Below are positions 1 through 64,000 of a stretch of DNA of 64,000 bases, piece by piece. Under the pieces are notes generated by a model. That model was not told the DNA's origin. It saw nothing but the letters and a program-made list of their open reading frames with translations, and searched no databases. The stretch's first letter is position 1, and each line of letters opens with the position of its first letter. The translations under genes and the position numbers were made by a program. This DNA comes from Acholoe squamosa (lineage: Eukaryota > Annelida > Polychaeta > Phyllodocida > Polynoidae), in contig OX439036.1 of assembly GCA_949317995.1 (NCBI GenBank), forward strand, positions 103,461,891 to 103,525,890, in the 5' to 3' direction.

Positions 1-10
1 CATTGCATAC

Positions 11-1372
11 ATGTGTCAGGCTGTTTCTTCTTTACCTAAGTCCACCACCAGCCTCCTAGAACTCAGTGACGAAAGAATCAAAGAAATAGTGGAGGAGTAC
101 CCCGCTACACACATGAAGTACTACGTATGGGATAAGCCACAGAAAACTGAGGTGGAGGGTGGGAAAAGTGCACGCCAACAGCGGGAGCAAGGGAAAAAGA
201 ACAAAGATGAGGATGCAGAGGAGGAAGTCACCATGTGTGGCCAGCGACTGTTTCAACGTATAGCAACCAAGGCTGTGTTCAAGGCTAAACTGGTGGCCCT
301 CCTACCCTCCTTTAGGGCCCACTGTCGGAGAGTAGAAAATCAGAACTCCCAGGTAAAGCTTCTGAAAGACCGCCTCCTCATGCATCAGTCCGTAGTCCAA
401 GTTGACTACGCTGAAAACTGGACTACGGACTATGCCAAACAAATCCAGTCAGCGTACTATTCTAAACCTCAGATCACTCTCAAGGCCATGGTGGCCAAGG
501 TCAAGGACTTTTCAAACTTGCCAGTTGACCGGGAGGATCCCGACTGGGTCTCAGAGGAGGGAGATGAAGGTACCATGTACCACTACAACTTTGTTGGGGT
601 CTCTGATGACCATACCCATGGTTTTGAGGAGACGTTTACCTTTGTTGAGGCCCTGATAAAAGAGCTCCGGCTTAACCACCCCCAGTTGCAGTTCGTTTGG
701 TTCGTGTCCGACTCCCCCTCGTCGCAGTACCGTAACCGATACATATGCCAGATGCTGCTGGACAGCCCCACTCTCTTCCACGTCCGCTGTGCCTGGACCT
801 GGCTAGAGAGTGGTCATGGTAAGGGCCCCTGCGACGGGGTGGGAGGGGCAATCAAGCGGATTGCTTCTCGGGAGACCAAGAAGGAGCAAATTATACAGAA
901 TGCAGAGGATTTCATGGATAAAGTCTCCTCCGAGAAAATTCAACTCATCCATCGGAGTAAGAAGGATATCGATGCAAACCGGAAGAGCAAGAAGTGCCGC
1001 AAGATCCGGGCTACCGGTGAAGTGACCGGCATATCCAAAGCACACCAAGCGGTCACCATCGGCAGTGTGCTTCACATCCAGCCACTCTCCTGCTTCGGTC
1101 CATGCTGCATGCGGGAGGATGGGCGGATGTTGAAGGGCTGCCCAGGCTGGACCCCCGTCATCAACCTCGGAGTCAGCTACAGCGACGACGAGTTGTCCGA
1201 GGAGGAGGACAACAGGACGGAGCAAGAGATCATTGATGAGATGCCCTTCGCAGACGAAGTCCTGGAACCGGATGTGGAAGAGGCAAGACCCCCCCGCTTC
1301 TACGGACAGAGAGCTACCTCCCGCGCTGTCCGTAAAGTGGCCAAGAGGCTCGTCAGGAAGAGGAAGAACTAG
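11..1372 (+). CDS. Transposase-like protein (RNase H-fold candidate), family unassigned
   Basis: An uninterrupted 453-residue frame. No in-frame stop lies between the window edge and the first ATG, so the N terminus may continue outside. Acidic residues spaced as in a DDE/RNase H fold are visible: VDYAENW near residue 131, VSDSPSSQYRNR near 232, and a striking GHGKGPCDGVGGAIKR block near 268-283. A charged Lys/Glu-rich linker lies around 50-72, a Cys pair around 365-380 (CFGPCC), an acidic stretch near 400, and a basic C terminus (KRLVRKRKN) that could be a nuclear signal. I recall the HGKG..DG.GG motif from multi-copy invertebrate proteins that look transposon-derived, but I cannot name the superfamily. 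The downstream array of short subterminal repeats fits a DNA transposon or its remnant. A domesticated host gene is the alternative. Confidence 0.6.
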   Translation: MCQAVSSLPKSTTSLLELSDERIKEIVEEYPATHMKYYVWDKPQKTEVEGGKSARQQREQGKKNKDEDAEEEVTMCGQRLFQRIATKAVFKAKLVALLPSFRAHCRRVENQNSQVKLLKDRLLMHQSVVQVDYAENWTTDYAKQIQSAYYSKPQITLKAMVAKVKDFSNLPVDREDPDWVSEEGDEGTMYHYNFVGVSDDHTHGFEETFTFVEALIKELRLNHPQLQFVWFVSDSPSSQYRNRYICQMLLDSPTLFHVRCAWTWLESGHGKGPCDGVGGAIKRIASRETKKEQIIQNAEDFMDKVSSEKIQLIHRSKKDIDANRKSKKCRKIRATGEVTGISKAHQAVTIGSVLHIQPLSCFGPCCMREDGRMLKGCPGWTPVINLGVSYSDDELSEEEDNRTEQEIIDEMPFADEVLEPDVEEARPPRFYGQRATSRAVRKVAKRLVRKRKN

Positions 1373-1486
1373 CCGTCCTGTTGTCCTTGCATTCCTGCTT
1401 TTCCTGCTGTTACATCTCATTCTTATTACCTGAGTTCATTTTGGTCATACCTGTGGGCATGTCCTCCTTACACTGGCTGACTCTAT

Positions 1487-2433
1487 GTCTTTCCGAGTGA
1501 AGGAGGGCTATACCCAAAGAAATGACCAAAAGATAACTGTAAAATAATGCAGGTGAATGCATGGTAAATAACAGTTGATTATAGTATGCCATGTAGAAAA
1601 GATTAATGAATTATTGTAGACAGTATAACTTTTACCATAGTTAATCAAAACTGGTAGATACACACTAAAGTTGTGTACATGTATGTATGTACATGTATGT
1701 GCACACATTCTATGTTACTATGAAAATAAGGCTTAATATTAACTAAAAACGCCTTTATAATGGTAAGGGAAATATTAAAGGGGTAGGGGCGGGGAAGGGA
1801 TAATAAAGAAATACTTTTGAAACGTTCACATGTGTTATATATACTTTATTCCTACAATTGTCTTCCTGAGTGATTTAAACCCCTCTCAGATATATGAAAG
1901 AGATAATTAACACTCACAACCACCTTCAGACATAAGGGGGGAATAATTAGTGTCAAAATAAAACAATTTCTATTGTTCACATGCATTATGATACTCTCAC
2001 ACAACCATAGCAAAACCATAGGCCTCAGTAAGAAAAAGTGTCTTCCCGAGTGATGATCAGCCCCTCTTGTCTTTCTCCCCCTACCTGCTGCAATATTGGA
2101 CAGAAGGACGTCCTTATGCATATATATGAGAGAGTATACTATATAGAAGTCAACCAAGAGAAGAAAAAAACGTAACAAGTTATAATATCATGGATGAGAT
2201 GCATTCTTTATGGAACTCTATAGCAATCTTTGAATTTATTGAAAAATGTCTTCCCGAGTGATGCAATAATGTTAATTAACCATAACCACCACCTTCACAC
2301 ATAAGGGGGAGACAAGTACAGTCGAAATAAAACAATTTTTCCATAGTAGATGCACTATGGTCTACTGCTACAACCATATGCAAACTATAGGCAAATATAT
2401 GTAAAACCTCAAAAAAGTGTCTTGGCGAGTGAT
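1487..2433 (+). repeat. Array of 14-18 bp motifs (TGTCTTCCCGAGTGAT), direct copies
   Basis: Five direct copies of TGTCTT(CC/GG)CGAGTGAT start at about 1487 (diverged), 1859, 2037, 2247 and 2416. The segments that follow the 1859 and 2247 copies are also alike: both go on to a CACCTTCA.ACATAAGGGGG stretch and then an AAATAAAACAATTT stretch. The array is therefore a degenerate tandem repeat with units of roughly 170-210 bp. Such arrays are typical subterminal transposase-binding repeats. It begins just after the transposase-like ORF. Confidence 0.6.
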
Positions 2434-2827
2434 TTTGGTCATAATTACTCCATGTTTTGAATAGAAATTCTTAGGTACAAACAGATTTTTCCCCCACTAA
2501 AGCTATATACCACCTGAAAGTACATGTCGTGGGCATTGTCTCCTTTGTAATTAATAACTTCTCTCTAACTCTATGTCCCTTGTATGATTAATGACAGACA
2601 ATGAATATTTTGTGCCCTAAATTTGAGTTAAAATCCAGTGTTGGCCTTGGAGGAAAATACCCCATTGCTTAGGAAAAATCACAGAATACCTAATCACAAC
2701 TCTCTAAACCCAACATTTACACCTAGATTTACAATAATAATAACCTTAAACTGAGTTAAACACATATCCATGCTCATATGGGAGGCCTTAAGGGTATTTA
2801 CCCCCAATTATCACTCGCCAAGACACT
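2416..2827. repeat. Perfect 18-bp inverted repeat pair closing the motif array
   Basis: AGTGTCTTGGCGAGTGAT at 2416-2433 is matched exactly in reverse complement at 2810-2827. The inverted copy uses the GG variant, the same as its nearest direct partner, and no further copy follows. This fits the right-hand end of a DNA transposon whose left part, including the ORF, runs off the window, but the exact terminus and target duplication were not identified. Confidence 0.5.
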
Positions 2828-3021
2828 GTTTCCAGGGTATGTACCTTTGGGGCGTTGCCATGGCAACCGTTTTCATATTTAACTAATAATATCTCGTGAG
2901 GAGGTACCCCAACACCTATACACTATCCACAAAAAAAATCTTTAAGATAGTCCTAGGTTTGGTTCCAGACCCCCCCCCCCCAGCCCAAGGGGGGGATATG
3001 CTCTGTTTCTATGACTTATAG

Positions 3022-3255
3022 CCATACCTTCCGAAGGAAGCTTGCGACTGGGAGGGGAAAGACTACAAACAGCACAAAGGTCTGTGGCGTGCAGAGAAGG
3101 TCCTCCCAGGCGGAAAGCCTACTACTGTACGCAACCGATCAGACAGGGTCAAGATAATGAGGAACAATCTCGCGGGATGGTGTCTGACCAAGGAGGGAGA
3201 ACTTCCCAAACAGTGGGATGTTGTTATGCAACATGACTTCTATTTTGAGCGCTAA
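3022..3255 (+). CDS. Terminal coding exon, unknown gene
   Basis: A TTATAG acceptor at 3016-3021 is followed by an open frame ending in TAA at 3253-3255. The translation starts PYLPKEACDWEGKDY and ends DVVMQHDFYFER. It is rich in charged residues and has no low-complexity sequence, as expected of a real exon. An upstream in-frame TAG overlaps the acceptor, so the piece only makes sense as a spliced 3' exon. No partner exon was recognised. It could belong to the same mobile element as the first ORF or to a host gene. Confidence 0.4.
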   Translation, partial: PYLPKEACDWEGKDYKQHKGLWRAEKVLPGGKPTTVRNRSDRVKIMRNNLAGWCLTKEGELPKQWDVVMQHDFYFER

Positions 3256-3570
3256 GTGTGGACCCCGGAGTCTATGAACTTTAGTGTGTGGCCAGTAATG
3301 ACAATGTCAGAGACATTTCCTTTTCAGCTAAGTAAGTCATGTACACTGTGGTTCATGAGATAAACTTATGTATGAATATCATTCAGATACAAAAAAAGAA
3401 ATAGTATGATTAACAACAAAAACATGAACCTTTATTAAAGAAATTAACACAAGTTCTTGAACTGGAATATACTTTCGCTTAAGACACTTTTCTGATACAT
3501 GTGTAGGCTTCTTCCTTCATTGAGGCAGGATATATGGAACTCTAGCCCTGGTAAGTGAACAAACATGAAC

Positions 3571-3573
<3 letters not shown>

Positions 3574-3632
<59 letters not shown>
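3574..3632. repeat. (TA)n microsatellite
   Basis: About 29 uninterrupted TA units. Confidence 0.95.
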
Positions 3633-3636
<4 letters not shown>

Positions 3637-4170
3637 TGTTTATCTGTTTTTGTGTAAGCATAGAATAAATTATTTATCTTTTTCTTTAGAACCCGTATGT
3701 GTTTAAATGAGTCATGATATCTTGATCCTTGAGGGAAAGTCTTAAGAAAGGCACCTGTGTTCGGGAAGCCCTATATGTCATACATGTACACTTTTAGTTT
3801 GTAGACGCTGATTGTACTGTCATTTAATATATAGGCGCTCAACTTTATAAGTTAAGTCCTAGAGCATCGAGAGAACAAAAAATAATAAATCATAAGTTAG
3901 AATCATGCATCATTCATCTAAAACAAAATGTTCTTGAGCACCAACTGTAAAAAAACTTGGATAAATACTTGTTATAGTAACATAAGACATGAACATGTAA
4001 TTTTCCATATTAAGCACCACGCAAGGTTTTCTTGCAGAATTATATAAATAAACTCAAAGTTCTTTTCCTTTTTTATACAAAATGTTCAAACAAATTTCTC
4101 TTGTCGTATGTTATTTGACTACTTCCGTCTTTTATACTTAATCATCGCGGACGACAAACATGAATCAAGT
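3633..4170. other. A/T-rich non-coding stretch
   Basis: No frame, repeat or RNA gene was recognised here. It probably includes the 3' UTR of the minus-strand gene that ends at 4171. Confidence 0.5.
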
Positions 4171-5140
4171 TCACTTAGAAGGCCAGTCCCCGTCTAAAGC
4201 ATCATACGCCATGTTAGTAACATGACGCATGAACTTCCTTTGCAGTTTCGGTGACATCTGCTCTACCTGTCTGACCAAAGAGTCGGCCCACAGTTGGGCA
4301 TCTGATGAAACAGGGTCTGAGGTAAGAGGCTGACTAGTGACTTTGGGTTTAGACAAAACTTCGACCATTTTTTCTAGGTTTTCGGATTTTTTTTCCATCA
4401 TCCTCAACACTGGGTCGTTCTTGGCCTTCTCGGCTTTTTTTTTGTCCAGCTCAGCCTCACGGACCTGACGATGTTCAGGTCCTTGCTTTGTGTACCAATT
4501 TGCAGACGGGTTTTCCACACCATAGTCAGTAGACCTGTCCTCCATGGAAGACTCACCCCCATGCATGGAGGTGTCCTTTCCTGTGTATGGTTGGTAGAGA
4601 GAAGCTCTCTGGGATGAGCCATCCTCAGTATAATGCAGGCCAGATTTCACTTCTGTTTTGCTGAACAACCTATTGTACCTATCCAAGGCTGTTTCCTGGC
4701 CCTTACCTTTGTTTGAGGTGTGATGCAGCCCTTTGCCTGCACCTTTCACAGTGTCTTTTGAGGTAGAAGCTAAAGGTGCTTTATCCTTGCAGCTGGATGA
4801 TAGTCCCGACTTAGTAGGCTGACTCTGTTTCTTCTGTGGATTGTGTGGACTCAGACGCTTAGATCGGTGTGCTGCAGCCTGCGTCCCAATGTGTTGGTTT
4901 CTGCTGTAATGTTTTTTACTAGGCTGGAGTGAGTGAGTAATGGATGTTTAATGCCATTTCGACAGCTAAGGTCATATTCATGGCGAGAAACCTATACCAA
5001 ACAAGTTTTGGATCTATGAGCAATTAAATATTTCAAAAACTATTGTGTAAATGGAACAAGTTGCTATTATTTCAGGCAGGATGAGGTGAAAGCTAAAATC
5101 ACAACAGTGCAAGATAAAATCACAAGTGTGCATGATAAAA

Positions 5141-8100
5141 TCAAAGAAGCCTGTACAGTCCAGCTGCTTTCAGGAAGTTGATGATAAGATCAGGTTTGAT
5201 GGTGGTAAAAAGTTCTTGTAGACCAGCTACATTGTAGAAATGTTGTCTGATAGGCGTAAAATCAACACAATCCATTAGGATGTGTTTGATGAAGAGAGAG
5301 AGAGAGTAATGGATGTTTAAAGCCATTTCGACAGCTAAGGTCATATTCATGGCGAGAAACCTATACCAAACAAGTTTTGGATCTATGAGCAATTAAATAT
5401 TTCAAAAACTATTGTGTAAATGGAACAAGTTGTTATTATTTCAGGCAGGATGAGGTGAAAGCTAAAATCACAACAGTGCAAGATAAAATCACAAGTGTGC
5501 ACGATAAAATTAAAGAAGCCTGTACAGTCCAGCTGCTTTCAGGAAGTTGATGATAAGATCAGGTTTGATGTTGGTAAAAAGTTCTTGTAGACCAGCTACA
5601 TTGTAGAAATGTTGTCTGATAGGCGTAAAATCAACACAATCCAATAGGATGTGTTTGATGGTCAATTTCGTGTCGCATGCCACACACTCAGGTGCTTCCT
5701 CTCCTTTCAGGAGGTAGGCATGAGTGAGTCGCGAATGACCGATGCGGCAACGAGTAAAGACTGTTTGGTCTCTACGGTTCTTGAGAGCAGGTCGACAGAC
5801 ACCAGACACTGTGGGACAAAATTCAAAGAGTTTCCATCCAGGGTTCTCTACCCATTGGTTTTGCCAAAGGTCAAGAATATACTTCTTGACAACTGGCCTA
5901 AATTCAGATGGCGGTAAAAGGCAAGGCTGTTCCTCAAAGTTAAGGCCATGTTTAGCCCTTTTATCAGCTTCTTCATTGCCTTTGATTCCCACATGACTTG
6001 GAAGCCAACAGAATCGGATGTCATATCCCAGTTCCTTGGATCTGATGAAACCTTTGATAATTTTCATTATCACAGGGTGATCCAAGTTGAGGTTCTGCAG
6101 ATCTTCTAGACAGGATTTTGAGTCATGTGTTTGATGGTCAATTTCGTGTCGCATGCCACACACTCAGGTGCTTCCTCTCCTTTCAGGAGGTAGGCATGAG
6201 TGAGTCGCGAATGACCGATGCGGCAACGAGTAAAGACTGTTTGGTCTCTACGGTTCTTGAGAGCAGGTCGACAGACACCAGAGACTGTGGGACAAAACTC
6301 AAAGAGTTTCCATCCAGGGTTCTCTACCCATTGGTTTTGCCAAAGGTCAAGAATAAACTTCTTGACAACTGGCCTAAATTCAGATGGCGGTAGAAGGCAA
6401 GGCTGTTCCTCAAAGTTAAGGCCATGTTTAGCCCTTTTATCAGCTTCTTCGTTGCCTTTGATTCCCACATGACTTGGAAGCCAACAGAATCAGATGTCAT
6501 ATCCCAGTTCCTTGGATCTGATGAAACCTTTGATAATTTTCATTATCACAGGGTGATCCAAGTTGAGGTTCTGCAGATCTTCTAGACAGGATTTTGAGTC
6601 GCTGAAGATGATGAATTTCTTCCCTGGCGCATCCTTCATGCATCTCATTGCAAGAAAGATGGCACAGGCTTCAGCAGAGAAAATGGAGCTGTGATTTGGA
6701 AGGCGAGATGCCAGTTTTCTGCCCCCACCTACCGCGGCAGCAGCCACTCTCTCTTCTTCTTTTGATCCGTCAGTGTAAAATGGTGCATGATGGGGAAGTT
6801 CATTCCTTATCTCAGAAAACCTCAATCTGTATTCTAGTGGGTTGGTGTCGGCTTTTCGTGATTTGGCTAGTCTGAAGTCGACCTCTAGCGGTACCAGTTT
6901 CCATGGAGGAATTTCTGGGAGGTGGGTTTGTGCCAATGATGTCAGGCTAACATTTAGTTGCCTCATATGTGTTTGAATTCTCAGACTGTATGGCCTGGCA
7001 GCTTTTGGTTTTGCCTCATAGAGCTTCTGGTTGTCTGGTTCAAATACACATGCATATGCTGGATTCGAAGGGTTCGTTCTCAAGCGCAGCGCAAACTGCA
7101 TCGACAATTTGAGACGTCTGTTTTCCAATGATGGTTCTCTGCCCTCAACATAAAGGCTAGGATATGGAGACGTTCGGAAGGCCCCGAGGGCTAGGCGAAT
7201 GCCTTGTCGATGAACTGGATCCAAGATGGCCACGTAGGACGGCCTAGCAGAGCCATACACCTGGGAACCATAGTCAAGCTTCGATCGAACCAGAGCTCTA
7301 TACAATTGGAGTAAAACCTTACTATCTGCACCCCAGTCAGTGTTTGATAACACTTTCAACAAATCAAGTGCTTTGGTGCACCTGATCTTTAGAGATTTCA
7401 AATGTGGAATAAATGAAAGTCGTTTATCAAACAGCACACCTAGAAACTTTGTCTCCTCTACAACCTTGATTGGATCTCCATCTAAGGTTAGATCTGGATC
7501 AGGATGCAGAGTGCGTTTCAGGCAAAAGTGCATTGCAACTGTTTTTGATTTAGAAAACTTAAAACCGTTTTCTACGGACCAGGCATGTACTTTGTTCAGG
7601 CACAGCTGCAGCTGCCTTTCGAATTAATGCATGTTCTTTGCTCTGTAGCATATCAGGAGGTCGTCAACATAGAGGCTACAGGACACATCTTTATTCACTG
7701 CATTAACAACACTGTTCATTTTGATACTGAACAAGGTAACAGATGATATGCTACCTTGGGGAACACCAAGTTCTTGCTCATGTTCATCAGATAGTGTTGA
7801 ATTCAATCTCACTCGGAAGTGTCTGTTGGATAAAAAATTTAATATGAATATGGGTAAACGCCCACGAAATCCCATATTGTATAGGTCTTTCATGATGCCA
7901 TGTTTCCACGTTGTGTCGTAGGCCTTTTCTAAATCAAAAAATACAGAAACAACATGTTCTTGTTTGATGAAGGCATCACGGATGAAATGTTCTAAACGAA
8001 TCAAATGATCAAGAGTGCTTCTTCCTCGTCTGAAACCGCTCTGATAGTCAGAAATCTGGTGTTTCGACTCGAGCAGCCAAACAAGTCTCTCGTTGATCAT

Positions 8101-9593
8101 TCTTTCCATGGTTTTACAGATGCAACTGGTGAGAGCTATAGGCCTATAATTTGTTGGTAGTGTATGGTCCTTACCAGGCTTGGGAATCGGTATAATGGTG
8201 GCTTCTTGCCAGGAAGGTGGAAGCTCACCACTTTCCCATATCCCATTGAAAAGAGATAGGAGTACCTTTAGCACTGGCTCAGGAAGATGTTTAAGAAATT
8301 CATAATGTACTTTATCTGGACCAACAGCAGTGTTGTGAGATTTCTTCAGAGACTTTTTAAGTTCCACCATGCTAAAAGGTTGGTTGTAGTCTTCTGAATT
8401 GTCAGATTGAAACTTGAGTCTCTTCCTTTCTTCTCTCACTTTTATTGGCACAAATTCTGAAAGGCAATTGTTTGAAGAAGAGTAATGTTCAAATGTTTCA
8501 GCCAGTTTCTTTGTTATCTCTGCTGGACTTGTCAAGAGCTCATCTCCGTCAAGGTGATGTTGGACCCTTGAACCGTCCCCCTTGCCTTTGATTTTACGGA
8601 TCATAGTCCAGACCTTGTTCATGGGGGTACGCGAGGTGACATTTGATACATACTTTTGCCATGAAGCCCGTTTAGCTTCCCGTATGATACGGCGACCTTG
8701 TGCCCGTTTGATCTTAAAGTTTGTAAGGTTTTCTGATGTTGGGTTCCTATTGAATTTTCGTAAGGCCTTTTTCCTCTCTCTGATGGCAACCTTACATTTG
8801 TCATCAAACCATGGATTTCTGGGATGTTTTGGAACTGTCGAGGTTTTAGGTACAGTCTCTTCTGCAATTGTTATAAGGGTTTCACTAAATTCCTCCATAT
8901 CCCTCTCAGTGAGACTGACATTGTCAAGCTTTTCCAGGCAGAGAGTCTGGAATTTGACCCAATCGGCCTTATCCAACTTCCAGCGAGGCTCTCGTTGGCC
9001 CACTAGAAGCTCCTCTACCTGTAAAAGGATAGGGAAATGATCACTCCCATGGAGGTGCAGGATGCAGGATGGAGGTAGGTATTCGAGCCATCATTAAAAA
9101 TACATAATGCTTTTTGTGTCACAAAAGATTCTATTGTTTTTCCTTTTTGGTCAGAGGAGTCACCTCCCCAGAGGGGGTTGTGACCATTAAGGTCTCCCAA
9201 GATTATGTAGGGAGACGGAAGCTGGTCTGCCAGATCAACCAGCTCCTGCAAGTTGAGAACAGAGTTAGGAGGGATATAAAGTGAGCATATTGTCATAGTT
9301 TTATGAAGAGTAATTCTTACAGCTGCTGCTTGAAAATTTGTGTTTAATTCAAGTAGGCTATGGACAACGTCTTGACGGACTAAGATGGAAGAGCCACCTG
9401 AAGCTCGATCACCATCCGGTCCACAAGTATTGTACATTTCAAAGTTTTTAAAAGAGATAACGTCATCTTCTTTAATATAGGTTTCTTGTAAACAAAAAGC
9501 TAGAGCATTGAAATTTTGGTTTAAAATCTTTAATTCATTAAAATTGGCTCGAAAACCTCGACAGTTCCATTGAACTACCGCTCCACCAGCCAT
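5141..9593 (-). pseudogene. L-A1 ORF2 (endonuclease-RT-RNase H), broken
   Basis: It starts MAGGAVVQWNCRGFRANF, the first motif of an AP-type endonuclease. The endonuclease is shortened by a ~90 bp deletion near 9055, giving a frameshift. The RT core is visible (FDLEKAYDTTW, GVPQGS, SLYVDD), then RNase H (FYTDGS, SAEA, SDSKS, and H.GI.GNEEAD). Further frame breaks lie near 7624 (premature TAA) and 6470-6490, and the nested insertion cuts the RNase H C-terminal part. The product cannot be active. Confidence 0.9.
5292..6124 (-). mobile_element. 5'-truncated L-A copy nested in L-A1
   Basis: It duplicates the L-A 3' end (RNase H C-terminal part plus 3' UTR) and is bounded by the 12-bp TSD ATGTGTTTGATG at 5280-5291 and 6125-6136. 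The outer element continues exactly across the insertion. Its own tail is an AG-rich GAGAGA run rather than clean GAGT. Confidence 0.9.
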
Positions 9594-10939
9594 TATTTCG
9601 GGTATTGGATCGGTGAGTGACTTCTGACCTTCACGTTCGGTGATGGAGAACGTCGAACGTAAAGGTCATCCTCCATGTCGATGTCCAGGGAGTTAAATCT
9701 ATTGCCTTGTTGGCAGATGTCTCTCCCTGATTTTGGCAGCCTCCCGCTGCCACTGGCACCTTGAGCTTTGGATTTTTTTGCTTTTGGTTTGTCTACTTTT
9801 GTGCTTTGACTGTTTGGACCAGACGCCACACCACCTGCCGAGGCATTCTTGCCAGGCTTAGGTGGTACTAGTGGCTTTTTGCCCTGGGCAGTGTTACTTT
9901 TAGCAGAACCGCTTTGAGAAGAGCCAGTTTGAGCAGAACTGCTCTGAGATGAGTGATTCTCTGAGGGACCCTTTTGAGCAGAACTACTTTGAGCAGCACT
10001 GCCCGAAGACACTTTCGGCTTTATCAAACAGTCATAACTGACAACAGTCTGGCACTCGATGGAGGCAGTCACTGGTTTCAGGGAGTGAGAATACAATTTG
10101 CCCTTTTGAGGAAGTTGAGGCATAGAAGCCAAAACAAGTTTCCTTGCCTCCGGAAAACTGATGTTGTTTAGGACTTTCAGTTCCTGTATTCTCTTCTCCC
10201 GACACCATACTTCACAGCTCCTGGATGAGGCCATGTGGTCACCCTGGCAATTGGCACATTTTGCCGGGAACTGACAGCCTTCGCTGTCATGACCTTTCTG
10301 GCCACACTTAAAGCAGACTGGTTCTGATCGGCAGAAATTCTTGCCATGACCGAACCTCTGGCAGTTGAAACAGCGGAGTGGATTGGGGATATACACTTTC
10401 ACTTCTACGCTCAAGTAGCCGATTTTGATTCTCTGTGGGGGCTTAGGTGTGTTGAATGTCAAGATATAGGTGTTGCTGCTTTGTTTGCTATCTTTTCTAA
10501 TTGGGATTCTCTTGACATCAGTAACACCTTCTTGTCTGAGCTCCCTACAGATTTCATCCTCATCGATACCCTCAAGATCTCTTGTCCGGATTACTCCTTT
10601 GCATGAGTTCAGGGACCGATGAGGAGAGGCCTTCATTTCTCTGTCTGCCAGTTTGTCTGCTTTAAGCAGATTACGGGATTGTGCTCTTGTGGCACACTCG
10701 ACCATAATCTGTCCAGAGCGAAGTTTTTTAATGTCTGTCACCTGGCCTGCTATCCCCAGAATGCCTTTGTTAATGGCAAAAGGAGACAGCTTGCTCAGAG
10801 GTGACAGTCCAGTGGACTCCAGGATAATAAATCTCGGCCAGCTGCTGGTTGTTGTCAAACTTTCAGAATCCGAGTCAGAATCCGAGTTGAGAGGACGTTT
10901 CATTGAGGTCGTTGTTGTGGGGTTTTGTGTAGTAGCCAT
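9593..10939 (-). CDS. L-A1 ORF1, gag-like nucleic-acid-binding protein
   Basis: 448 residues from the ATG of MATTQNPTTTT (10939). The frame is open further upstream, but only to a TTG; an alternative ATG lies at 10960. Three zinc knuckles follow each other: CFNCQRFGHGKNFC, CFKCGQKGHDSEGC and a CANC..DH...SRSC variant. Before them is a conserved N-terminal region (GILGIAG.V..IKKLRSGQI), and after them a Ser/Ala/Gln-rich repeat (SSAQ) and a Lys-rich tail. ORF1 proteins of I-type LINEs bind their RNA and form the particle used for target-primed reverse transcription. The stop overlaps the ORF2 start as TAATG. Confidence 0.85.
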   Translation of the reverse strand: MATTQNPTTTTSMKRPLNSDSDSDSESLTTTSSWPRFIILESTGLSPLSKLSPFAINKGILGIAGQVTDIKKLRSGQIMVECATRAQSRNLLKADKLADREMKASPHRSLNSCKGVIRTRDLEGIDEDEICRELRQEGVTDVKRIPIRKDSKQSSNTYILTFNTPKPPQRIKIGYLSVEVKVYIPNPLRCFNCQRFGHGKNFCRSEPVCFKCGQKGHDSEGCQFPAKCANCQGDHMASSRSCEVWCREKRIQELKVLNNISFPEARKLVLASMPQLPQKGKLYSHSLKPVTASIECQTVVSYDCLIKPKVSSGSAAQSSSAQKGPSENHSSQSSSAQTGSSQSGSAKSNTAQGKKPLVPPKPGKNASAGGVASGPNSQSTKVDKPKAKKSKAQGASGSGRLPKSGRDICQQGNRFNSLDIDMEDDLYVRRSPSPNVKVRSHSPIQYPK

Positions 10940-13189
10940 GTTATAGTAGATATAATTCATCACCCTCTTTCCCCGGCCACCTTTGTTGGACCACCATTTG
11001 GTATGTGAATTCTCACACAGGGACTTCAAGAATGATATACTCGCATAATATAAATATTATACGATTGACCCAGCCCCCGCCTTCAAGGATGGATGATTGG
11101 TTGATCAAAGTTTGTGTCTCAGCGTACAATGAAGTACTTTAAAGACTTGAAAACAATAATGATGAACATGGTTTGAGGAAAAGAAAAAACTAAAAGAGAT
11201 GATGGAATGAGAAGGTGAATCATTTCATCCTTGGGCTCAGCAGGACCAGCCGATTGATTGAGACGGGCTATCCCAACCACCCGTCTAGTTGAAGTTAGAG
11301 CCAAAGCCACCATATTGCCCTAGGGACTCAAGTGACCAGGACCTCCTCCTCCCTTTCACGGGCTGCGACTCACGGCAAACAAGCCGCCCTCTTACTGAGG
11401 GAAATTGTTTATTTTTTTTTGGTGGCACCTGTACATTTTATTTTTCTCTCCTCTTGGTACATGTACCTTTTCAGTTCTGTTTTGGGGAACCTATTTAGCG
11501 ACTAGACTCCACAGTCGGTGTAGGTAGAGAGATAGAAAGAATAGAGAAGACCCATTTGTGAAGGGCTAGGGAAGCCCATTGAATGAGAATGAAGGTCAGA
11601 GGATAAGAGAGGACAGAAAAGGGAGACCAGACCCCTTTTAAAAATGGGTTGGGGAGACCCGTTACTAGGCTGGAACACAGGACTACCCTCAACCTCACCC
11701 TCCTCGTCTTCCTCTTCCTTACCCTCACCCTCAACATCTCCTTCACCTTCTTCCTCATCTTGATCCAACTCTTGAGCTAGTTCTTCTCGTTCCTGCTTCA
11801 CCTTCTGGCGCTTAGGCTGGAATTGTATCTGAGACGTCTCCAAGTTCTCGTCAGTCTGAAAAAAAAAGGAAATTTATGCCCTGTCTGTCTAATATTAGTT
11901 ACCATTACATCTTAACCCGTCATGAGCCTAAAAAAAACCTATACAGTTACAAATCAAGACTAAAAACAAGGGACCTATTTGTTTTCACCAGTAATGCAGA
12001 CATAATTATTATTTTCATGTTATATATATACAAGAACTTGATTGAGAATTTTTTTTGGGAAAAATAGACTTACACAGAAGGGGGCGCACATTAAAGTCTC
12101 ATCTAAAAGTTATAAACTAAAGCACACTCTTACCTCTAAGTCTATAGGCTGGGAAGCTGTTCCCTTTGACTTAGGGGTAGATGTGAAGGTGGCCTTCCCG
12201 GGGCTGCGTCCAGAGTAGGTGTTGTAGGTTTCGTTCTGGTTCAAGTAAGTTCTTAAGAACCCGACCAACCTGCATATCTCCTTCTGTCGAGGGGTTCTAC
12301 CTACAGCAGCAGAACCACTTTTACCAGTTTTCAGTATCTTGGAATACATGTTTCAGAGACTCCTCATCCTGATTTCGATTTTCTTTGCTGGAAAAAAAAG
12401 CAATATCTTGCAGCAAGATGTTTGTATTAAATGAAACAATTTTTTTTTTTTTTTTTAATTCAAATACTTCAGTTATGAAACTGTTAACCAAATACTTAAG
12501 GTCCGGTTTTTTATTAAATAGCCTGTGTTAAGAATTGAGTAACAACAAATATAGGATTAAAAGAATGATAAAGTAATAACTTACGTGGAAGAATAACTGC
12601 CATTTTGGCGTAGATCAAATCCTTCACAGATGCCACCCGATAGCCATTAGCCCTCATATCATAGAGAGCTCTCTCCTGTTCCCAGAGCCTGCAGAGCGTC
12701 TCCTCACGGGTAGGGTCTTCTGTCCACCAAGTTTCCATATCCTTGTCTTCAAATTTCAAGTCAAATTTGGATGGAGTCATTTTCAGCATAGTGGATTGCA
12801 GGTTGGCAAGGTCCTCTGCGTCTTGGTCTACCTCATCACCGTCTTCGTCTTCTCCCTCTTGATCCTGGTCTAGAACTGGATGTTTTGTGTAATCACCATG
12901 ACCTTTGAAGAGAAAAAAAAGAAATTCAATGAAACACACATAGACTTTGCTTAACCTTTTCTTAAAAGCCAACAGAAATAACTAACAGGTAGGTTGGGAA
13001 ACAACAAATTTCTATTTTGCATAATGTCTTTCATGGATAGCTACTGACATCAATATTAGGGTCCAGACTCAAACTTATAACTCACCTTCCATAGTACCTT
13101 GAGATTGGTTCAAGACATCTTCCATCTCTTCCTTGGTTGGATTGTCCTCGCTGTCGACTTCAAGCTCGTCCTCCTTGGACTTAGCAGCC

Positions 13190-16079
13190 GTCAGTGTAAA
13201 ATGGTGCATGATGGGTAAGTTCATTCCTTATCTCAGAAAACCTCAATCTGTATTCTAGTGGGTTGGTGTCAGCTTTTCGTGATTTGGCTAGTCTGAAGTC
13301 GACCTCTAGCAGTACCAGTTTCCATGGAGTTTCTGGGAGGTGGGTTTGTGCCAATGATGTCAGGCTAACATTTAGTTGCCTCATATGTGTTTGAATTCTC
13401 AGACCGTATGGCCTGGCAGCTTTTGGTTTTGCCTCATAGAGCTTCTGGTTGTCTGGTTCAAATACACATGCATATGCTGGATTCGAAGGGTTCGTTCTCA
13501 AGCGCATCGCAAACTGCATCGACAATTTGAGACGTCTGTTTTCCAATGATGGTTCTCTGCCCTCAACATAAAGGCTAGGATATGGAGACGTTCGGAAGGC
13601 CCCGAGGGCTAGGCGAATGCCTTGTCGATAAACTGGATCCAAGATGGCTACGTAGGACGGCCTAGCAGAGCCATACACCTGGGAACCATAGTCAAGCTTC
13701 GATCGAACCAGAGCTCTATACAATTGGAGTAAAACCTTACTATCTTCACCCCAGTCAGTGTTTGATAACACTTTCAACAAATCAAGTGCTTTGGTGCACC
13801 TGATCTTTAGAGATTTCAAATGTGGAATAAATGAAAGTCGTTTATCAAACAGCACACCTAGGAACTTTGTCTCCTCTACAACCTTGATCGGATCTCCATC
13901 CAAGGTTAGATCTGGATCAGGATGCAGAGTGCGTTTCAGGCAAAAGTGCATTGCAACTGTTTTTGATTTAGAAAACTTAAAACCGTTTTCTACGGACCAG
14001 GCATGTACTTTGTTCAGGCACAGCTGCAGCTGCCTTTCGATTGAATGCATGTTCTTTGCTCTGTAGCATATCAGGAGGTCGTCAACATAGAGGCTACAGG
14101 ACACATCTTTATTCACTGCATTAACAACACTGTTTATTTTGATACTGAACAAGGTAACAGATAATATGCTACCTTGGGGAACACCAAGTTCTTGCTCATG
14201 TTCATCAGATAGTGTTGAATTCAATCTCACTCGGAAGTGTCTGTTGGATAAAAAATTTAATATGAATATGGGTAAACGCCTACGAAATCCCATATTGTAT
14301 AGGTCTTTCATGATGCCATGTTTCCACGTTGTGTCGTAGGCCTTTTCTAAATCAAAAAATACAGAAACAACATGTTCTTGTTTGATGAAGGCATCACGGA
14401 TGAAATGTTCTAAACGAATCAAATGATCAAGAGTGCTTCTTCCTCGTCTGAAACCACTCTGATAGTCAGAAATCTGGTGTTTCGACTCGAGCAGCCAAAC
14501 AAGTCTCTCGTTGATCATTCTTTCCATGGTTTTACAGATGCAACTGGTGAGAGCTATAGGCCTATAATTTGTTGGTAGTGTATGGTCCTTACCAGGCTTG
14601 GGAATCGGTATAATGGTGGCTTCTTGCCAGGAAGGTGGAAGCTCACCACTTTCCCATATCCCATTGAAAAGAGATAGGAGTACCTTTAGCACTGGCTCAG
14701 GAAGATGTTTAAGAAATTCATAATGTACTTTATCTGGACCAACAGCAGTGTTGTGAGATTTCTTCAGAGACTTTTTAAGTTCCACCATGCTAAAAGGTTG
14801 GTTGTAGTCTTCTGAATTGTCAGATTGAAACTTGAATCTCTTCCTTTCTTCTCTCACTTTTATTGGCACAAATTCTGAAAGGCAATTGTTTGAAGAAGAG
14901 TAATGTTCAAATGTTTCAGCCAGTTTCTTTGTTATCTCTGCTGGACTTGTCAAGAGCTCATCTCCGTCAAGGTGATGTTGGACCCTTGAACCATCCCCCT
15001 TGCCTTTGATTTTACGGATCATAGTCCAGACCTTGTTCATGGGGGTACGTGAGGTGACATTTGATACATACTTTTGCCATGAAGCCCGTTTAGCTTCCCG
15101 ATACTCGACCTTGTGCCCGTTTGATCTTAAAGTTTGTAAGGTTTTCTGATGTTAGGTTCCTATTGAATTTTCGTAAGGCCTTTTTCCTCTCTCTGATGGC
15201 AACCTTACATTTGTCATCAAACCATGGATTTCTGGGATGTTTTGGAACTGTCGAGGTTTTAGGTACAGTCTCTTCTGCAATTGTTATAAGACTTTCACTA
15301 AATTCCTCCATATCCCTCTCAGTGAGACTGACATTGTCGAGCTTTTCCAGGCAGAGAGTCTGGAATTTGACCCAATCAGCCTTATCCAACTCCCAGCGAG
15401 GCTCTCGTTGGCCCACTAGAAGCTCCTCCACCTGTAAAAGGATAGGGAAATGATCACTCCCATGGAGGTCATCAAGAACTCTCCACTTAAAGTCTAGTGA
15501 CAACTGAGGTTCTACTATTGTTAGGTCAATTGCAGTGTAAGTACCGTGTGCAGGATGGAGGTAGGTATTCGAGCCATCATTAAAAATACATAATGCTTTT
15601 TGTGTCACAAAAGATTCTATTGTTTTTCCTTTTTGGTCAGAGGAGTCACCTCCCCAGAGGGGGTTGTGACCATTAAGGTCTCCCAAGATTATGTAGGGAG
15701 ACGGAAGCTGGTCTGCCAGATCAACCAGCTCCTGCAAGTTGAGAACAGAGTTAGGATGGATATAAAGTGAGCATATTGTCATAGTTTTATGAAGAGTAAT
15801 TCTTACAGCTGCTGCTTGAAAATTTGTGTTTAATTCAAGTAGGCTATGGACAACGTCTTGACGGACTAAGATGGAAGAGCCACCTGAAGCTCGATCACCA
15901 TCCGGTCCACAAGTATTGTACATTTCAAAGTTTTTAAAAGAGATAACGTCATCTTCTTTAATATAGGTTTCTTGTAAACAAAAAGCTAGAGCATTGAAAT
16001 TTTGGTTTAAAATCTTTAATTCATTAAAATTGGCTCGAAAACCTCGACAGTTCCATTGAACTACCGCTCCACCAGCCAT
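13190..16079 (-). pseudogene. L-A2 ORF2, endonuclease intact, RT complete, RNase H cut
   Basis: The endonuclease half (16079 to 15090) is open and contains the region deleted in L-A1, including the HGSDHFPI motif that normally closes an AP-endonuclease. A small deletion near 15095 shifts the frame. The RT half (15040 to 13190) is open with FDLEKAYDTTW and SLYVDD. The element ends abruptly after the first RNase H Asp motif. Confidence 0.88.
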
Positions 16080-16877
16080 TATTTCGGGTGGTGGATCGGT
16101 GAGTGACTTCTGACCTTCACGTTCGGTGATGGAGAACGTCGAACGTAAAGGTCATCCTCCATGTCGATGTCCAGGGAGTTAAATCTATTGCCTTGTTGGC
16201 AGATATCTCTCCCTGATTTTGGCAGCCTCCCGCTGCCACTGGCACCTTGAGCTTTGGATTTTTTTGCTTTTGGTTTGTCTACTTTTGTGCTTTGACTGTT
16301 TGGACCAGACGCCACACCACCTGCCGAGGCATTCTTGCCAGGCTTAGGTGGTACTAGTGGCTTTTTGCCCTGGGCAGTGTTACTTTTAGCAGAACCGCTT
16401 TGAGAAGAGCCAGTTTGAGCAGAACTGCTCTGAGATGAGTGATTCTCTGAGGGATTCTTTTGAGCAGAACTACTTTGAGCAGCACTGCCCGAAGACACTT
16501 TCGGCTTTATCAAACAGTCATAACTGACAACAGTCTGGCACTCGATGGAGGCAGTCACTGGTTTCAGGGAGTGAGAATACAATTTGCCCTTTTGAGGAAG
16601 TTGAGGCATAGAAGCCAAAACAAGTTTCCTTGCTTCCAGAAAACTGATGTTGTTTAGGACTTTCAGTTCCTGTATTCTCTTCTCCCGACACCATACTTCA
16701 CAGCTCCTGGATGAGGCCATGTGGTCACCCTGGCAATTGGCACATTTTGCCGGGAACTGACAGCCTTCGCTGTCATGACCTTTCTGGCCACACTTAAAGC
16801 AGACTGGTTCTGATTGGCAGAAATTCTTGCCATGACCGAACCTCTGGCAGTTGAAACAGCAGAGTGGATTGGGGATA

Positions 16878-17964
16878 CAGTCGGCCCTTGGTTCCTCGAG
16901 CTCTTACTACCTCGAATCCCTCACTACCTCGATCCTTGACCTTGACTACGGACTTTTTCTCTCTATATTTGTATTCACTTCCTCAGATATCTTACTACTT
17001 CGAGTTCGGATGGATTTCCCCTATCAATTTAATAGCTTAAGTACTAAAACAGGACTCACATCCTTGAACAAAAAAAAAAGAGATGTATAAAATTTCAGAG
17101 ACCGGAGCTGTATATTTTATCAGCACAATTTATCACTTGTAACCACAAACACACAACAGCTGTCCCTGCTCTGTGAGTCCGTGGCCACCTCCCCTTGGTA
17201 GAGGATGGAGTGAGCTTGGTCACAATTTGGAATACAATACTATCCCTGTTACTATCAGTGAGTGGTGATAGCAGGAGGGATGTACAACCACTCTCTGTGT
17301 AAATGACCACAAACCTTTCCCTCAACACATTAATGCACACAAGCAATGATGATTCACTTAATGTAAGAGGGAATCTAGTACTGATAATCTTTTGACACAC
17401 TGAATTTGTTACATATGGTGTTATTTTTACTCAGTTAGAAATTAAATGGTCAGCCTCTTAGTGTAGTACTACATGTACATAGAGTGGTTCTCACACAGAT
17501 AGTGGTTGTACAAGAGGGAAGAGAGAGGAGTGTGGGAGATGGGGGTGTCGACACTTGAAAGTGATGGGGACTGTTGTCATGGAGGCCATATCTGTTAGCA
17601 GTCTGGCATTACGGAGGAGTGGGGTGGGGGAGTAATTAAGAGTCTAGAGTTTAGTGTGGGCTTTGATGTTTGGTATCATTTCCTGTCATTTGGTTTGACA
17701 CAAAGTGGGCATTATATACAACTAGATGACGACGGTGAGGGCATTTATTTTGTAACGTCTGAAGTGAGCTGCTCACGCTCTCTATCAGTCATTGTACTTT
17801 GAACCTTTACCATGTCTACATCACCACCAACAAAAAAGAAAAGTTCCCTCCCCCTCCCACTCCAAACCAGACCACAGCCACCCCAGTTTTATCTCCTCAG
17901 ATGTCTTGACACCTCGAACATTTTTGTGGCGACCGCTGATATTCGAGGAACCAAGGGCCGACTG
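16878..17964. mobile_element. Pogo/Tigger-like non-autonomous DNA transposon (1087 bp)
   Basis: Terminal inverted repeats of at least 22 bp begin CAGTCGGCCCTTGGTTCCTC at 16878, with the exact reverse complement ending at 17964. They are flanked by TA on both sides (16876-16877 and 17965-17966), the Tc1/mariner target duplication. CAGT termini are typical of the pogo branch. Degenerate CTCAGAT..CTT..AC..CGA copies lie inside both ends. An ATG at 17812 opens MSTSPPTKKKSSL, which resembles a pogo transposase start but soon becomes Pro/Gln-rich and stops. It is probably an internal-deletion derivative. Confidence 0.88.
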
Positions 17965-18488
17965 TATACACTTTCACTTCTACGCTCAAGTAGCCGATTT
18001 TGATTCTCTGTGGGGGCTTAGGTGTGTTGAATGTCAAGATATAGGTGTTGCTGCTTTGTTTGGTATCTTTTCTAATTGGAATTCTTTTGACATCAGTAAC
18101 ACCTTCTTGTCTGAGCTCCCTACAGATTTCATCCTCATCGATACCCTCAAGATCTCTTGTCCGGATTACTCCTTTGCATGAGTTCAGGGACCGATGAGGA
18201 GAGGCCTTCATTTCTTTGTCTGCCAGTTTGTCTGCTTTAAGCAGATTACGGGATTGTGCTCTTGTGGCACACTCGACCATAATCTGTCCAGAGCGAAGTT
18301 TTTTAATGTCTGTCACCTGGCCTGCTATCTCCAGAATGCCTTGATTAATGGCAAAAGGAGACAGCTTGCTCAGAGGTGACAGTCCAGTGGACTCCAGGAT
18401 AATAAATCTCGGCCAGCTGCTGGTTGTTGTCAAACTTTCAGAATCCGAGTTGAGAGGACGTTTCATTGAGGTTGTTGTTGTGGGGTTT

Positions 18489-18666
18489 GATTGATTGATT
18501 TGTATTTTACAGCACTTTAGCGGCACTAAGTGGCTATCCCGTGCTTCACAGGTTGATAATTTAACAGAGGAATGTGTCAGTGCCCGTGCATATGTGCACC
18601 ACACACATCCTGAGGGGATAGGAAAGAGGAGATATAGACCCTTTTAAGTTGGCTAGGGAAGCCCAA
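18489..18666 (-). mobile_element. S1 retroposon in L-A2 ORF1, TSD 15 bp
   Basis: GATT tail and TTTTACAGCAC hairpin arm on the left, CCCTTTTAAG..GGCTAGGGAAGCCC head on the right. TSD GTTGTTGTGGGGTTT lies at 18474-18488 and 18667-18681. Confidence 0.93.
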
Positions 18667-19416
18667 GTTGTTGTGGGGTTTTGTGTAGTAGCCATGTTAT
18701 AGTAGATATAATTCATCACCCTCTTTCCCCGGCCACCTTTGTTGGACCACCATTTAGTATGTGAATTCTCACACAGGGACTTCAAGAATGATATACTCGC
18801 ATAATATAAATATTATACGATTGACCCAGCCCCCGCCTTCAAGGATGGATGATTGGTTGATCAAAGTTTGTGTCTCAGCGTACAATGAAGTACTTTAAAG
18901 ACTTGAAAACAATAATGATGAACATGGTTTGAGGAAAAGAAAAAACTAAAAGAGATGATGGAATGAGAAGGTGAATCATTTCATCCTTGGGCTCAGCAGG
19001 ACCAGCCGATTGATTGAGACGGGCTATCCCAACCACCCGTCTAGTTGAAGTTAGAGCCAAAGCCACCATATTGCCCTAGGGACTCAAGTGACCAGGACCT
19101 CCTCCTCCCTTTCACAGGCTGCGACTCACGGCAAACAAGCCACCCTCTTACTGAGGGAAATCATTTATTTTCTTTTGGTAGCACCTGTACATTTTATTTT
19201 TCTCCTCTTGGTACATGTACCTTTTCAGTTCTGTTTTGGGGGAACCAATTTAGCGACTAGACTCCACAGTCGGTGTAGGTAGAGAGATAGAAAGAACAGA
19301 GGAGACCCATTTGTGAAGGGCTAGGGAAGCCCATTGAATGAGAATGAAGGTCAGAGGATAAGAGAGGACAGTAAAGGGAGACCAGACCCCTTTTAAAAAT
19401 GGGTTGGGGAGACCCG

Positions 19417-20034
19417 TGTTTCTGTTTTTTGGGCTGTTGGGTATCCATAGGGTTTTTAGAGAGGGTTCATCGTGGTTGCTCCCCACCCACCACCGGAGTC
19501 CCAATTTAAGGGGATGTGAATTCACACACCAGGGACTACATACCACGATATACTCAAGCAAGTGGGGCTTACTCGATTGACCCTAGCCGCAGCCTTCCAA
19601 GAGTGAGAAGAAAACAAGTTTTATAGAGGAACAAAATCTAGGAAAATAAATGCGTGAAATGACTTTGATGAAGTATGATAGATGAATCTTGGGGCTTTGC
19701 ACGACCAGCCGGTTGATTGGAGTGAGCCACTCCAGCCTCTCGTCTAGCTGAAGTAGGAGCCAAAGTCACCGTATTGCCCTAGGGACTCAGGTGACCAGGA
19801 TCTCTTCCTCCCATTCACGAGTCGCGACTCACGGCAAACAAGTCGCCCTCTTCAATGCAGAGGGAGCATAAAGCCTATATTAGCAACCGGACTCGGGAAA
19901 GAGGGACAGAAAGATTAGAACAGACCCATTTGCGAAGGCATAGGGAAACCCACTGAGTGAGAATGAAGAACAGATAAAAGAGAGGACAGAAAAGGGAGAC
20001 CAGACCCCTTTAAAAAATGGGTTGGGGAGACCCG
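19417..20034 (-). mobile_element. LINE L-D1, 5' UTR and first ORF1 codons only
   Basis: Minus-strand start CGGGTCTCCCCAACCCATTT at 20034. It matches L-D2 (38410-39031) through the 5' UTR up to the point where L-A2 entered. The rest of the element is missing. It sits at the 5' boundary of L-E. Confidence 0.82.
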
Positions 20035-21541
20035 TGCAGGGTGTGAAAGTTTCAGAAATGTGTGCAAGGATATTGGATGGAAAATACTAATTAATGAGGT
20101 GACGAGACCACTTAGTGGTACTTGTATTGATAACATAATTACAAATAGCTTAGATGTAACTAATGCAAGTACGGTCTCTGCCCTAATTTCTGATCACCTC
20201 CCAGTTTTTGGTTGTAGAGGACATGAGAATATCAGTTATGTTAGCACTAAGTATAGAGGAAGAGATTATAGAAACTTTAATGAAGACAGATTTAGAAATT
20301 TTTTAGAATCATGTGACTGGAAACCCTATTATAATATTACTGATGATCCTGATATATTATGGGATATGTTATTGACTCCGTTAATTGAGTATTTGGACAC
20401 TTTTCACCCTCATGTTGAACGATACATTAAAAAAAGTAGGAGATCATGGATTGATGATGAAGTTATGGATTTAGTATTTGAAAGAGAAGGATGGTTACGT
20501 CTCTATAGTGCCAATAAAAGTGTTCAGGAAAAGCAAGCCATAAAGGATTGTCGAAGAAAAATTAGAAAGAAAATTAAAGCAAATCGAATTGGTGGTGTCA
20601 TGCAAGAGTTGCAAGTAAGTTATGGTAATCCCAAAAAATTCTGGAAACACATAAATAACTTGTTTAAAAATTCGAATTCTATTGTGTATCCAGACATGAG
20701 ACATCATATAACTGGTGCTGATGTAACTTCTGATGATGTTTGTGAATATGTAAATGACTATTTTTGTAATATTGGTAAGGATATGCATATTGCTGCTGTT
20801 GGAACTGATCAATATCTTGTGGATAATAATCTAAATATAGATGAACTATTGGCAAATGAAAACTTCTTAGATCAGAATATTAAGGTTAATAAGTGGGATG
20901 TCCATTTTGCTCTAAAAGAAATTGATAAAAATAAGTCATCAGGCATAGACGGAATAAGGGGAGATATACTACATTGTGCATTATTGTTGTTGATAAATCA
21001 ATTCACTCATCTGATACAAATTAGTTTGGACAGGGGTATTTTTCCAAAATGTTGGGCAATGGCAGTTGTAAGACCATTACCTAAGGATGGGGATTTGGCA
21101 ATGGTAAAAAATTGGCGACCCATATCAATACTACCAATGCCGTCTAAAATTATGTATTATTACTTATGTGAAAGTATGAAGAAAAATGGTACTTTTTGTG
21201 AAAACCAATATGGTTACAAAAAAGGGACAGGTACTGGTGATGCCACTTTTGACTTTGTTAATGAGCTTTATGAATGTAGAAACAATGGTCTGATAACAGG
21301 GGCTCTATTTATAGACTTCACTAAAGCATTTGACAGTGTATTACATTCAGAATTGCTAATTAAACTCAGTAAACTTGGTTTGAGTAAATCTAATTTTCTA
21401 TGGTTTAAAAGTTACCTGGAAAATAGAAAACAACGAAATAGCTATGGTAATAAATTGTCCTCAAACCAAGATATTGATTACGGTGTCCCTCAAGGATCAG
21501 TTTTAGGTCCCCTGTTGTTTGTCCTATATATTGATGATGTT

Positions 21542-24500
21542 AGTTAGTTAGTGTTTTACGGCACGTCAGCTACTGGTGATGGCTATTTGTGCCTAAAGGT
21601 TTTATGGAAGAAAGTTTCTACTGTTTAAATTTGACTGTAGTATCCCAGGTTCTTGACATATGCAAGTATTGTATTCGGTCTGCAGGTATCAAATAACTCT
21701 TTCAGTGTTGTACATTGATGGTATTGTGCCCTGATGGGGCACTGGCTACATTCCACAAGGAAATGTTCCACCGTCAGGTGTTTTTGACACCTGTTGCAAA
21801 GCGGTCTGGGTTCTCTCTTCATGAGGTGTGAATGCGTTAGTCTGGTGTGGCCTATTCTTAGTCTGTTCATGACAATTTCTTCTCTTCTGCTCTTGCATTT
21901 GGCTTTCTTGGTTGTGCCTATCTTGGGCTGTATTTTGTAGAGTTTATTGTGTCTTTCAGCGTCCCATAACTCTTGCCACTTTTGTTGGATGTATTTCCTG
22001 ATTTTCCGTTTGAGGTCCTCTGATGGCAGAGGCATATCTATTGGAACTTGATTTGTTGCATCCTTGGCAGCATCGTCTGCTAGGTCATTGCCATGGATTC
22101 CTTCATGGCCTGGTACCCAAGCATACGCTATCTTCTTTCCAGCTAGAGCAAGACTATTGTGTCGTTCCAACACTCTTTTCACGAGAGGGTGTGTCCACTT
22201 GCTATGCTGCATTGCTGACAGTGATGATTTGGAGTCAGATACAATCAGGTAGTTGTTGCCTTCTGATGTCTTAATGTGATCTTGTGCTAGGTATAATGCA
22301 TGTAGCTCTGCTGTGTAGATGGAGGCTTCGTCTGGCAGGCGTTCTTTGAAGGCATGAGGTCCTAGAACGGCTGCAGATGCTGTTTTGTCTGCCATATGTG
22401 ATCCGTCAGTGTAGATTGGTACGTGATCTCTGTAACTATCACGCAGTTCATTGAATGCTGCTTGATATGTGGTGCTAGATGTTACCCCTTTCTTAAGCGC
22501 GGTAAGGTCCATTCTGACCTCTGGTTTGTGATATGTCCATGGGGGCATTTCCGGGTACTCTACATTAAGTACATTATCCAGAGACATTCCCGCTTCTTCT
22601 AATAGGTGGGATACCCTCACCCGAAGGGGTGCAATGTATTGGTTCTTCTTTGCTTCATATTTTGCCTTGTGCTTGGGGTTTGTCAACAATGCTGCGGCTG
22701 GGTTGTTAGGATTTGTGGCAATCCGGATAGCATATTCAAGGGAGAGTTTCTCTCGTCTAAGGGCTAAGGGTAGTTCTCTAGCAGCGACTTGCAAACTCTT
22801 AATTCTGGATGTTCTGAATGCTCCCAAACAAAGGCGGAGTCCATGGCTCTGGATCCGCTCTGCCATTGCTAGGTATGTCGCCCAGGTTGATCCATAAACA
22901 CACAGACCATAGTCCAGTTGAGACTGGACCAGTGCTCTATATAGTTTGAGGAGTGTGTCCTGGTCTCCACCCCAGCATGGATGTGCCACTACTTTCAGTA
23001 GGTTGAAAGCTTTGTTACATTTATCCTTGAGGTACTTAATATGTTTATCAAAGATAAGTTTGCGATCTATGACTAGCCCAAGGAATTTGGTATTTTCCAC
23101 TACAGAAATACGTTTGTTGTTGATTTCAATATTTGGTTGTCTGTCTGTTGTAGTGCGGTAGTGGAAGTGCATAACTGATGTCTTGTCTAGAGAAAATCGG
23201 AAGCCATTTTGGTCTGCCCACTTCACTGTTTCATCTATGGCAAGTTGGAGGTGTCGTTCAATGGTTCTCAGGCTCTTGCCACGGAAACACATGAAGAAAT
23301 CATCAACATATAATGTTCGGCCTATCTCTGGCTTCAGTTCCAGTTTAGAGACGATGTTGTTGATCTTCAATAGAAATAGGGTCACTGAGAGAATGCCTCC
23401 CTGTGGAACTCCAGACTCCTGATTGAAGACATCAGAGTGGATGTTGTTTACTCTGATCCTGAAGCAACGGTTTGATAGGTATTGGTTGATGAAATCAGGG
23501 AGCCGACCTTTCAGGTCTGCATCTTTGAGGTCCTTAAGGATACCATATTGCCAGGTGGTATCATATGCCTTCTCAAGATCAAAGAAGACTGCTACCACTT
23601 GCTCCTTATTTATAAAGGCATCTCGTACATAGGTCTCGAGGGTAGTTAGGGCATCCTGTGTCGAGCGACCCTTTCTGAAGCCACATTGCTCTGTCTTAAG
23701 GATCTTTTTCTTTTCTAGGTACCAGACCAGTCTGGTGTTTACCATTCTTTCCAGGGTTTTGCAGATGCAGCTCGTTAGAGCTATGGGTCTATAGTTCTTT
23801 GGGTTTGACAAGTCTTTGCTTGGTTTTGGGAATGGAAGCACTATGGCCTCTCGCCAGTGTGGCGGAAAGGTACCTGTTTCCCAAATGTTATTCATGATAC
23901 CAAGCAAACACTGTTTGGAGGGTTCTGGTAGCTGTCGTAGGAACTCATAAGGGATGTTGTCTGGACCTGGGCAACTGTTGTTACTGCTCCCCAGGGCTGT
24001 CTTCAGCTCATCCATTGAGAACTTTAGGTTGTAGTCTTCATCTCTGTTGTTGCCAAAGTCAATGGGCGTTCTTTCTGCCTTCCTCCGGTGAGCATTGAAG
24101 CTCTGTGTGCCTGCATTTAGAGAAGATGTTTCTGCCAGTGTTGAACCGATGCTATCAGCAATTTCTTTGGTATCTGTTATTTTTCTCCTACCAATTTGCA
24201 AATGGTGCACATATGTTGTAGTGTCTTTGCCTTTCATCTTCCTGATCATCTTCCAGATCTTATACATTGGTGTATTGCTGTTAACCTTGGAGACATAGGC
24301 CATCCAGGTTTCCTTCATGGCCTGGCGAAAGGTTCTTCGGGCGTGTGCCTTAGCCCTTTTCCAGGCGATAAGACTGGGTATGATTAGGTTCTTTTTGTAA
24401 GTCCTTTCAGCTTCTAGTCGCATCTTGCGGGCTTCTCGACATTCATCATTAAACCAGGGTTTATCTTTGGTTTTAGATTTGTTGGGAGTTTTTGGAATGC

Positions 24501-24688
24501 TCTTTTCTGCTATTGTTTGGAGGGTGGCTGTAAAGGTAGCCATAGGGTCTTCCTTTTGGAGTAGCTTTTCGAGATTGAGTTCCTTTTTACTGAGTTCCTG
24601 GAATGTCTCCCAGTCTGCTTTATACAACTTCCATTTAGGTATTTTGTCAATGGGACCTTGATGGATGTGTTCTATGAGGATTGGGGAA
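21542..24688 (-). mobile_element. LINE L-B1, 5'-truncated, TTAG tail, in L-E
   Basis: The 3' tail (TTAG units on plus) and GGCAC/GTGCC hairpin are at the left end. TSD ATTGATGATGTT lies at 21530-21541 and 24689-24700, exactly interrupting the L-E catalytic region. The right end is cut within the endonuclease-RT linker. Confidence 0.92.
21625..24688 (-). CDS. L-B1 ORF2 fragment: RT and RNase H, open
   Basis: About 1,020 element-derived residues without a stop; the frame also runs a little into flanking L-E sequence at its start. The RT core has FFDLEKAYDTTW, GVPQGGILS and LYVDDFFM. RNase H has IYTDGSHMA, TAELHAL, VSDSKSSL and the closing HEGIHGNDLADDA. A Cys/His motif (CNRCQKHLTVEHFLVEC) precedes the end, as in I-type ORF2. 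The endonuclease is absent through 5' truncation. An intact frame over this length points to recent insertion. Confidence 0.9.
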
Positions 24689-24912
24689 ATTGATGATGTT
24701 GTTAAGGTCTTAAAAAAAAAAAAAAAATATGTTGTTAAGGTCTTAAAAAAATGCAAGATTAAACTGTATGCTGATGACATTGTGATTTATAGTTCTAACA
24801 AAGATGTAGACTTGGTTAATGAGAATTTGAATGAAGATGTAATTAACTTTAAGCGTTGGGTTATCGAAAACAGACTAACAGTAAATCCAACTAAAACAAA
24901 ATTTATGTGGTT

Positions 24913-25201
24913 TTGTTTGTTTGTTTGTTTAGTTTTACGTCCGGGGGCCATCAAAGAACTCAGACATTCAAGGTTTCTCAGACATTAAGTCCTTTCTTTT
25001 CTTTTTGGACAGGTATTCATATGCTGCTTGCCCGACACAGCAGTGACCGAATCTATGAATGACCGAATCTATGAGATGAATGACCGAATCTATGAGGAGG
25101 GTCGAGGGGGAAAACCGCTACGGGGCTTCATTCCCCTACTCTTTTCGAATGATAGCAAGTGTTCTTTTATTTGCCTGGTCCCATAGGCAGGGCCAGACAA
25201 A
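24913..25201 (-). mobile_element. S4 retroposon, 5'-truncated, in L-E
   Basis: GTTT tail, GTCCG hairpin arm, repeated GACCGAATCTATGA units, truncated at GGGCCAGACAAA compared with full copies such as 32624-33182. L-E resumes directly after it. Confidence 0.85.
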
Positions 25202-25379
25202 CTCCGGATTCTACTATAGACTTCAATGGCAGCACTCTGCAAACTGTCACCTTCTTTCCATATCTAGGTGTACATATTGACAGTAAACTTAGTTTTGATA
25301 AACAGATTAAAATTATTAAAAGAAATGTATGCAATAAACTATTTAGGTTTGCTAAGTTAAGAAAGTTTTTAACACAAGA

Positions 25380-25854
25380 GTGAGTGAGTGAGTAATAGAT
25401 GTTTAACGCCATTTCGACAGCTAAGGTCATATTCATGGCGAGAACTACATTACACAAATGAGTGAGTGAGTGAGTAATGGTTGTTTAACGCCAAGCCGAC
25501 AGCTAAGGTCATATTCATGGCGGAAAAAGTACATTAGACATCACGTCACAAAGGAATACATGTGCCTGTGCCCGTGCATATGGACACCAGACACATGTAA
25601 GAAAGAGGGGACAGGAAAGAGGAGATTCAAGGAACGAATATGTGCCAGTGCCCGCGCATATGGACACCACCCACACTCAGAGAGGATAGAAAAGCAAGAC
25701 ATAGACCCCTTTTAAGGATGGCCTGGGGCTGGGGAGGCCCGATTACACAAATTCAGAGGAATGTGTCAGTGCCCGCGCATATGTGCACCACACACATCCT
25801 GAGGGGATAGGAAAGAAGAGAAATAGACCCTTTTAAGTGGGCTAGGGAGGCCCG
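25380..25854 (-). mobile_element. S2 retroposon in L-E, containing a nested S3
   Basis: GAGT tail with CGCCAT/ATGGCG hairpin on the left, S1-type body and CCCTTTTAAGTGGGCTAGGG head on the right. The TTTTAAACACAAGA-type target is duplicated (left copy lacks one A) at 25366-25379 and 25855-25868. Confidence 0.88.
25460..25741 (-). mobile_element. S3 retroposon nested in S2
   Basis: GAGT tail, CGCCA/TGGCG hairpin, two GCCCG.GCATATGGACACCA cores, head CGGGCCTCCCCAGCCCC on minus. TSD ATTACACAAAT lies at 25449-25459 and 25742-25752. Confidence 0.92.
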
Positions 25855-25950
25855 TTTTAAACACAAGAGCAAAGTGTAAAGATATACTGTTGTACAATCA
25901 GACCAATTATAGAATATTGTTCATTTATAAGTACTAGTTGTAATGATTTT

Positions 25951-28163
25951 TGTTTGTTTGTTTGTTTGTTTAGTTTTACGTCCGGGGGCCATCGAGGAAC
26001 TCAGACATTCAAGAATTTTAAACTATTCAATAGTAATGGTAGGCTGCAGGCCTACCTCGGGTTTGCGCATATGAGTGGGTGGGTGTGTGTGCGCGCGTGC
26101 ATATATTTATGAGTCTGCTTGTAGCAGTGGGACACGGTGGGACACGATAGCGGTGAAATACCACTCGTGGCTCAAGGCCCCTCTTTATCGTGCTGCCTCA
26201 CGCAGGTAACATGTCGCAAACTGTAGACACATCACCCGGTCGGTCACATTATCCTGACACCGACGGACCAGCCATTTTTCGATTTTTTTTTTTTTTTTTT
26301 TGAATTATATGTATATATGATCTATATGTACTTATATAAGTTTGATTCTTTGAGGAAGTTCAGGAGTTCTTTTGTTTCTATTGTGTTGAAGACAGCTTTC
26401 AGTGTTGTTGCATTTTTAAGATATTTTCTTCTGTTGCTTGCAGTCCTTCGACAGTTGAGCAAGATATGCTTAACTGTGAGTTCAGTCTTGCATTCTTGGC
26501 ACATTGGTTGGGCTTCACGTTTCAGATGGTGTTCGTGTGTAAGCCTTGTGTGGCCAATTCGTAGACGTGTTAGTTTCACTTCGTCTGATCTGGATAGTTT
26601 TCTTTTTTCACCCTTTCCTTTCAGTTGAGGCTGAATGGAGTGTAGCTTGTTCTCATGCTGCTTCTTCCAGTCAGCTTGCCATTTCAGTTTCACATATTTC
26701 TTGATGGTTGATGTCAGGTCCGTGTGTGGGATTGGCACTTCTCGAGGTGTCAGTTTCAGTGCTGACTTTGTCGCTTCATCTGCTGCCTCGTTTCCGTCTA
26801 TGCCAATATGGCTCGGCAGCCAGCAGAAAACCACATCTTTCTTTGCTTTCTCAAGGTTGTTGGTTTTGTCCCTGATATCTTGTATCAAAGGATTGTTTGG
26901 TTCATATTGGTTCATTGCTTCAAGGCATGACTTGGAGTCTGACAGAGTAATGAATTTCTGGTGAGTTGATATCTTGGCATATTCTAGAGCATGTAGCAAG
27001 GCGCTAGCCTCTGCCGTGAAAATGCTGGCTTTAGGATGGAGGCCTCTTTTCAGGTTGCCATATGGCGTGTGTACTCCATAGCCTACTTTGTCACCCTCCT
27101 TAGAACCATCTGTGAACACCGCCAGGTGTTCACTATGGTCTTTTTCTATCCCATGGAGTTGATCTTTAAAGGTCACTGAGTCTGTTTCTGCCTTTTTGTT
27201 TTTGCACAGGGTGAAGATGATCTTTGGTTTCATTTGTAGCCATGGGGGATTATCGGGTGGTTTTATCTCCCTGGTTTTGATCACATCTAATTTTGCTGCT
27301 TTCATAGGTCTTTTCACTCTGTACGAGTATGGTTGGGTCATGTTCGTTAGTTAGTTAGTTAGTGTTTAACGGCACGTCAGCTACTGGTGATGGCTATTTG
27401 TGCCTAAAGGTTTTATGGAAGAAAGTTTCTACTGTTTAAATTTGACTGTAGTATCCCAGGTTCTTGACATATGCAAGTATTGTATCCGGTCTGCAGGTAT
27501 CAAATAACTCTTTCAGTGTTGTACATTGATGGTATTGTGCCCTGATGGGGCACTGGCTACATTCCACAAGGAAATGTTCCACCGTCAGGTGTTTTTGACA
27601 CCTGTTGCAAAGCGGTCTGGGTTCTCTCTTCATCAGGTGTGAATGCGTTAGTCTGGTGTGGCCTATTCTTAGTCTGTTCATGACAATTTCTTCTCTTCTG
27701 CTCTTGCATTTGGCTTTCTTGGTTGTGCCTATCTTGGGCTGTATTTTGTAGAGTTTATTGTGTCTTTCAGCGTCCCATGACTCTTGCCACTTTTGGTGGA
27801 TGTATTTCCTGATTTTCCGTTTGAGGTCCTCTGATGGTAGAGGCATATCTATTGGAACTTGATTTGTTGCATCCTTGGCAGCAACGTCTGCTAGGTCATT
27901 GCCATGGATTCCTTCATGGCCTGGTTTTTTCCTGTACACTGAATTGTTTTCGGTGAACAGTGTCTCATATGTTGGGTTTCTTTTATTTGATCTTACTTTA
28001 ACTGCGTACTGCATAGACAGCATTTCTCGCCTAAGCTCAAGGGGGGCGATGTTTGCCTCCACCTCTAGACTTTTTCCTGGAGATGTACGGAATGCCCCCA
28101 GGCATAATCTCAGTCCCTGGTTCTGGATAGGCTTCAACCTGTCCAAGTAGCTGGGGCAAGCTG
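25951..28163 (-). mobile_element. LINE L-C1, 5'-truncated, in L-E, interrupted by L-B2
   Basis: GTTT tail and TTTTACGTCCGGGGGCCATC 3' end, ~330 bp 3' UTR, a poly-T stretch near 26282, then the RNase H end of ORF2 on minus (27341-26322: FTDGSKEGD, TAEASAL, SDSKSCL, H.GIDGNEAADEA). The frame resumes at 27924-28163 after L-B2. It matches L-C2 closely. Confidence 0.9.
27347..27923 (-). mobile_element. LINE L-B2, 5'-truncated, in L-C1
   Basis: A 577-bp copy of the L-B 3' end (TTAG tail, hairpin, RNase H C-terminal ~160 residues). Compared with L-C2 the flanks join TGTTCG to GTTTTTTCC, so no target duplication is visible. Confidence 0.88.
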
Positions 28164-28439
28164 TCTTGCGGCATTACAATGACTGCAAAATAGAGCTCTT
28201 AGAGTTTGTCTGAAATGCAATGTTAGACGGTATAGTGTGAAGGAGTTGCATGAAATTTGTAAGGTTCCAGTGTTAGAGAAAAGATTTGACATGCTATTAT
28301 TATGCTTAATGTATAAGAAATCAAAGACTGTGTTAAATAGACCACAATCTTATAATACAAGGTCTCAAAAGAAGATTGTTTTTGAACTACCTAGGGTTAT
28401 TACTAGACTCTATAAAAGATCGCCATGGTACAGAGGAGT

Positions 28440-29038
28440 TTGGTTTGGTTTTGTTTGGTTGATTTTACGTCCACTAATAGTACTTAAAAGTTAGCAGACA
28501 TTTCTGTGGTTCGCGGACAACAAGTCCTTTCTTTTCTTTTTGGACAGGTTTTTAAAAGCTGCTTGTCCAAACAGCTAGACAGGTATTTATATGCTGCTTG
28601 CCCGACACAGCAGTGACCGAATCTATGAATGATCGAATCTATGAGATGAATGACCGCATCTATGAGGAGGGGTGAGGGGGAAAACCGCTACCGGGGCTTC
28701 ATTCCCCTACTCTTTTCGAAGGATAGCAAGTGTTCTTTTATTTGCCTGGTCCCATAGACAGGGCTAGACAAACCACGGCCTTTGATCACTCAGACGTGGT
28801 TCACTGAGGGGGAATCCCATGGCAAAAGGCAAGCATGTACGCCCGGGCCCGCGCATATGGACACCAGCTGCTCACATGCTCACCCCAAGACACAAGAAAC
28901 CCCAAGTTTGTCGCCTTTTACGAATCTGGTATGCCCACTGGTAGAATGGAAGGAGGAAAATTCCTCCTTCGTGGACTCCCAATGAAGTTATTCTGCTCCT
29001 CCATGCCCTCACATGAAGGTCCCCACTCCACAGGGGGA
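28440..29038 (-). mobile_element. S5 retroposon in L-E, TSD 12 bp
   Basis: GGTTT tail, TTTTACGTCCACTAATAG 3' end, otherwise S4-like body to CCACTCCACAGGG. TSD GTACAGAGGAGT lies at 28428-28439 and 29039-29050. Confidence 0.9.
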
Positions 29039-29126
29039 GTACAGAGGAGTGGCTCTCTGGAATACTCTACCTGAGGAGATTCAGAAGGCTACAACAAAGG
29101 TAAAATTCAAAGAGGGTGTGATATAA

Positions 29127-30162
29127 GGTTGAACCTGAAATTGGGTTATAAATGATAATGAGAAGCAGGTGTGGAAACTGCGCCGCTTCATATTCATATC
29201 CTTTTTCATGTTTACATCCATATTGATATTGCTGATGTTCCCATATGCATATAACAGCATATACTACCAACTATAATTATCACTTATTTGAACTAAAGAC
29301 AAGGTGTATTTAGCTGTAATCATGATGTACTGAAATAATGTGTAGACACACAAATCTCTATGTATGACATATTATTTACTATCTCTTTTTGCTTTTAATT
29401 TGTTTGTCTGTACTTTCTATGTTAATAACCTATTGAGTCAGGGATGCCACTCACTGATCCCCCAAAATTCGGAAATCCTCCTAATTTTCTCAATTTACAA
29501 TAGGAAATACATATAGGAATGAAAATAAAGAATTCGGAATTCCTAAAAAGTTAGGAAAAGTGGCATCTCTGTTGAGTGAATATTGCCAGTCCCTATTTTT
29601 CCATCTGCTGATTGTGTTCATATTGACATTTGTCAAGATCCATGAAGTTATTGTACTGTTTCATTTGTGACTTTCCTTTGAAAAATCAATAAAACTTGGT
29701 CTGCTCTATAGCATTATTTAAATGAACATAGCAGTTCATTAATGCAATGAGCAAGTCCAAAAAAAATAAAAAAATAATTATAATACATAGAATAGTCCCT
29801 TGACAACAATAAAAGCTCATCATTCCTATGATGGGAAGATGCTTTGTTTTATATGGGCCCCTGACAATATTAATTGCCATGGAATTTTGAAGAAAAATTG
29901 AGTTAACTTTGAAAAAAGTACATATTTTTATCTAGCCTCTTTTGGTTTATCTGTTCCTGGCAGTCAAGCTTATTTTAATGGGGTGGGGACCAGCGACGAA
30001 CTAATGCCTCTTTATATATAGGGTAAATACTACTGCTTGTAAACTGTCATCGAAAGCGGCTGGTGCCTATGCGTCTGACAATAAAGTTTCAACTGGAACC
30101 TGATTTAGTTGTTCTTTGTTGTCTATCGAAAGATTTGATTAGCATCAAGGGGTAGAACACTA
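29127..30162 (+). other. Probable L-E 3' UTR and non-coding flank
   Basis: Nothing coding was recognised. A/T-rich, with an AATAAA near 29687 and poly-A-like tracts near 29758. The 3' limit of L-E could not be fixed. Confidence 0.4.
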
Positions 30163-30272
30163 CACAAGTGTAGTCAGTGGGTGTAGGTGAGTGGCAGGGT
30201 CTTACAAGTGTAGTTAGAGGGTGTAAGTGAGTGGCAGGGCTCATACAAGTGTAGACAGTGGGTGTATGTGTG
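30163..30272. repeat. 41-bp tandem repeat, ~2.7 copies
   Basis: ACAAGTGTAG recurs at 30163, 30204 and 30245, each followed by a GGGTGTA.GTGAGTGGCAGGG-like stretch. Confidence 0.8.
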
Positions 30273-30362
30273 TGGAGGTCAGAATCTTTTCAACCCCTCT
30301 TATGGGGGGGGGGTCAATTTCTTTTTTATGAATTTCCATCTTATTTTCAATATATTTTCAGA

Positions 30363-33300
30363 ATGCCGAAGCCAAGGAGTGAGATAACCAACTTTATATC
30401 CAAGCATCTCCAACCTCTGTGGGAGGAAATGGTTAAAACTGATGAAGACCTTCCCAACAAAGGTAGAGGCAAGGGGGTCATCTTACCTCTACACCACCAA
30501 CTTTATCGAATGCTCCGCGACAACTTCCACAACACAGAAGGGTTCAACTTTTACCCACTTTTTCAAGAAGATGAGCAGAAGAAAAATATGGTATCCTGTC
30601 AACTTTACCACAAGATCGCTGATCTTCTTAGAAGGTACATTTATCTCCCTTCACTCTTCTCAAAGCCACAATACATATATCTCTCTCCTGTCCCTCAAAA
30701 TAGTAGCCGGGCATGCCAATCTTGAAAGTATTAAATATTTTAAAGGCCATGGCTTTTAGCATTGGCTGTGTTCATACGTGTGAAAAGTAAATAAAATCTG
30801 AGCTTACTGAATGTGTCTACATTCCTTGCAACAATTGTTTACCAATTTTATCAATCGGTCTCATAGACCATTGGTCAGTTTCCTCATGTCTTGATTGTGT
30901 TTATCAACCTTTCTAAATTTTTCTACTCATCCGGCATGAAAACAATCTATATCAGCTTCAACCACATCACAGCTGCATTTTACTTCTAGCACTATGAATA
31001 AAATACACATTCACCCATCTATTTTGTCTACCAAATCTAAATACTGAACATCATATATTTTGATTATATAATTTGTTTGACAGAGAACCTTGGGGAGTCA
31101 AGATATTTCAGGATGCCTCATCATTCAAGAGTAAGAATACTTATAATCACCTTCTTTAGACTTCCAAATTGTTTACTTCACTTAATTTTTTTATTTCTCT
31201 TCTAATTCATATAGATATGGATCGGAATACAATTTATCATTTCACCTCTGACAAAAGGCAATGCCCGTACCTCTCTGTATAAAATTTACCGGATGTTATC
31301 ATTTGCCTTATAGTATAGAAATGTACTGTAGGCTGAAAAAATTGGCCATTCATTTACTGGTAATATTCTTCACAGCAATTTTTGTCCCCTGTATGATGGG
31401 TTTTATAGTATAACATTTATCATTATCTTACCATTGAAACATTTACGAAATGTCAAAATAAAAACTACCCTTTTCCGTAAACAGCCTAACATAATGTTTT
31501 CCAATTATAATGCATCATTTTATAATTCTTAGTGAGTGAGTGAGTGAGTAATAGATGTTTAACGCCATTTCGACAGCGAAGGTCATATTCATGGCGAGAA
31601 CGACATTACACAATTTCACAAGGGAATGTGTCAGTGCCTGCGCATATGTGCACCACACACATCCTGAGGGGATAGGAAAGAGGAGATACAGACCCTTTTA
31701 AGTGGGCTAGGGAAGCCCGTATAATTCTTATCCTTTACTTCCAGTAGATGACTTTGCACATGAGACGCCAGTGATGGCCAAAATTTTGAACATTCAGATG
31801 ATGTTGCACACACCTCTTCCTCCCCACAAGCAGGGCAAACTCCTCCAACATCTAGACAGTGCTCTTTCTATTCTTCAAGGTATCTGTCTGCACAGTTCAA
31901 TCACACTGTCATTCCCTGTTCAAGAAGTCAGCCATTGTCGTTTATCTCCACTTTCATCACTAACATATCTATCCTAACAATTTCCAATATGAACAACTGG
32001 TAACTGTACAAATCAGTGTTCCTTTTGCCTGCATAGAATCTTAATGGCCAAAGTTGAGCCCTTGGTTGCCAGTTTAGCATGTAATCCTCTCACCATTCTA
32101 ATGGTGGAAAAATTTGTTAGATCGCAAAGATGGCTTTGTCTTGTGACTTTGTTTTATATTTAAATATTTTTAACTTTACTGGGTCATCATTTTCCTTTCG
32201 TACACTCAATCTACTCATCGCTGTGAGTGTGCCTTGGAAAGGTGTTTCTGTAATCTGTAGAATAAAGCAAATTATATAGATTTTTTAGGTTATGATCTTT
32301 CTTCTTTCTTCAAAAGCAGAGCTTATACCATCTTTAGAAAGTACTTACAGTATTAAACTGATCTTCAATTACTTTTTTGAAACTCATCTATTTTTCAAAC
32401 CAAAATAGAAAAAAAATATGTATTTCTATACAAAAGTATTATTTTGCCAGCTCTCAAATTGGACCATTATTAAGCCCTGCTCTATGTTATTGAAATTAAT
32501 GTATTACTTCTTGATTTGGCCAAAACACAAAATGACTCTCCAGAATACATTTCAATATCTTTTGTTCAGCGGCACATACTAGTCAAGAAACAACACGAAA
32601 GATGACGAAACTTTCCAGGAAGATTTTTGTTTGTTTGTTTGTTTAGTTTTACGTCCGGGGGCCATAAAGGAACTCAGACATTCAAGGTTTCTCGGACATT
32701 AAGTCCTTTCTTTTCTGTTTGGACAGGTATTTATATGCTGCTTGCCCGACACAGCAGTGACCGAATCTATGAATGATCGAATCTATGAGATGAATGACCG
32801 CATCTATGAGGAGGGGTGAGGGGGAAAACCGCTACCGGGGCTTCATTCCCCTACTCTTTTCGAAGGATAGCAAGTGTTCTTTTATTTGCCTGGTCCCATA
32901 GACAGGGCCAGACAAACCACGGCCTTTGATCACTCAGACGTGGTTCACTGAGGGAGAATCCCATGGCAAAAGGCAAGCATGTACGCCTGGGCCCGCGCAT
33001 ATGGACACCAGCTGCCCACATGCTCACCCCAAGACACAAGAAACCCCAAGTTTGTCGCCTTTTACGAATCTGGTATGCCCACTGGTAGAATGGAAGGAGG
33101 AAAATTCCTCCTTCGTGGACTCCCAATGAAGTTATTCTGCTCCTCCATGCCCTCACATGAAGGTCCCCACTCCACAGGGGGATTCCAGGAAGAAGCGTCT
33201 TCCCGCTCCTCCTGTGAATGATATTGGTAGATATCTGATTTTTTTATCCTTCTCTACTTTCCTACTGAAATGCTCTCCCATAAGCTCTCTCACACATTGC

Positions 33301-33513
33301 TTTTTTCAACAGTTCATAATCTCTCTTCAACTATAACTGTCATTTTATCCCTGCAGTAAAATTTAAATCTTTTTAAACTTGTAAATGCCAACTGTTAACT
33401 ATAATTCCTTTCCACACTTCAATGCAGGGTCTGAAATAGGTGGTAGAAGCCCCGTAAAGGTGCGCACAAGAGGCCAGGCTGCAAGACTGGAGGACATATA
33501 CTGCCTCAATTAA
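30363..33513 (+). CDS. Unknown 208-residue protein gene, five exons, exon 4 split by S4
   Basis: Exons: 30362-30634 (ATG 30363), 31084-31130, 31745-31879, 32570-32623 plus 33194-33226, and 33428-33513 (TAA 33511-33513). All have AG acceptors and GT donors and the phases agree. Without the S4 element and one TSD copy the coding length is 627 bp. The protein starts MPKPRSEITNFISKHLQPLW, is Leu/His-rich in the middle (PLHHQLYRMLRD) and ends basic, then RGQAARLEDIYCLN. No domain was recognised. Exon 3 is preceded by an S2 copy in intron 2. The S4 insertion would break the frame unless spliced out. Apart from it there is no lesion, so the insertion may be recent or allelic. Confidence 0.65.
31532..31719 (-). 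mobile_element. S2 retroposon in an intron, TSD 11 bp
   Basis: GAGT tail, CGCCAT/ATGGCG hairpin, S1/S2 body and head. TSD TATAATTCTTA lies at 31521-31531 and 31720-31730. It is the only clearly intronic short element in the window. Confidence 0.93.
32624..33182 (-). mobile_element. Full-length S4 retroposon in a coding exon, TSD 11 bp
   Basis: GTTT tail, GTCCG/CGGAC hairpin at the left, GGCCCGCGCATATGGACACC core at about 32991-33010, and end CCACTCCACAGGG. TSD TTCCAGGAAGA lies at 32613-32623 and 33183-33193. It interrupts exon 4 of the 208-residue protein gene. Confidence 0.93.
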
Positions 33514-33853
33514 AGGAGATGTGGACACTCTGAGTGTATACCGGGCCATTTTTCTCTTCAAAATAAACAGCCTTTGTGGTTTTTGATATAATTCCTGTGT
33601 TTGTTTTTGCTTAACAATATCCTATTCACTTAATATGTTAGGCAAGCTATCCGACTCCTTCTCTTGAAACAGTAGCCGAGCTTGCCAATCTCAGAGATGT
33701 CAGTTGGGTATGGGCTCAACCTCTGAAATTTTTGGGTGTTAGCAAAGCACCCATTTCCCTCAATTTATTATACTGAAAGCACCCATCTCATCTTCATTGC
33801 AACCTGTTCCCCTCATTAAAAACCTTTAAAACCATCTCTAGATTGGTTGGTGA

Positions 33854-34125
33854 GTGAGTAATGGTTGTTTAACGCCAAGCCGACAGCTAAGGTCATATTC
33901 ATGGCGGAAAAAGTACATTAGACATCACGTCACAAAGGAATACATGTGCCTGTGCCCGTGCATATGGACACCAGACACATGTAAGAAAGAGGGGACAGGA
34001 AAGAGGAGATTCAAGGAATGAATATGTGCCAGTGCCCGCGCATATGGACACCACCCACACTCAGAGAGGATAGAAAAGCAAGACATAGACCCCTTTTAAA
34101 GATGGCCTGGGGCTGGGGAGGCCCG
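33854..34125 (-). mobile_element. S3 retroposon, TSD 14 bp
   Basis: Nearly identical to the S3 copy at 25460-25741. TSD AGATTGGTTGGTGA lies at 33840-33853 and 34126-34139. Confidence 0.93.
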
Positions 34126-34139
34126 AGATTGGTTGGTGA

Positions 34140-34560
34140 TATCAAAACAATTAAAAGACTGCATTTGAATTTCATCCAATCAGAAGACAGCTTAGATTCA
34201 TGTCCTCTGAAATGAGATTTCAGAGATCCTCTGATCTCTGAAAGGTGGTTTGTCTAGAAAAGGCTAGAGGGCAGCACAAGGCATGCTTAATTTCACCTGC
34301 TGAAGCCTGAACTATGCTCAGCCTTATGCTCCATAGAAGTAGAAAGGGCATGTTGTAAGGGTATCTATGATTAATGTAATTCCCTCTATCTACATTATGA
34401 CCACAAGATGGAAGTTGCCTCTGAGATGTCTGACTTTTGAGAAAGTTTGAACATCTGAAAATAGACGGACCTCTGAAGGTCTGACATCTCTGCAATCTCA
34501 AGAGTTTATTAAAAAATGTCAACTTAGCAACATGTACCCACTTTATCCTATGGAAAACTC
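34140..34560. other. Non-coding spacer
   Basis: No gene recognised. It has several short CTCTGAAA / TTTCAGAG words in both orientations (for example 34204-34243) that can form a small hairpin. Confidence 0.4.
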
Positions 34561-36608
34561 CAAACTGTAGCCAGCTATACTAATCTAAATTATACTGAGG
34601 GTTTATGCAGAATTCCTCCATCAATTTGAACGTTACAGCATGTACCCACCTGTTCCTACATAAACCCTGTGTCCATCTCGACCCATGCCTTCGCCCATCA
34701 TAGTGGAGGCTTATGGAGAAATGTTGCATCAATTTAAAGTTGGGATCATGTACCTAGTCGCTCCTATACTAACTATGTTGATCCCGAGCAGTGCCCTCGC
34801 CCATCATATGAGAGCCAGACTGCATATATTAAAGTGAATTTGCTCAAAACATTAGCCGGGCACACTTATCTCAAAAGTAGTGGAGGCTTATGGAGAAATC
34901 CTGCATCGATTGCAAGTTTGGATCATGTACCCAGTCGTTCCTATACAAACTCTATGTCCATCCTGACCCATGCCCTCACCCGTCATATGAGAGCCGCATT
35001 GCATATATTAATGTGAATTTGCTCAAAACATTAGCCGGGCACACTAATCTAAAAAATAATGGAGGCTTATGGAGAAATCCTCCATCGATTTCAAGTTTGG
35101 ATCATGTACCCAGTCGTTCCTATACAAACTCTATGTCCATCCTGACCCATGCCCTCACTCGTCATATGAGAGCCGCACTGCATATATTGATGTGAATTTG
35201 CTCAAACATTAGCCGGGCACACTAATCTCAAAAATAGTGGAGGCTTATGGAGAAATCCTCCATCGATTTCAAGTTTGGATCATGTACCCAGTCGTTCCTA
35301 TACAAACTCTATGTCCATCCTGACCCATGCCCTCACCCATCATCTGAGAGCCGGACTGAATGTATCAATGTTAATTTGCTCAAAACATTAGCCGGGCACA
35401 CTAATCTCAAAAATAGTGGAGACTTATGGAGAAATCCTGCATTGATTTCAAGTTTGGATCATGTACCCAGTCGTTCCTATACAAACCCTATGTCCATCCT
35501 GACCCATGCCCTCACCTGTCATATGAGATTTGGTTTGGTTTGGTTGATTTTACGTCCACTAATAGTACTTAAAAGTTAGCAGACATTTCTGTGGTTCGCG
35601 GACAACAAGTCCTTTCTTTTCTTTTTGGACAGGTTTTTAAAAGCTGCTTGTCCAAACAGCTAGACAGGTATTTATATGCTGCTTGCCCGACACAGCAGTG
35701 ACCGAATCTATGAATGATCGAATCTATGAGATGAATGACCGCATCTATGAGGAGGGGTGAGGGGGAAAACCGCTACCGGGGCTTCATTCCCCTACTCTTT
35801 TCGAAGGATAGCAAGTGTTCTTTTATTTGCCTGGTCCTATAGACGTAGCTGTCTAGACGTGGTTCACTGAGGGGGAATCCCATGGCAAAAGGCAAGCATG
35901 TACGCCCAGGCCCGCGCATATGGACACCAGCTGCCCACATGCTCACCCCAAGACACAAGAAACCCCAAGTTTGTCGCCTTTTACGAATCTGGTATGCCCA
36001 CTGGTAGAATGGAAGGAGGAAAATTCCTCCTTCGTGGACTCCCAATGAAGTTATTCTGCTCCTCCATGCCCTCACATGAAGGTCCCCACTCCACAGGGAG
36101 AGCCGCACTGCATATATTAATGTGAATTTGCTCAAAACATTAGCCGGGCACACTAATCTCAAAAATAGTGGAGGCTTATGGAGAAATCCTCCATCGATTT
36201 CAAGTTTGGATCATGTACCCAGTCATTCCTATACAAACTCTATGTCCATCCTGACCCATGCCCTCACCTGTCATATGAGAGCCGCACTGCATATATTAAT
36301 GTGAATTTGCTCAAAACATTAGCCGGGCACACTAATTTAAAAAATAGGGGAGGCTTATGGAGAAATCCTCCATCGATTTCAAGTTTGGATCATGTACCCA
36401 GTCGTTCCTATACAAACTATGTTGATCCCGAGCAGTGCCCTCACCCATCATATGAGAGCCGCACTGCATATATTAATGTGAATTTGCTCAAAACATTAGC
36501 CGGGCACACTAATCTCAAAAATAGTGGAGGCTTATGGAGAAATCCTCCATCGATTTCAAGTTTGGATCATGTACCCAGTCGTTCCTATACAAACTCTATG
36601 TCCATCCT
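34561..36608. repeat. 179-bp satellite array, split by S5
   Basis: ATTAGCCGGGCAC recurs at 34851, 35030, 35208, 35387, 36139, 36318 and 36495, giving a 177-179 bp period. A more diverged unit precedes 34700. Related single copies lie in introns and flanks near 30700 and 33670 (AGTAGCCGGGCATGCC, AGTAGCCGAGCTTGCC), so the array may have grown from sequence native to this locus. Long frames here are products of the repeat, not genes. Confidence 0.92.
35529..36097 (-). mobile_element. S5 retroposon in the 179-bp satellite
   Basis: Same structure as the copy at 28440. The satellite unit resumes after it with at most a 3-4 bp overlap (AGA), so the target duplication is very short. Confidence 0.88.
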
Positions 36609-36739
36609 CTAGGGTGCAATGCTGATTGACACATTGCCCATATATCCTCTATGGGGAAGTGGTGATTGGCACATTACCAATATATCCTCTATGGGGCAAT
36701 GCTGATTGACACATTATCCATAATATCCTCTATGATGCA

Positions 36740-36918
36740 TTGATTGATTGATTTGTGTTTTACAGCACTTTAGCGGCACTAAGTGGCTATCCCATGCTTC
36801 ACAGGTTGATAATTTAATAGAGGAATGTGTCGGTGCCCGCGCATATGTGCACCACACACATCCTGAGGGGATAGGAAAGAGGAGATATAGACCCTTTTAA
36901 GTGGGCTAGGGAAGCCCG
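36740..36918 (-). mobile_element. S1 retroposon in minisatellite, TSD 13 bp
   Basis: TSD CCTCTATGATGCA lies at 36727-36739 and 36919-36931. Full length. Confidence 0.92.
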
Positions 36919-37496
36919 CCTCTATGATGCAATGCTGATTGACACATTATCCATAATATCCTCAAGGGTGCAATCCTGATTGGCCAGTTACCCATATATC
37001 CTCTATGGGGCAAAGGTGATTGGCACATTACAAATATATCCTCTATGGGGCAATGCTGATTGACACATTATCCATAATATCCTCCATGGTGCGATGCTGA
37101 TTGACACATTAACCATAATATCCTCTAGGGTGCAATGCTGATTGACACATTAACCATAATATCCTCTAGGGTGCAATGCTGATTGACACATTGCCCATAT
37201 ATCCTCTATGGGGCAATGGTGATTGGCACATTACCAATATATCCTCTATGGGGCAATGCTGATTGACACATTATCCATAATATCCTCTATGGTGCAATGC
37301 TGATTGACACATTAACCATAATATCCTCTAGGGTGCAATGCTGATTGGCCAATTGCTGATATATCCTCTATGGGGCAATGGTGATTGGCACATTACCAAT
37401 AATTATATCCTCTATGGGGCAATGGTGATTGACACATTAACCATAATATCCTGTAGGGTGCAATGCTGATTGGCCAATTGCCGATATATCCTCTAT

Positions 37497-37681
37497 AGTT
37501 AATTGATTGATTGATTTGTGTTTTACAGCACTTTAGCGGCACTAAGTGGCTATCCCGTGCTTCACAGGTTGATAATTTAACAAAGGAATGTGTCAGTGCC
37601 CGCGCATATGTGCACCACACACATTCTGAGGGGATAGGAAAGAGGAGATATAGACCCTTTTAAGTGGGCTAGGGAAGCCCG
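37497..37681 (-). mobile_element. S1 retroposon in minisatellite
   Basis: Full length, flanked by TATATCCTCTAT at 37485-37496 and 37682-37693. Because the target is itself repeated, the TSD call is weaker. Confidence 0.88.
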
Positions 37682-37920
37682 TATATCCTCTATGGGGCAA
37701 TGGTGATTGGCCCATTACCAATATATCCGCTATGGTGCACTGCTGATTGACACATCGCCCATATATCCTCTATGGGGCAATGGTGATTGACACATTATCC
37801 ATAATATCCTCTAGGGTGCAATGCTGATTGACACATTGCCCATATATCCTCTATGGGGCAATGGTGATTGGCACATTACCAATAATTATATCCTCTATGG
37901 GGCAATTGTGATTGACACAT

Positions 37921-39031
37921 TCAGACAGAGATATCCCACTTTTAGCTTATCTGGAAGCTTGGGAGTGTTAAATGTGAGGACCTAAGTTCCTGTTGGGATG
38001 GTATTACCATCCCTTTTTGTAATGAACCTCCTCACACCAACAACTCCCTGGGATGAAAGCTCCTCACAAATTTCATCCTCGTCGATGCCATCAAGGTCTC
38101 TAGTCCGGATCACTCCCTTACTAGAGTTGAGGGATCGATGAGGTGTCACCTTCATGCCCACTCCTGCCATTTGATTCGCTGCCAAAAGGTTCCTAGAGTG
38201 TGCCTGGTTGGCACACTCTACAAGTATCTGTCGAGATTTTAGTTTTTTAATAGAGATCACCTCGCCAGCAATCCCCAAAATGCCCTTATGGATGGCATAT
38301 GGAGACAGCTTAGACAAAGGTGCCCCTTCATCAACAGACTCTAGAACGAGAAATTTCGGCCAATATCCATTCATATCCATTGTCTTTTTCTTCGTCTTCA
38401 TTGGATAGTTTCTGTTTTTTGGGCTGTTGGGTATCCATAGGGTTTTTAGAGAGGGTTCATCGTGGTTGCTCCCCACCCACCACCGTAGTCCCAATTTAAG
38501 GGGATGTGAATTCACACACCAGGGACTACATACCACGATATACTCAAGCAAGTGGGGCTTACTCGATTGACCCTAGCCGCAGCCTTCCAAGAGTGAGAAG
38601 AAAACAAGTTTTATAGAGGAACAAAATCTAGGAAAATAAATGTGTGAAATGACTTTGATGAATTATGATAGATGAATCTTGGGGCTTTGCACGACCAGCC
38701 GGTTGATTGGAGTGAGCCACTCCAACCTCTCATCTAGCTGAAGAAGGAGCCAAAGTCACCGTATTGCCCTAGGGACTCAGGTGACCAGGATCTCTTCCTC
38801 CCATTCACGAGTCGCGACTCACGGCAAACAAGTCGCCCTCTTCAATGCAGAGGGAGCATAAAGCCTATATTAGCGACCGGACTCTGCAGTCGGGAAAGAG
38901 GGACAGAAAGATTAGAACAGACCCATTTGCGAAGGGCTAGGGAAACCCACTGAGTGAGAATGAAGAACAGATAAAAGAGAGGACAGAAAAGGGAGACCAG
39001 ACCCCTTTTAAAAATGGGTTGGGGAGACCCG
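37921..39031 (-). mobile_element. LINE L-D2: 5' UTR and N-terminal half of ORF1
   Basis: 5' end CGGGTCTCCCCAACCC at 39031. ORF1 on minus begins near MDMNGYWPKFLVLES (about 38380) and reads GILGIAGEVISIKKLKS and SSKGVIRTRDLDGIDEDEIC, clearly related to L-A ORF1. A frame break occurs near 37982 and the element stops at the minisatellite. It lies within L-D3. Confidence 0.85.
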
Positions 39032-39560
39032 CCTGGAGATGAGTCTTTTGCCTGCTCGAGAGCATGGTGTAACTCAGCCATTGTGAACAGCTTGTTGTAT
39101 GCTTCCACGTTGTCAGAGTGCAGGTTTAATGGGTTCATCTCCTTCCTTTCTTTATGTTGGCGGAATTCGTCTTGGTAGTTGGCACTGGAGGAGACTTTGC
39201 TGAAGTGATCAGCAAGAGAATCCACAATCTCTTGTGTCGTCTCCAAAGTCTCATCACCAACCTTGATGTGGGTTGCTGTGGGAGTCGGTTTTCCATTGAG
39301 CTTCTTCACCTTTTGATATACCCTTTTCAGGGGGGTGGAGGTGTCGATGGTATTGACATACTCACGGAATGACTCACGCTTCACGTTGTTGTACACCAGT
39401 TTGGTTCTGGCTTGTTCTTGGTAATATGCTAGCATATTTCCCAAGTTCATGTTGCTCTCAAACTTTCTCAGTGCCTTCCTTCTGAGTCTTCGTGACTCGC
39501 GGCACTCATCGCAGGTTTGGCACGAGGTTGTTTGGAGGTTTTCGGGATGCACCAGAGGAG
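39032..39560 (-). mobile_element. LINE L-D3 ORF2 fragment (endonuclease-RT linker)
   Basis: Minus-strand frame with DECRESRRLRRKALRKFES, STPLKRVYQKVKKLNGK and HHALEQAKDSSPG, parallel to the linker of L-A, L-B and L-C up to the start of the RT domain. L-D2 abuts at SSPG. The upstream side ends near 39560 beside a plus-strand exon. Confidence 0.8.
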
Positions 39561-39570
39561 GTCGGAAGCA

Positions 39571-39702
39571 TGGGGGCGCCACCAGTACTGCCGATCATAT
39601 ATGCGGATGCATCGCCGACTTCACATCAGTGACAGTCATGGCAGCACAGGGGTCACAGGCTCCTGAGCTGCTGAGGCTTGATGAATCTCCCCAGTGCTCT
39701 AG
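39571..39702 (+). CDS. Possible coding exon of unknown gene
   Basis: Open frame MGATSTADHICGCIADFTSV.. ending LDESPQCS just before a consensus GTGAGT donor at 39703. No domain recognised and no partner exon found. The left side is obscured by the L-D3 junction. Confidence 0.35.
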
Positions 39703-40205
39703 GTGAGTCTAATGTTGAATTAAATACACAAATGGATGCCCAGTCCCACTGTAGTTTGTCAAACAGTATTTATGGCTGTTAGGTTTTCTGTCCATGAATT
39801 GCCAAATTACCCCATTATCACCCATGTAAACACAGACCACCTGAGTTGCAGCAAGTGGAACACTGAATCATGTGAATGGTCCATGGACTCTGACTTCTCT
39901 AAATGATTCTCCATGGTTTTATCACGAATCCTCCTGTATAGCCAACTGAAGTAAAACAGTCAAAAGTCAATGTCATCTCTTTAAGGCCCTAAAATTAGGG
40001 AGTGGTCATTATTTATCAAAGGGGGGGGGGGTTTAGCGCGGATACATGCACCCCCCTCAGCGACAGTCAAAAAGAGGGTAAATTTTTTTAGCCCCCCCTC
40101 TCAAGAGGGGTCCACATTTCTTTAGCCCCCTCCTCGGGAGGGGTCTGAATTTTTTACGCCCCCCTCAAAACCCACCACCCCCCGGTGATAATAACGATCA
40201 CTCGC

Positions 40206-40527
40206 TTAGGGAGTGATCATTTTTTAACAGGGGGGCTGGTGGGTTTGAGGGGGGGTTCAGAATTTTTTCAACCCCTTCACCAGGGGGGTCAGAATGTTTT
40301 TGCCCCCTTAACTAGGGGGGTCAAAATAATTGCACCTGTTTTCAGTGAAAAAGCCCGCGTGTTACTATAGGTTAAAAAGGCGCGTCCGCATGCGATTTTC
40401 GCCTCCCGAGGGGGGGGTCAAAAAATTTTTGACCCGTCGAGAGGGGGGGCGGAATCTTTTTCGCGCGTCCGCGCGCAAACCCACCAGCCCCCCCCCGCCC
40501 GGTTGTTAAAAAATGATCACTCCCTTA
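40206..40527. mobile_element. MITE with ~24-bp TIRs, G/C-run interior
   Basis: TTAGGGAGTGATCATTTTTT at 40206 and its near-exact inverted copy ending at 40527. The interior has runs of G and C with TTTTTGACC- and TTTTTCAACCCC-like blocks. The adjoining 39995-40205 region has related ends (AACGATCACTCGCTTA) and may be a sister copy. Confidence 0.65.
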
Positions 40528-40696
40528 GTAGTCAGTTTACATAGCAAAAGTGAATTGTTAACAGTCAGTCAGTCACTGATCAGTCTGGCAACAATGCCAA
40601 TGGCCTTGTCAAAATGTATATTGCTGGGGAGTGTTTGGTGTATATTCGGGTTAGGCAGGGAGTGTTCGGTGGATGTTCGGGTTTAGGCGGGAAGTG

Positions 40697-41243
40697 TTTG
40701 TTTGTTTGTTTGTTTAGTTTTACGTCCGGGGGCCATCAAGGAACTCAGACATTCAAGGTTTCTCGGACATCAAGTCCTTTCTTTTCTTTTTGGACAGGTA
40801 TTTATATGCTGCTTGCCCGACACAGCAGTGACCGAATCTATGAATGACCGAATCTATGAGATGAATGACCGAATCTATGAGGAGGGTCGAGGGGGAAAAC
40901 CGCTTCCAGGGGTTCATTCCCCTACTCTTTTCGAAGGATATCAAGTGTTCTTTTATTTGCCTGGTCCCATAGGCAGTGCCAGACAAACCACAGCCTTTGA
41001 TCACTCAGACGTGGTTCACTGAGGGGGAATCCCATGGCAAAAAACAAGCATGTAAGCCCAGGCCCGTGCATATGGACACCAGCTGCCCACATGCTCACCC
41101 CAAGACACAAGAAACCCCAAGTTTGTCGCCTTTTACGAATCTGGTATGCCCACTGTTAGTATGGAAGGAGATTTCTCCTTGTGGACTCCCAATGAAGTTA
41201 TTCTGCTCCTTCATGCCCTCACATGAAGGTCCCCACTCCACAG
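40697..41243 (-). mobile_element. S4 retroposon in the 31-bp minisatellite
   Basis: Full S4 with some small deletions near 41155-41180. The flanks AGGCGGGAAGTG at 40685-40696 and 41242-41253 are either a TSD or neighbouring repeat units. Confidence 0.9.
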
Positions 41244-41253
41244 GCGGGAAGTG

Positions 41254-41718
41254 TTCAGTGGATGTTCGGGTTAGGCGGGGAGTGTTCGGTGGATGTTTGG
41301 GTTAGGCGGGATGTATTTGGTATATGTTCGGGTTAGTCGGGATGTATTTGGTATATGTTCGGATTAGGTGAGATGTATTTGGTATATGTTCGGCAGGATG
41401 TATTTGGTATATGTTAGGCGGGATGTATTTGGTATACATGTATATGTTCGGGTTAGATGGGGAGTGTTTGGTGTATATTCGGGTTAGGCAGGGAGTGTTC
41501 AGTGGATGTTCGGGTTTAGGCAGGAAGTGTTCGGTGGATGTTCGGGTTAGGCGGGAAGTGTTCGGTGGATGTTCGGGTTAGGCAGGGAGTGTTCGGTGGA
41601 TGTTCGGGTTTAGGCAAGAAGTGTTTGGTGGATGTTCGGGTTAGGCGGGGAGTGTTTGGTGGATGTTCGGGTTTAGGTGGGGAGTGTTTGGTGGATGTTC
41701 GGGTTTAGGCGGGAAGTG
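41254..41718. repeat. 31-bp minisatellite (GTTCGGGTTAGGCGGGGAGT unit), main block
   Basis: Units GTTCGG(G)TTAGGCGGG.AGTG followed by TTCGGTGGAT. The same array continues at 40625-40696 (before S4) and 45042-45165 (after L-C2), showing one array split by two insertions. Confidence 0.9.
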
Positions 41719-44700
41719 TTTGTTTGTTTAGTTTTACGTACGGTGGCCATCGAGGAACTCAGACATTCAAGAATTTTAAACTATTCAATAGTAATGGAAG
41801 GCTGCGGGCCTACCTCGGGTTTGCGCATATGAGTGGGTGTGTGTGTGTGTGCGCGCGTGCATATATTTATGAGTCTGCTTGTAGCAGTGGGACACGGCTC
41901 GTAGTGGTGAAATACCACTCGTGGCTCAAGGCCCCTCTTTATCGTGCTGCCTCACGCAGGTAACATGTCGCAAACTGTAGACACATCACCCGGTCGGTCA
42001 CATTATCCTGACACCGACGGACCAGCCATTTTTCGATTTTTTTTTTTTTTTTTAAATTATATGTATGTATGATCTATATGTACTTATATAAGTTTGATTC
42101 TTTGAGGAAGTTCAGGAGTTCTTTTGTTTCTATTGTGTTGAAGACAGCTTTCAGTGTTGTTGCATTTTTAAGATATTTTCTTCTGTTGCTTGCAGTCCTT
42201 CGACAGTTGAGCAAGATATGCTTAACTGTGAGTTCAGTCTTGCATTCTTGGCACATTGGTAGGGCTTCACATTTCAGATGGTGTTCGTGTGTAAGCCTTG
42301 TGTGGCCAATTCGTAGACGTGTTAGTTTCACTTCATCTGATCTGGATAGTTTTCTTTTTTCATCCTTTCCTTTCAGTTGAGGCTGAATGGAGTGTAGCTT
42401 GTTCTCATGCTGCTTGTTCCAGTCAGCTTGCCATTTCAGTTTCACATATTTCTTGATGGTTGATGTCAGGTCCGTGTGTGGGATTGGCACTTCTCGAGGT
42501 GTCAATTTCAGTGCTGACTTTGCCGCTTCATCTGCTGCCTTGTTTCCGTCTATGCCAATATGGCTCGGCAGCCAGCAGAAAACCACATCTTTCTTTGCTT
42601 TCTCAAGGTTGTTGGTTTTGTCCCTGATATCTTGTATCAAAGGATTATTTGGTTCATATTGGTTCATTGCTTCAAGGCATGACTTGGAGTCTGACAGAGC
42701 AATTAATTTCTGGTGAGTTGATATCCTGGCATATTCTAGAGCATGTAGCAAGGCGCTAGCCTCTGCCGTGAAAATGCTGGCTTTGGGATGGAGGCCTCTT
42801 TTCAGGTTGCCATATGGCGTGTGTACTCCATAGCCTACTTTGTCACCCTCCTTAGAACCATCTGTGAACACCGCCAGGTGTTCACTATGGTCTTTTTCTA
42901 TCCCATGGAGTTGATCTTTAAAGGTCACTGAGTCTGTTTCTGCCTTTTTGTTTTTGCACAGGGTGAAGATGATCTTTGGTTTCATTTGTAGCCATGGGGG
43001 ATTATCGGGTGGTTTTATCTCCCTGGTTTTGATCACATCTAATTTTGCTGCTTTCATAGGTCTTTTCACTCTGTACGAGTATGGTTGGGTCATGTTCGGT
43101 TTTTTCCTGTACACTGAATTGTTTTCGGTGAACAGTGTCTCATATGTTGGGTTTCTTTTGTTTGATCTTACTTTAACTGCGTACTGCATAGACAGCATTT
43201 CTCGCCTAAGCTCAAGGGGGGCGATTTTTGCCTCCACCTCTAGACTTTTTCCTGGAGATGTACGGAATGCCCCCAGGCATAATCTCAGTCCCTGGTTCTG
43301 GATAGGCTTCAACCTGTCCAAGTAGCTGGGGCAAGCTGATCCATATATGAAAGAGCCATAGTCTAGTCTAGACTGGATGTAGGCCCTGTACAAGATCAGT
43401 AATATTTCTTTGTCGGCACCCCAGTCGGTGTGGGAAAGCACTTTCAGGAGATTCATGGCTTTTTGACATTTCCTCCTCAAGTATTCGATGTGTGGTTTGA
43501 AGTTGAGTATTTTGTCAAATATCAGCCCCAGGAACTTCACTTCTTCTTTGACTTCGAGTGCCGTGTTCTGGAGGTAGAGCGTTGGTTTTTCTCTACATCC
43601 TCTTCTGCGACAGAAGTGGACACAGGTGGTTTTGGTCTGTGAGAACTTGAAGCCGTTTTGGCAGCTCCAGGTTCCAAGGTGGTTCAGGGCCTGTTGAAGC
43701 TTTCTTTCAATAGTTTGAATATGCCTCGATCTGTAGCAAATGACAAAGTCATCCACATACAAAGAGCAATTGATGTCATTTTGTAAGTTTTTGGTTATTT
43801 CATTAATCTTTATGCCAAACAGGGTCACAGAGAGGACACAGCCCTGGGGGACACCCATTTCTTGTTCTACTCTGTCTGAGAGAGTAGTGCCAAGGCGTAC
43901 ACTGAATACTCTGTTGGCAAGAAATTTTGATACAAACATGGGAAGCCTTCCACGGAGCCCTAGTTTGTGAATGTCTTTCAGGATTCCATGTTTCCATGTG
44001 GTGTCATAGGCCTTCTCCAGGTCGAAGAAGATGGCAACCACATGTTCATTATTTGCAAATCCCTTTCTGATGTAACTTTCTAACCTGACAAGATGGTCTG
44101 TCGTGCTACGATTTTTCCGGAATCCTGACTGAAGTGGATTCATGAGATCATTAGACTCAAGGTACCACATCAGTCGGTTGTTCACCATTCTTTCCATAGT
44201 TTTGGCAAGGCAGCTTGTCATTGCTATGGGTCTATAGTTACAGGCTTCACTGTGGTCTTTTCCTGGTTTCGGGATGGGTACGACCAATGCCTCTGCCCAA
44301 GATCTGGGATATTTCCCATTTACCCAGATATCATTCAAGATATCCAGTAGCAGGTTCAGTTGATTGGCAGGGAGATGTTTCAGCATTTGGTAGTGGATCT
44401 CATCCGGTCCTGGGCTCGAGTCTTTTGAGCCATTCAGTGCATGTTTCAATTCACCAATGTTAAAAGTTATAGTTCTCTTTATTATCTGAGGAGAAGTTGG
44501 GTTTGTGTAATTCTTCTCTTTCTTTATGTCTCAGGAATGTGTGGCTGCAGTTTTCAATTGACGAGGTTTTGCGGAATTGCTTCGCCAGTGCATTTGCAAT
44601 TTCTTGCTTTGTTCTTTTGGGTTCGCCCCCAACTCTCAGGTGGTGTATTGTTGGGTTGTTGGCCTTACCTTTCATTCTATTTACTGCTTGCCAGATCTTT

Positions 44701-45025
44701 TTCATGGATTTGGACAAGGGGAGAGATTTAACATAATTTTGGAAAGATTCTCTTTTAGTTGTTTTCAGCGTTAATTTGGTTTTCGCCCTTGTCTGGAGGA
44801 AGTTGTACATGTTTTCTGGGATTATGTTGTTGTTAAATTTTCTGAGGGCCCTCTTGCGTTCCTTCCGAGCTGCTTTGCATTTGTCGTCGTACCATGGACG
44901 AGATTCTTTGGAGGGCTTTTTTGATGTTATCGGGATGCTCATCTTGCTTATCTCCAAAAGGGTATCTGTAAAGTATTGGATGGCATCCCTCTTCTCAGCC
45001 ACATGTTCCCATGGCAGGAAGGAAG
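41719..45025 (-). mobile_element. LINE L-C2, 5'-truncated, in minisatellite
   Basis: GTTT tail at left. The target TTTAGGCGGGAAGTG lies at 41704-41718 and, with one extra A, at 45026-45041. It carries the same 330-bp 3' UTR as L-C1 with a poly-T stretch near 42037. Confidence 0.92.
42074..45002 (-). pseudogene. L-C2 ORF2: linker, RT and RNase H, one frameshift
   Basis: RT motifs FFDLEKAYDTTW, GVPQGCVLSVTLF and SLYVDDFVI; RNase H FTDGSKEGD, TAEASAL, SDSKSCL and H.GIDGNKAADEA; C-terminal Cys/His motif CQECKTELTVKHILLNC. A single extra base in a T run near 44461 shifts the frame between the linker (45002-44460) and the RT part (44449-42074). The endonuclease is lost through 5' truncation. Confidence 0.9.
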
Positions 45026-45041
45026 TTTAAGGCGGGAAGTG

Positions 45042-45253
45042 TTCGTTGGATGTTCAGGTTAGGCGGGGAGTGTTTGGTGGATGTTCGGGTTAGGCAGGAT
45101 GTATTTGGCATATGTTCGGGCTAGGCGGGATGTATTTGGTATATGTTAGGCGCGATGTTTGGCATATATGTAAAAAGTGATGGAGTAACACGCCATCCTT
45201 CCTAAAATGTGATGGTGTGACACCCTAAAAATTTTGAGCACCCATTTAAATAC
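45042..45253. repeat. Minisatellite end and conserved flank
   Basis: Minisatellite units run to about 45165. TGATGGTGTGACACCCTAAA (from 45210) follows; the same flank occurs inverted at 60945-60972 beside another copy of the minisatellite. Confidence 0.75.
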
Positions 45254-45793
45254 ATTGATTGATTGATTTGTGTTTTACAGCACTTTAGCGGCACTAAGTG
45301 GCTATCCCGTGCTTCACAGGTTGATAATTTAACAGAGGAATATGTCAGTGCCCGCGCATATGTGCACCACACACATCCTGATTTTTGTTTGTTTGTTTGT
45401 TTAGTTTTACGTCCGGGGGCCATAAAGGAACTCAGACATTCAAGGTTTCTCGGACATTAAGTCCTTTCTTTTCTGTTTGGACAGGTATTTATATGCTGCT
45501 TGCCCGAAACAGCAGTGACCGAATCTATGAATGATCGAATCTATGAGATGAATGACCGCATCTATGAGGAGGGGTGAGGGGGAAAACTGCTACCGGGGCT
45601 TCATTTCCCTACTCTTTTCGAAGGATAGCAAGTGTTCTTTTATTTGCCTGGTCCCATAGGCAGGGCCAGACAAACCACGGCCTTTGAGCACTCAGACGTG
45701 GTTCACTGAGGGGGAATCCCATGGCAAAAGACAAGCATGTAGGGGATAGGAAAGAGGAGATATAGACCCTTTTAAGTGGGCTAGGGAAGCCCG
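45254..45793 (-). mobile_element. S1 retroposon with S4 nested inside, TSD 12 bp
   Basis: S1 tail and hairpin at the left; head GGCTAGGGAAGCCCG at the right end. TSD CCATTTAAATAC lies at 45242-45253 and 45794-45805. Confidence 0.92.
45381..45740 (-). mobile_element. S4 retroposon, 5'-truncated, nested in S1
   Basis: GTTT tail to GACAAGCATGT; S1 sequence resumes at GGGGATAGG. No clear TSD. Confidence 0.85.
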
Positions 45794-46444
45794 CCATTTA
45801 AATACAGGCGACAATGACTTTTTCCACTCCTCCCCCCCCTTGAAAAATAATGACCCTCCCTGCCAAACCTGGGATTACAAAAATCAGAAATGCATGAATT
45901 TGAATACAAGCAACAATGACTTTTTCCGCCCCCCCAATGAAAAATAATGACCACTCCCTAATGATAACTTTTGTTAATTGGGTTCTAATTGTGTTACAGA
46001 AAATGAGCTGCTGTTCCCACCACATCAACGCCGAAGCGACCCCGAACAGAGACACTATGCACACCCGTCCGCAGAAAAAGGAGGACACGTATTTGTACCA
46101 CACCAACACCCCGGGGACCTCCAAACGGGATACTGTGCACACCTTTAGGCAGAAAATAGACAACACACTTCATTTCTAGTCCCAGTGAGAGTCCAACTGT
46201 TACTGCAGGTAAAAAGTAATTTCTATCCTTTGATTGTTTTTAATTTTGTACTGCAACAAGCCCATTGGTTGTCATGATACCCCAATGAAGTCGTGGCAAG
46301 TCAAATCACTAGCACTTCATCACGACAAACTTTCCTGGGCTGTATCAAATGAGTATGATGGGTTATTATAATTCTCCAGCATGTCATAACAGTCATGGGT
46401 TAAAAAAAGATTTCATGATCAAAGTAATGCTAAGTAACCTTAAT

Positions 46445-46616
46445 CCCCCCGTATAAGGCGTAGGGTTTTAGTTCTCCCTGTATCCGCAACTGGGAAACCA
46501 AGACCTTGTTTTGATATGTTACACTCCCATACAACACAATAAGCAGCATATGGGGTCTGACCAAATACTAAAACTCTATGTGCGTCTTATAGGAGGGTTG
46601 CACCTTATACGTGGGA
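46445..46616. mobile_element. Possible short MITE in intron 1
   Basis: CCCCCCGTATAAGGCGTAG at the left and the near-inverse TGCACCTTATACGTGGGA at the right, about 170 bp apart. TSD not determined. Confidence 0.4.
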
Positions 46617-47028
46617 GATTTCAATAGCCTTTTTAATACTACATGTATACTTTTTCCTCTATTTTCTATAGGCTGCCAGGAAGTTGTTGGCAAGATCTCT
46701 GCTCCGTACACCAAAGAAGGCCAAATCACCAAAATGGACTGTTCAAGAAAAAGCTGCCTTTGTGGAGTTCATAGCCCTCCGTCACCTCGAAGAACCAGAG
46801 GACAAAATATGGCCTTCAGGTGGAGCTAAAAATCCTGTGTGGGATAAAGCTGCATCATATGTGAGCCTTAAATTAAGGACTCCTATACGCAATGGTATGC
46901 ACTGTACCATATTATATCATCATATTCACAATTACCGTAATGAGCCACACATTTACTATTATACATAAAGGAAGTCAGGATAATTTCCTCCTTTTAATGG
47001 ATCAGTGGCTGGCATCTCTGATCATTAA

Positions 47029-47247
47029 ACCTTTAAGGGCTGCTGAAAGTATCATGGTTGTCATGATGCACCAATGAAGTGCTGACAAGTGTGCCTGCCA
47101 GCACTTCATTGGAACATCATGCCGACCCTCCTGGCACATATAAGTTCCATAGGGTAGGGTTGGCATGATGCATGAATGTAGCCCTGGCGAGTTACTCACC
47201 AGGGCTACATTCATGCACCATGACGACCAACGACCCTTACAGGGTTA
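47029..47247. mobile_element. Palindromic MITE with two strong hairpins
   Basis: Inside is a 14-bp perfect stem CCAATGAAGTGCTG (47071-47084 with 47099-47112) and a 19-bp perfect stem TGCATGAATGTAGCCCTGG (47169-47187 with 47199-47217). Ends AAACCTTTAAGGGC and ACCCTTACAGGGTTAAA are imperfect inverted repeats. A second, more diverged copy lies at 56566-56822. Confidence 0.7.
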
Positions 47248-47632
47248 AATCAATGTTTATGATTATTTAGACTAGAATTTTTAATCAAGATTTACAATTC
47301 ATCAATGCATGATTCCCCTGGCTAGTGATATGTAATTTTCCTCCAGCTGCTGCCATGCGTTCAATGTGCACGAAGGAGTTCAGCCGCTTTGACACTTTGG
47401 GTGCTGCAGAGGAAGCTTATGGGGTTGAGTGAGTAATGGATGTTTAATGCCATTTCGACAGCTAAGGTCATATTCATGGCGAGAAACCTATACAAAGCAA
47501 GTTTTGGATCTATGAGCAATTAAATATTTCAAAAACTATTGTGTAAATGGAACAAGTTGTTATTATTTCAGGCAGGATGAGGTGAAAGCTAAAATCACAA
47601 CAGTGCAAGATAAAATAGTGTGCACGATAAAA

Positions 47633-50600
47633 TCAAAGAAGCCTGTACAGTCCAGCTGCTTTCAGGAAGTTGATGATAAGATCAGGTTTGATGGTGGTAA
47701 AAAGTTCTTGTAGACCAGCTACATTGTAGAAATGTTGTCTGATAGGCGTAAAATCAACACAATCCAAAAGGATGTGTTTGATGGTCAATTTCGTGTCGCA
47801 TGCCACACACTCAGGTGCTTCCTCTCCTTTCAGGAGGTAGGCATGAGTGAGTCGCGAATGACCGATGTGGCAACGAGTAAGGACTGTTTGGTCTCTACGG
47901 TTCTTGAGAGCAGGTCGACAGACACCAGACACTGTGGGACAAAATTCAAAGAGTTTCCATCCAGGGTTGTCTACCCATTGGTTTTGCCAAAGGTCAAGAA
48001 TATACTTCTTGACAACTGGCCTAAATTCAGATGGCGGTAGAAGGCAAGGCTGTTCCTCAAAGTTAAGGCCATGTTTAGCCCTTTTATCAGCTTCTTCGTT
48101 GCCTTTGATTCCCACATGACTTGGAAGCCAACAGAATCGGATGTCATATCCCAGTTCCTTGGATCTGATGAAACCTTTGATAATTTTCATTATCACAGGG
48201 TGATCCAAGTTGAGGTTCTGCAGATCTTCTAGACAGGATTTTGAGTCGCTGAAAATGATGAATTTCTTCCCTGGCGCATCCTTCATGCATCTCATTGCAA
48301 GAAAGATGGCACAGGCTTCAGCAGAGAAAATGGAGCTGTGATTTGGAAGGCGAGATGCCAGTTTTCTGCCCCCACCTACCGCGGCAGCAGCCACTCTCTC
48401 TTCTTCTTTTGATCCGTCAGTGTAAAATGGTGCATGATGGGGAAGTTCATTCCTTATCTCAGAAAACCTCAATCTGTATTCTAGTGGGTTGGTGTCGGCT
48501 TTTCGTGATTTGGCTAGTCTGAAGTCGACCTCTAGCAGTACCAGTTTCCATGGAGGAATTTCTGGGAGGTGGGTTTGTGCCAATGATGTCAGGCTAACAT
48601 TTAGTTGCCTCATATGTGTTTGAATTCTCAGACCGTATGGCCTGGCAGCTTTTGGTTTTGCCTCATAGAGCTTCTGGTTGTCTGGTTCAAATACACATGC
48701 ATATGCTGGATTCGAAGGGTTCGTTCTCAAGCGCAGCGCAAACTGCATCGACAATTTGAGACGTCTGTTTTCCAATGATGGTTCTCTGCCCTCAACATAA
48801 AGGCTAGGATATGGAGACGTTCGGAAGGCCCCGAGGGCTAGGCGAATGCCTTGTCGATGAACTGGATCCAAGATGGCCACGTAGGACGGCCTAGCAGAGC
48901 CATACACCTGGGAACCATAGTCAAGCTTCGATCGAACCAGAGCTCTATACAATTGGAGTAAAACCTTACTATCTGCACCCCAGTCAGTGTTTGATAACAC
49001 TTTCAACAAATCAAGTGCTTTGGTGCACCTGATCTTTAGAGATTTCAAATGTGAAATAAATGAAAGTCGTTTATCAAACAGCACACCTAGAAAATTTGTC
49101 TCCTCTACAACCTTGATCGGATCTCCATCTAAGGTTAGATCTGGATCAGGATGCAGAGTGCGTTTCAGGCAGAAGTGCATTGCAACTGTTTTTGATTTAG
49201 AGAACTTAAAACCGTTTTCTACGGACCAGGCATGTACTTTGTTCAGGCACAGCTGCAGCTGCCTTTCGATTGAATGCATGTTCTTTGCTCTGTAGCATAT
49301 CAGGAGGTCGTCAACATAGAGGCTACAGGACACATCTTTATTCACTGCATTAACAACACTGTTCATTTTGATACTGAACAAGGTAACAGATAATATGCTA
49401 CCTTGGGGAACACCAAGTTCTTGCTCATGTTCATCAGATAGTGTTGAGTTCAATCTCACTCGGAAGTGTCTATTTGATAAAAAGTTTAATATAAATATGG
49501 GTAAACGCCCACGAAATCCCATATTGTATAGGTCTTTCATGATGCCATGTTTCCACGTTGTGTCGTAGGCCTTTTCTAAATCAAAAAATACAGAAACAAC
49601 ATGTTCTTGTTTGATGAAGGCATCACGGATGAAATGTTCTAAACGAATCAAATGATCAAGAGTGCTTCTTCCTCGTCTGAAACCGCTCTGATAGTCAGAA
49701 ATCTGGTGTTTCGACTCGAGCAGCCAAACAAGTCTCTCGTTGATCATTCTTTCCATGGTTTTACAGATGCAACTGGTGAGAGCTATAGGCCTATAATTTG
49801 TTGGTAGTGTATGGTCCTTACCAGGCTTGGGAATCGGTATAATGGTGGCTTCTTGCCAGGAAGGTGGAAGCTCACCACTTTCCCATATCCCATTGAAAAG
49901 AGATAGGAGTACCTTTCGCACTGGCTCAGGAAGATGTTTAAGAAATTCATAATGTACTTTATCTGGACCAACAGCAGTGTTGTGAGATTTTTTCAGACTT
50001 TTTAAGTTCCACCATGCTAAAAGGTTGGTTGTAGTCTTCTGAATTGTCAGATTGAAACTTGAGTCTCTTCCTTTCTTCTCTCACTTTTATTGGCACAAAT
50101 TCTGGAAGGCAATTGTTTGAAGAAGAGTAATGTTCAAATGTTTCAGCCAGTTTCTTTGTTATCTCTGCTGGACTTGTCAAGAGCTCATCTCCGTCAAGGA
50201 GATGTTGGACCCTTGAACCATCCCCCTTGCCTTTGATTTTACGGATCATAGTCCAGACCTTGTTCATGGGGGTACGCGAGGTGACATTTGATACATACTT
50301 TTGCCATGAAGCCCGTTTAGCTTCCCGTATGATACGGCGACCTTGTGCCCGTTTGATCTTAAAGTTTGTAAGGTTTTCTGATGTTGGGTTCCTATTGAAT
50401 TTTCGTAAGGCCTTTTTCCTCTCTCTGATGGCAACCTTACATTTGTCATCAAACCATGGATTTCTGGGATGTTTTGGAACTGTCGAGGTTTTAGGTACAG
50501 TCTCTTCTGCAATTGTTATAAGGGTTTCACTAAATTCCTCCATATCCCTCTCAGTGAGACTGACACTGTCGAGCTTTTCCAGGCAGAGAGTCTGGAATTT

Positions 50601-51311
50601 GACCCAATTGGCCTTATCCAACTTCCAGCGAGGCTCTCGTTGGCCCACTAGAAGCTCCTCTACCTGTAAAAGGATAGGGAAATGATCACTCCCATGGAGG
50701 TCATCAAGAACTCTCCACTTAAAGTCCAGTAACAACTGAGGTTCTACTATTGTTAGGTCAATTGCAGTGTAAGTACCGTGTGCAGGATGGAGGTAGGTAT
50801 TCGAGCCATCATTAAAAATACATAATGCTTTTTGTGTCACAAAAGATTCTATTGTTTTTCCTTTTTGGTCAGAGGAGTCACCTCCCCAGAGGGGGTTGTG
50901 ACCATTAAGGTCTCCCAAGATTATGTAGGGAGACGGAAGCTGGTCTGCCAGATCAACCAGCTCCTGCAAGTTGAGAACAGAGTTAGAAGGGATATAAAGT
51001 GAGCATATTGTCATAGTTTTATGAAAAGTAATTCTTACAGCTGCTGCTTGAAAATTTGTGTTTAATTCAAGTAGGCTATGGACAACATCTTGACGGACTA
51101 AGATGGAAGAGCCACCTGAAGCTCGATCACCATCCGGTCCACAAGTATTGTACATTTCAAAGTTTTTAAAAGAGATAACGTCATCTTTTTTAATATAGGT
51201 TTCTTGTAAACAAAAAGCTAGAGCATTGAAATTTTGGTTTAAAATCTTTAATTCATTAAAATTGGCTCGAAAACCTCGACAGTTCCATTGAACTACCGCT
51301 CCACCAGCCAT
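47633..51311 (-). pseudogene. L-A3 ORF2, near-intact, one 2-bp frameshift
   Basis: Would be about 1,226 residues. Order: AP-endonuclease (QWNCRGFRAN; ILGDLNGHN; the HGSDHFPI motif), linker, RT (PGKDHTLPTNYRPIALTSCI, FDLEKAYDTTW, SLYVDDLLI), RNase H (FYTDGSKEE, SAEACAI, SDSKSCL, H.GIKGNEEAD) and a C-terminal CVACDTKLTIKHILLDC. Compared with L-A1 and L-A2, two bases are lost in TTTCAGACTTTT near 49990, splitting the frame into 450- and 762-residue parts. Confidence 0.92.
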
Positions 51312-52657
51312 TATTTCGGGTGGTGGATCGGTAAGTGACTTCTGACCTTCACGTTCGGTGATGGGGAACGTCGAACGTAAAGGTCATCCTCCATGTCGAT
51401 GTCCAGGGAGTTAAATCTATTGCCTTGTTGGCAGATATCTCTCCCTGATTTTGGCAGCCTCCCGCTGCCACTGGCACCTTGAGCTTTGGATTTTTTTGCT
51501 TTTGGTTTGTCTACTTTTGTGCTTTGACTGTTTGGACCAGACGCCACACCACCAGCCGAGGCATTCTTGCCAGGCTTAGGTGGTACTAGTGGCTTTTTGC
51601 CCTGGGCAGTGTTACTTTTAGCAGAACCGCTTTGAGAAGAGCCAGTTTGAGCAGAACTGCTCTGAGATGAGTGATTCTCTGAGGAATTCTTTTGAGCAGA
51701 ACTACTTTGAGCAGCACTGCCCGAAGACACTTTCGGCTTTATCAAACAGTCATAACTGACAACAGTCTGGCACTCGATGGAGGCAGTCACTGGTCTCAGG
51801 GAGTGAGAATACAATTTGCCCTTTTGAGGAAGTTGAGGCATAGAAGCCAAAACAAGTTTCCTTGCTTCCGGAAAACTGATGTTGTTTAGGACTTTCAGTT
51901 CCTGTATTCTCTTCTCCCGACACCATACTTCACAGCTCCTGGATGAGGCCATGTGGTCACCCTGGCAATTGGCACATTTTGCCGGCAACTGACAGCCTTC
52001 GCTGTCATGACCTTTCTGGCCACACTTAAAGCAGACTGGTTCTGATCGGCAGAAATTCTTGCCATGACCGAACCTCTGGCAGTTGAAACAGCGGAGTGGA
52101 TTGGGGATATACACTTTCACTTCTACGCTCAAGTAGCCGATTTTGATTCTCTGTGGGGGCTTAGGTGTGTTGAATGTCAAGATATAGGTGTTGCTGCTTT
52201 GTTTGCTATCTTTTCTAATTGGGATTCTCTTGACATCAGTAACACCTTCTTGTCTGAGCTCCCTACAGATTTCAACCTCATCGATACCCTCAAGATCTCT
52301 TGTCCGGATTACTCCTTTGCATGAGTTTAGGGACCGATGAGGAGAGGCCTTCATTTCTTTGTCTGCCAGTTTGTCTGCTTTAAGCAGATTACGGGATTGT
52401 GCTCTTGTGGCACACTCGACCATAATCTGTCCAGAGCGAAGTTTTTTAATGTCTGTCACCTGGCCTGCTATCCCCAGAATGCCTTTGTTAATGGCAAAAG
52501 GAGACAGCTTGCTCAGAGGTGACAGTCCAGTGGACTCCAGGATAATAAATCTCGGCCAGCTGCTGGTTGTTGTCAAACTTTCAGAATCCGAGTCAGAATC
52601 CGAGTTGAGAGGACGTTTCATTGAGGTCGTTGTTGTGGGGTTTTGTGTAGTAGCCAT
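51311..52657 (-). CDS. L-A3 ORF1, gag-like, intact
   Basis: 448 residues from MATTQNPTTTT to the stop shared with ORF2 (TAATG). Three CCHC-type knuckles near residues 200-255, an upstream region beginning LSPLSKLSPFAINKGILGIA, and a C-terminal SSAQ/SGSA repeat with a Lys-rich block. It is nearly identical to the L-A1 protein, indicating recent activity of the family. Confidence 0.9.
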   Translation of the reverse strand: MATTQNPTTTTSMKRPLNSDSDSDSESLTTTSSWPRFIILESTGLSPLSKLSPFAINKGILGIAGQVTDIKKLRSGQIMVECATRAQSRNLLKADKLADKEMKASPHRSLNSCKGVIRTRDLEGIDEVEICRELRQEGVTDVKRIPIRKDSKQSSNTYILTFNTPKPPQRIKIGYLSVEVKVYIPNPLRCFNCQRFGHGKNFCRSEPVCFKCGQKGHDSEGCQLPAKCANCQGDHMASSRSCEVWCREKRIQELKVLNNISFPEARKLVLASMPQLPQKGKLYSHSLRPVTASIECQTVVSYDCLIKPKVSSGSAAQSSSAQKNSSENHSSQSSSAQTGSSQSGSAKSNTAQGKKPLVPPKPGKNASAGGVASGPNSQSTKVDKPKAKKSKAQGASGSGRLPKSGRDICQQGNRFNSLDIDMEDDLYVRRSPSPNVKVRSHLPIHHPK

Positions 52658-53541
52658 GTTATAGTAGATATAATTCATCACCCTCTTTCCCCGGCCACCT
52701 TTGTTGGACCACCATTTGGTATGTGAATTCTCACACAGGGACTTCAAGAATGATATACTCGCATAATATAAATATTATACGATTGACCCAGCCCCCGCCT
52801 TCAAGGATGGATGATTGGTTGATCAAAATTTGTGTCTCAGCGTACATTGAAGTACTTTAAAGACTTGAAAACAATAATGATGAACATGGTTTGAGGAAAA
52901 GAAAAAAACTAAAAGAGATGATGGAATGAGAAGGTGAATCATTTCATCCTTGGGCTCAGCAGGACCAGCCGATTGATTGAGACGGGCCATCCCAACCACC
53001 CGTCTAGTTTAAGTTAGAGCCAAAGCCACCATATTGCCCTAGGGACTCAAGTGACCAGGACCTCCTCCTCCCTTTCACGGGCTGCGACTCACGGCAAACA
53101 AGCCGCCCTCTTACTGAGGGAAATTGTTTTTTGTTTTTTTTTGGTGGCACCTGTACATTTTATTTTTCTCTCCTCTTGGTACATGTACCTTTTCAGTTCT
53201 GTTTTGGGGGAACCTATTTAGCGACTAGACTCCACAGTCGGTGTAGGTAGAGAGATAGAAAGAATAGAGAAGACCCATTTGTGAAGGGCTAGGGAAGCCC
53301 ATTGAATGAGAATGAAGGTCAGAGGATAAGAGAGGACAGAAAAGGGAGACCAGACCCCTTTTAAAAATGGGTTGGGGAGACCCGTTATGGGGTTGACTAT
53401 GAGGGTTTGTCTCCAAAGTCTGCATCAGCTCGCAAGTCCTCCACAGAAACCTCCCAATCCTCCACATCAAAATCCACAACTGTTGAAGAGACACCTATGG
53501 CTGCTTTGCTTAAGCTAGAATTTACTGACCTCTCTGTTTAG

Positions 53542-54079
53542 CAAGGCATGCAGGAGCCATGGGTTAAAGGTTAATGACCGGAGCTTTATAACCAACAGTT
53601 ATCATGCCATGGAGGTTCTTCAGGTAAAAAAAAAACAAATGTGTTATCTGGCCTGGCTGAGATCATTATGAAATACAAGATTCCCATGGACCGTATGCCT
53701 TGGGGTCTGCTTGAATATCAAATAGAATTCTTTCGATGTTCCCACATGAACCAGGTAATTTCACTTTAATTCTATTACAAAGCAGGCAGTCACAGTAGAC
53801 TAAGGACATGTAAATCCATCACATTAATATTTGTCAAAGATGACATATATTGTAGAGGATTTTTTGTGTTGAACTGCAGTCATTTCAATGTAAAGCAATT
53901 AAACATTTGATGCACAGTGGATGCCCTATGGTGCACAGCCTGGTGTATTCTTGGAATATTCTTTGTAGATCAAGGACTACTTACCAGAGGACCTTTACCA
54001 GTGGCTTGAAAGCGTATGCTCCCAAGGTCAAGGGAGTACAGTTCTGTTGAAACTCCTGCGTGGAGTGGCTATGAAATAA
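53542..54079 (+). pseudogene. Two exons of an unknown gene
   Basis: An exon from 53542 (after GTTTAG) to 53754 (donor GTAATT) reads KACRSHGLKVNDRSFITNSY and, after an A run at 53625-53634, LAEIIMKYKIPMDRMPWGL. The two halves are out of frame by one base at the A10 run. The next exon, 53969-54079, reads IKDYLPEDLYQWLESVCSQG and ends LLRGVAMK-TAA. It may be the 3' part of the SANT-like gene by alternative splicing, or an independent gene. No domain recognised. Confidence 0.42.
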
Positions 54080-54318
54080 AAGACGTTGGGAAAACCTCTC
54101 TGGTATGTAAATATTCCTCTTTCATGCTAAGTATTACCTTCAGATGCGCTTTGTTAACTATAGCTTGAACTGTTAAGTCCTGTTTTGCTTCGAATTTTTA
54201 GAAGCTGTGTTAGTTAAAGATTATGCTGTATTTATGTGTGTGCTAATAGTAACTACAAGTACATACTGCTTTCCCCTGTGCTACATGTAGGCACGAGTGA
54301 ACGTGGCACTACCCAGTC

Positions 54319-54434
54319 ATTGATTGATTGATTTGTGTTTTACAGCACTTTAGCGGCACTAAGTGGCTATCCCGTGCTTCACAAGTTGATAATCTAACAG
54401 AGGAATGTGTCAGTGCCCGCGCATATGTGCACCA
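54319..54434 (-). mobile_element. S1 retroposon, 5'-truncated
   Basis: ATTG tail, hairpin and core to GTGCACCAC; the head is missing. A possible small exon surrounds it (acceptor TGTAG at 54291, donor near 54475), not firmly supported. Confidence 0.85.
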
Positions 54435-55597
54435 CCCCCACGAGTCAGAGTACTCACCGTTGCCTGTTGTGCAGGTTAATAGGAATCAGAAATTTTTGTG
54501 CATTGTGATGTTAGCATTCTGATTCAAATCATAACCCCAAAATACTTAGTTGCATGGTGTTTCAAAGCATCCCACCAATTAATCAATTACTTGTGAATGT
54601 TTACCTAGTTTCAAGTTAGTTTCTACCACGATGACTTGTTTGCCACATTATCTAGTTTTAATGTTTGTCTAGCATAAGTCCCCTTGCCTCAATTTATAGT
54701 TTTACTGTTTGCCTAGTATCAGGAGATAACCCATCAAAGTACAGTATCTCATTGTATATACAGAGTTCACATTTCCAAATTCTTTTACTTCAAAGAGATT
54801 TTGGTAAATCTTCAAATTCCAGTCAGTTCATGGTCCCAAGTCTATCATACTTTTGCATCGTGTCTATCCCTGCCACAATCTTAATTTTCTTAGCATCTAT
54901 TTCAGTACAAACAGGGTAAGATTCTTATTTCCTATGTTTTATATTAAGATTGTGCATGCTAGCAATAACCCGACTATCAACATATTAAACAAGTGGTGTC
55001 TATATTCGATTAAGATATACATATTTTACGCATTTCAAATTTACAGCAACCTTGTCTATTAGCCACTGATCTAATGTGTTATTACTGCAATACCGATTTT
55101 TAAATTCATGTGAAAAATAACCAATAGTTAACATAAATGTCTCAGAAAAAGGCCCTTGGAGAGTTCCACACACTCAGAACACGGGGCAACACAAGAAGCA
55201 TCCATCTGTGGCAGATCATTCACAATGCTAAGGACGTTGTCAGGAAGATGAGCTGGAAGGTACTATCCAGAATGCTTACACCGGGTGAAGGTATGCATTT
55301 GATTTGAGAACTTTTCCAACCTGGCAATAGGGGATATGGATGTATGGGGCCTATCCCTCTCTATGGGAGGGGGCTGTAAAATTTGCATCGACCAGAGGAA
55401 GCAATGAAATGTTATTGTATGTCTGTTTTCCATTTGATACATTCCTATTATATTTGAGAATTTATAACAATTTGTTCCTTTACAGTTAACATTGATACAG
55501 GGGTCATCACAGCGGAGATGGCTAATGATGTAGTGCCACAAGAGGTTCTTCAACGTGTAGCGGTCCTCCTTGAAGAAGGGAACACATTCGAGGATGT

Positions 55598-55755
55598 TGA
55601 TTGATTGATTGATTTGTGTTTTACAGCACTTTAGTGGCACTAAGTGGCTATCCCGTGCTTCACAGGTTGATAATTTAACAGAGGAATGTGTCAGTGCCCG
55701 CGCATATGTGCACCACACACATCCTGAGTGGATAGGAAAGAGGAGATATAGACCC
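55598..55755 (-). mobile_element. S1 retroposon in exon 2 of the six-exon gene
   Basis: Tail, hairpin and core present; head truncated at TATAGACCC. The exon frame resumes at TTGTGGTGGGG (EDV|VVGLL) with only about 3 bp (TTG) duplicated. Confidence 0.85.
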
Positions 55756-56173
55756 TTGTGGTGGGGCTGCTGCGTGGCAACCTTGTGCCTGCTGGCTACA
55801 TTGCCCATCCGTTCTGGGAAGGCTATGCTGAGACCAACATTGATATGTTGCGAAGCATCATGGCCACCTTTCACTTCAGAAAGACTATAAGGGACTTTGA
55901 GCTTGTCGGGGTAGACTTCCACACATATCTGTACAACCCTGAGGTGGATGTCACAACAGGTTAGTATTTTCTTTTGCCTTTATGAATAACTCAGTATGGT
56001 TGCTGTTGTACATCAAAGTTTGAAAAACTTAGTTTTCGATTGATAGATATAATTGATTTCTGAGCAGTATCTGTGGAAAAACTAATGTAACCTCATCTGT
56101 TGTCTATGCTTGCACTATGACCTCTGGCTACTTTTCAGGTACACTCATTCATGAAACCACAACCACTTGATGA

Positions 56174-56352
56174 GTGAGTGAGTAATAGGTGTTTAACGCC
56201 ATTTCGACAGCTAAGGTCATATTCATGGCGAGAACGACATTACACAATTTCACAGAGAAATGTGCCGGTGCCCGCGCATATGTGCACCACACACACCCGA
56301 GGGGATAGGAAAGAGGAGAAATAGACCCTTTTAAGTGGGCTAGGGAAGCCCG
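56174..56352 (-). mobile_element. S2 retroposon in exon 3, TSD 13 bp
   Basis: GAGT tail (reads GTGAGTGAGT on the gene strand), full body and head. TSD AACCACTTGATGA lies at 56161-56173 and 56353-56365. Confidence 0.93.
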
Positions 56353-56565
56353 AACCACTTGATGAAGCGGATTGCAACTTCAGTTCGGGAAGGAATCAGG
56401 ACCTAAGTCTCAGAACTTTGACAATGCTGTGCAAGATGCAAACAGTGGTAGGTGACCAATAGTTGTCAAATGTATTCTGTCAGTAGTTTTTCTGCAGGTT
56501 TTTACAGTAATGTAAGATTAGAAAATAGATTTGTGTGAGTCCTGTAAACATATGTATTCTCCCTC

Positions 56566-56822
56566 TTAACCCTTTAATGACTGCTGATGCAGGAGTGCAT
56601 CCTACCCATTGGTAGACATGATGCACCAATGAAGTGCTGGTTAGCAGTCTCACCAGCAATTCATTGGAGCATCAGGCGGACCCACTGGGGCTGCATCAAC
56701 CCCTTAGGGTAAGCATGGTGCATCAATGTAGCCCGGACGAGTTACTCCCCAGGGCTGCATTCATGCATCATGCCGACCAATGGGCATGGTGCATTAATGC
56801 AATAGCAACCGTTAAAGGTTTA
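56566..56822. mobile_element. Second copy of the palindromic MITE
   Basis: Ends TTAACCCTTTAATGACTGCTG and CGTTAAAGGTTTAA are inverted. Internal stems CCAATGAAGTGCTGG / CCAGCAATTCATTGG and TGCATCAATGTAGCCC / GGGCTGCATTCATGCA are imperfect versions of those at 47029-47247. Intronic. Confidence 0.68.
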
Positions 56823-57985
56823 AAGCAACTCACTTTCTTGGATTCAGGTCTGACACATGCTGCCCTGGTTGGACTTAGGAAGCAATCTGTCCCAGATGCC
56901 GAACGACTGCTCTCCTTCAAAATGGCTCAGTACATGGTAGCAAACAATCATGTGAATGAAGCCACCTTTATCCATCATGTCGCCCGCTGGCATGAGGCAT
57001 CAGATGGACGGGGTCTCAGTCAACTCGCGCGAAGCAAGGCAAATTATGAGTTCCTTAATTTCATCTTGGATGAATGGATGCCATGGCGTCGAGAGACTTA
57101 TGACTTTGCTACTATAGATGTCAACAGGTGAGTCTTGTTTTCTCATACTGTTTATCAATACCCTCGTATAGTTTACTATAGATGGGGATATTCTCACCCA
57201 TCTAGCATGGAAAGGCAAATCTTTGCATACATGTATGGCTAATCTTATCCTGTAGATCCAAAGGTACATGTCATTCGATACAGCTTATTAATCAGACAAT
57301 TATTAAGAATTTACATCATATTAGCCACTTCTTTCTTTCATCTTCAGGCCAACAACCAACATCAGGGGTCTGACCTATCAGACTCTCATTGAAGTGACCT
57401 GCAACATAGAGAGCCAAGAGCTCCGGAGGCGAGCTAACGCAGAACGAGGATATGCTGAGCACCCATGTGCGGCTACCATCGATGACAATGAGTGTCTTTT
57501 TAGCCTCACGTGTCGTCAACTTGGGAAAACTTTCACCCTTAAGGACTTTGCACCAGCTTCTCCTAAGATAGTCCGGTAAGTATTTTATATATTGTTGTCT
57601 TTGTGCAATTTCTAACTGTTGTGTCTTCAGCACTTTCATATTAGTTAAATGATTGTCAATGAATATTAGAACATGCCAAAATGTTATTTACAACCTTCTC
57701 ACACTAATGAGATAATGTAATGCAGATATCATCAGCATATAAGCCACACCTAGTATATAAAGCTGCACCCTGACTTTGGAAAAGTACTATAAGCCACATC
57801 TGAGGCCTGAAAGGTCCGTGTTTCCAACCTCAGCCTATGTATTCAAACAGTTAAATGCTTTTCCATTCATGGCTTACCAAAGAATAATTAGAGCCTTAAT
57901 AGCGCTTTTCCATTTTACTATTACGTTCTGGATGAGCGCTACCACGAGAACGAGCCCGACTTCAATGAAGGGTCAGGTCACATGA

Positions 57986-58540
57986 TTTTTGTTTGTTTGT
58001 TTAGTTTTACGTCCGGGGGCCATAAAGGAACTCAGACATTCAAGGTTTCTCGGACATTAAGTCCTTTCTTTTCTGTTTGGACAGGTATTTATATGCTGCT
58101 TGCCCGACACAGCAGTGACCGAATCTATGAATGATCGAATCTATGAGATGAATGACCGCATCTATGAGGAGGGGTGAGGGGGAAAACCGCTTCCGGGGCT
58201 TCATTCCCCTACTCTTTTCGAAGGATAGCAAGTGTTCTTTTATTTGCCTGGTCCCATAGACAGGGCCAGACAAACCACGGCCTTTGATCACTCAGACGTG
58301 GTTCACTGAGGGAGAATCCCATGGCAAAAGGCAAGCATGTACGCCTGGGCCCGCGCATATGGACACCAGCTGCCCACATGCTCACCCCAAGACACAAGAA
58401 ACCCCAAGTTTGTCGCCTTTTACGAATCTGGTATGCCCACTGGTAGAATGGAAGGAGGAAAATTCCTCCTTCGTGGACTCCCAATGAAGTTATTCTGCTC
58501 CTCCATGCCCTCACATGAAGGTCCCCACTCCACAGGGGGA
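57986..58540 (-). mobile_element. S4 retroposon in exon 6, TSD 11 bp
   Basis: Full length, very similar to the copy at 32624. TSD AGGTCACATGA lies at 57975-57985 and 58541-58551. Confidence 0.93.
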
Positions 58541-58584
58541 AGGTCACATGAAGCGTGATAGAGACCATCAGTACCAGCAAGACA

Positions 58585-58767
58585 ATTGATTGATTGATTT
58601 GTGTTTTACAGCACTTTAGCGGCACTAAGTGGCTATCCCGTGCTTCACAGGTTGATAATTTAACAGAGGAATGTGTCAGTGCCCGCGCATATGTGCACCA
58701 CACACATCCTGAGGGGATAGGAAAGAGGAGATATAGACCCTTTTAAGTGGGCTAGGGAAGCCCATCT
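58585..58767 (-). mobile_element. S1 retroposon in exon 6, TSD 9 bp
   Basis: Full length. TSD AGCAAGACA lies at 58576-58584 and 58768-58776. Confidence 0.92.
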
Positions 58768-58970
58768 AGCAAGACAACAGAGTAGAGAGGCTCCACAGGG
58801 AGAAGCGGAATAGCAGGGAAGACAGTAGCATCATTGTTGCTGGCCGATGCTTTCTACCAGTCCGAGGTGGCGTAGGACTATGCCAATGTCTCTTCAATGA
58901 GGAAGTTGGTCTCCTCCCAGTACCTGATGATCTTGCACCACTCCAAGCATTGCCAATTGACATGGAGTAA

Positions 58971-59541
58971 AAGTATTCATGTGTATGATGTAGGAGTGTC
59001 ATCGATGTGTTGTGATTTACGAAAATCGCGATTATCGCAAAGATTTGTGTTTATCACTGCATTTTTCAAATAATTCTGTAAATATTGTGTATAAGGCAGT
59101 ACAATGACTCAAATAAGTAATTAGAGTATTTGAAGAATTCTTTCACTGTTATAAAGCTCATATCATGTTCATTATAGTCATTTCTGTTCTTTATTATAAT
59201 ACCAAGACTTTGATGCATTGAAAACAGAACTCAGAAATCAGTTTTGATACAGTATATTAAAGATACATTTCCAGTTTGCACAGTGTAAAAACGTGGTTTT
59301 ATCTTGACTGGGGTTTTACTTAAATACATCATCCCTATTGTTTAGTAAAATGACTGGAAGCAAATGTATGATATATACTTAGTTAGCTGTCAATCACACT
59401 CTTCTTATCCTTTATCGGAGTCACAATTTTGTCATTGTAATTGTATGTGTGATCCTGCTTCATCCATTTTCCATGTTTCACAATGTCAATTTGTGCCATC
59501 AAGTACTGCCCAGTTCTCACGTTATTACGCCTGATTATCTT
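58971..59541. other. A/T-rich spacer between convergent genes
   Basis: Holds the 3' ends of the plus-strand six-exon gene and the minus-strand HIRAN gene. No further feature recognised. Confidence 0.5.
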
Positions 59542-60840
59542 TCATATTGATGCTGACTGTATTTCAGGGAGTCCATTATGGACAGCCTTTAGCCAGGACG
59601 CCCCTATATAGCCTATTTGTCCTGGTGGGGTGATACTGGGCACAGTTATTAATATAGCATTTTTGTCTCTTGGGTTATCAGGCTCTTTTTTAAATTGAGT
59701 GAGTAATAGTGAGTAATAGGTGTTTAACGCCATTTCGACAGCTAAGGTCATATTCATGGCGAGAACTGCATTACTATTTCACAGAGAAATGTGTTGGTGC
59801 CCGCGCATATGTGCACCACACACATCCGAGGGGATAGAAAAGAGGAGAAATAGACCCCTTTAAGTGGGCTAGGGAGAGTGAGTGAGTAATAGATGTTTAA
59901 CGCCATTTCGACAGCTAAGGTCATATTCATGGCGAGAATGACATTACACAATTTCACAGAGGAATGTGTCAGTGCCCCCGCATATGTGCACCACACAAAG
60001 TGGGCTAGGGAAGCCGGTTTTTTAAATTGAACTTCAGCATGGGGACCTGCTTCCCTCGCAAGGCCCAAAGCTTTCTGGAAAGTCTTATTGTATGTAGATC
60101 CCCTAACTTTTAGCTTAAGAATATGGACCTCACTTGGGTCATCGCATGAGGAGTTTTGAGTGTCTTCAGCCGCTATTGGATGCAGACAGGAAGCAGCACT
60201 GCTTGTGCTAACATCTACCACAAGCATAGATTTCAAAAGTCTAGTGCAGTTACAAACACTGTCAGCACTTATGTGAGGCATGCCATGCTGAACTACTCTA
60301 GCTGTTGCTCGATAAGGATTTAGGGGAGCTGGAAGGCCAGGTTCTACTGACAAGTCCATAATCAATGTAGCTAGGCAAGGTTCGGTCTGTCCATCCTCAT
60401 CATTGTCATCAAACTGGAATAAACAAAGTTTATTTATCTGTTATGGTGAATTCATTTACAATTTACCATTTATCAAGACAGTGCAGTAAATAAAGAAATG
60501 GATTGCTCTAGAAATACCCGTAGTGAACATTTTAGCCATTCACACTATGAAGAAATGATTAATAAAACTATTTTTATCAAGGAAAGTATTACTTGACTTT
60601 ACATTATTCTTAGTCACCCAAAAGTCTGCTGAATTATTCACCCTGATCATACATGGGGTCGGAAGATGTTCAAGCTTTCTGGATTGTGAATTATTCATCA
60701 GGATACCTCTCAGATTGTCGTTCTTCATAGGACACATGTGCCTCTCTGACACATAAAGCAAGACATGTGCAACCACTTACACTGTAGTGGACCCACTGAG
60801 CTGACAAACATGTGAGGTACAATAGTTCACCATCTTGCAT
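59542..60840 (-). CDS. Small HIRAN-domain protein (199 residues), exon 2 split by S2 elements
   Basis: Exon 1 is 60840-60781 (ATG; MQDGELLYLTCLSAQWVHYS; donor GTAAGT) and exon 2 is 60413-59542 (acceptor TTATTCCAG; TGA at 59544-59542). Removing 59699-60017 and one TSD copy leaves 600 coding bases. The C-terminal ~90 residues resemble a HIRAN domain: EVHILKLKVRGS, then VQFKKEPDNPRDKNAI and GQIGYIGASWLKAV, matching the family's R/KEPxNPxDxNAI...IGYI signature. HIRAN domains bind DNA ends and occur in HLTF-type remodelers, phage proteins and transposons. Here the domain stands almost alone after an acidic N-terminal segment (FDDNDEDGQTE). It is tail-to-tail with the six-exon gene. Confidence 0.66.
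59699..59875 (-). mobile_element. S2 retroposon in HIRAN exon 2
   Basis: GAGT tail with an extra GTGAGTAATA duplication at the left, full body, head ends at GGCTAGGGA. With the neighbouring copy it is bounded by the TSD TTTTTTAAATTGA at 59686-59698 and 60018-60030. Confidence 0.9.
59876..60017 (-). mobile_element. Second S2 copy, adjacent, internally deleted
   Basis: Tail, hairpin and core intact, then a jump from ACCACACAA to AGTGGGCTAGGG. It probably inserted into the end of the neighbouring S2, or arose by tandem duplication. Confidence 0.85.
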
Positions 60841-60944
60841 GTGTTCTGATGTAGATTTAACTTAAACAACGTCCATCTTTTCTGTAGTGCCTGAAATGCG
60901 ATAAAGTGTTTGAATATAATGTTTCTATAAACATGTCAATTTCG

Positions 60945-61175
60945 AAAATTTTTAGGGTGTCACACCATCACTAACCCGAACATATACCAAATACATCCCG
61001 CCTAACCCAAACATCCACCGAACACTTCCCGCCTAAACCCAAACATCCACCGAACACTTCCCGCCTAACCCGAACATCCACTGAACACTTCCCGCCTAAA
61101 CCCGAACATATACCAAATACATCCCGCCTAACCCGAACATCCACCGAACACTCCCTGCCTTACCCGAACATATGT
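60945..61175. repeat. 31-bp minisatellite, inverted relative to 41-45 kb
   Basis: Units CCCGAACATCCACCGAACAC plus TTCCCGCCTAA are the reverse complement of the 41.3 kb units. The array is preceded by TTTAGGGTGTCACACCATCA, the inverted copy of the flank at 45210, so a larger element including flank and minisatellite is dispersed. Confidence 0.88.
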
Positions 61176-61478
61176 GACCCATCCTAACAAAGTGGTACTG
61201 AAGTCGCAAATGTAGAAGCCTAGATATAGGCTTCTCAAGTGGTATAGTGTAAAAAATATCAGATTTTTTTAAATTGATATTTTATCATTTTTCTAACATA
61301 TGGGTAGATATCTTTCAGAATCCTTGCCTACTAAACTGAATTTAAGCCTCCAATGCCAAAAAAAAACATAGCTATAGTTTTCTTGGTTATATAGAATTAC
61401 ATAGGAATTATATAGTATTCATAAATTATTATATGTTTGATATGTCAATTATCTCAGTTTAATCAATTTTTAATTGAT

Positions 61479-62010
61479 ATGACTGAATTTACCGACAGAA
61501 GACCTGCTAAGAGGCGGGCAAATAAAACAGATGATGAAACTCGCATCCTACACACCAAAATGGGCATAGTTTACCAAGGCGCTAATGCGCACTTCTCAAA
61601 TTGGTTCCCATGCAAACTTGAGTTTATTCACAAAGGCATCAAGTACACCTACAATAGCGTAGAACAAGGGTACTTCCATGTCAGATTATTAGAGTTAGGT
61701 CATCCGGCAGATCAAGCTGAAAGGTAACTCCAAAAAAATCCCAACGAATCACCCGTTTCTGGATCTCGAACCCTCCCTTATGGAGGACTTGATCAAAGCT
61801 AAATATGGGCAGAATAAAGAAATAATGCAAGACTTATTGAACACTGGGTTGGGGCTATTGATAGAGGGAACTGGCTCGGACAAGTGGGCTTCAGGTTGGC
61901 CGTGGAGCACTGTAAACAATGCGAAGTATGAAACTGAACATAAGTTTCCGGGAAAGAATTCCCACCAAACAAAAACTTCGGAGATACTTGAGTCTCTCCT
62001 GTGTACTTAC
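61479..62010 (+). pseudogene. NADAR (YbiA-like) domain ORF with one frameshift
   Basis: From the ATG at 61479 the frame reads MTEFTDRRPAKRRANKTDDE (Lys/Arg-rich leader), then YQGANAHFSNWFPCKLEF and KYTYNSVEQGYFHVRLLELG, the F.G....FSN..P..F...G..Y.SVEQ signature of NADAR domains (N-glycosidase/ADP-ribose-linked fold). It stops at 61727. One base over, the frame continues NSKKIPTNHPFLDLEPSLME then KAKYGQNKEIMQDLLNTG and IEGTGSDKWASG, the expected C-terminal half. A one-base indel near 61725 explains both; a short intron is unlikely. The sense after about 62010 is unclear. No partner exon seen. Confidence 0.62.
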
Positions 62011-62048
62011 TCATGTAAAATCTCAGTTTTCCACTCAGGCACACCACA

Positions 62049-62430
62049 AGATTTTGTAGACTCGCTTTTCTGTAGCCCTCTCATGTCAATAGATGTGTCT
62101 TCTACCTATGATTCCTGCGATAGACACTCATGTTTTCTCTCAAGTTAAAAACTCATGTTTGGCACATGAACAGCACAATTAATAACATGAAAAAATAGTG
62201 GAGGTAGACTTGTGTCTCTCTCATTTTATTTATTGTGTAAATCCCAGAATTTATGCTTGAGAGTCACCCAGGAAATTGTAGACTCACTTTTCTGTAACCC
62301 TCTCATGTCAATACCTGTGTCTTAAACCTAGGATTCCTGCAATAGACTCTCATGTTTTCGCTCAAGTTAAAAACTCATGTTTGTCACAAGTTATTAACAT
62401 GAACAAATTATGGAGGAAGACTTGGGTGGA
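62049..62430. repeat. Two ~160-bp direct repeats, ~225 bp apart
   Basis: TGTAGACTCGCTTTTCTGTA.. to AGTGGAGGTAGACTTG (62056-62210) is repeated with ~85-90% match at 62278-62430. It starts inside the apparent 3' end of the NADAR frame. Confidence 0.8.
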
Positions 62431-63700
62431 ACCTGGATTCCACTCATGTACTAACTTGTGTGTATCTTCAGTTTTTTACTCTGGTGCCTCTCTGGAAAAT
62501 GTTTCCATATTCACCTGAGATTTGTTCCTCTAATACACTCCTGCTCCAACCCAGTGTACACACCCAGCTTTACCTGTTCGCACATCCTGTGTTTATACCC
62601 TGTTTCTCCCTAGTATCTAGTATGTCCCTTCAGCCATTTTGAACATGACTGATGTATCATCAGAATTATTTACCTTCCTCGAGGAACTGGGGTATTTGTC
62701 ACGAGGACAAATTCATCAGTTGTGAACCAGTTTCCTTACAGAGAGGTAACACATTTATCCTAGCCAGGAGGCCCAGATGTGATGACAAGACAGCCTTGTT
62801 ACTGTCTTTATATTTTATCCATGCACTGACAAATGGTGTTTTAGAAATGACCTGCTTGTATTTTACTGATTCAATGTACAAAATCACAGACGAGAAGACA
62901 AATGAGAGACCCTAAAAAGGTCACCCAAATTCCCACTGGGTCCACAAAGGTAAAACATATAATTATCCTATTATTAGATGAATCAAGATTAAATCATGCC
63001 ATAATTGTTTCAAAATACATCAAAAGACACCTAGTGGATCATTACAGAACTTCTTACTCAGAACTAAAGATAGAATCCTGAGACTCTCTCGAGATACTTT
63101 CAAGAATTGAACATGTGTTGTGATGTCACTGAAAAACACGGGTGCAAATCTTGGGTGATCCTTGTGAGCCTCTCAGGTTTATGATGACTAGTGTACATGA
63201 GTGTGTCTATAACCATGTGCTTTGTTTGTCCCCTATTATCACTCATTGATCATTCTATTTCTGCTCTCTGCTAACAATCTATAGTATTTTATCACACAAC
63301 ATTTTGCCATTTGATTCTCTGCCTGTTACATTTAGTACATTTCATATCTTCTAAACCTACAGTTGTTCAGATATTACATAAAATGTGCATATTCCCAAAA
63401 CAGTGTTAATCTCCATAGACAATAGAAATCTGGGATTATTACTAAGATTGTAATTCAAAATGTAAAGTTATTAGGTTTGTGAGATGCCTACTACATAGAT
63501 GTTTATATATGACAAGAGGATTCATTCATTTATGGATTGATTGAATGATTTCATCAACTTTTTGCTTTGGACTACAACCACCATTATGTGTATAGTGCTT
63601 CTTATAGGCTTTAGTCCTATTTGTAATTTTCCAATACCACACATCTTGAACTAGTGAGAAACTCATATTCCTTATCAGTAATACTTGAGTTTAAACTGCA
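62431..63700. other. Non-coding, no recognised feature
   Basis: No convincing frame, splice pair or repeat family was seen apart from short A/T-rich runs. Confidence 0.4.
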
Positions 63701-63719
63701 TTTCAACTTTCATATTTCA

Positions 63720-64000
63720 CATAGAACCATAGCTTAAGATACATTTGTGTTCCTCTCTAATACAATAATGTGAGCAACTGAGTATCAATGAACTGGTTAC
63801 TGTGTGCCACTGTGTGTCAATATACTGGTTTTACACAAATTTCTAACCCGAGATGCACCTGTGTTCCTCCCAAGTATAGACATGTGTGAAACTGAGTGCT
63901 GATATACTGGTTTCACACAAGGCTCTAACTCAACAGGCCTTTGTGTTCCTCCCAAGTATGATGATGTGAACAACTGTGTGTCAGTTTGCTTGTTTCACAC
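63720..64000. repeat. ~82-bp tandem repeat running off the window
   Basis: GTGTTCCTC(C/T)C.A.TA followed by ACTG.GT.TCA.T..ACTGGTT recurs at 63747, 63861 and 63943; the last two are 82 bp apart and the first gap is enlarged by about 32 bp. Confidence 0.75.

Follow-up and report, generated by a model that had tools for sequence, protein, structure and literature searches.

Retroposons in the window

The window, the whole 64-kb stretch of DNA that was analysed, contained 31 minus-strand retroposon insertions (three L-A, two L-B, two L-C, three L-D, seven S1, seven S2, five S3 and two S4), the plus-strand LINE L-E, satellites, and gene-like frames on both strands (read by eye) (Table 1). No Pfam domain was named in any of nine gene-like pieces from the window, and Rfam at the gathering threshold and ARAGORN gave no match.

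Table 1. Retroposons of the window, with positions counted from its first base
Element	Position	Strand	TSD	Remarks
L-A1	4916..11674	-	TTACTAGGCTGGA	I-type LINE with tandem-duplicated 3' pieces
L-A2	13172..19416	-		Without 3' end; broken by a non-retroposon insert (~16882-17935) and S2a (18487-18664)
L-D fragment	19418..20034	-		5' UTR; S5 of the sequence-only reading
L-E	19967..29130	+		LINE of another RT lineage; outer limits approximate; interrupted by five minus insertions (seven if those nested in them are counted)
L-B1	21531..24700	-	TTGATGATGTT	1053-aa RT and RNase H frame
S1a	24913..25208	-	Not found	5'-truncated; in L-E
S3a	25365..25869	-		In L-E; S4a (25449-25752) nested inside
L-C1	25949..28166	-	Not found	In L-E; L-B2 (27346-27925, TSD not found) nested inside
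S1b	28428..29050	-	GTACAGAGGAGT	
S3b	31521..31730	-	TATAATTCTTA	
S1c	32613..33193	-	TTCCAGGAAGA	Within exon-like frame (by eye)
S4b	33840..34139	-	AGATTGGTTGGTGA	
S1d	35526..36100	-		Inside 179-bp satellite
S2b	36740..36917	-		Inside 40-bp satellite
S2c	37499..37681	-		Inside 40-bp satellite
L-D	37909..39031	-		ORF1 and 5' UTR; contains the second S5 of the sequence-only reading
L-D fragment	39033..39552	-		ORF2
S1e	40697..41246	-		Inside 31-bp satellite
L-C2	41718..45020	-		RT and RNase H; inside 31-bp satellite
S2d	45242..45806	-	CCATTTAAATACA	S1f (45385-45741) nested inside
L-A3	47416..53397	-		Near full length; in exon-like frame; missing from C16 site copy
S2e	54319..54436	-		5'-truncated; missing from C16 site copy
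S2f	55598..55757	-	Not found	5'-truncated
S3c	56161..56365	-	AACCACTTGATGA	
S1g	57975..58551	-	AGGTCACATGA	
S2g	58576..58777	-	AGCAAGACAA	
S3d and S3e	59686..60030	-	TTTTTTAAATTGA	Head to tail; one common TSD

Pieces of L-A carried the domains Exo_endo_phos, Exo_endo_phos_2, RVT_1 and RNase_H, the combination of APE endonuclease, RT and RNase H in ORF2 that characterizes the I superfamily. Pieces of L-B and L-C carried RVT_1 and RNase_H, with no endonuclease match in the pieces scanned, and their RT proteins were 44-46% identical to that of L-A. Of the 120 relatives listed, those with a name included Patella caerulea, a spider and two MAG records of bivalve symbionts. Nimb and Ingi, described as named I-superfamily clades of molluscs (PMC10294476), resemble L-A in having endonuclease, RT and RNase H. 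The window differed from them in its short elements, which had no detectable tRNA gene and in which the heads of S2-S4 resembled a LINE 5' end. The short elements share 3' ends with I-type LINEs; the 3' ends of S1/L-C, S2 and L-A/S3 showed no or only short similarity to one another. Viral contigs held no relative in scans with A-, C-, S2- and B-type motifs and an RT alignment, and the scan of prokaryote genomes gave three short contigs, too small for a strand test.

The S5 elements, taken as a separate short family in the sequence-only reading, proved to be the 5' UTR of L-D. L-E was confirmed on the plus strand; it had been called old, which is not clear, as its frame stays open through the insertion sites of L-B1 and S3a. 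A dimer of S3d inside one TSD may account for S3e.

Strand of the insertions

A search of the window with ten nhmmer models (L-A, L-B, L-C, two L-D pieces and S1-S5; E <= 10) gave 186 minus segments and no plus segment. The same search of the reverse-complemented window gave 186 plus segments, and the reversed-sequence control gave two chance matches. The segments outnumber the insertions because the models overlap. Thus the earlier observation that all identified tailed retroposons (then counted as 32) were minus held, and no unlisted opposite-strand copy was found. The window contained 25 tetranucleotide runs; 22 were of the four tail types, all 22 in the sense of minus elements. Self-comparison of the window revealed no inverted pair of dispersed retroposons, the inverted pairs coming from the 31-bp satellite, from an AT run and from small palindromes at about 47.1 and 56.7 kb.

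At 50:50, the probability of a single strand was 4e-6 (n = 19), 5e-7 (n = 22) or 9e-10 (n = 31), and the 95% lower bound of the per-insertion bias was 0.85 (n = 19) or 0.91 (n = 31). When the substrates of the 31 insertions were grouped by hand, 12 were gene-like DNA, five L-E, five satellites and four another minus retroposon, with complex or lost flanks at five. Base skew outside the elements was small, and its sign flipped along the window.

Target sites and junctions

TSDs of 10-16 bp were found at 15 of the 31 insertions (13 exact, two with one mismatch). Four further insertions, all in satellites, had matching flanks, which are less certain since the flanks are repeats (those of S2b and S1e were read by eye); for the other 12 no TSD was found. 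A TSD with the tail at one end, as in non-LTR elements and SINEs inserted by target-primed reverse transcription (TPRT), was therefore present at 15 clear sites and four in satellites. In 15 of 15 clear cases the tail followed the plus-strand TSD copy, and elements of three LINE types (L-A, L-B and L-C) shared one strand; both support the earlier suggestion that one DNA strand was nicked. The nick-site motif was symmetric between strands (PWM, 0.496 on plus), and a target motif was rejected as the cause of the bias.

A 451-base piece of host DNA occurred at full length only in the window and at 2.49 Mb of contig C16, where the copy of the site had neither L-A3 nor S2e and represents an empty site for both insertions. 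The piece was absent at full length from the other islands described below, so the one host piece searched gave no support for an origin of the islands by segmental duplication from a single ancestor.

Extent of the minus-only run

The I-type segments formed a run from -80.2 kb to at least +124.0 kb (~205 kb), in which 105 of 105 were minus. With 11 exact A-type motifs, the run exceeded the 1.2 expected at the genome mean, though a region of contig C1 had 10 in 204 kb. Inside the run, four LINEs of other RT lineages, identified by BLAST and HMM comparison only, were all plus. Therefore the island does not force one strand on every LINE, and the plus LINEs require either a lineage-specific rule or an earlier time of insertion. 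No tandem array longer than ~2 kb was found in the 324 kb examined.

Strand balance across the genome

The A-type 3'-end motif was balanced genome-wide (4549:4421), as was the C-type motif (1222:1136). Among A-type neighbours less than 15 kb apart, 11 of 22 were concordant (first 100 places listed; C1 0-11.5 Mb), which contradicts a replication-fork rule for A-type elements on that part of C1. C-type neighbours at this distance were concordant in 10 of 12 cases, a weak local strand effect, and A-C cross pairs within 50 kb in seven of 19. A dense A-type region at C1 8.08-8.25 Mb was not one-stranded (8 vs 2). Outside the island, short elements of these families occur in both orientations; at C1 596 kb (L008), a minus and a plus S3 were separated by 135 bp.

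The L-A mark was found at 42 places on 13 contigs; 32 of these lay in seven compact clusters, each on a different contig, with summed spans between marks of ~0.82 Mb of 1481 Mb. Each cluster was one-stranded, a result equalled by three of 200,000 label shuffles. C13 and C16 had further single L-A loci, and other contigs had one L-A mark or none; the lone mark at 61.73 Mb of C13 was on the strand opposite to the cluster at 63.6-63.9 Mb.

The strand test in the other islands used L-A, L-D and L-B marks. All 12 exact matches of the L-D mark lay inside L-A clusters and on the cluster strand; seven were separated by 3.17-3.22 kb from an L-A mark, and each such pair probably tags a single element. 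Among the 100 of 177 L-B matches listed, 28 were no more than 130 kb away from an L-A mark, and 27 of these were on its strand; this cut was chosen after the matches had been seen, and 150 kb gave 27 of 29. A 77-kb tandem duplication on C10 held 13 of these 28 marks, and duplication may have occurred inside other islands too. An opposite-strand L-B mark lay at 76.22 Mb of C10, and on C6 the strand changed along the contig, from plus for an L-B mark at 9.92 Mb to minus for a run spanning 9.94-10.08 Mb and back to plus for one spanning 10.43-10.47 Mb.

The strand bias looks like a property of particular islands and not a general rule, because the genome-wide A-type counts were balanced, the C1 neighbours were unordered and the L-A clusters were one-stranded.

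Origin of the strand bias

The explanation that we favour, with slightly less than even confidence, is that the islands attract I-type LINEs and short elements and that a one-way process through each island fixes the strand at insertion. The window is part of one of several compact retroposon islands, in which I-type LINEs and short elements with common 3' ends would insert by TPRT, the first nick within an island falling on the same DNA strand. L-A and L-D marks are mostly found in islands, L-B and C-type elements also elsewhere. The crowding of L-A marks points to targeting rather than retention. The islands may be chromatin of a special kind, for which centromere cores and piRNA-source loci are the candidates. 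The one-way process could be germline transcription, the non-template plus strand being exposed here, or replication, with the plus strand as lagging template and forks moving toward higher coordinates. In human L1, too, a process that runs one way along the DNA is reported to determine the strand choice of TPRT, and transcription-coupled repair is reported to skew L1 orientation in HeLa inserts (39 antisense vs 17 sense; PMC5717806); there it is a preference, whereas here the strand was exceptionless for the I-type elements of the run and confined to islands.

A possible but less probable explanation is a unistrand piRNA cluster of the flamenco type, in which insertion is random and selection keeps silencing copies antisense to the cluster transcript. 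The run has the form of such a cluster, a TE-dense locus with one TE strand, with the other-lineage LINEs on plus; flamenco-type clusters of Drosophila are described as long, TE-dense and biased in particular families, and the bias here was likewise limited to I-type LINEs and their short elements. piRNAs are reported in molluscs (PMC6128900), which bears on this case if the genome is that of a mollusc. However, the Drosophila clusters hold Gypsy elements, not LINEs and short elements, and the case here had no exception among 31 insertions and L-A concentrated in islands. Random insertion with retention should leave very many L-A copies elsewhere, exceptionless selection on ~21 short elements is hard to accept given the lower bounds above, and gene-like frames occurred on both strands.

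It is improbable that the islands are LINE centromeres like those of Zepp and that their same-strand arrays arose by fixed-orientation insertion into earlier copies. Zepp and ZeppL clusters, one per chromosome, are reported to mark centromeres in green algae (PMC8226300, PMC10030371), and both in these algae (Coccomyxa, Chlamydomonas) and here a LINE family lies mostly in compact clusters on separate chromosomes; ZeppL clusters in Chlamydomonas are given as ~252-480 kb. Here, in contrast, the elements are RNase H-bearing I-type LINEs of an animal together with several families of short elements, most insertions were in unrelated DNA and only four in another minus retroposon, C13 and C16 had more than one L-A locus, the 324 kb examined had no tandem array above ~2 kb, and the islands are candidate centromeres only.

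Loss of, or selection against, inverted pairs, which would leave same-strand copies and had been proposed earlier, is very unlikely. A slight deficit is reported for adjacent human Alu elements (inverted:direct ratio 0.955 after cluster correction; PMC3215922), but this effect is far too small. The inverted S3 pair at 135 bp and the inverted satellites of the window persist, and S1/L-C, S2 and L-A/S3 share a strand despite their dissimilar 3' ends.

The earlier suggestion of a genome-wide fork rule orienting all elements along chromosomes fares slightly worse still: L1 is reported to favour the lagging-strand template (PMC10830416, PMC12503042) and the C-type neighbours were mostly concordant, but the genome-wide counts, the A-type neighbours and the A-C pairs were not ordered. 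Mis-assembly, also suggested before, or chance can hardly explain the bias, given the TSDs, the L-E frame open over two sites, the C16 empty sites and seven separate clusters.

LINE insertion strand bias has been known so far as a statistical preference. Natural loci on several chromosomes at which it is nearly total would make it possible to study how the nicked strand is chosen and whether such islands serve as centromeres or as sources of piRNAs. Should the strand follow the direction of germline transcription or of forks, old insertions would report these directions in any species with an assembled genome. As a wider and rather doubtful proposal, animal chromosomes may carry Zepp-like LINE islands in which the TPRT-nicked strand is fixed island by island, the strand of the elements then preserving, as a fossil would, the single direction of replication or transcription through the island, and other RT lineages reading the polarity reversed.

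The substitution asymmetry among copies was mixed (non-CpG G>A 19 vs C>T 8 in L-A; 2 vs 10 in S1) and could reflect the source elements.

Strand of the retroposons in and around the window

The minus strand of the window carried four LINE families (L-A to L-D) and four short-element families (S1 to S4). Searches with nhmmer using ten models (E<=10) found 186 segments on the minus strand and 0 on the plus strand; the reverse-complemented window gave 186 plus segments and the reversed window gave 2 chance matches. Four tail types accounted for 22 of the 25 tetranucleotide runs, and all 22 had the same direction. No inverted dispersed retroposon pair was detected by self-blastn of the window. These results upheld the claim of the sequence-only reading that all identified tailed retroposons lie on one strand; segments grouped by hand gave 31 insertions, compared with 32 in that reading. 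Its separate short element S5 proved to be the 5' UTR of L-D.

The window occupies positions 103461891-103525890 of contig C2. Flanks of 200 kb on the left and 60 kb on the right were read, and the window lay within a longer minus-only run (Table). Left of the run, short elements occurred on both strands and tail-like runs in both senses. On the right, no element was found in 2.5-kb samples at +135, +160, +190, and +230 kb (four of five samples), and the fifth contained a minus S1 near +281 kb; the run thus reached at least +124.0 kb on the right. All four LINEs of other RT lineages inside the run were on the plus strand, a fragment at +108 kb being counted as part of the LINE near +94 kb.

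Table. Features of the window, the surrounding run (kb; negative, left of the window), and the contigs of the assembly
Feature	Location	Strand	Observation
Gene-like frames (by eye)	window 4171-4947, 11690-13190	-	
Gene-like frames (by eye)	window 30360-33500, 46670-58970, 61425-62000	+	last one presumably resembles a NADAR-domain gene
31-bp satellite	window 40620-41722, 45030-45170, 60971-61172	both	16-20 kb apart
L-A1, 3' side	window 4927-6600		duplicated in tandem (369 and 476 bp)
Insert in L-A2	window about 16882-17965		inverted ends (CAGTCGGCCCTTGGTTCCTCGA...), TA on both flanks (by eye)
One-strand run	-80.2 to +124.0 kb	-	22 + 41 + 42 segments (window's 41 at E 1e-5, flanks' at E 1e-3), not independent insertions
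S2, left of run	-85 kb	+	
S2, left of run	-106 kb	-	
S3, left of run	-124 kb	+	
S3, left of run	-183 kb	-	
Other-lineage LINEs, inside run	near -46, -38.6, +20, +94 kb	+	
Other-lineage LINE, outside run	-85 kb	+	
Other-lineage LINE, outside run	-151 kb	-	
LINE, inside run	L028:1377-4877	+	uninterrupted 1167-aa frame
L-A mark clusters	C2, C3, C4, C8, C10, C12, C13		5, 6, 7, 4, 2, 3, 5 places
L-B/L-A marks, C6	9.92 Mb	+	single mark
L-B/L-A marks, C6	9.94-10.08 Mb	-	run
L-B/L-A marks, C6	10.43-10.47 Mb	+	run
Tandem duplication	C10 75.95-76.11 Mb		77 kb
Densest A-type stretch of C1 sample	8.08-8.25 Mb	8 vs 2	10 motifs in 204 kb
L043, paralogue of gene-like stretch	C16:2488150-2490060 (2.49 Mb)		94.6-97.4% identical

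Islands across the contigs

The L-A mark (a 35-mer of L-A ORF2, <=3 mismatches) was found in 42 places, 32 in seven clusters and 10 single. All seven clusters were one-stranded, that on C13 lying on the opposite contig strand; a single mark at C13 61.7 Mb had the strand opposite to the C13 cluster. The L-D mark (a 36-mer of the 5' end, exact) occurred in 12 places, all in the C2, C3, C4, C10, and C13 clusters and on the cluster strand. In seven of the 12 cases an L-A mark lay 3.17-3.22 kb away, so that both marks probably belong to the same element.

The L-B mark was dispersed on both strands (108:69; 177 in all). Among the first 100 of the 177, 28 lay no more than 130 kb from an L-A mark, and 27 of these shared its strand, at six loci (those on C6 and C9 contained a single L-A mark each); a 150-kb cut gave 27/29. 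The lone exception under the 130-kb cut was on C6, where a minus run was followed by a plus run, and C6 9.92-10.47 Mb possibly holds a polarity switch. The L-A, L-B, and L-D marks of C10 recurred at 77006-77008-base spacings in a tandem duplication; therefore, they were not all independent.

Genome-wide strand balance

Across the 1.48-Gb assembly (63 contigs), the 3'-end motif of L-A-like elements (A-type) had 4549 forward and 4421 reverse matches, and that of L-C-like elements (C-type) had 1222 and 1136. The first 100 places of each on C1 were then compared. For A-type (to 11.5 Mb), neighbours <15 kb apart were concordant in 11/22 cases and 47 strand runs were observed against 51 expected, so A-type elements showed no general same-strand domains there; a weak local structure was seen for C-type (10/12 concordant neighbours <15 kb apart, P 0.02; to 52 Mb). 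A-C cross pairs within 50 kb were concordant in 7/19 cases. The run around the window contained 11 A-type motifs on a single strand, compared with 8:2 in the densest stretch of the C1 sample.

Target-site duplications and nick sites

Duplications were sought in the window only. Target-site duplications of 10-16 bp flanked 15 insertions, the two copies being identical in 13 cases and differing by one mismatch in 2. The matching flanks of another four insertions, in satellites, were less certain (S2b and S1e read by eye), and no duplication was found for 12 of the 31. The tail followed the left-hand + strand copy in all 15 clear cases, so that, under the standard TPRT scheme, the + strand would have been nicked first and would have primed first-strand synthesis. 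This agreed with the nicking of one DNA strand suggested previously. The 3' base of the primer was A in 10/15. L043 lacked L-A3 and S2e; its sequence was uninterrupted where L-A3 sits in the window, and the two flanks overlapped there by 12 bases, as predicted by a target-site duplication.

Origin of the polarity

Polarity seems to be a property of the island, because motifs balanced genome-wide were one-stranded here. For L-A, the strong concentration of its mark in islands makes targeting of insertions more probable than random insertion followed by retention. Given this concentration and the island-bound polarity, we favour a strand choice that would be made at the time of insertion, within special chromatin of the islands. 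The chief fact left unexplained is the plus strand of the other-lineage LINEs. Target sequence does not account for the strand bias: the nick-site position weight matrix was near-symmetric (+ strand sum 0.496 in the whole window, 0.485 outside elements).

Precedents for strand choice are the need of L1 ORF2p for single-stranded DNA and its preference for the lagging strand (PMC10830416, PMC12503042), and the orientation bias coupled to transcription (PMC5717806). The known arrangements that come closest to the islands are the centromeric LINE clusters of Zepp/ZeppL and flamenco-like unistrand piRNA clusters. The top matches listed among open-licence PMC papers contained no report of an island system of this kind.

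Relationships of the elements and minor features

RVT_1 and RNase_H domains were found in L-A, L-B, and L-C, and endonuclease domains also in L-A; over the RT region, L-B and L-C were 44-46% identical to L-A. Named RT relatives among the matches listed included Patella caerulea, two bivalve-symbiont MAG records, and a spider. S3 and S4 shared the 3' end of L-A, and S1 that of L-C; S2 and L-B had a short stretch in common. At their heads, S2-S4 were similar to the L-A/L-D 5' end. No tRNA gene was detected in the short elements. Copies differed pairwise by 1.2-1.5% (L-A), 1.2% (L-B), 1.9% (L-C), and 1.6% (L-D 5' end), and by 0.7% (S4), 0.6-4.3% (S2), 0.2-12.9% (S1), and 5.3-13.8% (S3).

For L-E, the plus-strand LINE in the window, three stretches were joined: those spanning the sites of L-B1 and S3a were open, and the one extending into the likely 3' region had at least 8 stops in each frame. 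The 3'-side duplications of L-A1 perhaps arose from template jumping. The insert in L-A2 resembles a mariner/pogo-type DNA transposon. Pfam gave no match in the scanned part of the NADAR-like frame. Several gene-like frames in the window appeared, by eye, to be interrupted by retroposons within exon-like sequence. Named relatives of a 456-aa frame at the left edge of the window included brittle star and lancelet.
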